64,000 nucleotides of DNA from assembly GCF_036669915.1 (NCBI RefSeq), contig NC_089319.1, positions 558,001 through 622,000 on the forward strand. Direction: 5' to 3'. Source of the DNA: Pocillopora verrucosa. Its lineage: Eukaryota; Cnidaria; Anthozoa; Scleractinia; Pocilloporidae. The translations under genes were made by a program, and so were the position numbers. The notes under the pieces were generated by a model. That model worked only from the letters and a program-made list of their open reading frames with translations, was not told the DNA's origin and searched no databases. This document shows, one piece after another, positions 1-64,000 of this stretch. The stretch's first letter is position 1, and every line of letters begins with the position of its first letter.

Positions 1-3000
1 TGGACGATTCACAAAAAATTTGTCAATAGATAACTTCTGCTGTTTCGCTAAAATTTGTAAGGTAAAGTTAAAATTGTAATTTAAGAACACTAAAAAGGCA
101 AATTTTAAAGCACAGTATGTATATGTTTGCAAGTACGTGATTGACATCAGCATTTGTTTTTTTGAATTGACCCCTTCATTTCCATGTAGTCTCTTGATGT
201 GTAAATAATAACATCAAACTAAAACTGAATTAATCATTTGTGGAAAAGATGGAAATTTAATGCGTAAGCTCCTGCACGCAATTTCTTAGCGTATATCTTT
301 GTAAAAGACGTTCTTTGTCGAACAATTGAATGTTATTAGAGATAAGACACTTTTACTGGCTCTAAATAATATGTTAAACGCTCACTGTGACCCAGCTATC
401 AGATACTTTTTGTAGTGCCCTCTAACATGAAAATTAAACGAAGTCAGTCGTTCCACCGTATCACGAATGCCTTATACCCCATTCACACCAAAGCTTACAC
501 ATGTTTTAAAGTTATTTTGCTAAACACAGTTTAATTTTTTTTTCATAGAAACTACTGAAGCTAATATTTCTTAATTAAAATGTAGCACATTGGAAACGGA
601 AGTTAGCAAGCACTTGAATCTTATGGAATATTAAGTTTTTCAGTTCTCTGTTATGATTTTCATTCAGTAACAACCAGTATGGTTAAACATGTTTTGCTGG
701 TGTGAATAAGGTATTAGCTCTAACAAAGAAGGACTGAAGCCTGAAAATTTAGTTTTTTAAATTTAAAAATACGGGATGAAGAATACTTTTAAAGAAAAAA
801 ATATTGCCTTCTCTGGGAGCAATATGACGAGCGCGTTAGAGGCTTTTTCAATTAGTTACCGTCAAAGAAATTACTTATATGTCAAGCTAAAATGGTATAT
901 GACCTTATCTTCCTGCTTATATTTATCAAAGCTCACAAGATAATTAACAACTAAACCTACCATGGACTTCGTAGCCGTTCTAACTGTCGTTTCATTGTAG
1001 GACCTAATCTTAAGGCGAGTTTCATTTTGCTCTCAAAGTCAACCGTTTAATAATTTAAAGGTTCTCAAGACGCCCTCTTAAGTGCTGCATATTAAAATTA
1101 ATGAGCACAAAACCCCTCAAATTTTTCATCCCTTTTTACGATTTTGAGATGACTGCACGAAATATCGAAAGGTAAAAATTCGATACACAACCTTGGTATC
1201 AGTTGGTTTATAGAAGAGAGTGAAGAAAAGTATGCAATTTGTCAAATTCCTTATCACCGATAACCCCGCCAGCCGATCAGGATCCTAATTTACAAATTGT
1301 ATATTGTGACATTTTGTAAAGCAAGCATTGACTAAAAGAGAATCCTGTACTGTTGATAAAGTAAAGAACAATTTCTAAAACAAAGTAGGTGCAAAAAGTC
1401 GCGCCGGGATATGCAAGTCAAAGAGACTCGGTTAATCCATAAACAAGCTTGTACTAACTAAATATAGGGTGGGCTTCATTTTCCAAACTATTCATTTTCA
1501 GGGAAATAAATTATTTAAAATGTGTATGATCAAGAATCCCACTCCTAAACATATTACAATCTATCGGTAGAATTTTTTCACCTTTAGGATGTACAGATGG
1601 ACTCTCCTGATTAGAACCTTGTCTTATGTGTTTTGTATTGTATATCTTAACAGAACTATGTCCCAATTTAGCCCGAGGCTGCATCTTCATCATTTCAAAT
1701 CATGCATGAGGCAGTACATATCATTATATCCAGAAATATTACCGCGGAATCTGTAAATTCAGTTATTGAAATTTATAAAAGGTCTCAATGGGGTGATGGC
1801 TTTTACAGCTAACGGTTAATATTTTGCCATTTTACAGATTTTACGGCTAACTTCAACATCATTCTATTGTTGTCGCCATAATTCTTTTTACGGTGAACTT
1901 TTTTTTTCGACTATCGGCTAAAATTTATCAATTTTTTGCCTGAGTTTTTTGGCCGTTTTACGGCAATCGGATAACCCATTGAGATCCTCTTAAAAACTTT
2001 GCATCTCTAGTTCTAAAATGTGTTTCACACACAAAGAAGTAAATTACATGAGATCGAAGCACAGTATTTACATATCATATTTGTGTAAAATCAATAGATG
2101 CTAACCTGGAACACATTCAGGTAACTGCTGAAAATTTTGGTGCATCAAGGAGTGTGGGCCCAATTTGAGATCTGACCCGTTATCAAGTCAAGTTACTGAA
2201 CTAATGACATGAAGGTTTCTTCTCGTTCTTATCCTCATTCTCTGTACCTTGGTCGTAATCAATTTAGTCTACTCAAATTCTTACTTTGGCCTCTTAACGT
2301 ATTCCGATTAGTCGAACTTCTGCATCGAAAGAGCGGAAGATGGCGATTTCAAGTCTAATCGAACAAATTACCTCCTCTTGGCGTGACATATCATGACCTA
2401 TCTGTTATGTTGTGCAACCAGAAGAAAAAAACTTTCCTTTCATAGGTTTCATTTGCTCTGAAAATATCACCGATAACGGCCAAAACAATCATCACTGAGG
2501 AGAAGAGTAGCAGATGAACCGAAAAAAAAGCGGTCATTGAAAAGTGAATTTAAAAACTCGACGAAACAAAAAGAGAGCGATATCCTTTTCTCGCGAAGAA
2601 CTAACATCGTTTAAAGTTATTACTAGCAGATGGCACATAATGGGTAAGAAAGAATAAAAAAAAGAATCGTATTAAACTATTTTCTCGGCTCCTTTGTAAC
2701 TATTTTGAGACTTTTTAGATCCACATACATCATTTTTGTAGAACACCGTACGCTTGTTTCTGACAGACCGAAAATTTCATCTCATAGTCGGAACACAATT
2801 TTTTTCTAGACAAAAATAAAGCGTATTTTTCGTAATTGATGCTCAGCTGCCAGAGTTTCTTAGCAAGAGACACCGTCACTTTAGCAATTAAGCTCTCATG
2901 AGGGCTTCTACATGACTGAAATGCTATATCTTGTCATGATGAAAACACATAGAAACTTTGGCTGCTTACCCTTAGATGGTTTTAAAGGGATTACTCCTGT

Positions 3001-4226
3001 AAAGAAAAAATACTTCAAAATTTTAACACTATTTTTGTTTTGTTTTGGATGGTAAAGTGCATACTGACAAGAAATGGGACAAAAGATTCTTGGCGGTGTC
3101 CAACCGAGAATTTTACAATCGTTATTCTTTTTAGAGATATTTGCACTAAAACAAACATTTTGGACTTGATTGCTATTATTATTATTGCGAAAATACAAAA
3201 CATAAGCAATACACTGACGTAATATTCTCTGACCGACAGCCTGAAATAGATTAATAAATATATCAACAGGATACCCAAAATTAATCAGCTTCGTGTTCGA
3301 AAGTCTCGACTTACCCAACTTTGGTCCCCGTTTACAGATTTCCATGAACATTTAATTTTTTTCAAATATTTCACGTGAAAACGCTCTTTCTAATGTTCTC
3401 CTTTGGAAATTTACACGGGAAATTGACACGCGGGCTGGCCAAAATTAACCCTTTGCGAATGCGTGGTTTGACGATTGACAACAGACAATGCATACTGTGC
3501 AGGTGGCTGGTAACGAGGCCCATAAAAAGCTTTACCAGTAAAACAGGACAGATGAGTTTGAGAGAGAGTAAAAAAGGATAGGATCTAATGGACGGAGAAA
3601 CCAGCAAAGAAAACAGTTGTCGTGATATTGTGATATTCTCGTATTTGCGATTAAATATACTACCTCGCTCTTTCCCAAAGAAACCTTGCTTTTAAGTTGT
3701 GAAATGTTATAACTCAAGTCTAGTAAAAAACAAACAGCTTTAATTTAACAGCTTGGAACCAATTTATTGATTTTTAACCAAACTGTAGTTTGAAACTATG
3801 AATTATCGTCTGATAAGGAGGAAAAACTAATAGCTTGTTTCTGTAATTCCTAGAAACAATTAACTCGTAACAATTCGTAATTAGCATTGTTTATGTCTAC
3901 TGACCTTCACAGTTGAAGACAGAACACTTGCGCTCTATAAATACTCAAGCACAACGTCCGAAATGCTCCGAAAAGAGCCGGAAAATGAACAAAATTTTTA
4001 GGTTTTGCAGAAAATAAATTCCCTAAGATCAAAGTGTATCCACGAAAAAACCTATTCCAGCAAATACTGATTGTTAATTCAAACTATGAACTCGAAAGCA
4101 AACCACTTTAAATCTAAAGCTTAGCGTACATCTTCAAACTCGATAAAAAATCAGAAGATTTTTCAAATTTGGGGTTTGAGAAAAGAATATTCGCTTCACT
4201 TTGAGGATTGTGTCGCCATGTCCATT
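1..4226. repeat. Diverged segmental duplicate A1, copy of 8934-14540
   Basis: No gene is recognised here. The stretch is colinear with 8934-11790 and 13896-14543: bases from about 20 match from about 8945 (gtcaatagataacttctgct in both), 2140-2240 match 10365-10445, 2700-3240 match 10920-11770, and 3560-4226 match 13905-14543. Copy A2 carries extra insertions (the element at 11421-11698 and the Crypton ORF) that A1 lacks. A1 has its own extra piece at about 1570-2100, including a MITE-like element. ORFs here are short and show no recognisable domain. Confidence 0.8.
1781..1986. mobile_element. Candidate MITE with imperfect terminal inverted repeats
   Basis: The left end reads GGTCTCAATGGGGTGATGG and the right end, reverse-complemented, reads GGATCTCAATGGGTTATCC, so about 14-16 terminal bases are inverted repeats. 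The roughly 206-bp interior is T-rich with repeated ttttacgg motifs and has no ORF. Flanks (ttataaaa left, tcttaaaaa right) could be a decayed target duplication. The element lies in a piece missing from the sister copy near 10330. Confidence 0.5.
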
Positions 4227-4520
4227 TCACTGAAGAAATGTGATGATCACTTTATCATGTTCATCGCAATTAGAACAGCATTTGTTTAGTTGATTTGTCC
4301 CAAATGTCAAAAGACCCTCCCCCTCCCCCACAGGGAAAAGCTTTATTCCCACCTCCATTTCCTCCAGAGTAACCACCACCGCCCCAGCTCCGTTATCGCC
4401 TCGACGAAAACCAACGCCACCTCCGAATCCACCCAAATACTCTCCACCCTCTCCTCCCTGAAATTATCCTTATCTCCTCCTCCTTGTCCTCCACCACTAA
4501 CAGTCTTTCCATAACAGATG
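4227..4520 (-). pseudogene. G0: relic of a glycine-rich-domain terminal exon
   Basis: This is a copy of the last coding exon of the glycine-rich family (compare 14544-14860). It keeps the terminal stop (TGA, complement of 4227-4229) and the family ending VIITFLQ preceded by a two-cysteine CC motif. The first part of the exon, encoding the GGGGFF segment and the splice acceptor, is missing beyond about 4520, where similarity to G2 stops abruptly. Two small indels put the middle of the exon in another frame. No partner exon for the first half of the domain is seen upstream. It is a dead duplicate of the G2 3' exon, carried in duplication A1. Confidence 0.75.
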
Positions 4521-5873
4521 AGTTCTTCCTCGTCGTTGTTTATTAGGTGTATCCTGTCAAGGGAATATCACTGCGGTTTCCTCGCTTTTTGAGAATCCGA
4601 GATAATAAGAAACCTGAACAAGCCACGGACAGAGTTCATAGGTTAAAAACAATTTTTTTAAGGAGCGATGTTTACCATTTGGCACGAGAGTGGGTGAAAC
4701 ATAAATATACCCTCCGGCGAAGTTATAAACAATTCTGAGCCAGTTTAGGGTTTTCGGTGCGAAGCTCTACAAACTTACCTTCAATGAGCCTTTTAGTTCT
4801 TTGAATCAGTTTCTGAGTTCATATTTTGCAGGTTTCGTGTATGATTGTAAGTTCCGTTACTCGTCCCTAATCACAGAAAGTTGTTTCGGAATGCCTTTTG
4901 TTTCCCTTAAATCTAGGTTACGGAAATGTACAGAAGTCAAGAAATTGTAAAGAATAACGCAAATCCTCCACCAACTACGGACGCCTCCGATAACTTCTAT
5001 TGATGCAAGAAATAATTCCTTTCCGTATCCTGTGGAAAAAGAGGAGTTGGCGTCTCTTGAATGCCCAGGAAAGTGATTTACTTGCAATCGCCAAAGGCAT
5101 CGCATCTTAAGTTCAAAGTAAGCGTTTATTTGGACGCAATGGTAATAGGACGAGTTGAATTTTCAATCAAGATGTGTTATCAGCTACTGCTCTGACCTTT
5201 CACACCCTTTATCTCACGAGAGTGGTCAGATTTTAATTTCCTCTAACATTTATAAGACACTGTGTAGCATATAGGTAATGAAAATTAAGCCAAATCAAGC
5301 TGCTGCGCGCGGAGGGACTAAGCGGAACACCATACCTAGGTAAATATGATAACCATGCACGGTGGTCGGAAGGTGATAAAGCCGAACCGTCTCTCGTTTA
5401 CTAGGTTTAAATGAACGCCACAACCTGAAGGAAGTTCGGATAAAATGATGGGAAGTAAAAATGGACCAACTTGAGATCTGGGGCCTGCCTATCGTAATTA
5501 AATGTAGAACGCCTAACAACTGGGTATTACAAAATCTCACTTCCGTGTTAATGCAGTCCACATCTATATTTGACAATCCACTCGAATACAAATACAACTA
5601 GATGTAATAAGTGAGAGTTATATTAGGGGAACAATCCCAAGAATACACTGCCATAGAGAAGCTGAAATTTTGTGAAAGTTTCATTAAGCTGCACTTAGCA
5701 ATGGATAATTTTAGTGCTTTCTGCCGATCTGCAAGTAAATAGATTTCGTCTGAGAATTCCTCGTCTATACTAATATCACGATATAACAGAAGCCGTAATT
5801 TGTCATGATATTGAGAATTATAAGATTGTGTGAAATACCACAATTATGTTTTGTTTAAAAATTGTTGCATTGA
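4521..5873. other. Intergenic, nothing recognised
   Basis: The stretch lies between the G0 relic and the 3' end of G1. ORFs of up to 100 codons are present but none shows a domain, splice context or paralogue elsewhere in the window. It presumably includes the 3' UTR of G1. Confidence 0.5.
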
Positions 5874-8388
5874 TCACTCGATCAAGGTGATAGTCACTCT
5901 ACCATTTCCAGCCGTATTATGACAACATTCATTTTCCTGATTTGTTCCACTGTTAAAAGATCCTCCTCCTCCACCACAAGAGGGATCTTCATTAGTACCT
6001 CCAGCTCCCCCAGAGTAACCTCCACCGCCGCCAGCTCCCCCAGAGTAAGCTGGATTACTGCCGCCACCTCCGAACCCACCGTTATACGTTCCACCCTTTC
6101 CACCGTTCAGAAATCCCTTGCCACCTTTACCTCCTCCTCCCCCATTACCGTAAAAGCCGCCGCCGCCGCCACCTAAAGCGAAAAAGAAAATGTCCAGAGA
6201 TCTCTTTAATTGTACCGGAGTGCATCTATATAAAGGTCGGGAGAATACCTATTTTCTTCTATTAATAACTTAGTACTATGTTTTTCTATGCTCTGCCTTA
6301 AGGAATACGAAAGTCGAATCCTTGCTTAAAAAAAAAAAAGGTCTGTATGATTCCCGGAATGCTTTTGCTGTGTCACCCAATTAATCAACAACCTTGATAA
6401 CTGTACAAATGTCTACCTTGTTAACGCTTATGACCTAATGTGTATTCGTAGACTTGGTGGCTTGAAAGTAATGTAACACGGGCGCAAGTGAAGTTAGAAT
6501 TTAAGTGAACGAGCTACATTCAAGTGAACTAAGATTCTGCAAAGTTTTCGACTTTTTGAAGTGTGTGCTTCTGATGAATGAGCCCCAATGATTGCCATAA
6601 ATATGGGTTTTTTAACTCGTGTGAAATTTTTTCCTATCATCTCACAGTACCCCTGGTTTGAAAATGATTGGGTAAATTTCATTTTACTAACCTGGCCTAT
6701 TACCGGCGCTACCTCCTCCATTTCCGCCAGTTCCTCCTGAACCCAATGGCGAGGAGTACCCTGCATTCCCTGTGGTGCTTAGGGATGCATCACATCCTGA
6801 ATGTTGTTCTGACATGTTTTTAATTCCCCCACCACCTCCAGCTATGATTAAAGGCGTATTGGTTCCTCTCACCACAAATGTACCTCCCCCGCCTCCTGTA
6901 GTTGTTTTGGAGTTAGGCCCTCTTTTTCCTTTATGTCCAACAAGTATACGGATGATCTCATCTTTGGTCAAAATAAAGTTTCCGGTCAACTTGGCTCCTC
7001 TTCCTCCGTTCTGGACGACACTGTTCTTACCGTACCAACCTGCACCTCCTATTGCTTCTATTCTATATTCTCCAGTGTATGGCACAGTCCACAATTGAAT
7101 ACCGCTGGCCACGGTAGTTTGTCCGTCATGATCTTGCCCTGCATAGTGACTGCCAATTGAGCTTGGACCACCAGCTGCAGTCGAACCAAGGTTTGTAAAG
7201 ACAGCTTTAAACTCTGGTTCAGGGTGGATAGACAAAACATGAGTGAAGTGTTATTGTTGTAGGCCATGTAGCTGCCTAACTGATAGCAAACATACCTTTG
7301 GCGCACTCCGAAATTCATGGAAGTGTGTGGTAATCTTTTCGCGCCTTGTTTGAAAAAATAGTGGAAAGAGTTGTCACACAACTGCACCCTTACCTATGCA
7401 GCTGTTTCTTCCGTCCCCGGCAAATCCTACTTTGCAGAAGCAATTGTAGGAACCCTCAGTGTTGTTACACGTGGCGTCAGCATGGCATCCATGTAGACCT
7501 TTCTTGCATTCGTTGACATCTACGATAAGCATGATGATACTATCAGTTAGCCTCCGTTTTCATGATTGATAGCAAAAAATTGAGCCTTGAATTTACCTTG
7601 CTCACAGAAGTTTCCAGTCCACCCGGATGAGTTACAGGCACACGTGTAGTTCACGTGATGGTTTATGCACCTGGCATTGTTTTGGCACTGGTGTTGAATG
7701 CAGTAATCTGCGACTGGATGGGAAAAAATCTCTAAATGACACTTCCTCACGCATAATCAAAGTCATCATGAAATATTTGTCTTCCTAACCTTCTGTTTTC
7801 ATGTCACAGTGAGCTAGAATAGAGTTCCCGGACCTGGTGGAATCCAACCAGTATGTACCGCCGACTGATTGTCCTCCTTCACTCGCCTTAATCTCTCGGC
7901 ACGAATAGGCAGGCAGCTCAGGAATAGAGCCGAGAGGGACTGGAATTGAAGAAAGTATGAGAAACAATGATGAGTACCACTTTAGATCCTTGAACGAGGT
8001 ACTAATTTGAACTTTGAATAAAAATAAATTATTTCTAGTGTAAAGTTCTATTACTTCGTTTTGAGTTTCTCGACATGTAGTATCTGTCTTTGTCTTTGAC
8101 AAAGTCCTCAGGTCTGGCCTCTTTGGTCCGGTTGTTTAACTCGCACTTTGAATTCAGTATAACGATGTTATAGCTTTGACATCTGAAATCAGCGTGACAA
8201 GCTTCCCTGCATTCCAGCGCGACGGTGCCGGCTCGGCTCTCAATCGTCATATAGGTGTGGCCCCTGAGCATCTTTTGAAAAATGGAGTGAATGCCTGCTC
8301 CACACTGGTGGCTGGTAATGCTCTGGAACATTTGAGTCATGAAAAGCACGGTAAAGAGTGAAGGCTTTCCAGCGGCCTTTCGTAACAT
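5874..8388 (-). CDS. G1: secreted PAN, fibrinogen-like, EGF, EGF, ALK/LTK-type glycine-rich protein
   Basis: Six coding exons (transcribed right to left): 8055-8388, 7790-7939, 7597-7707, 7394-7519, 6692-7213 and 5874-6172. They total 1542 nt, or 513 codons plus stop, and every junction is phase 1 with GT-AG borders. The first exon gives a hydrophobic leader and a PAN/Apple domain (motifs [30 protein letters not shown]). Exon 2 is a 50-residue fibrinogen-like start ([20 protein letters not shown]). Exon 3 is a plain EGF, exon 4 a calcium-binding EGF ([15 protein letters not shown]). Exons 5-6 form the glycine-rich domain: [45 protein letters not shown], then a second glycine half ending NECC and a stop. 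The order resembles ALK/LTK extracellular glycine-rich domains, but there is no transmembrane or kinase part, so a secreted protein is inferred. It is the most divergent family member and has no visible lesion. A second in-frame ATG 16 codons downstream would still leave a leader. Confidence 0.88.
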
Positions 8389-8933
8389 TTTGTTATTCTG
8401 TCATCTACAAACACAAGCATCACATTCTCACTGACAGATGCTGAAGATATGGAGTGGACTCTGATAAAAGCTTAAGAAGGAGGAGACAATTAAAAAAAAC
8501 TGAATATAAGTAAGAGAGAAATTATAATGAAAAATGTCATGCTTCTCTAGAAACCCATCAACTCTTCGAGCATCGACCTTACGAGCCTTTCTTTTTGGAT
8601 TTTTGGCAGAACAAATTTTTGAAACTTGAAATTGCTCACAGCTTTCTTCAAGCTTCGGAAAACTGATCGCATCTAAGTAATGTCTTCTCACAACTATCCT
8701 TGCATATTTTTGCCCCAAATGGACAGATGGAGGCTATTGTCGATTTACACCTGTTTGGTCTTGCCTGTGTGATGGTAAATGTTTTAGATTTTGTTGACGT
8801 TAAGTTTAAATATAGTAGTTGTCCCTGCATATAAACATTGTTTGGCGATCTAACTATGAATTTTAATTTAAAAACTGCTAAAATCTCTCTAAACAACTTG
8901 ATTTCTTGAAACTTCATGACACGCTAAACCACG
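8389..8933. other. 5' flank of G1, nothing recognised
   Basis: Upstream of the G1 start codon. No conserved leader like that of G2, G4 and G6 is present and no promoter motif can be called. The start of segmental copy A2 at about 8934 marks the other edge. Confidence 0.5.
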
Positions 8934-11790
8934 ATTGACGAAACATTTGTCAATAGATAACTTCTGCTGTTTAGCTAAAATTTGTGTGGTAGTTACAATT
9001 CCAATTTTAGAACATGAAAAAGGCAAATTTTAAAGCACATTATGTAAATGTTTACAAATACGTGATTGATATTAGCATTTGAATTTTGAATTGACTCCTT
9101 CGTGTCCGTGTGGTCTCTTGAGGTGTGAATAACATCAAAGTAAAACTGAATTAATAATTTATATAGATGGAAATTTAATGCACATAAGCTCCTGAACGCA
9201 ATTTCTCACCGTATATCTATGTAAAAGACGTTCTTTGTCGAAAAACTGGATGCTATTGGAGATAAGACACTTTTCCTGGCTCTAAATAATATGTTAAACG
9301 CTCACTGTGATCCAGCTATCAGATACTTTTTGTATTGCCCCCTCAAGTCGCGCGGGGAATAACATGAAAATTAAACAAAGTCAGTCGTTCCACCGTTTCC
9401 TCTAACAAAGGAGGACAGAAGTCTGAAAATTTAGCTTTTCAAAATTAAAAACACGGAATGAAGAATACTTCTATGATAAAAAATATTTCCTTCTCTGGGA
9501 GCAATATGAAGAGCGCGTCAGAAGCTTCTTCAATTAGTTACCGTTAAATAAATCTCCTATAACTATGCGTTAAGCTAAAACGGAATATGACCTTATCTTC
9601 CTACTTAGGTTTATCAAAGCTCACATGGTTATTAACAACTAATCCTACCGTCGACTGCGCAGTCATTCTGATTCTCGTTTCGTCATAAGACCTAATCTGA
9701 AGGCGTTTCATTTTTTTTTCTCTTAGTCATTCAATGGATCGGTTAGGTTTGCAAACTAATCGTTTAATAATTTAAAGATTTTCAAGACGACATCTTAAGT
9801 GCTGCAGATTAAAATTAATGAGCACAAAACCCTCAAATTTCTCATCTCTTTATACGAATTTCAGATGACTGCACGAAATATCTAAAAGTAAAAATCCGAT
9901 GCACAACCGTGGTAGCAATTGGTTTGTAGAAGAGAGTGGAGAAAAGTACGCAATTTGTCAAATTCCTCATCACCGGTACCCCGCTAACTGATCAGAATCA
10001 TAGTTTACAAAATGCCTATTGCGAGATTTCGTAATGTCTTTAGGAAACAAGCAAATCGATTTAAAGAGAATTCTGTTCAGCTGGTAAAGTAAAGAGAAAT
10101 TTTCAAAACAAAGTAGATGCGAAAAGTCGCGCCGGGACATGAGAGTCAAACAGATTCGGTTATTCCGCAACCAGGCGTGTACTAGCTAAATCGATGGTGG
10201 CTTCATTTTCCACACTATTCATTTTCAGGGAAATAAATTATTAATAATGTGTATCATCGAGAATCCCAGTCTGTTTGCTTAAGATTGTGCTGTTTTGGAG
10301 CGGCTCTTAAACATACTACAATCTATCGGTAGCCTAGCACACGTTCAAGTAAGAGCCGGAAATTCTGGCGCATCAAGAAGTTTGGGCCCAATTTGAGATC
10401 TAACTCGTTTTCAAATCAAGTTACTGAACTAATGACATCAAAGTTTCGTCTCGTTCTCATCCTTATTCTCTGTACCTTGGCCGTAATCAATTTAGTCTAC
10501 TCAAATTCTGACTTTGGCTTCTTGACGTATTCCGATTAGTCGAACTTCTCCATCCAAAGAGCGGGAGATGGCGATTTCAAGTCTAAACGAACAGATTAAT
10601 TCCTCTTGGCGTGACATATCATGATCTGTTATGTTGTGCAACCGGTAGAAAAAAATTTGTTTTCTTAAAGTTTCATTTGCTTTGAAAATATTACCAATGA
10701 AGGCCAAAACAATCGCCACCGAGGAGAACAGTAGCAGATGGACCGAAAAAAAAAGCAGTCATTGAAAAATTAAATTAAAAACTTGAAAAAAACAACAAGA
10801 GAGCGATATCTTTTTCTCGCGGAAAACCAGCATCGTATAAAGTAATTACTGGCAGATAGCAAATAATGGGGAAAAAAGAATAAAAAAAAACAGAATCGTA
10901 TTAAACTATTTTCTCGGCTCCTTTGTAACTATTTTGAGACTTTTGAGATCCACACACATTATTTATGTAGGTCATCATATGCTTGTTTCTGACAGACCGA
11001 AAATTTCATCTCATAGTCGGAACACAATTTTTTGAGACAAAAGTAATAAACGTATTTTTCGTAATTGATGTTCAGCTGTTAGAGCTTCTTAGCAAAAGAC
11101 ACCGTTTTTTAACATTTAGTCGTCATGAGGGCTTCTACATTACTGAAATGCTACGTAATTGCATGATACAAACACAGAAAAACTTTGGCTGCTAACCCTT
11201 AGTTGGTTTTAAACGGATTACTCCTTTCGAAGAAGATATTTCAAAATTTTAACCTCATTTTTCTTTGTCTTGGATGGTAAACTGCATACTGAGAATAAAT
11301 GGGACAAAAGATTCTTGGCCGTGTCCCACCGAGAATTTCACAATCGTTTTTCTTTTTCTTAGAGATATTTGCACTAAAACAACCATTTTGGACTTAGTTG
11401 CTATGCACAGCAATGATAATAGCGGAGCTCGCAGAGCGTAGCCCCATAATTATACAAAATAGTAGTAACCCATCGGGCTGAAAAAATTTGGTTGTACGAC
11501 CGTACGACCGTACAAGATGCTACTTTTAACATGCGTGGTCAACTGTACCGCGGGCACACCAACGCTTCGGCTTTGTTCAGTAGTCCAGTGGTCAGTGCAC
11601 TGGGCTCTGAGTTGGACGACCCGGGTTCCAGTCCTGGCCGGGGCAAGGAGTTGTGCCCTTGAGACGAGTGGGCGGGAAAAAAAAATGCGAGCTCCGCTTT
11701 TAGGCTTGGCTAAATCTACATATTACGAAACATAAGCAATACTAGACATAATACTCTCTGACCGACAGCCTGAAATTAATAAATAAATAA
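8934..11790. repeat. Segmental duplicate A2, copy of 1-3255
   Basis: Colinear with the first 3.2 kb of the window: shared blocks include the region around 8945 with 20, 9290-9400 with 365-440, 9960-10130 with 1250-1410, and 10920-11400 with 2700-3170. No gene is recognised in the copied part. The copy is interrupted at about 11406-11725 by an inserted element absent from the sister site near 3175. It ends where the Crypton-bearing segment begins. Confidence 0.8.
11421..11698 (+). mobile_element. Short element with 12-bp inverted ends and internal tRNA-like promoter (SINE/MITE composite)
   Basis: The ends are perfect inverted repeats, AGCGGAGCTCGC (11421-11432) and GCGAGCTCCGCT (11687-11698). 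Inside lie an A-box-like TAGTCCAGTGG (about 11581) and a B-box-like GGTTCCAGTCC (about 11625), spaced as in RNA polymerase III tRNA promoters, followed by an A run. The sister copy at about 3175 lacks the whole piece, so it is an insertion, although the inserted tract is slightly longer than the repeat-bounded part (about 11406-11725). No clean target duplication was found. It could be a SINE nested in a MITE or a single chimeric family. Confidence 0.65.
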
Positions 11791-11955
11791 CATAGAGGGC
11801 AAAATTACCGAATGCTGATTGGTCAATAAAGAGGGTATTTTGTTCTTAGTTTTGCTTGTGAAGAGGGCAAAATTACTCGCTCACGATCGGTCCTCAGGTT
11901 GCCTGGCAACAGCTTATGCTATCGAGTAGTTGTTGCCAAAAAATTCTTTGTAACA

Positions 11956-13026
11956 ATGGCGTCACGTTTCGAGGTAGTTGACGAAGAATATATCGAAGAA
12001 TTAAATGAAAACACGAAGAAAAGCACGGAGTACTGGAAGAACGTTTTCAAAATGTGGGCGAATGAAAGAAACTTCCAAGCAAATTTAGAAGAGTACGAGA
12101 GCGATGTCCTCGACCAAACACTGTCGCAGTTATATGCCGAGTCACAAAAAGGAAACGGTGATAACTACGAGCCCGTCTGCCTGAAAGTAATGCAGACATT
12201 ACTGGAGAGATATCTAAAATCAAAATCCCATCCAAAGTCCATCATCCGAGATAGGAAGTTTCTTAACTCCAGAAAAGTCCTGGGAGGGAAGTCCAGGAAA
12301 CTGCGAGAGCAAGGCAAAAGAAAGCGACCAAACCGATCCAGAAGTTTGACAAAAGAAGAGGAAGAAGTCCTCTGGCAGAACGGCCAGCTTAGAGGAGGCA
12401 CTCAACGAGCTCTACTGAACACCATGTGGTGGCTGCTCACTCAGCACTTTGGCTTACAAGAGCGACAAGAACACCACCAAATGAAAGTTGACGGTTTCAC
12501 TTTACAACGCGACGACGACGGAAACGAATTTCTAACATTTGCCGAAGGTCCAACTAAGACGAGACAGGGAGGACTTAGCGTGAAAACCAGACTAGTCACC
12601 CCCAAAATGTTTGCCACAGGGAATGAGGAAAGGTGCCCAGTCATGTTGTTTAAACGATATCTGGAGAAGCGACAAAGCGAAATGAAGGAAAGCGGCCCGT
12701 TTTACCTCACTGTCATCGACAAGCCAGTTTCAAGCGTTTGGTACAAGAAATCCCCAATGGGAAAGAACACCATAAACACAATCATGAAAAACATGAAAGA
12801 GAATTTACCGCTGAAGGATCTGTGTTCCGAGAAGAATTTGACCAGCAATAGGGCACGAAAAACCGTGGTCAAGAAGCTGAAAAGTTCTGGTATCCCGAGG
12901 TGTGAAATAAAGAATATCACAGGCCACGCACCTGCCCAAGGGCTTGACGATTGCGACTCAGGAGACGAACGAGAGCAGCAGATCATTACACGAGCCATTG
13001 ACAACACTAGCGCTGGCGCTAAATAA
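11956..13026 (+). CDS. Crypton-type tyrosine recombinase-like protein (DUF3504 / ZMYM-QRICH1-like), active site altered
   Basis: An uninterrupted single-exon ORF of 356 codons from ATG 11956; the frame is open further upstream but without another ATG. The C-terminal half resembles the recombinase domain of Cryptons and their domesticated relatives ZMYM, QRICH1 and KIAA1958: GGTQRALLNTMWWLL, FGLQERQEHHQM, ARKTVVKKLKSSGIP, EIKNITGH and GLDDCDSGDEREQQ. Tyrosine recombinases use R, H-x-x-R, H/W and Y. Here the expected first Arg is Gln168, the H of HxxR is Asn298, and the nucleophile position is Cys333; Arg301 and His324 are kept. Gln168 and Cys333 are each one transition from the expected codon. 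The protein is therefore probably not a working recombinase. It may be a decaying element or a retained DNA-binding protein. It is plus-strand, opposite to the gene family, and sits inside duplication A2. Confidence 0.82.
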   Translation: MASRFEVVDEEYIEELNENTKKSTEYWKNVFKMWANERNFQANLEEYESDVLDQTLSQLYAESQKGNGDNYEPVCLKVMQTLLERYLKSKSHPKSIIRDRKFLNSRKVLGGKSRKLREQGKRKRPNRSRSLTKEEEEVLWQNGQLRGGTQRALLNTMWWLLTQHFGLQERQEHHQMKVDGFTLQRDDDGNEFLTFAEGPTKTRQGGLSVKTRLVTPKMFATGNEERCPVMLFKRYLEKRQSEMKESGPFYLTVIDKPVSSVWYKKSPMGKNTINTIMKNMKENLPLKDLCSEKNLTSNRARKTVVKKLKSSGIPRCEIKNITGHAPAQGLDDCDSGDEREQQIITRAIDNTSAGAK

Positions 13027-13895
13027 TACGTTAAACGCTCATTGTGACCCAGCTATCGGATACTTGCCCCCTCAAGTCACGCGAGGAACAACAGAAAAAT
13101 TAAAAGAAGTCAGTCGTCCCACCGTATCACGAATGCCGTATACTCCATTCACACCAAAGCTTAAACATGTCTTAAAGTTGTTTTGCTAAACACAGTTTAT
13201 TTTTTTTTCGTAGAAACTACATAATCAAATATTTTTTACTTAAAATGTAGGACATTGGAAATGCAAGTAAGCAAGGACTTGAAAAAGGAAAATTAAGTTT
13301 TTCAGTCCTCTGTTTTTGATTTTCATTCAGTAAAAAACCACTTTAACCGAACATATTTTGCTGGTGTGAATAAGGCATTAGCTCTAACAGTGGAGGTTAG
13401 AAGCCTGAAACTTAAGCTTTTCAAAATTAAAAACACAGGATGAAGAATACTTCTACAGAATAAAATATTGCCTTCTCTGGGAGCAATATGACGAGCCTGT
13501 TAGAAGCTTTTTTAGTTACTGTTAGAGAAATTCCTCACGTGTTAAGCTAAAATGGTATATGCATGAATTTATCTTCCTGCTTATATTTATTAAAGCTCAC
13601 AAGACAATTAACAACTAAACCTACCATCGACTGCGCATCCATTCTGACTCGTTTCATCATGACCTAACAGTGAAGGCGAGTTTCATTTTTGCTCTCATAG
13701 TCATTTAATGGATCGGTTAAGTTTCCAAACAAATCGTTTAATAATTTAAAGGTTTTCAAGACTTCCTCTTAAGTTGCAGATTAAAATTAATGAGCACAAA
13801 ACCCCTTAAATTTCTCATCCCTTTTTAAAAATTTCAGATGACTGCACAAAACATCTAAAGGTAAAAATCCGATGCACAACCCTGGTAGCAACTGA
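13021..13895. repeat. Third copy of a repeat that follows the Crypton ORF
   Basis: Directly after the recombinase stop, the sequence matches 363-1220 and 9285-9920 (shared aaataatacgttaaacgctc with one change, cccagctatc, and ttcacaccaaagctt against copy 1). Similarity reaches back to the last codons of the ORF. The three copies may therefore be 3' ends of one Crypton-type element, with the coding part deleted in the first two. No ORF of note. Confidence 0.6.
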
Positions 13896-14543
13896 TTAGT
13901 AAAGCTGGATCTAACGGACGGAGAAATCAGCAAAGAAAACAGTTGTCGTGATATTGTTGATTCCCATATTTCCAATGAAATATACTACCTCATTCTTTCC
14001 CAAAGAAACCTTGCTTTCAAGTTGTGAAATTTTATAAATGAAGTCTAGAAAACAAACAGCAATAATACGACATCTAGGAATCAATTTATTGAATTTTCAC
14101 CAATCTGTAGTCTGAAATTATTGAATTATTGACTGATAAGGAGAAAAAAGTAATAGCTTGTTTCTGTTATTCCTACAAACAATTAATTCGTAACAATTCG
14201 TAATTAGCATTGTTTGTGTCTACTGACATTCAGAGTTGAAGACAAAACACCTGTGCTGCAGAAATATTCAAACACAACGTCTTGCTCTGAAGAGAGCCGG
14301 AAAAGGAACAAAATTTATAGGTTTTGCCGAAGATAAATTCCCTAAGGTCAAAATGTATCCACAAAAAACCTATTCCAGGAAATAGTGTTTGTTAATTCAA
14401 ACTATGAACCCGAAAGCAAATCAATTTAAATCTAAAGGTTAGCGTGCACCTTCAAACTCTTTATAAAAACAGATTTTGTTCAAATTTGGGGCTTGAGAAA
14501 AAAATATCCGCTTCACTTTGAGGAATGTATCGTCATGTCCATT
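13896..14543. repeat. 3' flank of G2, matches 3560-4226
   Basis: Non-coding, colinear with the sequence beside the G0 relic (ggacggagaaatcagcaaag against ggacggagaaaccagcaaag). It probably holds the G2 3' UTR; the complement contains AATAAA near 14085, which is a possible but unproven polyadenylation signal. Confidence 0.6.
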
Positions 14544-17500
14544 TCACTGAAGAAATGTGATGATCACTCTACCATGTTCATCGCTATTAAAACAACATTC
14601 GTTTAGCTGATTTGCCCCAATGTTAAAAGATCCCCCCCCTCCCCCGCAGGAAAAAGCTTTATTCCCACCTCCATTTCCCCCAGAGTAACCACCGCCACCA
14701 CCAGCTCCGTTGTCGGCTCCACGAAAACCACCGCCACCTCCGAATCCACCCCAATACGCTCCACCCTCTCCTCCCTGAATATATCCTTTACCTCCTTTTC
14801 CTCCTTTTCCCCCACCACTAACAGTCTTTCCATTACTGAAGAAGCCGCCACCTCCACCACCTAAAATAATGAAAAACTAATTAGTGATCTCTTATAAAAA
14901 GCACCTATCTAATTTATTCACTCTAAGCGATGTGCAAAATTGTTTTTGGGGACAAGTCAGCTCCACAATTTTTCGTTAAACTGTCTTTTTATTGCACCTT
15001 TTTAATTCAAATCTGCAATTAGCCAATAGAACCCCTTGTCAACTGTGTATAGATGTGAAGGATATCTAAAAAGTGGACGAGTGAAACTCAGTTGAGTGTC
15101 AGATGTTGTAGGAGGCGTCTTCATAAGTTTTATTGAGGAGAAAAGAAAAACTGTAAAATTAAGATTGATAATTTTAATAATTGAGATCCTTCTGTAATCT
15201 TATTGTCCTAATGAATTGAACATACTGATAGATTTTTCTCCTTTCTTCGCTTACCTGGAGATTGACCACTTGTTTTTCCTCCATTTCCGTTGCTTCCTCC
15301 GGACCCTAAAGGCGAGTTGTTCCCTGCATTCCCTGTTGCGCTTATGGACGCATCACATCCTGGATTTTGTCCTGACATTTTTTTAACTCCCCCTCCACCT
15401 CCAGCTATAATCAAAGGCGTATTGCTTCCTCTTACTACAAATGTACCTCCACCACCTCCGGCATTTGAGTTGCTGGACGACTTCGCTTGACTCCCCTTTT
15501 GACCAACAAGTATACGAATGTTCTCTTTTTGGTCAAATTAAAGTTTCCAATCATTCTCGCTCCTCTTCCTCCATTTTTAATAACGCTGTTTTTACCGTAC
15601 CCCCCTGGGGCTCCTATTGCTTCTATTCTGTATTCACCAGTGTGTGGCACAGTCCACTGCTGAATACCACTAAATAGTGTAACTTGTCCGTCATGATCCT
15701 GACCTGTGTAGTGGCTCCCAATTGAGACTGGACCCTTACCACCTTCACTCGCATTGAGGGTTGTAAAAACAGCTGTAAATCCTGTATTAAACACGGAATA
15801 ATATGTAAGAAGTTTTCAAATTTTTTTTAGTATTGACCTTACTGTCAACTTCAATGCTTGAAAATGATATCCCTGCAAATTAAGCGAAATTGGAAAAAGG
15901 CGAAAAAGCTCCCGAAGAGTCTACCAACAGAGTCAAAACGCGTTCAAAAGACTTCGTGGACTTCTAGTGACCTGCGAGAAAAAGACAGTTTTCCACACTG
16001 TGTTTGCTCCCTTGTATGGCTGAAAGCCATTTTTTATACTGATATTTATCTAACAAATTGATTCGATTATGCCCTGCGTCTGTACAATAGAAAGATCGCC
16101 GGTATCTAGAATAAGAAAAGAAATATTTGAGATAAGAAAGATGAGAGACGGAGTATGAATATGTTAAATCTAGTCACCTCTGCAGTTGGTTCCATTTCCA
16201 TGAAATCCATCTTTACACGCGCACTTGTAAGATCCCAGGGTATTGTTGCACTCGGCATTCACATCACAATCGTGTATTCCATCGAAACACTCATCTGTGT
16301 CTAGAGTAAGAAAAAGAAGACCATCTGAATAAGTCCTATTATTTCTGCTTTTGATAAAAGGCACCTCAGAAAATGTGAAAACAAGTTACCCGAGCAGTTA
16401 GTTCCATTTCCATGATATCCATCTTTACACGAGCACTCGTAAGATCCCAGGGTATTGTTGCAATCGGCATTCATATCACAGTCGTGTGTTTTATCAGCAC
16501 ATTCATCCATATCTAGAACTCGAAAAGGATTATCATGTAAATAAGACTTTTTTTAAGCCCCCTTACACAATGATGATGAAAGACGGTGTTTGAAATGTTT
16601 CAGCAAGTTACCTGTGCAGTTAGTTCCATTTCCATGAAATCCATCTTTACACGAGCATTTGTAAGATCCCAGGGTATTGTTACACTCAGCGTTCACATCA
16701 CAGTTGTGTATTCCGTCAATACATTCGTCGATATCTAAATCAACAAAGAATATTTTATTATTTTATTGTAACTAAGCTTTTTGTTATATGACAGAGTATT
16801 ATCATCAAAAGAGACAACATGATGTACTATAACAAGTCACCTGTGCAGTTCGTTTCATTTCTATGAAATCCGTCTTCACACGTGCACTTATAAGATCCCA
16901 GGATATTGTTACACTCAGCATTCATATCACAGTCGTGTATTCTGTCAGCACATTCATCTATATCTAAAACACGAAAAGTGTTATCATGTAAATGAGACTT
17001 TTTTTGAAGCCCCCTTATACAATGACGGTGTTTGAAATGTTTTAACTAGTTACCCGTGCAGTTAGTTCCATTTCCATGAAATCCGTCTTTACACGAGCAC
17101 TTGTAAGATCCCAGGGTATTGTTGCAATCGGCATTCACATTACAGTTGTGTATTCTGTCAGCACATTCATCTACATCTAGAACACGAAAAGGATTATCAT
17201 GTAAATGAGACTTTTTTTTAAAAGCCCCCTTATACAATGCCGGTGAAAGACGGTGTTTGAAATGTTTCAGCAAGTTACCTGTGCAGTTGGTTCCATTTCT
17301 ATGAAATCCATCTTTACACGAGCATTTGTAAGATCCCAGGGTATTGTTACACTCAGCGTTCACATCACAGTTGTGTATTCCGTCAGTACATTCGTCAATA
17401 TCTAAATCAACAAAAAATATTTTATTATTGTATAGTAACTAACCTTTTTGTTTTATGACAGGGTATTATTATCTAAAGAGGCAACTTGATATGTTATAAC

Positions 17501-18626
17501 AAGTTACCGGTGCAGTTAGTTCCATTTCCATGAAATCCGTCTTCACACATGCACTTATAAGATCCCAAGATATTGTTACACACAGCGTTCACATCACAAT
17601 CGGGTGTGCTGTCAGCGCATTCGTTTATATCTATAACACAGAGAAGAACATCATATAGATGAAATCCTTTTTTAAAGCCCTCTCGGACAATAAAGGTGGA
17701 ATACAGAGTCTGACTATGTTGGACACTGTGACCCACCCCCTCCCCAGTGAGAAAATTAATATTAGTTTGATTGGTCGTTTGACTATTCTATCGATAGACC
17801 AAAAGTGTAAGTGATTAGGATATTCATCTAAACTAATCGCGATGTACTTGAACACGAGCGTCCATTGCCAGTGTATCCCCCCTTGCAGGTACAGTAATAG
17901 GAACCCGCAGTGTTGGTGCAGTATGCATTGACGTCACAGGCATTTTTTCCACTAAGGCATTCATCATGATCTAGTTGGGGAATGGAGAAGGAAGAGAGTC
18001 AAAATTTCGCCAACATTTATTTTACCAGAGAGATAGTCTTACCCTGTGCTAAATTGACACTTACAGCCACATAACACAACAAGAATTGTGTTCCAACGAG
18101 TTAGACCATGGTTAATGGCAACTTTGAGGCAAGAATGTTGTTCAAAGTTTTATTAAATTGCAATTAAATGTAAAATGTCCATTTGGAATATTTTTTTCCA
18201 TTTTTGGATTTTTTATACAAATATGTAGACAAAAGTAGAAACTGCGCAGCACATTGTTTCAGGACTAGAGCGATTTCCAAATCGACAATTTGAACAAAAA
18301 ATTAAACCAACATTGCCTTCAACATTGATTTACCTTCTAAATACATATCACAGTAAACCAAAACTGCCTTCCCAGTGCCAGATGGATCCAGCCAGTATTT
18401 GTTGCTTACAGTGTCTTTCCCTTCGCTTGCTTTTATCTCGTGGCATGAACGTGCTGGTAACTCCGGAATCGAACCCAAGGGAGCTGGTATGAGTAAAAAT
18501 GTTGAAACTTAACACTCAACACAACTCCTCTTTTCGCCAAAAAATGATAATTGACATTGATAATTGTAGATCTTGTCGTTCGTTCGATTAAAAGGTTACA
18601 GTCACTTTGATTAACTTTTCTTTTAT

Positions 18627-18657
<31 letters not shown>

Positions 18658-19430
18658 TTTAAACCGGCCAAGCATTTAGAGGCGCACAGATCGAAAAGGG
18701 AGAATAAAAGGCGCTTGAGAATATCAACGGGATCTGAATTCCATTTACTTAGGTTCCCTTTTGACTTGTGAATATTTAAGGAGGATTTTATTCTGAGGAG
18801 ACAAGACCCTTCTCTCGTAAGCCCTCCATTTAGAGCTTTCATTTTTTTTACAGTCATCCCTGACCGTAAGCTTGTTGCAGCACTTTAAAAAGTAAATAAA
18901 TCAATAACTTCTTGTAAACATTTTACACATGCATCAAAGTTATTTTTTGCATGTTAACTATAGGTTAAACTTCAAAGAAAGTAGGTGGAAATGATATATT
19001 TCATTTTTACGGTCAGGAGGTAATAGAAAAATCAATTCCGGGAAATCGGAAAAGGCAGGCTGTGAACAGACTGTAAGACAGAAATATTTAGAATTATTAT
19101 AAATTGCTTGGTCGAGTATTTACCTCTTCCGTTCAAACGGCGAATATAAAACCACGCTGGGTCTGAGCGAAAATTCTCGGGTCTCGCGTCCTTTGTGCGA
19201 TGGTTTAATTCACAGATCTGTTCTTTTCTGTTGAAATTATAGCTCTGACAGATAGTTTCCCTTTCACATAAGATATCACAGATATGAGGAGCTGCTACTG
19301 TCATCCTCTTTAGAACGAAACCTTTGAGAGCCATGCCACGAATATCAACTTCTGACCTGCATTGATCCTCAGCAGTTTCAAGGTTGGTGAACGAAACACA
19401 GACAAGGAAATAACAAAATATCCACAGCAT
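14544..19430 (-). CDS. G2: secreted PAN, fibrinogen-like, eight EGF, glycine-rich protein with a 1-nt frameshift
   Basis: Twelve coding exons: 19124-19430 (leader [11 protein letters not shown] and PAN), 18334-18483 (fibrinogen-like piece), EGF exons 17848-17970, 17508-17630, 17279-17401, 17054-17176, 16841-16963, 16612-16734, 16390-16512 and 16178-16300 (each 123 nt), then 15255-15781 and 14544-14860 (glycine-rich halves). All borders are GT-AG and all phases 1-1. The EGFs are of the calcium-binding type ([25 protein letters not shown]). Exon 15255-15781 is 527 nt, one short of a multiple of three; compared with paralogues one base is missing at about 15520, just after NLTK. Without that loss the protein would be 761 aa. 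As read, translation leaves frame and loses the GGGGG core. Either a recent null allele or a sequencing error; the remaining exons look maintained. The start is chosen because it is conserved with G4 and G6. Confidence 0.8.
16178..17630 (-). repeat. Seven-exon EGF tandem array within G2
   Basis: Seven EGF exons of 123 nt alternate with introns of about 77-106 bp. Exons and introns repeat with a period of 664-667 bp: 16390, 16612 and 16841 pair with 17054, 17279 and 17508, and the introns between them are nearly alike (tcatgtaaatgagac, aatattttattatt). So a three-exon unit was duplicated. The eighth EGF exon (17848-17970) is more different and matches the single EGF of G6 instead. Confidence 0.85.
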
Positions 19431-22400
19431 TTTTCCTGAAAAACGATATTCATAGAGAGATCCTCGCACTATGAACAAACTTTTTTTATCAAGGCTGAGG
19501 AGCTTAAGAACAGAGGACTGAACCCCGCTTCTGAAGTTAACCCGGATGTCAACGCCTAGGAAGTGCATCAAGTTCTTCCAAAGCCTTCTTTTAAAAACGG
19601 CAAAAGGTAGAATTTCCATGCAGGTTACAACCTACTTACCAAAAGGGCAATCTATTTGCCTCATTTTTGAGAGCCACTTTGCTTGCCTTACATAACGGAT
19701 AGTGACAGGAGCATGATGGCCTTTTCGATCAGGATGACAGCGGAAACAAAACAGTTTTTATTTAAAACCGTTTCCGTTTCAATTAACAACCCTCGTTATT
19801 TCATTTTGAATGTTCAATTCTGTAAAATTAACTTTGCCTTCTGGTTGCTCCAACAAACTATTTTCCCTACGATTTTATTACAATCTTCGTATTTCCAAAA
19901 ATTTTTTTTGCCATATGACTTCGAAAGTGCACTAACTTCTTGAAAATTGAGTAGTTTGTCTTATGCTATTCCAGGGAGAAAACATATTTAGATGAAATAA
20001 TTCATCATATTTAATACTAAAAGAAGATTGTTCAGATATTTTTGTCAAGGCTTATTTATGTCAATAAAAATAGTAAAAAATATATTGTAAAACGTTTTAG
20101 TAAACATCGAAATATTACTCAGGCACGAGGAAGGACATGACTGTGGGAAAATCTTAATGTCCTTCTAATATTAGGGAAGCCAAAACGTTGAGAATGAAGC
20201 AGTAGAGAGCAAATACCAGAAAACGCACGCTATAATTCGAATAACCACAATAAAGGTTTTCAATTTTGGGGGGAGCAGCAGACAAAATGAAACAGCTGAA
20301 GTTTAATATGCGTTCAAATACGCCGCTCTCTTTGTTTAATCATGAAGCTTTCAGTGGTTTTAACAAATGAATAGGATCCTCTGGGATGTAGCTAGTTGGT
20401 GAAACTCGATTATGCACAATGTGTATTAACGTCCTTCAATTTCAATTGAGGAAGATGTTCTTTCCTTCGTGTTTTTCTTTAGTTTGGCTAAATGAATTAT
20501 GTCAGCATGAGTGCATCGTTGAGCCCAACTACTTGAAGACCGTTTCGCAACTATTTTTACACTCTCCTTGTCCGCCCAAAGTTGGAAAAAAATAATGACA
20601 ACCGTTTTTAACAGAATGCGTTAATATCCCGAAGCGACGTTTTCAAAACGAAACTCCATAAAGAGAATGTTGATTTTAACGATTTATTTATTGAAGATTG
20701 CTGTAAGTTACTTCGTGGCTCTAGTTCGTCACATGCAAAGGTGATCATATCTGCAAGGACGATTGTAGATATGCCCAATACCATGCAGTGAATATCGAAG
20801 TATGCTTTGTCCTCCGCTTAAGTTAAGACCTAGAAAGGAGACACTTATAATGGGTGATGAATTCCCTTTGACAAATGTTGGTGAATTATCTTAATAAAGA
20901 TACAACTGATATAAGGCAATTTGTAAGTCTGCAAGCGATACTTCAAGGAATAATTGAACCAACGCATTACATTTTTCCTCTTTTAAGTTGAGCGTTTCAT
21001 GCTAAGGATGAAAAAAATTCCCACATAGAAAAATAATGCTTTATGGACGGAGAAAAATAAATCAACAAGTGTAATAAGAAACTTTAAAGACGAAACTGCA
21101 AAGAAGCGCTGTTTTTCTTGTGTTAAGGCATCATGGTTGATTGAATTGAAACAGAAGATAATCCTTTGTCGCACAGCCAGGTGGTTTTACTGTCAGCCAA
21201 TAAAAACCCAGAATCGAAGAGAAATATCTCTCTAAACTCCTTGGTTGCAATTTAGAGGCACGACGCCATGTACTCGTTTTCAAATCTTTTTAAGCCACCT
21301 GAGGCCCTTTTTGAAAGACCTAAAGTTTTATTTATTAAATTCGGGACAGAGCTCTTTAGGAATAACGTGATTCAAAAAATACGATACATTAACGCAGCAA
21401 ACATTGATTGCTTGAATGGCCATTCTGTGAAATTTTACACACAAAATTATGTATGTAAAACATAACTGAAGAATTTCGCAGAACGCATTGGCTGTTAGGA
21501 TAAAATAAAAAAAAAATCATAGACCTTAAATTCTTTGAAATCCCTTTTGTATTATTTTTATTCTTCTATATGTAACAATTAAGACACTGAGGAATATGAA
21601 GAACTGACCTCAAAGCAGTACTTTTATCAAATAGTCCCTCTTCCTTTTTAGTTGTTCGATGACCAACTACAGTTAATGAAAGTTTCCTGCCCATGACACT
21701 AAAGTCGGATGTCACTAAAGCAGGTACTTGACATGACACCGAGGGGATGTTAGTCCACCCATATTTTTTTTAATGTTTTTTTGGAACATTGGCCTGACTG
21801 GGGTTCTGCTGTTTACAAAATATTTCGGCCCCCTTTTTCTCAATTCTTCGGTTCCTCTCTCCAAAGATATTATAAAAAGCTATAAAACTTTGAATCAGTA
21901 GTATATTTACCCAGAACTGAATATTAAGGAGCGTTAAACCATCTACATCAGTATATATCCAGAGTAGTGTCGCTCCTTGTCATCTTATCGTTGAAAATGG
22001 AAAAGCCGTTATGTATTCAAATGCAAAAGATTCTTGAGTCTATATTTAACTTTTAAATAAGATAGGCAAGTTTGTTTGTTACTACCAAAAAAAATTTTAA
22101 AATACACATCTCACTCTTAACTTTGCGTAAAAGATGGAAGTATAAAAAATGTTTTCAATAGACACTTGTTTGTGTCCACTGACCTTAAGAGATGAACACG
22201 AAACACCTGCACTGTTTGAAAAGTCAAACATAACGTCTGATGAATTGCTCCGAACATGAAAGGAGACGGAAAATAATAAAAGTTACAGTTTTCGTTAGAG
22301 AAGAATTCATTACGTTGGAGAACATTTACAAACAACTCTATTCCAGCAAATGACTTTAGATGCACAAGTTGCACTGGTTTAAAATAAACCTAAAAACCAC

Positions 22401-22527
22401 TCCTAAAAACCTTTAATGACTGAATCTAAAAAAGAAACAAAAGTTTGCTTACTCTTGAGTTTAAAAACAATCAACCTTCAAAACAGAATTGCCACAACAC
22501 GATGAGAAAGGGGCTGCTACGTGCATC
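19431..22527. other. Region between G2 and G3; family upstream repeats, no intact gene
   Basis: It holds the G2 upstream region, a decayed leader exon (20156-20217), repeat sequence matching 39400-39780 and 29180-29460, and from about 21690 to 22480 the 3' flank of G3, which resembles 32460-33370. ORFs here are short and unrecognised. Confidence 0.6.
20156..20217 (-). pseudogene. Decayed signal-peptide exon upstream of G2
   Basis: Aligns with the leader exons at 29303-29366 and 54478-54541 (shared gaagccaaaacg and flanks). The ATG is lost, and the splice donor is destroyed: the plus-strand cttacctt of the working copies is cttaatgt here. It lies about 0.7 kb upstream of the G2 PAN exon, which now carries its own start and leader. 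Confidence 0.7.
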
Positions 22528-25007
22528 TTAACGAAGAAATGCGATGATCACTTTACCATGTTCATCGCTATTACAGCAATATTCATTTTCCTGATTTGTT
22601 CCATTGTTAAAAAATCTACCCCCTCCCCCACAGGAATTATCTTTATTGGCACTCCCACTCCCCCCAGAGTAACCTCCACCGCCCCCAGGTCCCTTAACGC
22701 CCCACGAAAACCACCTCCACCTCCAAACCCACCTCCATACCCCCACCCACTCCTCCCTCAACATATCCTCTACTTCCTTCCCCCCCTCCCTGATCAGAGG
22801 ACGTTTTTCCATTACTGAAGAGGCCGCCGCCACCACCACCTACATAAATAAAGAAAAAAGTTAAAAGTGATCTCTCACAAATAGCACCTATTTGATTATT
22901 TACTGTTAGGTGATCAAACAAACTTTAAGATTCGCATTTTTGGGCATATAAGTTTATTTCGTAAGTTTTGGATGTTTATCTGAACAAATTGTTGGATACC
23001 GATAGTAAAGATTAAAGATTAAAATGAATTAATCCTAATTAGGGTTTTGGCTAATCCTGCAATATCTAACTTTCAGCGCCATACTGTCCTACTGGGTTGA
23101 AGATATTAATGAACGGCTGAAAAATGAAATAGAAAATCATAGCATTTATAAAAAGGAAATTATTCGCTAACCTGAATATTGACCATAGACATTTCCTCCA
23201 TGTCCGTTTTCTCCTCCCAATGGCGAGTTTTTTCCTTCATTTCCTGTTGTGTTTATGTTTATGTTTTTGTTCTGACATTTTTTTAACTCCCCCTCCACCT
23301 CCAGCTATGATCAAAGGCTTGTTGTTTTCCCTCACTACAAATGTACCTCCTCCACCTCCGGCTGTTTTTGGTTTGGTTGCCCCTTTTTGACCAACAAGTA
23401 TACAAATTATCTCATTTTTGGTCAGAGTTAAGTTTCCAATCATCCATGCCCCGCTTCCTCCTTTTTTGGTGACACTGTCCTCACTGCACCTCTGGGGCTC
23501 CTATTGCCTCTATTCTATATTCACTGGTGTGTGGCACAGTCCACAGCTGAATACCGCTGGATAATGTAACTTGTCCGTCATGATCCTGACCTTTGTAGTG
23601 ACTGCCAATTGATTCTGGACCCTCCCTTCCAGTCTTGTCAAGATTTGCGGACACAGCTGTAAATCCTGTGTAATAAATACGCAATACGCCAGATAAGTAT
23701 CCTGTGTCTTTGCTGTCATTTTTACGGTTAGCAGGATAACGAGTGTAATTGAAAAAAGGTTCATTTTATATCGCTCTGTTTTAACACTGGGTTGTTGGTT
23801 GGGCCTCTCCTTACTGCCGTTGTTGTTGCCGTTGTGAACAAGAGGCCTTCATAAAGAGGATGTATTTACCTGTGCAGTGTGTTCCATTTCCATAAAAGCC
23901 CGCGCTCGTACACGTGCACTTGTACGATCCCAAGGTATTGTTACACTCAGCATGAACATCACAGCTGTGTGTTTCGTTAGTATATTCATCTATGTCTAGA
24001 ATAAGAAAAAGAAGACCATTTAAGTCAGTGCTGTTATTCTTTACTGCACCTCCGTGAATGAAGATTAGACAGTTGCAGCATGTCTCATAAGAATCTCTGC
24101 AGCATCTCTCATAAGTAACGCCTTGAAGGTAAAGAACGGAGAATGAATATGTCAGAACTAGTTACCTATGCATGTATTTAACAGGTTAGAGAGGCTGAGG
24201 TATCCCCTGGTCCGGTATCAAAGCTTTCTCGGACAAGGAATATTACTTTTAGCCCATAGAATTCAGCCTCACCTCCGCTCCGCGGTAAATACAACTTTTG
24301 TATTCCACCAGGCCTTCATCGTGTTCAATAGTCGCGTTAATTCACATTACACTTATGTTTTCCAGACGACTGTTTTATCTCAAAGAAGTTATAACTGACG
24401 CAGTTAGGTTCCAAGTAGCAATGAAACATGCAGAGATCCTCGTTGACAGCGTCAATAGTTCGAACCGTGTGATTCTCCAACCGGAAGCCAAGTTTAGGAA
24501 AACTGGTAAACTTTAAATTGCGGCAATTACCTGGGGAAAAAATCTATTAAGTTAGAAAGTTGCTTTGTGGTACTAGGAACTTTTACTTAAACAGGAACTT
24601 TTACTTAAACTGGAACTTTAGAGCAGTGTTACTCCTGAATCCTTGCTTTAATTTGGATTTTGGTTTTTTTCCTTGCCTAGAACACCAGTCGAGTGATTTT
24701 AAATATTATTCCGAATGATCACGGCAATTTTTAACTTCTTGGTGCGATCTATTATGATCAATCGATCAATCGACGCCGAAGTCTACAATCAAGTCTACAA
24801 TATATAGTGTAATTCGTGTTTATCACGTAATAATGGCAATCTCGTCTGAAGATGTTTAGCTCGTTACTATCAGAACGTTTTCGGGGAGCTTTTGTTTGCT
24901 CTCGGCTAAAAACTCAATTCATGAAAAGTGTAAGTGTGTTGTTGTGTAGCGTGACTTCAGATTTCGACCATACTGAGTGTTATCAGCAAGAGATAATTAA
25001 ACTCGCT

Positions 25008-26299
25008 GACGGTGATAAATGGAACGTCTTCTAGATGGACCGACGTAGGGTCAGGTGTCCCACAAGGGTCCCAATTGGGACCGATACTGTTCTTACTATT
25101 TGTTAATGACATGCCTAATGTTGTTACCAATGCAACACTGGCTTTGTTTGCAGATGACTCTAAATGTTACAAGGTTACTAACCACCATTCTGATTACTTG
25201 CATCTGCAGCAGGATTCAGACGCGCTTTCAAATTGGTCTTTGCGAAATGAGTTGTTTTTTCAGCCTACTAAGTGCAGCAATTTAAGGATTTCTAGGAAGC
25301 GCCTTAGTCCTCCTCGCAGCTATGTTTTAAATGGTATTAATGTGGAGGTTGTCACAGCCGAAAAAGATCTAGGTATTATGATTGCAATGACACCTCTTGG
25401 AAAGCTCACTTAGTCATGATTGTAGCTAAAGCTAATAGGATGTTTGGTTTTCTCAAAAGGAACTGCACTGGTACTGTTGGCAGTACGGTGCTTTTGCGTC
25501 TTTACTGCTCTTTAGTGCGCTCTCATTTTTGTTTTTGCTCTCAGTTACAGGCCCCTCAGTCAAGTACCAGCAATTTAATCCTTGTTAAAAACATGCAAAG
25601 GAGAGCTACTCGTTTTATCTTAAAGAATAGTAACCTATGTTATAAGGCTCATTTAATCAAGCTTAAGTTACTACCACTAAATTACTGGTTAGAATATCTT
25701 GACTTGGTTTTCTTTTTTAAGTGCCTTCATGGGCTTATAGATTTCACTCATGAATTTAGTTATTATTTTTCTTTTCTAAAGGGCAACACGCGCCGTGCTT
25801 CACCAGGGCTGCATTTAAAGTTAAATGCCTGTCGTACGTCTTCCTTTCGAGACTTTTACTTCAACTGAATAACTTTGATGTGGAACAGTTTACCTAAAAA
25901 TATCAAGGATTCAGACACTATAAGCTCTTTTAGAAGTAAACTCGAGTCGTTTTATTTTACTAGACTTTTGAATGCTTTTGATGGTGACAATTTTCGTTCT
26001 TTTAAATTAATTTTTCCTAATTGTCGCCGTGTAAATATTTCTTCTGTCTGTACTTGTTAAGTTAAGTTAAGTTAAGTTGTTAATTTGTATACTTTCGAAT
26101 GTTCTGTGTGATTTAGATTATCTGATTTGTAGTTTAGTCGGATCAGGGAACGGATCTTTTTTCGGGATATTTCTTTCCGGGATATTTTTTACAGGGCTGG
26201 GTGTGGGTGTATTAACCAAGTAGGGGACTTATGTCCTATTGTTATGCACCTGTACTTGTACTTGTACTTGTACGAATCCATTAAATAAATAAATAGACG
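25008..26299 (+). mobile_element. 5'-truncated LINE (CR1/L2/Jockey-like) with GACG target duplication
   Basis: Element 25012-26295 sits between GACG at 25008-25011 and GACG at 26296-26299. The paralogous intron of G5 is an exact empty site (ctgacgtataa, 52445 on), which fixes both ends. The 5' truncation starts within the reverse transcriptase. The 3' end carries a TTGTAC hexamer repeat and a short AAAT tail. A young insertion in intron 1 of G3, after the G3/G5 duplication. Confidence 0.9.
25012..26060 (+). pseudogene. LINE reverse transcriptase, C-terminal part, two lesions
   Basis: The first segment carries reverse transcriptase motifs SGVPQGSQLGPILFLLFVND and the catalytic box as FADDSK, then QQDSDALSNWS and KCSNLRISRKR, the usual order in CR1, L2 and Jockey-like LINEs. 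A frameshift near 25385 moves the reading into the frame of 25416-25868 (RMFGFLKRN, RRATRFILKN). A TGA follows FN at about 25866, in the same frame as the final segment WNSLPKNI. The TGA is at a position where an Arg codon would be plausible. The N-terminal endonuclease and the start of the polymerase are absent. Not functional on its own. Confidence 0.88.
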
Positions 26300-27544
26300 T
26301 ATAAGTCAAGGAGTTAAAAACACCTCTGTATGTGAAAAACTTTTTTACCAACTCTTTTGTTACTATTTAGGTCCTGGCTTTTATCTCTAAAAATGTAACA
26401 AATGTATTACATCCGTAGTGAGCATTAACAATGGCTAAAGGAGGCGAACTGACTAAAATTTCCCCTCGAGCATGCACATTTTAAGGGCGCAATTAAATGT
26501 AACAGGAACAATAAACCTTAAATTGTTACATTTTGGTCGAGTGAAGTAGAAAAACGATGAAAGGAATCATGCGACTGCTTTTAAGAATCTGATGTCCAAG
26601 AAGTAATTGACAACAAAACTTGAAAAGCGATAGAAAATAGGACGCCGCATGCTGAAATAACGTTTTTTTGTCAAATTCGTTTTTCTGGAATTTTTCTTTC
26701 AAGCCATAGGGTTAAGTCTGCATTTTAACATCATCTTCTTTAAGAGCGTGTTTCCGAAAATTTCCGTTTTCGACGGACAACTTTATTATTCAGATTGGTG
26801 TTGATGGTACGATAAACTGAAAGAATAAATCAGTTTGCTTTTTAAATTTACTGTGAAAGTGAGGACTCAAAGTTAGGTGTTGATTATCGAGCCTGGGGAA
26901 AAATTTTCATGTCAGTCAAAACAGGATGTCTGCATCAATTTATGATGAATTCCTTTTCAAAAATACATCCTCTGTAGGGAACACGTCCGTGTTTTTCCAT
27001 TAGACGGAATCTACACTTAGCTACTTACTTTCCTGTATTCGAAAAATACAATCAAACACATTTATTTCCATCAACGCAAAAAAAAAAAACAAGGTGGTGT
27101 TTGCCACCATTGTTCTCACACTTTTAGAAACTGAAAAACCTGACGGCGTTAATTTTTGAAAATTAAATACGCTGAGAAACTCCTCAAATGGACGGTCAAC
27201 AATCTAAACTTTGATCAAACAGGACTGCGTAAAATTTTCCGTGAGAACCACCTGTTTAGGTTGAAGGCCCTCTTTAGGAAGTACACTGAGTGTATGTGTG
27301 TATTTATATATATATGCATGTAGAGCTTCCTTTCTGCAGAGGCTCCCCGCAATCCATAAAGTCATCGATTTATATGACTGTAATATTTGAATCAACTTAA
27401 GGATTAACTTTAGAGCCAGATTTTACCCAAAAGGCCAAGTTTTTATGCAACATGTTACAGCCCAAAGTAAAACTTGAAGCTCTGTTGCTTTTTCCTCTCT
27501 TTTGAATTCTTTTCCACGAAACACTATTCTAGTTTATAATAAAG

Positions 27545-28845
27545 TTCGGATATAACGCGCGCTGTCATTGGTTGAAAGAGCGTGCTCTATGAGAGTATAG
27601 AGCATAAAACTGAGCTAAAGCTGTCACGCCATCTGCCAAATTGTACCATGTTCGACCTTTTCCGGGACTTCTTTTTAGCTTTTTTCCGATAATTGAAAGT
27701 GAAATTTCGAAACAAGCGAGCCGGCAAGTAGTAACAGAAGAACCAAAGAAAGGTTTGTAAACATACCAGGCGCCGTTATTTACGTTATTAAAACGTGGGC
27801 AGATACGAAAATCCTTAAAGGAAAAACAAAATAGACATTCCGAGTTTTAGAGATTTTCACGCTCAGTTAGATTGCAAGCTTACGTACGGTAATGAAAATC
27901 AAACACAGCCAACACTCGTATAGTACATAAAGTTCAGAGTTCAAAAACAAAACAGAACAAAACAGAAATGATGAAAAATATAACCAAACTGACATAATTG
28001 TTAAAATTCATACTAATCATGACGGTGTCTGAGCAAATATGATCATGCTGAAGTCCATCGCGGTTCACTTATCATGCCGCCCTTCGAGTGAAAAAATAAG
28101 AGCTCGCTCTGATATCCTTTCCAATGTGTTGAGTGGAAAGTCACTTCAGTCACTGCAGCCGAGTTTTGCGGCGCTGTCATCCGGAGCGATCTTCATGTTC
28201 CGGTGAATTCGGCTGTCGTTCATTTAAAAAACACTCGCCTTGAACTGTTTGTTTTCTACCTTGTCATGTGAAAAAACCCGCGTGTTTTTATGAGCCATAA
28301 TTCGGCTGAAGTTCACTGAACATTTCACTTCAAGATTCTGAATTAAAAACTTCAGGCAAAAGCGCTAAATTCGACCTGCCGAATTATTTTAGTTTGTAAA
28401 CTATCGCAGAGTGTGAACTTTGATGGTTTTTGAACTTTGATGGTTTGACACTTTTGACAGCTTTTGTCTTGTACAGCCAATCAGATTATTTGAACCATTC
28501 TAACAGGGATTCTGATTGGCTTATTGTAGCGTGCTCTATGAGAGTATAGAGCATGCTGACGACACTGTTCTTCGCTTTGGAAATAAAGTTTGTTTTGAAA
28601 ATTGAAAGTAATACATGGGGAATTTAACGGATTCTTTATTATAAAACAAATAGAGAAGCCTCGACTGTGCTCTGTTCTGTTGTAAAGCACTTAGGAAGCG
28701 GCTAGAGCACTCAAGAAGTGGGAAGAAACACTCGACTACGTCTCGTGTTTCTCCCTACACTTCTTTCGTGCTCTAGCCGCTTCCTGCGTGCTTTATAACA
28801 GAACAGAGCACAGTCAAGGCTTCTCTATTTGTTAACTAAGAGACT
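27545..28845. mobile_element. 1.3-kb inserted element with internal repeats and a 185-bp palindrome
   Basis: Absent from the paralogous intron near 54010-54030, so it is an insertion or a segment lost there. It has two copies of a 26-bp sequence (27580-27605 and 28529-28554) built around the self-complementary GCTCTATGAGAGTATAGAGC, and ends with a long fold-back palindrome. No protein-coding capacity is seen. The boundaries are approximate and no clear target duplication was identified. Probably a non-autonomous DNA transposon or nested elements. Confidence 0.6.
28647..28831. repeat. 185-bp near-perfect palindrome (fold-back)
   Basis: Arms 28647-28731 and 28746-28831 are inverted copies (left starts CAAATAGAGAAGCC, right ends GGCTTCTCTATTTG) around a 14-bp loop. 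It contains AAGCGGCTAGAGCAC and its complement. Typical of a fold-back or MITE end. Confidence 0.85.
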
Positions 28846-29366
28846 ATAGTTATTAAATAACTTGAAAAGCTGCACGTCAAGCTTTCCTTTGATCCGGCCG
28901 AGCCATTTCAGTTGAGTTCAACAAGTCTTTCCACTTGTTTTAAAATTCGTAGATCTGCTTGTGGTCAACTTATCCATTACGCCGTGTCAAAAAGTCGAGA
29001 ACGTTTATCGAAAACATTGCAGAGACCTGATTGATTACTTTGAAGTAAACTTTCCCAAAACCCATGTTCCCTAGAATTTTATTCTGAACTTCTTATGAAA
29101 TACGATCGTTGTCTTATACCTGTCTAGTGCGAAACTTGGTGAAAATTAGTTTATTATCTTAAATATTTCGGGAAGAAGTTTGTGTGGATATCTCAAGGCT
29201 CAGTTATATTGATAAGGATAATAAAAATGTGACAGAACGATTCGGTAAACATTTAAATAGTACTCAAACATGAGCTAGGACATAACCGTAGGAAAATCTC
29301 ACCTTGTCCTTCTGGTATTAGAGAAGCCAAAACGGTGAGAACATAGCAGTAGAAAACAAACAGCAT

Positions 29367-32300
29367 GTTCCCACAAAACGCCCCCTATAATTCCAACGAA
29401 CAGCTTAATTGAGTTTTTCAACTTTATGCCGGGAAACGTCAGACAGCTGTAGTTAAATATGCGTTCAAATACTCTACACTCATTACTTTCGGCGGGAGAT
29501 TGTCACCATAGCAACCGACTCGTCTCTGTGCAAGCGAATAATTAACCATATCTATAAAGATGAGTTTTTACACAACCACACACAACCATCCAAGCGGATA
29601 TTACAGTGTGTTTTGACTTCAGGTTATAATTACTCAGGCCCCAAATATTCAGCTTTTTCAAGGGACCTACAGGACGCCTTGTTACAATTTTACAGAAACA
29701 GTTTGAAAATTATGTTCCATTATTTAACTATGTATTTACTTCAATAATAATTACTGGACTATAACCAGTAGTAGGAAGCTCAACACTATGATTTTACGAC
29801 TTGAGACGGTTTTAAGTTCTGGAAAGCAGGAACTCTTAATTTTTAAAAGTCTTTAATAAAAGTCTTTCCACGAATGTTCGATCAGAAACAGCAAAATTAC
29901 CATAAGACAATTCCCAGGTCTCTTTGCGATACCTCTACAGGAGTACCTGGGCTTACCTTCCTTTCTTTCCTTAAATTACTTTGAACGTTTTCTAAATTCA
30001 CCAATGATGACCAAATAATCTCCACAAAGAAAAATGAATAGCCTTCTTTATGTACAAAAGTATATATCGAAAGTGAATGGAAAAAAGTCAAATTCTAAGC
30101 TCCTTGAAACTTTTGAAGCACGACGACATGTCACGGTGTATGCAAATCAAACACAGAGACAAGATAAACTGGGTACTGGAAAAAACCCAAACGGAAAGAT
30201 TTAACAAAGACCCTTAAGTCACATAACAAAACGTTTGGTTAAATGTGATAAAAGGTGTCAGCTTCTCTCAAAACAAGTTAACAGGAAAGTATTTACAGTA
30301 CTGTAGATTGTTTCTAGCTATGATTAAAAAATAATGCCCGAGTTCAAACTTCTTCGACTATGTGTGTGAGAGAGCCAGCAGTTTATTTTTTTAGAGAAAT
30401 CATGCTATCTTAAGCTATGCCTTACTAGACGAATCTTTACGAAAAAAATATAATCGCTACGAGTTTTTCAAGATATACTTCTATACATCTTATCGATTTT
30501 CAGCGCGCGTAGGAAGCATCAGGGTGTAAAAAGCTTTTAACATTCATGCCTTTTTAGGGTGCATCAATTTGAAAGCATATTGACTATTGTGAATACTTTT
30601 TAGAGATTAAAATCGGAAGTGCACCAATTTTCTGATTTAGATCTTATGAAATTTGAACAACCATTATTAAGATCTACTTTAGAGCCAAATTGTGACAAAG
30701 AATCAGGCTTTATTACCCATAACATGTTTCAGCGAAAGGTTTAAAGAGCTGCGCGTGCTTTTTTCTCTAAATCTTTATTTGGCTCATGATAATTAATTTT
30801 CATTACGAAACTGTAGAAAAGCGGTGTCAATTTTATGTCGATCCAGAGAAGCTATTTCAGTCAAGTTAAAATAAGCTTCTCAACTTCTTTTTAAAATACA
30901 AAGGTCTGCCACTGGTCATCATATCCATCTTGTGGGATCGAAAAGTCAAAAACGTTCATGAAAAGCATTGCAGTGATGTGAGTAATTACTCTGAGGTAAA
31001 CTTTGGCTTTAGGCTTCTCCAAAAGCTATTTCCCTAAAATTTTATCCGTTTGTATTCATCTTACTTCAAAAAATTGAGTAGTAAAATGACAAAATACTCA
31101 CGAGCCTCTTGTGAAATGTATTTGTTATCCCATACTATTGCAAGAAGAGTAAGTATTTAGGCGAAATAACTCATTATACCGATACGAGAAGAAGAGTCTT
31201 GTGCCAATTCCCCCTCCTTCCCCGCCGCCTTTGATTCAGACGCTATGAGATTGTTGTACAGGGAAGGTTGACGGGGGGTGCGGGTTTCTCGAGCAAGGGC
31301 CAAGGAGATGAAAAGCCCCGTCTGCGCTTCACTTCACGTCTTTTCAAAGAACTTTCGAGCAAAGTTGGATTTTTTATTGCGAAACAATTATCTCTTCCTC
31401 TCTGCAGGAGATTGTCATAATAGGAACCGACTCGTTTCCGTTGTGTTCAAACTGTACAAGCGAATAATTAGCCCCATCAACATGACAAGTTTTTATATAA
31501 CTGCACCCGACAAAATCTACGAATATTACAGTGTATTTTGACTTCGGCTTGAAAGTGCTAAAGTCCCAAATTACCCTTTTTTTTCGGGATCTGAAAGGGC
31601 TTTGGTACAATTTTATGGAAAAAGGGTCAAGATTTTATTCTTACACTTATCCAAATCTCCTCTTCAATAATAATCACTGAACTATAAACATATATAGTCA
31701 AAGGTGGCAAGAAGCTAAACTCTACAGTTTTACGACTTGAGAGATGATGCATCAACCCTGGGCCATTCTTTTCAGTCACTTTACAGGATTCCGCTAGAGG
31801 TGTAGCTGAACCCTCTTCAATTGACTGGGAATAAGGCTCACATCTCGAAAAAGACGAAAGATTAATTCTCGGACACATATGTATTTATTCATGAAAGCGT
31901 CACGCGTTGTGTTACGCGGTGTTTGCTTTCGCGAGGAACCGTTGACAACACGTTATACGGAATAGTTTAGGAAACCAAATATAGTTGATTTACATCGCTA
32001 AATATTCCGAAATGTGAACATTTTACATTCCTTGTGTTTCCGTTGCGGTTTCTGGTGATTTCTGCCATGAGACGGCTAGGAAATGTACAAAGTTTTAAAA
32101 CATACATGTTTCGCTTTTGAGCTTTTTGCCATAACCGCGCCCCTGGCTAGACGGGTTACCCCATGCACCTTGACATGTTTACATGGCAAATTGTCTCCCC
32201 GGCTAACAGGGTTACCCTAGGTGCATCACCCCACCTATCATGTAAACGTGATCAAATAAAATAAGAAGTTATATGGACAGGCGGGTTACCCCATCTAGGC

Positions 32301-33372
32301 GGGTTACCTCACCTACCTAGGGTCCCCCGACTCCATGTAAACAGGCCCAAGAATGACACAATATTTTATTCACATCCTTACTTTTACTTTCGCGTACTTC
32401 ATGAAACGAGACCCAATCATTGATGAGATTTATCAGTAAAACCACAAAGCTTTTAAATTTCCATGACACCAAAGCAGGTACTTAGAGAAAAACTGAGGGT
32501 GACTGTGCTTTTACTGTTTTTCATAATAGTTTTGTTTTTTGTTTTCGGCTTGGCCTTTTATATGCAGTTGGGGTTGTGCCCTCCCCACCTTATTTCGGCC
32601 TTCTCTTTCTCTACTGTCTGGATCTTTCCAACCTAAGGCGTTATTGAAAGCTTTGAAACATTGAATCAAGAGTATCATTGTCAAACTAAAACAAAGCCAA
32701 AATATTTATAAATAGGGGATTCTGTTGATAATCGACAAAGGAGGCCATACAATCTCAATTTAAATACAAGTTTTTTGGATAATTTGTAACCAGCGCCAAT
32801 GGCAGTAAAACTGCAATCTGTGTCATGCGAAAAAATGCAATCAGTCGGCCCAAAGAGCGGCCGGAAAAACAAAGATACTGGGTCTAACTGATCGTATTAA
32901 AATTGACTTGATCAAGAAAAACGAATTGATAAACCCTCGTAGTCAGTGGAAAATCATATTTAAATAGACGTGGTAATTGAAGTACAGAAAAATGTGAAGG
33001 ACTGTCTTCTCAACATTTTCTCTACGAAACATTTAATAGTCCTAATACCCTACATGTTGTGTATTAACTAGTTATCAAGTGATGCACATGTCCATCCGAT
33101 AAATTGCTTAGAAAAGAGCCGGAAAAAGAACAAAAATAGCAGTTTTTGTAGGTCACGTATTCCTTACGTCAGGAGATGTTCATACATAAAATATTTACTC
33201 TGAGAAAATTGTGTTTGTTTATTTAAAATCTGAACTAAAAAACAAATGACTAATTCCTCAGATTGCACCGTTGGGCCAACACCACCATTATTCAACTCCG
33301 GAATTTAAAGACCAACAACAATCAGCCTTCAAAACAAGTCTACATGTGAGAGAAAGTACTAGCAAGGGCATG
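29367..33372. repeat. Between G3 and G4: duplicated flanks, no gene
   Basis: 29367-30380 matches 54542-55575. 30420-31830 matches 56880-58330 and partly 38640-40340. 31832-33372 matches 58755-60089 and in part 46250-47250. The piece at 31832-32346 is a 5'-truncated copy of the MITE at 58582-59274. ORFs here recur as shadows in each copy and show no domain. Confidence 0.7.
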
Positions 33373-36213
33373 TCACTGAAGAAACGTGATGATCACTCCA
33401 CCATGTTCATCGCTATTGAAACAACATTCATTCTGCTGATTTGTCCCATTGTTAAAAGATCCTCCCCCTCCCCCACAGGAAAACTGTTCATAAGCTCCAC
33501 CATTTCCTCCAGAGTAACCTCCACCTCCTCCAGCTCCACCGTTGCCTGTACGTAACCCACCGCCACCTCCGAACCCACCCCTACCATATCCACCATTTCC
33601 TCCTTGAAGATATCCTTGACCTCCATTTTTACGGGACTGTGTATCTTGCCCATTACTGTAGAAGCCGCCGCCGCCGCCGCCACCGCCACCATCTACAATA
33701 AACGAAAAGTGAGAAGCAGTTATCTCATAAACGGCTCCTAATTGACTACTTGTTTAAGAGCGTTTAAACGACGATTCGTAATATTATCAATTAAGTGCAC
33801 TTCTCAATTTTTGGAAGTTTATTTAAGAGTATTATTAGGTAGTCAATTGCTAGAAATTGAAAAGCTTATTTGGACGAGAGAAATGTAAATGAAGTGATGC
33901 CTATGTATATTGACGGATCGATGGTGAGCAGTAAATAAATGTGTACGATTTCTAAAAACTGAACTGGAAACCCAGTTGAACTTTAGATATTCTAAGAGGT
34001 GCCTCCGAGAAAAGAAAACCTTCAAAGCTAGAATTAATAATTTTTATAATTCAGTTCCGATAAATCTTATTGTCGTCTTCCTATCCTGGTTAACTGAAAA
34101 AACTGATTGGTTTTTTTTTCTTCCTTCTCCGCTTACCTGCAAATTGACCACTCGTTTTTCCTCCGTGTCCGTTGCTTCCTCCTGACCCCAAAGGCGAATT
34201 GTTCCCTGCATTTCCTGTTGTGTTTATGGACGCATCACATCCTGGATGTTGTTCTGACATATTTTTAATCCCCCCTCCACCTCCAGCTACGATCAAAGAC
34301 TTGTTTTCTCTCACCACGAATGTACCTCCACCACCTCCGGCATTTTTTGGGTTTGAATTCCCTTTTCCCCCTTTTTGACCAACGAGTACATGAATGATCT
34401 CATCTTTGGTCAAAATAAAGTTTCCAATCATCCTTGCCCCTCTTCCTCCGGTTTTGATGGTACTGTCCTCACCGTAGCCCCCTGGGGCTCCTATTGCTTC
34501 TATTCTGTATTCACCAGTGCGTGGCACAGTCCACAGTTGAATGCCGCTGGATAATGTTACTTGTCCGTCATGATCTTGATCTTTGTAATGACTACCAATC
34601 GAGTTTGGTCCCTTCCTTCCAATCATACCAAGATTTGTAAAAACAGCAGTAAATCCTGCGTAAAAACATACAATAAAAGTGAAAGTTATGATACTAATAA
34701 GAAATTTGTCCACATTTTCTTGCCAGTATTACCAACTACCGCTTGAAAAATATTCCTGCAGGTTGAGCAGAATAAGATAAAGGAGAAAAAGCTCCTAAAA
34801 TCCCTTTAGCAAAATCAAAGCAGGTTCATAGAAGGTTTCCATTCTCTTCCCGCTCTGTTAATGATTACGTCACGTACGAAACAATCCTCTACCCATCTGT
34901 AGATACGGAAACTGTGACCCCTCAGCCCTGAATCAAACATTAAGGTCACAAGAATAAAGGAAATGATCACCAACTAAAGAAACTCTTGATTGTCAAACAA
35001 ATTCTCCAGAGAACAGTATGGAGAACATGAATACTGATGTTAGGGTGTAAAGGGTTAAAGCAAGAATGTTTTTGAAAACTTTATAAAAGTGTAGTATGGT
35101 TAAACCCTGTCTATTTGCTTGTATTTTTTCCCTCTTGGGTATTTTTTTTTCTTTTTAATATACAGCTGAAACTGCGCAATGCATTGTTTTCAGGACTGGT
35201 GTGATTTTTTTACATCTTAAAGCAACCAAGGTTGCTACAAAAAAACGACAACTCAAACGCAAAATGAAAGCTACAATGGGTTAAATGTAATTTACCTTCC
35301 AAATTCATATCACAGTAAACCAACACTGCCTTCCCAGTGCCAGATGGATCCAGCCAGTATTTGTTGCTTGCGGTGTCTTTCCCTTCGCTTGCTGTTATTT
35401 CACGGCATGAACGTGCTGGTAACTCCCGTATCGAACCCAAGGGAGCTGGTACGGGTAAAAATGTTGAAAATAAAGTATTCGTAAGCACAGATGGAAAGGA
35501 AAAAGTGAAAAGCACGAGAGAATAAAAATGAGACTCGAATTCCATTCACTTGAATGTCCTTCTTTGGTTGTGAAATATTTCAACGTTCTGTCAAGCACAA
35601 CCCTCTAGGAAGACAGGACCCCCTCTCGCATAAACCCTTCGTTTGAGCTTCCAATTCTTCAAAATTCTTTACTGACCTTAAGCTTCTTGTAGAAATGACG
35701 CAATCATTTTTTGTCAATGTTTATACATGTATCACAGCTGCTTTTTTTTTAAACGGAAGTTAACAAATATTTAAACTTGAAAGAAAAAAGAAAAGGATGA
35801 AATTTTCTATTTTGATAGAGAAATTGATACCAAAGGGCACAGGAGATTGGAAAACACGGACTGTATGCAGCATGGTTTTTATTCAAAGCGCTTGTTAAGT
35901 TCTTACCTCTTCCGTTTAAACGGCGAATATAAAAGCACGCTGGGTCTGAGCGGAAATTCTCGGGTCTTGCATCCTTTGTGCGGTTGTTTAATTCACAGAT
36001 CTGTTCTTTTCTGTTGAAATTATAGCTCTGGCAGATAATTTCCCTTTCACATAAGATATTACAAATGTGAGGAGCCGCCACCGCCATTCTCTTAAAAGCG
36101 AAACCTTTGAGAGCCATGCCACGAATGTTAATTTCTACCCTGCATTGATCCTCAGCGATTACAGGGTTGGTGACCGAAACACAGACAAGAAAATAACGAA
36201 ATATCCACAGCAT
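33373..36213 (-). CDS. G4: secreted PAN, fibrinogen-like, glycine-rich protein without EGF
   Basis: Four coding exons: 35907-36213, 35296-35445, 34137-34655 and 33373-33692, total 1296 nt, 431 aa plus stop, all phase 1 with GT-AG borders. The leader MLWIFRYFLVCVSVTNPVIA precedes a PAN domain ([35 protein letters not shown]). The fibrinogen-like piece has [19 protein letters not shown] and YCDM. The glycine-rich part shows [37 protein letters not shown] and a second half with NECC and VIITFLQ. Compared with its duplicate G6, a segment of about 445 bp containing the EGF exon is deleted at about 34916; as all phases are 1, the frame survives. The PAN ends DPACFYI where G2 and G6 have DPAWFYI, adding an odd cysteine. 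No lesion is seen. Secretion is inferred; function unknown. Confidence 0.87.
34656..35295. other. G4 intron with the deletion scar of the EGF exon
   Basis: Colinear with 61367-61632 and then with 62077-62480 of G6; the EGF exon and surrounding 0.44 kb are missing at about 34916-34922. A second small deletion of about 30 bp lies near 35008. The rest is ordinary intron. Confidence 0.8.
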
Positions 36214-39200
36214 TTTTCCTGAAAAACGAAATTCAGTGAGAGGTACGGGCCGGGTATTACAACATCAGTGAATAAAATTGTTTCCTGAGGCTGACTGAGA
36301 ACAGTGGACAATTAGAATAAAAACCCCCTTTCTGTCATAAACTTATAAAAGAGGAACATGATTCGCTGTAGAATAATCTAAAAATTAGAGAGTTTTCGAA
36401 ACAAAAGTTAAACTCTGTAAAAGGCATTCGTTTAGGGCTTGATGTTTCTTTTGTATGAACTCAAATATTCGTAAACTGGTCAAGGATTCAAATCACATTA
36501 ATTTTCCATCAGTTGAGTTTGATTCTCTTCGAATTCGTGGTATTCTTTCAGCGAAAGAAGAGTTAGATTACAGTGCTACTCTATTGGCCTCTGTGTGATG
36601 AATTTGAGAGACGATCTATTTAGTTTTGAATATCCTCTCGGCTCACTTTTTTTGAGACATGTCGAAAACGCTTTTGGTTTGAATTAACACAAACAAAAAA
36701 CTTGTAGACAGCTGCATACTGGATAACGGGTCTGTTTTCAGGTTTAGCGTTGTCCATTAAAGCCCTCAGTTTTAAGAACATTTCTTCAAGAGAATTAAGT
36801 ATTGAGTTGGATCTCTTGGTATTAAATTGATTTCTTCTCGCAGATGATTTTATTTAAAGGTGGTATCTTTGGTAGGGATGTCAGCCTGAATTACAAAATG
36901 GGAGAACCATCTGTTAAGGCACAATACATTTGGTGTTCTCCCTCAAAAAGAGACGTTTTTGCGTGGTGAGAGCATGAAACTGTGCCAACCTACCCGGCAA
37001 AAATATGTCGCATGTAGCAGCTTATACGTCGCTCAAATATATCACCGTCTCTGATTTCCTTCAGTTCCTTGTTAAACTTTGGTTTACAAGGAAGATTATC
37101 TGTTGGAGTGAAGCTAAGATATTACGTACGCTCTTGTTAATAGAAAGGTACGCTAAGATGATAGGAAGTGGCTTTTTATGTTCACTCATATTTTTGAGAC
37201 ATATCTTTCAAGTATTTTCCTAGCCTCATCTTTGAAAGTTAAACAACCCTGAGACACATCGGAAGGTTTGCATAACCGGCTCCACGAATACTTCCAACTT
37301 CCTTCATGAGTAGATGAAGTCGTGCAAACGAAAAAAGCCCTCTATTACTTAATTCCAATCTGTTTACAGGTCGAAGAATTAAAACTACTTTCTTCATATT
37401 CTTTTCCCTTTTAAACCTCAAATGAAACTTAACGTTCTTATTTATTGTGCACTCAACATTTTCTTGATTCTTTTTGAGGACAAATGTTAATAACACGGAT
37501 GGATAGTTTCCGGTCCTTGGCGTCTACGATCAAATTTCATTTCCTATTCTCGGAAAAATTGATCGCGCTTCCCTTAGATTTGAAATTTGTCTCATTGATA
37601 ACCCCAAGTGTTAATCATAATCAGGAATTTTTCATAACAATAACTGACCACAGGACCGCCCATAAGTTATGACAACTTTATTGTGGAGCGGACAGAGCTC
37701 CCTGCGACTCAAAGTCTATATTCAAAAACTAATCTACCCAATTCAAAAACACTTCAGAACCAAATAGCGTGGAAGATAATTACCCTTACCAGGTGCTTTT
37801 AAAGTGATTTCAGTCCTACTGTCATGGCTCAGTTGTAGATCACGTTGGTAACGAACCTTTACCTAGTAGCCGAGAAACAAACCACCTAAGTGGCAAATTG
37901 TTCATAACACTTTTCCAATAATTCGCACTTGACAAAGGACCAAATTCCACGTTTCCGCATTTCTTAAATGTGACAGAAACATAGAGCTTCATGTTTCCGC
38001 TACATTTACGTTCTGCAGAAACGTGTGATACCAAGTCTAGGCGATTCTATCAAGTTTTCGTCATGTTTCCGGAATAGAAATGTCAAGTCATGTTTCCGTC
38101 ATATTTAAGTCAGGACGTTTACGCTGTTGTTCGTTTCCATTATGTTTCTGCAATGGTGCCAACTTAAATCTACTGAATGCATGAGACTCGCCGACAGATG
38201 TTGTCTAAAAATGTGAATATTTTCCTAATTTTACTTGATATGACGATATCGCTTCATGCAGGTTAATTTATTATTCTGCTTATAACAAGGGGTCAAATAT
38301 ATTTGGAATAGTTTTTTTTGTTCTGTTTTTTTTTATTTTCGTTCAAACCACCTATGTGGCAAATTATTCATGACAGTTTTTCAGTGATTCCAAATTAAAT
38401 TTACTGACCACACAAGACTCGCCGACAGATGTTGTCTAACAATGTGAATACTTTCTTAATTTTACTTGCTATGAAGGTATCGCTTCGAGCAGGTTAGATT
38501 ATTATTCTGCCTAAAACAAGGAGACAAATATATTTGGAATAGTTTCTTTTTTGTTCTCTTCTGTTTTCTTTGTTTGTTAATTTCATTTTTCTTTCTCGCG
38601 GCAAAACAAATTTATTCACTCTGAACAAAGACAGAAAAAGCCTTTTTTTACGAATCTTTGCGAAAAAATATAATCGATACGAGTTTTACAAAATTGGTAA
38701 TTATCCAAATCAGTTATACATGTAGACATCTTATCGATATCCAACACTCGTAGGAAGAATCAGCTTATAAAAAGCTTCTAAGATTCATGCTGTTTAGGGT
38801 GCATCAATTGAAAATCATACAAACTATTGTGGATACGTTTAAGTGATTTAAACCGGAAATACAAGAATCTTCTGATTTACATTTTTGTGAAATTTGAGAA
38901 AAGCTTAAGATCAACTTTAGAGCCAATTTGTGGCAAAGAGTCGCGTTTTATTACATGTAACATGTTTCGGCGAAAAGTTTAGATAACTGCGGTTTTTTTT
39001 TTTTTTTTAATCTTCATGTGGCCATAAGAATTAATTTTTTTTGTCGAAATTGTAGAAAGCTGTGTCAAGTTTTGTTTCGATCCAGCGGAGCTATTTCAGT
39101 CAAGTTTTAATAAGCCTCTCAACTTCTTTTTAAAATACAAAGGTCATGTTATCCATCTTGTGGGACTGAAAAGTCAAAAACGTTCATGAACAGATTACAG

Positions 39201-40843
39201 AGACGCGAGTAATTACTCTAAAGCAAACTTTCGCTGTAGGTTTCTCCTAAAACTTTTTCCCTAAAACTTCATCCGTTTGTTTTCATCTTACTTCAAAAAA
39301 TTGGGTAGCAAAATGACAAAATATTCACGAACCTCCTCTTAAATGTATTTGTTATCCAGTATTATTGCGAGTATTTAGACGAAATAATTCATTATACCAA
39401 TACTGGGAGAAGAGTCTTATGCGAATATTTCAAGGCCTTGTTAGGTTAATGAAGATAACAAAAAGTAATAAAAAACTCTTAGTAAACTTCAAAATATTAC
39501 TCAGACTATTGATAAGACATGACTATAGGAAAATCTTACCTTGTCCTCCTGGAATTAGTGAAGCCAAAACAGTGAGAACGAAGCAATAGAATACAGAGTT
39601 TGTTCTTAGAAAAACAAAGCCCGTTATAATTTTAGCAAACAGCTACAGTGAGTTTTTGGTTGCCAAAACTTAATTATTTTCTTTGGAATGTAGTTGGTCG
39701 GTGAAAGTCAATTATACATAATTCATATTAATGACCTTTAATCAGTTGCACAGAGGAAGTTGTTATTTAATATTTTTTCCATTCTGACTTAATTATATCT
39801 GAACAAGTGTAACATATGACACAAAGCTACATGAAGACTGTTTATCAAATGTTTATACGCTCTCCTCGTCCGCCCACATTTGATGGAATAGTAAAGACGA
39901 CCGTTTTATTACTGACCCGAAATTTTTGGAACGTCAAAGATGGATTTAAATTATTCCGTGAGGCCAGTTTTGTTCCCCCGCCGCTTTTAATTCAAACCGT
40001 ATCAGTCTGCTGTACAGGGAAGGTTGACGGACATGCTTCACTTCCCGTCTTTTTAAAGAACTTTTGAGCAAAGTTGGATTTTTTATCGCGAAACATTTAT
40101 CACTTCCTTTCTGCAGGAGATTGTCGCCATAGGAACCGACTCGTTTCGGTTGTGTTTAAATTGTGCAAGCGAATAATTTGCCCCATCCGCATGACAAGTT
40201 TTTATAATTTTGACTTCGGCTTGAAAGAACTAAAGCCCCGTATTACACTTTTTTTAGGGATCTGAAAGGGCTTTGGTATAATTTTATGGAAAAAGGGTCA
40301 AGATGTGAATCGTAGGTGAATCTTCCGTCTCTAACCAAGGAGGCAAAGTTGAGAAGGTGTGGAAAGTGAGGCAGGAGAAGAGACTGAAAGGATAAGGAAG
40401 CATAAAAACCAAAAACCAAAAACGAAGATCGGGAAATTGATATGGTGAACTTGAGGTTTCTCGTTTTCTCGGTGAAACATATTTCCACGTTCTTTCCCCT
40501 AATAACTTTGTTCACAATCAGTGTTAATTAGTTATAACTTAAGTGCAACTAAGTAAAGATCCATTACTGACATTTAGGAATCAGTTTATTGATTTTTAAA
40601 ATAATGTAATATAAATTGACACTACTGACTGAAGACTCGGAAATAGTAATTGTAATTAAAATTACACGTTTCTCTTCCTTTTTATGTAGAAGAGCTCAAG
40701 AGTCTCCTAAAAAGTTATTCTAAATGTTGACAAAAACATATCAATGTAACAAGTAAATAAAGTTTTGCGGAAACTTGAACGTGTCATCACCTTGGCATAT
40801 TTAACCACTTTTATGCCCTACTTTCTGAAGAGCGAAACAGAAC
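36214..40843. repeat. Upstream of G4: family repeats and a dead leader exon
   Basis: 36214-36860 matches 63399-64000. 37000-38600 matches 55770-56880, with an internal repeat (37870-38300 against 38345-38580). 38640-40340 matches 30420-31830 and 56880-58330. A decayed leader exon lies at 39540-39603. 40341-40843 has no recognised content. No gene is supported. Confidence 0.65.
39540..39603 (-). pseudogene. Decayed signal-peptide exon upstream of G4
   Basis: Aligns with the leader exons of G3 and G5 and keeps the donor (plus-strand cttac) and the frame FVLTVLASLIPGGQ, but the ATG has been replaced. It lies about 3.3 kb upstream of the G4 PAN exon. It could still act as a non-coding first exon; that is a guess. 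Confidence 0.7.
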
Positions 40844-40847
40844 TTAA

Positions 40848-41860
40848 GAGGCGATCTCTGTAAGAGTGGTCCAGGGCATTTCGCATCGGAAAAAAGTTTT
40901 CCCTCAAACTTTACCCAATAAACTATTTTTGGTAACAAGTAAATAAAGCCACAATATTTTTTGGAAATACCTCAAAATAAAATTTTTAGAGCTCTCAAAA
41001 GTCAAAGCTGCAAAAGGCCCTTTTTTGACCTCTTGCGACATCGAAAATTTCAAATGTTGAATAGCCCGGTCCTCGTATCACACCGCATGCAACAAAAAAT
41101 ATTTTGTATTCTTAAAGTGTGTGATATATAAGGTGTATAAAATGCATTTCAATTTTGATATTCGTTTATTCAGAGGCTCGTCATAATTTATTTAAAAACA
41201 CTCGTTGGACAGCTTTCTGAAATTGGTTAAAAGTACTCTTTCTTTCTCGATTGATATTGCTCAAGTTCAAACCAGACCATTAAAAACTCCGCTTGATTTC
41301 TGCTAATAAGATGTTTGGCTGCAGAAAAATATAAAAACATCTTGCACTTATTGATTTTCTTCGCCGAGGTGACTTCGAACTTTTAGCGATATTGCAAGCG
41401 TGACAGCCGATTATGCAAATTAGTTCATTGAGCAAACTCCGACCGTTTTATGTGAGTAGATCAATAAATCTTAGATTTTAACCATTTTAAGTAGAAAATA
41501 TAGTAGGACAGAGCTTTAAACCACACCGATTAATACTTTAAGCATTTTAAAAGGCCAAAATTTGACAAATTTTATTATCTCGTGACGAAAGACGTCAACA
41601 ACAACGTATCGAATATCATAATTTGATTAGCCCTCGCAAACCCCTTTTTTAAAAGTTTGGCTTCTGTTATTTCATATTTGAGTTCTGATGGCTTACGCTA
41701 TTCAAACCTGTATGAAAATTTCAAAATTAAACTACAGGATTCTATTTAGTGTAACCGGCGATAACAGCACACACTAAATTCACCGTGACCAGTGACTCTG
41801 TCACGTAATTCCATCGTGTAATTGTCCTGAATACTTCTCACGTCTAAATAAAGCAGCGAT
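40848..41860. repeat. Left terminal inverted repeat of the TTAA element
   Basis: Pairs with 44448-45456 in reverse orientation over about 1010 bp with scattered differences and small indels. Inner limit is the shared AAGCAGCGAT. Divergence is modest, so the insertion is not very old. Confidence 0.87.
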
Positions 41861-41995
41861 TTCTCGGATTTCTCGCTGAAAGGGAAAAAATAATATTTGG
41901 TCGTCACATCTGTCTGCATAACGGTCTCTGTTCCAAAGTTTGAAGAGTTCTTGTAAAAAAAGATATCGCATTCGCATAACGGGTGGACGTCATAA

Positions 41996-44091
41996 CTAGA
42001 TTGCATAACAACTGCACTCTGAAATCATTTCCTCCATTTTTGCAAGAGGTGCTGCATTTGTATCTTGCATTTTGAATGCGAGCTCAAAATGTTCGCATAT
42101 GTCTCTTAGCATCTTGACTTTGAGACTAGACAACCTTGCTTCTCTTGCCAACAAGCACACATCATAGATATCAAACATGATTGGATGTTTCAATCTATCT
42201 CATCCATTACTGTGTTCCTCGCCTCTCTCAAACACCCTTCGTCTACATCAGACGCGGATGCTTCTATCAAGTGGTCGTCTGCGTCGGTGGCATCACCCGA
42301 TTCTTGTTGTATTTTAGATTGCTGTTTAAGGCACAATCTCGAGAAGAAACCCTGAATCTGTATGTTGGATAACCACTCTGTTCTATCGAACATTCTCTCT
42401 CCATCTATTGTGCAACAGTTCGCATATCCTTTGCTACTTTCACTGGGTTTGGTTTCTGCCAGTGTCTCATCCGATATTAAATTTCTGTTTCAAGTACTGC
42501 CTGACGTTTTGCGAAAGCCGTTCACTTGCACCTCTCTTATGAAGAGCCCATCCCATGGGAAGCTTTGATGTACTTGTCAAGGGTTCTGTGGCCACTGCAA
42601 CCAGTTCAGTCGAACTTTCACCCTCTAATGACAATGACTGAAAGTAATGAACCCACTACCTCTTCACTTTGTCATAAAGACTTTAAGTCATGCTCGCAGG
42701 CACAGGACTTACATGATGAACTAGCTAGTTCATATGGAAGTCAAGGTCGGCCTGCGTCTTAAAATCTTCATCGCAACCAGGTTCAGGGCATTGATAGGAA
42801 CTACCGTCGTTGCCATCATTGCTTTCTCCTGCTGATGCAGTTCGTCGAGCAGTAGTGGGGAAAAATGGAATCTCCTTCACCAGATCCGTCATTTTTTCTG
42901 TGGAAAAATTGCAATTTTAATTTTACCGAATAAACTTTCCAGACCCAACATTAAACGCTCTCCAAACGCGCAGGCCCTCTTGTGTAAGTTGCTGAAAGTG
43001 GCAATCGTGATGTCCGAGCCCTCGTAGAGTTGATACTAGCTTACTGTTGTGATAGCAACCTGCTTCATCCGATCTTATAAAGGGCCTTTTTTATTCCTGA
43101 ATTTCTTAACTTTATGGTGACAAAGAGATTTTCTAGGACTGACAGCGCTGAAAACCAGTCTTTTTTACAGCTGTTAAGAAGGTCTACGTATCAGGTTACT
43201 TCCAGGCTTTCCTCCTGTCTTACAACAGCGCTACCCGCATGCCAATTGATTTCCCTCTAGGGAAACCATTCTGCTTGCTTTTCCCGGAACTTCATCGCTA
43301 TGAACTTCATTGTCCAGTCAACTATTATAAATGCTTCATCTCCCTCCAAAGTATCGAAAATTTGCAGCTCGTACTGATCCTGGTTTCTGCTCTCAGGATA
43401 TACTCTCTCCATTCAAAGGTCTTAGCGGCAGCATTTTTTGCTTCATACAGATAGTCTTCCGCTTGAAACCTACCCAATTGCATTGTGTACTCAGAAATAG
43501 CGCCTTTTACTTCTTCAAGAACACTCTTCAACATCTCACAATCCTCACACTTCACGTTGTGACTGTGACTGCATACTTTCTGAACTTCAGTGTCACCAGC
43601 ATAGCTCAGTGCAAAGACCCTACAGTGATCGGCACATTTGCTATCGTCCTCTTCGCAGTGATTACGGTATGTAGTCTTCAAATACAACTTGCTCTCCTGA
43701 AGCCTCTTCCGAACTTCTTTACACTAGTCCTTTTCTGCTCCCACGCTTTCCAATTCGTCTATAATTTGGAGAAAATCCTTGAAACCATCCGCTCCCTCAG
43801 CTGCAGTATCGTGTAAACCTCTATATAACACCATACATCTTATAAATGGCCTTTGACTTCTGCAAATTGACAGAATACCGGCTCTTTAGCCCTTCGGAAT
43901 CGCTACCAGGGTGTGTCGGATACTGGCACGCTGAACTTTGGCGCCAGAACTTCCCATAAGTCTGAGTCTTCTGCATCGAACAGGCCAGCCCTTGCAAAGA
44001 TAAGCTCTCCTTCTGTGAAACTCTCTTTTGACAAATGGATTAAGCAGAGATGACTCTTTATTGAGTCAGTACTCTGAGGCAAGATAAACAA
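41996..44091 (-). pseudogene. Decayed transposase-like protein with Cys/His cluster and C2H2 finger
   Basis: On the minus strand several segments in different frames line up in one order. An N-terminal part near 43905-44085 (GLFDAEDSDLWEVLAPKFS). A helical part (DFLQIIDELESVGAEKD, then TAG at 43724-43726). A cluster CADHC with CSHSHNVKCEDCE near 43535-43630. A segment DWTMKFIAMKFREKQAEWFP followed by TAG at 43257-43259. A zinc finger C-x4-C-x12-H-x5-H near 42731-42790 with an in-frame stop between its histidines. A part QGFFSRLCLKQQ, and a tail ending ECSC. From memory this order resembles a widespread uncharacterised cnidarian protein family that I believe is transposon-encoded; I cannot confirm it. 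The gene is dead. Confidence 0.65.
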
Positions 44092-44447
44092 ACCGGAAAC
44101 TCCTCGTGAGTCTGCTAACGAAGTTTCTGAAGAACGCGACTGAAAACAGGACTTCTTTTGGCGAATACCGCTTCAAGAATTTAGTGTTATTAATCCCAAG
44201 CAAACCAGTACCGAAAGAGAAATATGAATTACAGCTAATATAATTACGCATTTTACAGTATAGATATAGCTAATTGTTGGAAAAATGAGGTCACACGTAA
44301 CGTAATAATTTATTTCCTCAAAAATCGCGTGGTCCTTTTCCACAAGAACTCCCTAGAGTTCTGAATAGAAACTTTCATAAAGACAGGTGTGCAGACAAAA
44401 TTTCTCTTATTCCTGCCGACCAGAATTCGGATCCAAAAGGCGATGTT

Positions 44448-45456
44448 ATCGCTGCTTTATTAAGAAGGGAGAAGCAAATGAGGATAATTACACATGTACA
44501 ATTGAATTATGTGACAGTGGTCACGGTGTATTTCAGTATGTGCTGTTATCGCCGGTTACACTAAATAGAATCCTGTAGTTTGGTTTTGAAATGTTCATAC
44601 AGGTTTGAATAGCGTAAGCCATCAGAACTCAAATATGAAATAACAGAAGCCAAATTTTTAAAAAGGGGTTTGCGAGCGCTAATCAAATTGATATTCGATA
44701 CGTTGTTGTTGACGTCTTTCGTCACGAGATAATAAAATTTGTCAAATTTTGGCCTTTTAAAATGTTTAAGGTATTAATCGGTGTGGTCTTAAAGCTCTGT
44801 CTACTATATTTTCTATTATATTTTCTACTTCTAAGATTTATTGAGCTACTCACATAAAACGGTCGGAGTTTGCTCAATGAACTAATTTGCATAATCGGCT
44901 GTCACGCTTGCAATATCGCTAAAAGTTCGAAGTCACCTCGGCGAAGAAAATCAATAAGTGCAAGATGTTTTTATATTTTTCTGCAGCCAAACATCTTATT
45001 AGCAGAAATCAAGCGGAGTTTTTAATGGTCTGGTCTGGACTTGAGCAATATCAATCGAGAAAGAAAGAGTACTTTAAATTAATTTCAGAAAGCTGTCCAA
45101 CGAGTGTTTTTAAATAAATTATGACGAGCCTCTGAATAAACGAATATCAAAATTGAAATGCATTTTATACACCTTATATATCACACACTTTAAGAATACA
45201 AAATATTTTTGTTGCATGCGGTGTGATACGAGGACCGGGCTATTCAACATTTGAAATTTTCGATGTCGCAAGAGGTCAAAAAAGGGCCTTTTGCAGCTTT
45301 GACTTTTGAGAGCTCTAAAAATTTTATTTTGAGGTATTTCCAAAAACTAATGTGGTTTTATTTACTTGTTACCAAAGATAGTTTATTGGGTAAAGTTTGA
45401 GGGAAAACTTTTTTCCGATGCGAAATGCCATGGACCGCTCTTACAGAGATCGCCTC
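44448..45456. repeat. Right terminal inverted repeat of the TTAA element
   Basis: Inverse copy of 40848-41860; starts with ATCGCTGCTTTAT (complement of the left inner limit) and ends CAGAGATCGCCTC followed by TTAA. Confidence 0.87.
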
Positions 45457-45460
45457 TTAA

Positions 45461-47251
45461 ATGACTGAATCTCATTTTAGAATTTGTTTGTCCCCTCTTA
45501 ATTAATCAACATCTAAAAACCCATCACATATAGTGGCCACATCGACAATTTGGCATTAACCCTGGGCCATTTTTTTCAGTCACTTTGCAGGATTTCGTTA
45601 GAGGTGAGGCTGAACCCTCTTCAATTGACTGGGAATCCTAAAACCAAAATTAAAACAATAAAAAAATGACGTATTCCAATGATAAAAACCATAAGACACC
45701 AAACGTATCACAAATTAGTAAAACACACTTTTCGCGAATAGTTTGCAACCGGCGCCGGTCGCGGTAAAAAAATGCCGTATGTGTCATGCGCAGCAAAATA
45801 CGACCCAAAGGGAAGAGAAACAAGGATGCTGGGTCTAAATGTGAGAATGAAAATTGAAAGTTGCTTTTTGTTTTGAGCTGACAAAGAAAAACAAATTGAT
45901 TAAAGGATAAACCCTAACAGTCAATTGAAAAACATTCCTCTAATGTAACACATGGAATCTGAAGAACTGGATTCACAATAGTTTCTTTTAAAAGACTAGC
46001 TATTTCCTTGCCTGTTATTTAATGACTAATTATAAATTGATGATATCAACCAAGATACGACTATGTTCGTGATCGTCACATAGTTGATCTAACTTACAGT
46101 TCCAGCGAAAGCTATTAAAAGAATTCTGTTCCAGTGTGAGTCCTGATCAGTGGTCAGACTGAGAGCCTTTTTGGTCACACAATCTATTATAACACCAATT
46201 ATTACGGCACCAGTTCGCTCTGTAGGCCTATCAGTATTCCCAGTCCAATGAATGGACGTGGTTTTGAAACAGAACACCGAAGAATGACATAATATTTGAT
46301 TCCTATCCATACTTTTGCTTTCACTTATTTCGAGAAACGAGACTGAATCACTGATGAGATTTATCAGTGAAACCACAAAGCATAAAAGTTGTGCCCTCGC
46401 CACCATATTTCGGCCTTCTCTTTTTCTACGGTCCGGATCCTTCCAACCTAAGGCGTTATTGAAAGCTTTGAAACATTAAATCAACAGTATCATTGTAAAA
46501 CCAAAACAAAGATAAAATATTTATAAATAGAGGATTATATTGAAAATCAGCAAATGAGGCCATACAAATCCCAAATCAAATAAAAAGTTTTTTGGATAAT
46601 TCGTAATCAGCGCCAATGGCAGTAAAACTGCAATCTGTGTCATGCAAAAAAATGCAATCAGTCGGCCCAAAGAGCGGCCGGAAAAACAAAGATACTGGGT
46701 CTAACTGATCGTATTAAAATTGAAAATCGAGTTTGGTTTTGACTGAATCAAGAAAAATGAATTGACAAACCCTCCGTAGTCAGTTGAAAATCATTCTTAA
46801 ATATAAGTAATGACTGAAGTACAGAAAAAATACGAAATACTATGTTCACAACATTTTCTCTACAAAATACTTACTAGTCCTCATTACCTGCATGTTATTT
46901 GTGAATTAGTTCTCAATTGATGCACATGTCCATCTGACAAATTGCTCAGAAAAGAGCCGGAAAAAGAACAAAAACAGCAGTTTTTATGAGAGCGTGATCT
47001 TTATGTCAGGAGATGTTCAGAAAAAAAATATATTCTAGAAAACTATGTTTGTAAATCTAAAATCTGAACTCAAAAACAAATGACTTTAATTCCTCAGGTT
47101 TCACCGTTCGGCCAACACCTCAAAGCGCTCAGTGACTGACCTTGAATATTAAACAAAATATTATTCAATTCCGGAGTTTAAAGACTAGCAACAATCAGCC
47201 TTCAAAACAGGATTAGCTTCACACGTTAGAGAAAGTGCTGCCAAGGGCATG
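45461..47251. repeat. 3' flank of G5, related to flanks of G4 and G6
   Basis: 45540-46130 matches 58215-58560. 46280-47250 matches 32350-33370 and 59290-60085 (taaggcgttattgaaagctt in the first of these). It probably includes the G5 3' UTR. No gene is seen. Confidence 0.65.
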
Positions 47252-48302
47252 TCACTGAAGAAAGGTGATGATCACTCTACCATGTCCATACCTATTAAAA
47301 CAACATTCATTTTGCTGATTTGTCCCATTGTTAAGAGATCCTCCCCCTCCCCCACAGGAAAACTCTTCATTAGCTCCACCGTCTCCTCCAGAGTAACCTC
47401 CACCTCCTCCAGCTCCACGGTTCCAACGTAAACTACCGCCACCTCCAAACCCACCCTTACCATCTCCACCCTCTCCTCCTTGAAGATATCCTTTACCTTC
47501 TCGGCCAGAACCGCTCGAAGCACTTTGTCCATTACTGTAGAAACCGCCGCCGCCACTACCTACAATAAACGAAAACTGAGAAGCAGTTGTCTAATAAATG
47601 GCTTCTATTTGATTACTTACTTAAGAGCGTTTAAACGGCGATTCACAATATTATCAACTTAGTGCACTTCTCAATTTTTAGAAATTTATTCAAAAATATT
47701 ATTGGGTAGTCGATTGCTAGAAATAGAACAGCTTATTAGGACAAAATAAATGTACATAAGGTGATACGTAGGATTTTTTAAAAAACTGATATTCTAAGAG
47801 GTGCCTCCGAGAAAAGAAAAACTTCAAAGTTAGAATTAGTAATTTCAACAATTAAGTTCTGACAAATCTTACTGTCGTCCTCTTGTCCTGATGGATTGAA
47901 CCTACTGATTGTTTTGTTTTTTTCTTCTTTCTCCGCGTACCTGAATATTTTGTACTGGCCTTTTCTCCATTTCCGTTGCTGCCTCCTTAACCCAATGGCA
48001 AGTTATACCCTCCATTCCCTGTTGTGTTTATGGACGCATCACATCCAGGATGTTGTTCCAATACATTTTTAATTCCTCCTCCACCTCCAGCTATAATCAA
48101 AGACTTGTTGTTTCCTTTCACTACAAATGTACCTCCTCCACCTCCGGCTGTTTTTGAGTTAAAACTCTCCTTTTCCCCTTTTTGACCAACAAGTACATGA
48201 ATGATCTCATCTTTGGTCAAATTAAAGTTTCCAATCATTCGTGCCCCTCTTCCTCCGGTTTTTATAAAACTGTCCTCACTGTACCCCCCTGAGGCTCCTA
48301 TT

Positions 48303-48333
48303 GCTTCTATTCTGTATTCAACAGAATAGAAGC
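48303..48333. repeat. Perfect 13-bp hairpin created inside the G5 glycine-rich exon
   Basis: GCTTCTATTCTGT (48303-48315), loop ATTCA, then ACAGAATAGAAGC (48321-48333). All paralogues lack the right arm and read caccagtgcgtgg-like sequence there. The change adds 6 nt and leaves the frame open ([17 protein letters not shown]). Confidence 0.9.
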
Positions 48334-49651
48334 GTGGCACAGTCCACAGTTGAATACCGCTGAGCAATTTTACTTCTCCGTCATGATCTTGATCTTTGTA
48401 ATGACTACCAATCGCGTCTGGACCCTTTGGTCCAATCTTACCAAGATTTGTAAACACAGCTGTAAATCCTGCGTAAAACCATAGAATAAAAGTAATGTTT
48501 TTGGTAAGAAATTGTCAAAAGTTTCTTTGCCATTTCTAAGGAAATGTTCTTACATTTACGTAAATTATTAAATCACCGAAAAAATGGCATTGAAACGTCA
48601 GTCACTTGGAGCGTTCGATCAAGTCGTGCTATGCATTTTCCGACGCTTGCTCACGTTTGTATTTTTAGAAAATAGAAATCCTCGATAGTCGGGCATTGAC
48701 TTACTTCATTACATCGAAAGATTACATTCGACAATAACATATTGATTGCCGACCTGAATCAAAATGGTGATGTTAAAACAGTTCCACAACTCATTCATAC
48801 AACATTCCTATAATCGTGCCTCTCGGGGGGCTCAATATCATGCAATTATTACTAGCGGTTCGTTTGCAAAATCCCTGCAAATGATGATCCAAAAATACTT
48901 CTTTTCTTGTTCAAACGAGAATCAATACACAAGAAATCAATTTTACCTTCGTTGTGTTTTGTCCTGGGGCTGTATAATTGTGAAACCTTTCAGTATCGTT
49001 GCCGTACTGCAGATTGTACTTTGTAACCCACTCTCCCTGGTGTCTATTACTTCCTTGTGTTGCCATACGTGTCACTCGAGTGTTCAGAATAACCAGATCA
49101 ACTTGGAGCCATTGATACGTACCATTACTTTCAGCCGCCCAAGATCCCGCTCCGTCAGGATTTACAAAATGAAGTCTGCTCTGAGTGGCGGAGTGTTTAG
49201 AATCTCTCTCTGAAGAGGCGCTTAACTGTCCATCAGAGATGTCACCGCTTTGCATGCCGAGAAATCTTCCACATTCTGTTTACGAAAGGTTAGCGGGCGT
49301 TTTACAAATATAACTTATCTACGGCAGCGAAATAAAAGTAGCTATAAGATCATGAAGCAATTAATCAAGCGTAGTTTACACTCAGCTAAAAAAAATTTCG
49401 TTAACATAATCACAGAAACTTCCAACGAAATGAAGAACCTTAAAGAGCTCCTATAATTAGATCAACTGTGATGCAAACTATCAGCTTTAGAGGAAAGTTA
49501 TTTTCTTACCTTTCACGCATCCATACAGTTTCACTCTCATTGATATCTCACCTTCCCACTCCACTGGTAGAAATCGTATGTACCTTGCTGTGATTGGTGC
49601 ATTCAGGTCATGATAAACAACACTGTTCTCGTCTGTGTTTCCGTCAAATTC

Positions 49652-51411
49652 CTGCATTATAAAAGATTTGAAATAAATGTTACGTGTTTTCATATAAATT
49701 GCTTGGTACGTGCCCGCATAAGAACATAAGAATTTTTTAAAATAAAATCTATATCATTATATTATGCAATGTTTTGCGTTAGGTAAACCGTGAAATATCT
49801 CACGAGCGATTTCATTCATTAAATTCATCCCGTTCCACCTTACGGTAAAATTTAGACGAACTTTATCTACAAATATCTATCTGAGGTTGATCAAAAACTG
49901 GATCAGGATGAAATTTGTACCCGTGCAAAGAAAATGGTAAATGTAAGAAATTCCATACATCGTAACAATCTTCTTTAACAACTGTCGACTCGTGCATCGT
50001 AACAAATCGAGAAACGAATCCCTGATTGCAAAGAAGACTGTTTGTCCTCACAAACTACTCAAAGAACACTTCGGGGAAGTTTGAGTAAAGGAATGAACTT
50101 GGCTTTGTGTACAATGAGCAGCTCATGTTTTAGAACCCTTCCAGGCCTCTGATCAGTTTTACCTTTGATATGGTTTTTCCTTGTTCCTTGTAGTTTTGAA
50201 ATCTCACTCCATAGTTGCTGTATTGTAGCTTGTACCTCGTCACCCATTTGTTATGTTGACGTGATCCCTGTGTTGCTACTCGAGTTACTTCAGTGTTTTG
50301 AGCTCTGAGATCGAGCTGAAGCCACGGATTAGAATCCTTATTATCTGGTATCCAAGTCTTCCTTGTGTGATGTAATCTTACAATTTTCGCGTTATCCTTG
50401 TGTTTTTGGGACGAGAAAGTTATCTGCTCATCGGTGATTGCACCACTTTCCATACCAAGCGTTCCTTGAGAACGTAAATCTATTTTAATGCAAAAGGAAA
50501 TCTAAAATTACCAAATAAAAAAAGAGTGTCGCAACACCCTAATATACCTGAAATTGCTCACACGCCATTGGGTGATATTTTCCATTTTACATAATCTGAG
50601 TACATTTTGGCTTCTGCCCACATCAGGTGTATTTTTTTAATGAGAAAATATCTCCTTAATGCTGTTTACATGTTTGTGACTGAACGTTGTTGCGAGGAGC
50701 TTGGTGTATAATCTTCCATTTTAACAGATTAAGAACATCAGATCTCTTCATTGATGTTGTCAAGCATTTTCTCACATAAAACTTGAAAGCCCGCAATATA
50801 CAGAAACCTCGTTTTAATCATTTTTTCAACCAGTTATTGGATTAAGTGACGAAATTCATCCTTGAATTGAGTTGATATGAACCCAAAAGGGACGACGTTT
50901 TTAAAGCGGTGTGATAATATCGTTCATTCGTGATAAACAATTAGATATTGGTTTAAATGTGGTACGAAAACGTGTCTGCTGGCTCATTCAACGAACGTGG
51001 CTAGAACAATTTTTAATCAACCTTAATCTTTCATTGTTTTATGTTTTTATGTAGATATGGGATCACGTCTGATCTTTGCGTAAACTTTGTGCTTAGTTCT
51101 GTTGACATTCGCTTCGTAAGAAAGGAAACTGAGAAATTACAGTTTGTTCGTGTAGATGGTGGGTAAGAAACCGCGTTGAAGAAAATTGAGACTGAATGAG
51201 GTAAAAAACAAAAATGAGTGAAAAATCCCGTTCCAAGATGAACCATAAGAAGCAACATAGTTGTTCACATGTAAGTCCCTTTTGTATTTTGAATAACTTG
51301 TGCCATTCTAGGCTTTCACCTGCGATGTTCTGTGACTATCACCAATCACTTGCGGAGCTTATCACTTATACATCTTGTTTCTGCCTTAATGAAAAATATA
51401 AGACTCCTTAC
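49652..51411. other. G5 introns between discoidin and EGF exons
   Basis: Apart from the exon at 50163-50464, the introns 49652-50162 and 50465-51411 show no repeat shared with other paralogues and no recognisable coding segment. Confidence 0.5.
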
Positions 51412-51977
51412 CCTCATCACAATCGTGGCCTTTAGATCCAGATCCATCAACACACAAACACTGATAGTCTTTGTCTGTAAACCCAGCTTGGCATGTTGCG
51501 TTATTCTTGCAAGGATTTTGCTTACAAGCATTCTTGGGAAGGAAGGGATAAACTTAAAATGATATTTTTGCACGCATGATAGGTTCCTCGCATGTATTCA
51601 TTTATTCCCCTTGCAAGCGGGTAAAATTAACGGGTTAGAGAGGCTAGGTATCCCTTGGTCCGGTATTAAAGCTTTCTCGGACAATGAATATTACTTTTGG
51701 CCCATAGAGTTTATCCTCACCTCTGCTCCGCGGTAAATACAAATTTTGTTTTTCACCAGGTCTTCATCGTGTTCAATAGTCGCGTTATTTAGGTCACACT
51801 CATGTTTTCCAGACGACTGTTTTATCTCACAGAAGTTATAACTGACGCAGTTGGGTTCCAGGTAGCATTGAAACATGCAGAGATCCTCGTTGACGACGTC
51901 AATGGTTCGAACCGTGTGATTCTCCAACCGGAAGCCAAATTTAGGAAAACTGGTGAACTTTAAATTGCGGCAATTAC

Positions 51978-54477
51978 CTTGAGAAAAAATCTACTAAGTT
52001 AGAAAGTTGTATGTAGCATTAGGAACTTTAACTTAAGCTGGAACTTTAGAGCAGTGTTACTCCTTAATCATTGCTCTAATTTGGATTTTGGTTTTCTGCC
52101 TTGCCTATAACACCAGTCGAGTAATTTTAAATATTGTTCTGAATGATAAAGGGAATTTTTAACTTTTTGATGCGATCACCTATTATGATCGATCTATCAA
52201 TCGACGCCGAAGTCTACAATCAACCCGTGTTGATATGTAGAGTAATTCGTGTTAGTCACGTGATGGTAGTAATGTCGACTGAGCATGTTTAGCTCTTAAT
52301 AAAGGTTATTGTCAGCTTTTGTTTGGTCTCGTCTCAAAGACTCAATTCGTGAAAAGCGTACGTACGTTATTTGTTGTGTAGCCTGACTGCAGATTTCGAC
52401 CATACTGAGTATTACGAAAGCAAAGCGAGAGATAATTAAACTTGCTGACGTATAACTCAAGGAGTTAAAAACCTCTGTATATTAAAAAACTTGTTTACCA
52501 ACTCTTTTTATACTATTTAGGTCCTGGCTTTTATCTCTAAAAAATTAACCAAATTTTTACATCCGTAGTGTGCATTAACAATGGCTTGGAGGCGAATCGA
52601 CTGAAATTTACCCCCGAGCATGCACATTTTAAGGGCACAATTTAATGTAACAGGAACAATAAACCCTAAATTGTTACATTTTGGTCGAGTGAAGTAGAAA
52701 AACGATGAAGGAATCATGCGACTGCTTTTAAGAATCTGATGTCCAAGAAGTAATTGACAAGAAAACTTGAAAAGCGATAGAAAATGCGGCGCCACATGCT
52801 GCACTAACAGTTTTCCTTGAAAAATTCCTTTTTCTAGAATTTTTCGTTCAAACCATAAGGTAAAGTCTGAATTTTCAAATCATCTTCTTTAAGAGCGCGT
52901 TTTCGAAAATTTACGTTTTCGATGGGCAACTTTATTATCCAGATTGATGTTGACGCTACGATAAACTGTAAGAATAAATTTGCTTTTTCAATTTACTGCA
53001 CCAAGTGAAAGTGAGGACTCAAAGTTGGGTGTTAAATATCGAGCCTGAGGAAAAAATTTTCATGTCAGTCAAAACAGGATGTCTGCATCAATTAATGATG
53101 AATTCCTTTCCAAAAATACATCCTCTGTTGTGAACTTGTTCGTGGTTTTCCATTAGACAGAATCTACTTTAAGCTACTTACTTTCCTTAATTTGAAAATA
53201 CAATCAAACACATGTATTTACTTTAAAGCAAAAAAGCGTCAAAATCTTTTTGCGATCATGAATATGTGCTGACGTCACTGTTTTAAAATAATTTTCGATC
53301 TTATTTTACCATACTGACGCGCACGATGGACATTCATTTATTTTGCCTGAGTTCGTGAAAGTCTCGTGATCATTATTGCATGAAATAACTGGCAGATTAA
53401 CTCTTGCAAGGTTTTGAAAACCTGTCCTTAGCTCACACTGAAACCTGTGTTTGTTAAAAAAAAAAGACTTTGTTAACAAATTAAAGTTGCTTTGATGGCA
53501 GATAGTTTTTTGTTTAAAACGGTCTGTTTTGAGACTCGCGTCACATTTGCAAAGCAAGGTGATGTTTGCCACCTTTGTTCTTGCGCTTTTAGGAACTTAA
53601 AACCCGACGGTGTTATTTTTGTGATCAAATACTCTGAGAAACTCCACCAATGGACGATCAACAATCTAAATTTTGATCAAACAGGACTACGTAAAATTTG
53701 TTTAACAAATTTTCTTCCTTGAGAACCACCTGTTTCGGTTGAAAAGCCCTTTTTAGGAAGTACAATGAATATTTTGTTTATTTATGTATATATGCATATA
53801 GAACTTCCTTTCTGCAGAGACTCCCCGCAATCCACAAAGTCCTCAATTTATAGGATTGTAATATTTGAATCAACTTAAGGATCAACTTTTAGTCAGATTT
53901 TACCAAAAAAGGCCAGTTGCAAGTTTTGATGCAAATAACATGTTTCAGCCCAAAGTAAAAAGCTCTGTTGCTTTTTCTTTTCTTTTTAATTCTTTTCCCC
54001 GAAACGCTATTTCTAGTCTAAAAGACTATAATTAAAAGTTGCACTTCTGTGTCGCGCTTTCATTTGATTCAGCCGAGCCATTTCAGTTGAGTCCAACAAG
54101 ACTTTCTACTTGTTTTAAAATTCGAAGATCTGCCCGTAGATATCTTATCCTTTGTGCCGCATTAAAAATTTTAGAACGTTTATGGAAAACATTGCAGAGG
54201 CCCGATCAATTATTTTGAAGTAAAGCTTCCCAAAACCCATGTTCCCTAACATGTTATTTTGAACTTCTTATAAAATATGAAGGTTGTCTTACACCTGCCT
54301 AGAGCGAAACTTGGTTAAAATTAGTTTATTATCTATAATATTTCTGGAAGAAGTTTGTGCGAATACCTCAAGGCTTAGTTATGTTAATAAGGATGATAAA
54401 AATGTAAAATAATGATTCGGTAAACTTTTAAATAGTACTCAAACATGAGCTAGGACATAACCGTAGAAAAATCTCAC
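51978..54477. repeat. G5 intron 1, paralogous to G3 intron 1
   Basis: Matches 24531-25011 and 26296-29302. It provides the empty sites for the LINE (52447-52450) and for the 1.3-kb element (about 54015). No gene is called; a plus-strand ORF at 53492-53722 has no recognised domain. Confidence 0.75.
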
Positions 54478-54541
54478 CTTGTACTTCTGGTATTAGAGAA
54501 GCCAAAACGGTGAGAACAAAGCAGTAGAAAACAAACAGCAT

Positions 54542-57500
54542 GTTCCCACAAAACGCCCGCTATAATTCCAACGAACAGCTTAAGTGAGTTTTTTCAACTT
54601 TATGCCGGAGAACATCAGACAAATTGAGACAGCCGTAGTTAAATATGCGTTCAAATACTCTACTCTCATTACTTTCGGCAGGAGATTGTCACCATAGCAA
54701 CCGACTCGTCTCTGTGCAGGCGAATAATTAACCATATCTATAAAGATGAATTTTTACACAACCACACACAACCATCTCAGCGGTATTACAGTGTGTTTTG
54801 ACTTCAGTTTATAATTACTCAAACCCCAAATGTTCAGCTTTTTTCAAGGGACCAACAGGAGGCTTCAATTTCACAGAAACAGGTTGAAAATTCTTTTCTA
54901 TTATTTAACCACGTATTTACTTTATGGACTATAAACATACATAATCAAAAGTAGCAGGAAGCTCAACTTTATGATTTTACGACTTGAGATGATTTTAGGT
55001 TCTGGAAAGCAAGAACTCTTAATGGTTAATAAACGTCTTTTAACGAATGTTCGATCAGAAACAGAAAAATCACCATAAGACAATTCCCAGGTCTCTTTGC
55101 GATACCTCTACAGGAGTAACTGGGCCTACTTTTCTTTCTTTCTTTACATTACTTTGAACGTTTTCTAAATTCACTAATGATGACCAAATGATCCCCACAA
55201 AGAAAAAATGAATAGCATGCTTTATGTATAAAAGTAAACATCGACAAGTGAATGGAAAAAAGTCAAATTCTAAGCTCCTTGAAACTTTTGAGGCTCGACG
55301 ACATGTCACGATGTATGCAGATGAAACACAGAGACAAGATAAACTGGGTACTGGAAAAAAAAAAACCAAACGGAAAGATTTAACAAAAACCCTTAAATCA
55401 CAAAACAAAACGTTTTGTTAAATGTGATGTATGATGTCAGCTTCCCTCAAAACAAGTTAACAGGAAAGTATTGTAGATTGTTTTCTAGCCATGATTAAAA
55501 ATCATGCCCGAAATTAAACTTCTTCGACTATGTGTGTGAGGGAGAGCCAGCAGTTTATTTTTTTAAAGAAATCCTGCATTTATAAATAATTCAGGCACAT
55601 TAAATCGTTTAGGGACATTAGGTCTTATTGGAACTATTAAGAAAGTGAAACACGAAAGGTCTTTTGAAGAACAAGTGCGAAAAAGATTAAGCAGTAGGCA
55701 CAAATGAACATATTCTTGCAAATGCTTCTCTGTAAATTAAAACTCTGAACTAAAAAGGAACGACTTTGGTACCTTACGTACGCTGTCGTCGATAGAAAGG
55801 TGCGCTAAGATGATAGGAAGTGACTTTTTAAGTTCACCCGTATTATTGAGACAAATTTTTTCAAGTATTTTCCTACCTTCATCTAAAGACCAGGGAATAA
55901 TTTTTGAAAGTTCAGGAACCCCGAGACACATCCGAATGTTTGCATAACCGGTTCCACGGATACTTCAACTTCTTTCATGAGTAGAAGAAGTCATGCAAAC
56001 ACTAAAAACGCCCTCTATCACTTAATTGCAGTCTGTTTACAGGTCAAAGAATTAAAACTACTTTCTTCATATTATTTTCCCTTTTAAACCTAAATTAAAA
56101 GTCAACGTTCTTATTTACAATACACTCGACATTTTCTTCATTCTTTTGAGGCTTTTCTTGCGTTTTTTTCAGTGCAGCACTTTCTTAATCCAAACTTTTG
56201 AGGACAAATATTAATAACACAGATGAATAGTTTTCGGTCTTTAGCGTCTGAGATCAAATTTCATTTCCTTTCCTAGGAAAAATTGATCGCGTTTCCCTTA
56301 AAATTTATATTTGTCCCATAATCAGGCATTTTTAATGACAATAACTGACCACAGGACTACCTTTAGTTATGAAAACTTTATTGTGGAGCGAACAAAGCTC
56401 CCTGCGACTCAGTGTCTCTATTCAAAAGCTAATCTACCCAACCTTAAAACACTTCAGAACCAAATAACATAGATGATAATTACCCTTACCAGGTGCTTTA
56501 AATAAAGTGATTTCACTCCTACTGTCATGGCCCAGTTGTTGATCACTTTGGTAAAGGATCCTTACTTAGAAGCCGAGAAACAAACCACCTATGTGGCAAA
56601 TTATTCATGACAGTTTTTTAATAACTTGCATGGAGTGTGATCTATTCAGTGATGCCAAATTAAATCTACTGAACACATAAGACTTGCCGACAGATGTTGT
56701 CTGAAAATGTGAAAAATTTCTTAATTTTACTTGCTAGGACGATATCGCTTCATGCAGTTTAGTTTATTATTCCTCCTGAAACAAGGGGCCAAATATATTT
56801 GGAATAGTTTCTTTTTTCTTCTCTTCTGTTTTCTTTGTTTGTTGATTTTAACTTTGTTTTCACTCTGAAAAAAAAAGCCTAAGCTATGCCTTATTAGACG
56901 GATCTTTACGAAAAAAATATAATCGCTAAGAACTTAACAAAATTGGTAATTATCCAAACCGAGATATACATCTATACACCTTATCGATATTCAGCGCGCG
57001 TAGGAAGCATCAGGGTGTAAAAAGTTTCTAACATTCATGCCTTTTTAGGGTGCATCAATTTGAAAGCATATTAACTATTGTGAATACTTTTTAGACATTA
57101 AAACTGGCAGTGCACCAATTTTCTGATTTAGATCTTATGAAATTTGAACAACCATTATTAAGATCTACTTTAGAGCCAAATTGTGACAAAGAGTCAGGCT
57201 TTATTACGCACAACATGTTCAGCGAGAAGTTTAAAGAACTGCGCGGGCTTTTTTCTTTAAATCTTCATTTGGCCCATGATAATTAATTTTCATTACGAAA
57301 CTGTAGAAAAGCGGTGTCGATTTTATGTCGATCCAGCTGAGCTATTTCAGTCAAGTTAAAATAAGTCTCTCAACTTCTTTTTAAAATACAAAGGTCTGCC
57401 ACTGGTCATCATATCCGTCTTGTGGGATCGAAAAGTCAAAAACGTTCATGAACAGCATTGCAGTGACGTGAGTAATTACTCCGAGGTAAACTTTCACTTT

Positions 57501-60089
57501 AGGCTTCTCCAAAAGCTATTTTCCTAAAATTTTATCCGTTTGTATTCATCTTACTTAAAAAAATTGGGTTGCAAAGGGACAAAATACTCACGAACCTCTT
57601 ATGAAATGTATTTGTTATCCAATACTATTGCAAGAAGAGTAAGTATTTAGACAAAATAACTCATTATACCAATACGAGGAGAAGAGTCTTGTGCCAACTC
57701 CCCCTCCTTCCCCGCCGCCTTTAATTCAGACATTGTGAGATTGTTGTACAGGGAAGGTCGACGGGTGGTGCGGGGTTCTCAAGCAAGGGCCAAGGAGATG
57801 AAAAGCCCCGTCTATGCTTCACTTCACGTCTTTTCAAAGAACTTTCGAGCAAAGTTGGATTTTTTATTGTGAAACAATTATCACTTCCACTCTGCAGGAG
57901 ATTTTCATAATAGGAACCGACTCATTTCAGTTGTGTTCAAACTGTGCAAGCGAATAATTAGCCCCATCAACATTACAAGTTTTTATATAACCGCACCCGA
58001 CAAAATCCACGAATATTACAGTGTATTTTGACTTCGGCTTGAAAGTGCTAAAGCCCCAAATTACCCTTTTTTTCGGGATCTGAAAGGGCTTTAGTACAGT
58101 TTTATGGAAAAAGGGTCAAGATTTTATTCTCACACTTATTTAAATCTCCTATTCAATAATAATCACTGAACTATAAACATATATAGTTAGAGGTGGCAAG
58201 AAGCTAAATTCTACAGTTTTACGACTTGAGAGATAATGCATCAACCCTGGGCCATTTTTTTCAGTCACTTTACAGGATTACGCTAGAGTTGAGGCTGAAC
58301 CCTCTTCAATTGACTGGGAATCCTAAAACGAAAACTAAAATAATAAACATATGACGTATTCCAATGATAAAAACCAAAAGACGCCAAACGTATCACAAAT
58401 TAGTAAAACACACTTTTCGCGAATAGTTTGCAACCGGCGCCGGGCGCGGTAAAAGATTGATGATATCAACCAAGATACGACGAGGTTTGTGATCGTCACG
58501 TAGTCGATCAAACTTACAGTTCCAGCGAAAGCTATTGAAGAATTATGTTCCAGTATGTGCCCTGATCTGTGGTCAGACTAAGGGCCTGTTTACATGGAGG
58601 TGGGGGACCCCAGGTCAGTGAGGTAACCCGCCTAGCCGTGGTCGAAAAATAAAACGCGTTTACATACAATCTTACAACCCTGAAGTGCTGAGGTGAAGTT
58701 TCTTGAGGTTGTTGTTGCGCTTGCAATTAAGGAGTTTGGGCAGAGGCGTTCCAAGCTCACATCTCGAAAAAGACGAAAGATTAATAATCGGACACATATG
58801 TATTTATTCATGAAAGTGTCACGCGTTGTGTTACGCGGTGTTTGCTTTGGTGAGGAACCGTTGACTTAATACGTTATACGGAATAGTTTAGGAAACCAAA
58901 TATGGTTGATTTACATCGCTAAATATTCTTAAATGTGAACATTTTACACTCCTTGTGTATCCGTTGCGGTTTCTGGTGATTTCTGCCATGAGACGACTAG
59001 GAAATGTACAAAGTTTTAAAACATACATGTTTCGCTCTTGAGCTTTTTGCCATAACCACGACCCTGGCATGGCGGGTTACCCTACCTTGACACGTTTACA
59101 TGGCAAATTGTCACCCCGTCTGACAGGGTTACCCTACCCGCCTAAGTGCATCACCCCACCTATCATGTAAACGTGGTCAAAATAAAATAAGAAGTTATAT
59201 GGACAGGCGGGTTACCCCACCTAGGTGGGTTAACTCACCTACCTGGGGTCCCCCACCTCCATGTAAACAGGCCTCGAGCATGACACGATATTTTATTCAC
59301 ATCCTTACTTTTACTTTCACGTACTTCGTGAAACGAGACCCAATCATTGATGAGATTTATCAGTAAAACCACAAAGCTTTCAAATTTCCATGACACCAAA
59401 GCAGGTACCTACAGAATATTTATAAATAGGGGATTCTGTTGATAATCGACAAAGGAGGCCATACAATCTCAATATAAATACAAGTTTTTTGGATAATTTG
59501 AAACCAGCGCCAATGGCCGTAAAACTGCAATCTGTGTCGTGCGAAAAAATGCAATCAGTCGGCCCAAAGAGCGGCCGGAAAAACAAAGATACTGGGTCTA
59601 ACTGATTGTATTAAAATTGAAAATCGAGTTTGGTTTTGACTTAATCAACCAAAATGAATTGATAAACCCTCGTAGTCAATGGAAAATCATATTTAAATAT
59701 AAGTAGTGATTGAAGTACAGAAAAATGTGAAGGACTGTCTTTTCAACATTTTCTCTACGAATCATTTAATAGTCCTAATACCCTACATGTTATGTATAAA
59801 ACTAGTTATTAAGTGATGCATATGTCCATTCGATAAATTGCTCAGAAAAGAGCCGGAAAAAAAACAAAAATAGCAGTTTTTGTAGGTCGCGTATTCCTTA
59901 CGTCAGGAGATGTTCATGCAAAAAATATATACTCTGAGAAAATTGAAAAAAACAAATGACTAATTCCTGCAGATTGCACTGTTAGGCCAACACCACCATT
60001 ATTCAACTCCGGAGTTTAAAGACCAATAACAATCAGCCTTCAAAACAGAACTGGCCTTACACGTGAGAGAAAGTGCTAGCAAGGGCATG
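54542..60089. repeat. Between G5 and G6: duplicated flanks, no gene
   Basis: 54542-55575 matches 29367-30380. 55770-56880 matches 37110-38600. 56880-58330 matches 30420-31830. 58755-60089 matches 31832-33372. It contains a complete MITE at 58582-59274. No protein-coding gene is supported. Confidence 0.7.
58582..59274. mobile_element. 0.7-kb MITE with about 50-bp inverted ends
   Basis: The left end GGGCCTGTTTACATGGAGGT is mirrored by ACCTCCATGTAAACAGGCC-type sequence at the right end, and the inverted similarity continues through GGGGGACCCCAGGT and GTAACCCGCCTAG. Internal gggttaccc motifs repeat. No coding capacity. A truncated copy without the left end lies at 31832-32346. hAT-like origin is possible but no 8-bp target duplication was confirmed. 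Confidence 0.75.
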
Positions 60090-63000
60090 TCACTGAAGAA
60101 ACGTGATGATCACTCCACCATGTTCATCGGTATTGAGACAACATTCATTGTGCTGATTTGTCCCACTGTTAAAAGATCCTCCCCCTCCCCCACAGGAAAA
60201 CTGTTCATAAGCTCCACCATTTCCTCCAGAGTAACCTCCACCTCCTCCAGCTCCACCGTTGCCTGTACGTAACCCACCGCCACCTCCGAACCCACCCCTG
60301 CCATATCCACCATTTCCTCCTTGAAGATATCCTTGACCTCCATTTTTACGGGACTGTGTATCTTGCCCATTACTGTAGAAGCCGCCGCCGCCGCCACCAT
60401 CTACAATAAACGAAAAGTGAGAAGCAGTTATCTCATAAACGGCTCCAAATTGTTTACTTGTTTAAGAGCGTTTAAACGACGATTCGTAATATTATCAATT
60501 AAGTGCACTTCTCAATTTTTGGAAGTTTATTTAATAGTATTATTAGGTAGTCAATTGCTAGAAATAGAAAAGCTTATTTGGACAAGAGAAATGTAATGAA
60601 GTGATGCCCATGTATATTGACGGATCAATGGTGAGCAGTAAATAAATGTGTACGATTTCTAAAAACTGAACTGGAAACCCAGTTGAACTTTAGATATTCT
60701 GAGAGGTGCCTCCGAGAAAAGAAAACCTTCAAAGTTAGAATTAATAATTTTAATAATTAAGTTCCGATAAATCTTATTGTCGTCTTCCTATCCTGGTGAA
60801 CTGAAAAAACTGATTGGTTTTTTTTTCCTTCCTTCTCCGCTTACCTGCAAATTGACCACTCGTTTTTCCTCCGTGTCCGTTGCTTCCTCCTGACCCCAAA
60901 GGCGAATTGTTCCCTGCATTTCCTGTTGTGTTTATGGACGCATCACATCCTGGATGTTGTTCTGACATATTTTTAATTCCCCCTCCACCTCCAGCTACGA
61001 TCAAAGACTTGTTGTTTTCTCTCACCACGAATGTACCTCCACCACCTCCGGCATTTTTTTGGTTTGAATTCCCTTTTCTCCCTTTTTGACCAACAAGTAC
61101 ATGAATGATCTCATCTTTGGTCAAAATGAAGTTTCCAATCATCCTTGCCCCTCTTCCTCCGGTTTTGATGATACTGTCCTCACCATAGCCCCCTGGGGCT
61201 CCTATTGCTTCTATTCTGTATTCACCAGTGCGTGGCACAGTCCACAGTTGAATGCCGCTGGATAATGTTACTTGTCCGTCATGGTCTTGATCTTTGTAAT
61301 GACTACCAATCGAGTCTGGTCCCTTCCTTCCAATCATACCAAGATTTGTAAACACAGCAGTAAATCCTGCGAAAAAACATACAATAAAAGTGAAAGTTTT
61401 GATACTAATAAGAAATTTGTCCAAATTTTCTTGCCAGTATTACCAACTACCGCTTGAAAAAATATTCCTGCAGGTTGAGCAGAATAAGATAAAGGAGAAA
61501 AAGCTCCTAAAATCCCTTTAGCAAAATCAAAGCGGGTTCATAAAAGGTTTCCATTCTCTTCCCGCTCTGTTAATGATTACGTCACGTACGAAACAATCCT
61601 CTACCCATCTGTAGATACGGAAACTGTCACCCCTCCCCCTCCTCCCCTCCGCTCCTCTCCCCTCTCAGCAAATAAATGTATATCATCTTGATTAGCCATT
61701 TGACTGGTGGTTTTTTTGTTTATGGTGTCCACATAAACATCATCTAAATTTTAAATTTAATCACAGATTTTACTGATTAAAATAATAATGTACCTGAACA
61801 CGAGCGTCCATCGCCAGTGTATCCTTCCTTGCATGTACAGTAATAGGAACCCACAGTGTTGGTACAGTATGCATTGACGTCACAGGCAATGTTTCCACTG
61901 ATGCATTCATCGTGATCTTGTTGTTAATTTAGCAGGGAAACAGTAAATTGTACTAAGTTGACAATCATGGCCACATAACACAAAAAGAATGTTTACATTT
62001 CTTCCAACAAAATGGACAATGCCTGCAATATTAACCCTTTAAGCTCTAAGAGTGACTGGCATCTAATTTCTCCATACCATATCAGCCCTGAATCAAACAT
62101 TAAGGTCACAAGAATAAAGGAAATGATCACCAACTAAAGAAACTCTTGATTGTCAAACAAATTCTCCTTGTCAGCACCTTAGTAAATGTACAGAGAACAG
62201 TATGGAGAACATGAATACTGATGTTAGGGTGTAAAGGGTTAAAGCAAGAATGTTTTTCAAAACTTTATTAAAATGTAATGTGGTTGAACCCTGTCTATTT
62301 GCTTATCTTCTTTTTCCCTTTGGGGTATTTTTTTTCTTTTTATTCTACAGCTGAAACTGCGCAATGCATTGTTTTCAGGACGGGTGCGATTTTTTTACAT
62401 CTTAAAGCAACCAAGGTCGCTACAAAAAAACGACAACTCAAACACAAAATGAAAGCTACAATGGGTTAAATGTGATTTACCTTCCAAATTCATAACACAG
62501 TAAACCAACACTGCCTTCCCAGTGCCAGATGGATCCAGCCAGTATTTGTTGCTTGCGGTGTCTTTCCCTTCGCTTGCTGTTATTTCACGGCATGAACGTG
62601 CTGGTAACTCCTGTATCGAACCCAAGGGAGCTGGTACGGGTAAAAATGTTGAAAATAAAGTATTCGTAAGCGCAGATGGAAAGGAAAAAGTGAAAAGCAC
62701 GAGAGAATAAAAATGAGGCTCGAATTCCATTCACTTGAATGTCCTTCTTTGGTTGTGAAATATTTCAACGTTCTGTCAAGCACAACCCTCTAGGGAGACA
62801 GGACCCCCTCTCGCATAAACCCTTCGTTTGAGCTTCCAATTCTTCAAAGTTCTTTACTGACCTTAAGCTTCTTGTAGAAATGACGCAATCATTTTTTGTC
62901 AATGTTTATACATGTATCACAGTTGCTTTTTTTGTAAACGGAAGTTAACAAATATTTAAACTTAAAAGAAAAAAGAAAAGGATGAAATTTTCTATTTTGA

Positions 63001-63398
63001 TAGAGAAATTGATACCAAAGGGCACAGGAGATTGGAAAACACGGACTGTATGCAGCATGGTTTTTATTCAAAGCGCTTGTTAAGTTCTTACCTCTTCCGT
63101 TTAAACGGCGAATATAAAACCACGCTGGGTCTGAGCGGAAATTCTTGGGTCTTGCATCCTTTGTGCGGTTGTTTAATTCACAGATTTGTTCTTTTCTGTT
63201 GAAATTATAGCTCTGGCAGATAATTTCCCTTTCACATAAGATATCACAAATGTGAGGAGCCGCCACCGCCATTCTCTTAAAAGCGAAACCTTTGAGAGCC
63301 ATGCCACGAATGTTAATTTCTACCCTGCATTGATCCTCAGCGATTACAGGGTTGGTGATCGAAACACAGACAAGAAAATAATGAAATATCCACAGCAT
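60090..63398 (-). CDS. G6: secreted PAN, fibrinogen-like, EGF, glycine-rich protein
   Basis: Five coding exons: 63092-63398, 62481-62630, 61794-61916, 60845-61366 and 60090-60400; total 1413 nt, 470 aa plus stop, all phase 1 with GT-AG borders. The leader MLWIFHYFLVCVSITNPVIA is followed by PAN ([20 protein letters not shown]), a fibrinogen-like piece ([13 protein letters not shown] where others have YCDM), one calcium-binding EGF (DHDECISG, CTNTVGSYYC) and the ALK/LTK-type glycine-rich domain ([37 protein letters not shown]; last exon with NECC and VIITFLQ). G6 is the closest relative of G4 and keeps the EGF exon that G4 has lost. No lesion is visible. There is no transmembrane segment or kinase, so a secreted product is inferred; its partner is unknown. 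Confidence 0.88.
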
Positions 63399-64000
63399 TT
63401 TTCCTGAAAAACGAAATTCAGTGAGAGGTACGGGCCGGTATTACAACATCAGTGAATAAAATTGTTTCCTAAGGCTGACTGAGAACAGTGGACAATTAGA
63501 ATAGAAACCCCCTTTCTGTCATAAACTTATAAAAGAGAAACATGATTCGCTGTAGAATAATCTAAAAATTAGAGAGTTTTCGAAACAAAAGTTAAACTCT
63601 GTAAAAGGCATTCGTTTAGGGTGTGATGTTTCTTTTGTATGAACACAAATATTCGTAAACTGGTCAAGGATTCAAATCACATTAATTTTCCATCAGTTGA
63701 GTTTGATTCTCTTCGAATTCGTGGTATTCTTTCAGCGAAAGAAGAGTTAGATTACAGTGCTACTCTATTGGCCTCTGTGTGATGAATTTGAGCGACGATC
63801 TATTTAGTTTTGAATATCCTCTCGGTTCACTTTTTTTGAGACATGTCGAAAACGCTTTTGGTTTGAATTAACACAAACACAAAACTTGTGGACAGCTGCA
63901 TACTGGATAACGGGTCTGTTTTCAGGTTTAGCGTTGTCCATTAAAGCCCTCAGTTTTCAGAACATTTCTTCAAGAGAATTAAGTATTGAGTTGGATCTCT
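63399..64000. repeat. Upstream of G6, copy of 36214-36840
   Basis: Nearly identical to the G4 upstream region, including the leader just before the ATG (complement reads TTTTTCAGGAAAAATG). No promoter motif can be assigned. The duplication continues past the window edge. Confidence 0.75.

Follow-up and report, generated by a model that had tools for sequence, protein, structure and literature searches.

Tandem genes in Pocillopora verrucosa for apparently secreted proteins ending in an ALK/LTK-type glycine-rich domain

In the receptors ALK and LTK, from which it is known, the glycine-rich domain (GRD) is the part that catches the ligand. What such a domain binds outside a receptor is a question raised by a 64,000-nt stretch of the Pocillopora verrucosa genome (GCF_036669915.1, NC_089319.1, 558,001-622,000), here called the window; feature positions are window coordinates. 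The minus strand carries six gene units, A (63398-60090), B (about 51977-47252), C (36213-33373), D (about 24530-22528), E (19430-14544) and F (8388-5874), and a relic with the second domain half only (4463-4227), all ending in a glycine-rich domain that is spread over two exons and has a stop behind it. A first-pass annotation had described six genes and a relic on one strand with this common ending; the layout is confirmed, but B, D and E turned out to be broken. The features are as follows, GRD1 and GRD2 being the first and second half of the domain.

63092..63398, minus: gene A exon 1, start codon, putative signal peptide and PAN (PAN_1 34.2 bits, E 2.3e-8; donor read)
62481..62630, minus: gene A exon 2, COLFI/fibrinogen-like stub, 50 aa (COLFI 26.6 bits; phase-1 splice sites)
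61794..61916, minus: gene A exon 3, EGF module that C lacks (acceptor apparently weak)
60845..61366, minus: gene A exon 4, GRD1 (ALK_LTK_GRD 41 bits; splice sites)
60090..60400, minus: gene A exon 5, GRD2 and stop
47252..51977, minus: gene B, PAN (PAN_1 21.4 bits, at the cut-off), two F5/8-type C (discoidin) domains (F5_F8_type_C 52 bits each), GRD1 (ALK_LTK_GRD 42.8 bits), GRD2
35907..36213, minus: gene C exon 1, start codon, putative signal peptide and PAN
35296..35445, minus: gene C exon 2, COLFI stub
34137..34655, minus: gene C exon 3, GRD1
33373..33692, minus: gene C exon 4, GRD2 and stop
22528..24530, minus: gene D, a relic, stops within PAN, a single EGF, GRD1 broken into three pieces, GRD2 damaged
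14544..19430, minus: gene E, PAN, COLFI stub, eight EGF modules, GRD1, GRD2 with stop
8055..8388, minus: gene F exon 1, start codon, putative signal peptide and PAN (PAN_1 19.8 bits, below the cut-off of 21.4)
7790..7939, minus: gene F exon 2, COLFI stub
7394..7519, minus: gene F exon 3, EGF module
6692..7213, minus: gene F exon 4, GRD1 (donor picked by likeness to other copies; the genome search places it above the PF12810 cut-off)
5874..6172, minus: gene F exon 5, GRD2 and stop
4227..4463, minus: relic, GRD2 only, ending VIITFLQ before the stop

Only A, C and F are intact. Gene B has a nonsense codon (TAA, 47987-47989) near the end of its GRD1 exon, and neither its first exon nor, with it, the signal peptide was located; D and E carry frameshifts, that of E in GRD1 near 15540. 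With three of six window units broken, some of the array is either in decay or assembled wrongly; the same count speaks against the main reading given below. The tandem family had been placed within the window, but the array runs well beyond it and comprises 17 gene units of several architectures and three GRD2-only relics (one in the window, two similar ones outside) on a single strand between 538 and 802 kb of the contig. Intact and broken copies are mixed, and all 145 module matches lie on the minus strand. Genome-wide there are 94 exon-level GRD matches (PF12810, E<=0.001), every one of them above the cut-off of 24.5 bits.

The architectures differ by whole modules (PAN, COLFI stub, EGF, F5/8), and the gene models of A, C and F have 11 introns, all in phase 1. 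An EGF exon lies between COLFI stub and GRD in A and F and is missing in C. In E, one ORF containing two of the EGF modules reaches 82 bits for EGF_CA. Among the attached parts that had been named, PAN, EGF and discoidin stand, but the "fibrinogen-like" part is a stub of 50 residues which in A just passes the COLFI cut-off (PF01410, 26.6 versus 26.2 bits). PAN, COLFI, F5/8 and EGF were found in the ten window ORFs scanned, and neither MAM nor LDLa appeared there at E<=1.

The relationship of the domain to ALK and LTK was proposed already by the first-pass annotation, and Pfam profiles bear it out: the first GRD exons of A and B match ALK_LTK_GRD (PF12810, curated cut-off 24.5 bits) with 41 and 42.8 bits. 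The PAN of A matches PAN_1. Spliced, the GRD is about 277 aa long. The spliced domain of A scores 32.5 bits over residues 47-264 and two paralogues on contig C2 score 27.1 and 33.2 bits (PAN_1 33.0 and 19.5, the latter below 21.4). The spliced F domain stays below the cut-off with 22.2 bits, its first exon alone having 27.3 in the genome search, and the second GRD exon of A alone matched no Pfam family. When a profile of seven spliced GRDs was run against the PDB, all nine sequences at E<=1 were ALK, LTK or scd-2 (best 3.9e-12). In this search the first half scored 46 bits against ALK with a composition bias of 2.4 bits, and the second half 4.0 bits with a bias of 43.7, so that the second-half alignment is mostly composition and no evidence by itself. 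The proposed ALK-like fold rests on the first half, since the second aligns mainly by glycine content, spliced F is below the cut-off and an AlphaFold model made from just the first GRD exon and an input of four window sequences reached a pLDDT of 31.6.

That second half would also suit a glycine-rich low-complexity sequence merely resembling ALK, as would the match of Gly_rich_2 (PF21722, cut-off 24.3 bits) to spliced A with 28.1 bits, which is weaker than that of PF12810 (one C2 paralogue has 19.8 bits, below the cut-off, and F is unreported at E<=0.1). However, the PDB matches of the profile are exclusively of the ALK family with little bias in the scoring half, and a PAN-GRD paralogue on contig C2 in one open frame matches ALK as a single sequence (1.6e-16), its first stretch having a bias of only 0.1 bits. 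The probability of mere resemblance is close to nil; these two matches rule out a composition artefact for the first half, which by sequence is a true relative of the ALK/LTK GRD.

The ALK/LTK receptor tyrosine kinases continue after the GRD with a transmembrane helix and a kinase, which were not found here at the DNA level. A stop occupies the corresponding position in every one of the 20 GRD2 places of the array and in 16 further genes: eight of eight examined on C4 (nine matches there), four of four examined in a second C8 array, one each on C12 and C3 and two on C2, the readable 3' ends together spanning five contigs. The claim that the genes do not run on into transmembrane and kinase exons therefore holds at this level. 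A scan of the 264 kb array gave no chained kinase motifs (one isolated DFG-like match on the opposite strand), and motif scans of 21 search loci, the C2 locus and the C3 and C12 loci revealed none near a GRD. In addition, a genome search with PF07714, in which 136 of 2019 candidates were scored, listed no kinase match within about 370 kb of a GRD. A kinase hidden downstream was thus not found near any GRD by either approach; within the same limits of scoring, a true ALK gene may be present elsewhere in the genome. No membrane exons were seen in the DNA read, and mature A and C (models without the EGF exon of A) have no transmembrane-like stretch, the best 19-residue mean hydropathy being 1.39 and 1.11, respectively. 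The N-termini of A, C and F are hydrophobic and, judged by eye, putative signal peptides. The multi-domain proteins are most likely secreted, and the stand-alone ALK-type GRD without kinase, joined to exchangeable PAN, COLFI, EGF and discoidin modules, stands as an apparently secreted design.

The genes could also be functionless debris of duplicated ALK receptors after loss of the kinase part, as the three broken window units and the three GRD2-only relics might suggest. Against this, 14 GRDs of the family are intact with conserved splice sites and 3' ends, PAN-GRD genes without kinase exist on other contigs as well, and the N-terminal modules found differ from those of ALK. Furthermore, the median dN/dS among the intact GRDs is 0.45 (89 of 91 pairs used), and all but one of the 89 pairs have a ratio below 1. 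Intact copies are mainly under purifying selection and the debris explanation is very improbable. Positive selection is not claimed, the single pair above 1 having a value of 1.06. By blocks, dN/dS is 0.30 and 0.36 in the first 80 codons, 0.62 in codons 81-120 and up to 0.78 around the exon junction; this last value is as compatible with relaxed constraint as with recognition.

In a tree of 30 first GRD halves, the window array does not come out as one clade. The 14 C8-I copies do not group together, and C12, on a long branch, joins the F-type copies with a support of 89/75; the copies may still have a single origin. The eight C4 copies form one clade (100/99).

The first-pass annotation had suggested roles as soluble ligands, decoys, matrix or recognition proteins, all of which stay hypothetical. 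Decoys often take the form of soluble receptor fragments. Secreted GRDs homologous to the ligand-binding domain of ALK could likewise capture an ALKAL-like ligand as decoys or co-factors and so tune a true ALK receptor. However, a six-frame, exon-level genome search for ALKAL (PF15129), by which small ligands can be missed, found nothing over the cut-off, and its lone match (E 5.4) was taken as chance. Together with the lack of a listed kinase near any GRD (136 of 2019 candidates scored), this argues mildly against a role as ALK ligand or decoy. In addition, the GRD position aligned with an acidic residue of ALK, which we take to be a ligand contact, is R, K or G in all 14 intact copies. The decoy role is quite unlikely on this evidence. 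ALK of Drosophila and of nematodes uses other ligands, namely Jeb and HEN-1, according to PMC8584162.

EGF and F5/8 modules are common in matrix proteins. Their presence here, the high glycine content and the many copies would agree with a structural role in mucus, skeletal matrix or glue, in which the GRD would be the stiff material and the other modules the cross-linkers. Yet the ALK match sits in the non-repetitive first half, and the low dN/dS of the first 80 codons, compared with codons 81-120, points to a folded domain. Moreover, the main text of a coral skeletal proteome paper (PMC4890752) mentions neither ALK nor glycine-rich, PAN or discoidin. A structural role is rather unlikely.

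Overall, a tandemly expanded animal family of secreted recognition or adhesion proteins is considered the probable explanation; its structural part is nearly certain, and the recognition or adhesion role has slightly less than an even chance. The intact window genes encode a putative signal peptide and PAN first, then variable exon modules, to which neighbours add F5/8-type C domains, and a terminal ALK/LTK-type GRD with an immediate stop. Such proteins may work outside the cell, in mucus, mesoglea or at the epithelial surface. There, the binding of glycans or surface ligands would fall to PAN and F5/8, and protein-protein contact to the terminal GRD, while the number of EGF repeats would determine how far the protein reaches.

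Among known systems, the GRD of the ALK/LTK receptors (PF12810; PDB 7nwz, 7n00, 7lrz, 7nx0, 7lir) is alike in a homologous first half of about 100 residues with low bias, and in part in a second half alignable mostly by composition. In contrast to ALK, the GRD here is the C-terminus of the protein with no EGF, transmembrane or kinase part after it, and PAN, COLFI stub, EGF and F5/8 stand in front of it instead of MAM and LDLa. Stand-alone PF12810 occurs in three predicted proteins of the fungus Drechmeria coniospora, whose function is not known; PAN, other modules or an array are not mentioned in the available text (PMC4859500). Extracellular proteins of cnidarians, Polydom of Nematostella among them, likewise contain PAN/Apple and F5/8 (FA58C) together with other modules; the available text has no mention of a glycine-rich domain and describes few paralogues compared with the arrays here (PMC12549020). 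The main text of that matrisome paper names neither ALK nor glycine-rich. No description of an animal PAN-GRD family was found in the open-licence literature searched (supplements aside), and the label "undescribed system" fits in so far; the fungal proteins are nevertheless on record.

The same ALK-type receptor module seems, from the genes, to have also a separate life outside receptors. The family thereby bears on the question of where the ligand-binding module of ALK came from: the GRD might be an old secreted module tied to PAN that diversified into an extracellular recognition repertoire (dozens of genes here), the ALK receptor being one branch which placed it on a kinase later or separately, though this is rather unlikely. 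The family also warns against naming GRD matches in genomes of this kind ALK/LTK receptors unless kinase exons are present. With several architectures and sites in one genome, this large GRD family, in which no kinase was found, offers natural variants for asking what a non-receptor GRD binds.

All-frame reading and direct reading of the sequence both confirm six gene units, here called A to F, and one relic, all on the minus strand of the window (G000:C8:558001-622000), as the first-pass annotation had proposed. The relic is a lone second exon of the ALK/LTK-type glycine-rich domain (GRD), whose first and second halves are encoded by the exons GRD1 and GRD2:

4463-4227, minus strand, seventh GRD second exon, standing alone (frame and sequence reading)

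A Pfam scan of ten open reading frames of the window assigned GRD1 of both A and B to PF12810 (ALK_LTK_GRD) and detected PAN_1 in the same two units, B just reaching the cut-off. Over the spliced GRD of A, PF12810 covered residues 47-264; the second GRD exon of A on its own matched no Pfam family. F was under the PAN_1 cut-off, and its spliced GRD scored slightly under that of PF12810. The proposed EGF and discoidin parts were recovered as EGF_CA in E and two F5/8-type C domains in B; the 'fibrinogen-like' part is a 50-residue stub that scores as COLFI and not as fibrinogen.

The first half of the GRD is homologous to the glycine-rich domain of ALK/LTK. A profile built on seven spliced GRDs out of 14 intact ones and run against all PDB sequences found nine distinct sequences at E<=1, all of them ALK, LTK or scd-2, the ALK homologue of nematodes, with a best E of 3.9e-12. 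The score is carried by a non-polyglycine stretch at profile positions 5-104 (bias 2.4 bits). The remainder of the domain gained 4.0 bits against a bias of 43.7 bits, so homology of the second half is not proved by this search. Further arguments for the first half are a single-sequence query with a PAN-GRD paralogue from contig C2, which matched ALK at 1.6e-16, and the rival family PF21722, which matched more weakly than PF12810. A structure prediction for half a domain, with contiguous window sequence and four sequences, gave a pLDDT of 31.6, too low to show the fold.

That the GRD stands alone without a kinase, as originally suggested, is borne out at the DNA level by what follows it. In the larger array that includes the window, all 20 GRD2 places (one seen in two frames) stop at the corresponding point. 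A further survey of 22 loci matched GRD2 at 19, with a stop in every one; six of these duplicate array genes and 13 are new (eight on C4, four in a second array on C8, one on C12). GRD2 was unmatched at L004 and L007, where the second exon lies past the flank examined, and at L044. Two PAN-GRD genes are located on C2:

G000:C2:12026113-12027330, PAN-GRD gene (L043)
G000:C2:12018307-12019509, PAN-GRD gene (L042)

In both, PAN and GRD share one open frame followed by a stop, whereas the genes on C8, the contig of the window, have many exons. The first has its own start codon and is intronless; the frame head of the second lacks an ATG, so its first exon may be upstream. These one-frame genes may be the ancestral form or retrocopies. 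On C3, a PAN-EGF-GRD gene (PAN and EGF recognised by eye) has its GRD in one exon and then a stop, and a second copy on C3 has a tail of the same kind. The 264 kb array showed no kinase motif beyond an isolated DFG-like match on the opposite strand. A genome search with PF07714 gave 151 matches (136 of 2019 candidates scored), and by-eye comparison of the matches listed placed none near a GRD, the closest pair being about 370 kb apart on C5. It is possible that a true ALK gene exists elsewhere in the genome; a genome search for an ALKAL ligand gene yielded nothing that reached the cut-off.

The array, read from the window and 200 kb of neighbouring DNA, occupies 538-802 kb of C8 and contains 17 gene units and three GRD2-only relics, and the minus strand carries every one of the 145 module matches. 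Its genes are modular by exon, with the following architectures:

PAN-COLFI-(EGFn)-GRD: A, C, E, F and others
PAN-COLFI-EGFn-F5/8-F5/8-GRD
PAN-(EGFn)-F5/8-GRD, one or two F5/8: B and others
PAN-EGF-GRD: D, broken

No break interrupts the frames of A, C and F, whose splice sites are consistent; all 11 introns modelled across these units are phase 1, the GRD1 donor of F being picked by likeness to other copies. Between the COLFI stub and the GRD, both A and F have an EGF exon (its acceptor in A looks weak) and C has none, so close copies differ by a whole module. The expansion was accompanied by loss: B has an in-frame TAA close to the end of its GRD1 exon, D several breaks and E a GRD1 frameshift, defects which could be real or assembly errors. 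Two stretches of the window match piecewise at 82-96 % identity, so some of the array's growth was probably by duplication of a multi-gene block that holds parts of two genes:

24178-36816, block copy 1, PAN exon of D and all of C
51627-64000, block copy 2, PAN exon of B and all of A

The segment 25011-26296 is found in one block copy and missing from the other at 52447-52450; given an RVT_1 reverse transcriptase match (E 5e-10) within 25000-25413, it looks like an inserted retroelement piece. On the plus strand, a 397 aa open frame (11833-13026) matches DUF3504 (E 4.9e-25) and, weakly, phage integrase and QRICH1; we take it to be a Crypton/ZMYM-type recombinase-derived gene or element. An inverted repeat of about 1 kb (40844-41860 / 44448-45460, 94 % identical) flanks about 2.6 kb and is possibly a fold-back or DNA transposon; three ORFs scanned inside it had no Pfam match at E<=0.01.

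Across the 353 Mb genome, PF12810 has 94 matches at E<=0.001, all above the cut-off and representing exons, not genes (C5 40, C8 31, C4 9, C2 6, C10 4, C11 2, C3 1, C12 1). For at least 32 of them, a PAN lies on the same strand no more than 17 kb upstream (44 PAN places entered), the lower bounds being 26/31 on C8, 4/9 on C4, 1/40 on C5 and 1/6 on C2. The PAN exon belongs to a larger set of at least 150 matches (150 of 679 candidates scored), and a PAN start may be a common chassis for several families. The best 20 PAN matches (>=84 % identity) are all inside the C8 arrays. Arrays of PAN exons also occur at C5 15.0-16.1 Mb and C9 0.96-1.08 Mb, mostly with about 59-67 % identity to that of A, and no GRD lies inside them among the matches listed.

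Searches of open-licence papers turned up no description of PAN-GRD proteins as an animal family; proteins with PAN and PF12810 may well be in domain databases already. PF12810 is mentioned, with function unassigned, for three fungal proteins in the text of PMC4859500. The main texts of two articles on coral gene duplication contain neither ALK nor glycine (PMC10236652) and neither glycine nor tyrosine kinase (PMC12314368).

The GRDs are mainly under purifying selection, with looser stretches. Among the 14 intact GRDs the median dN/dS is 0.45 and the maximum 1.06 (89/91 pairs); 40-codon blocks gave ratios of means of 0.30, 0.36, 0.62, 0.26, 0.78, 0.58 and 0.39, the highest around the exon junction. 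In a tree of 30 first GRD halves, from which broken units were excluded as for dN/dS, the C4 copies form one clade, the copies of the window's array split in two groups, and C2 and C3 sit on long branches away from the others.

A hydrophobic N-terminal stretch, judged by eye, in A, C and F and the lack of a membrane-like stretch in the mature forms of A and C suggest that the proteins are secreted. The 14 intact copies all have R, K or G at the position aligned here with what is taken as an acidic ligand contact in human ALK. Action of the family as a decoy or as a ligand is possible but unsupported. Recognition and adhesion are the usual work of PAN, EGF and F5/8 domains; by analogy, the family may have an extracellular role of this kind, with contact made, presumably, by the GRD as a module at the free C-terminus.
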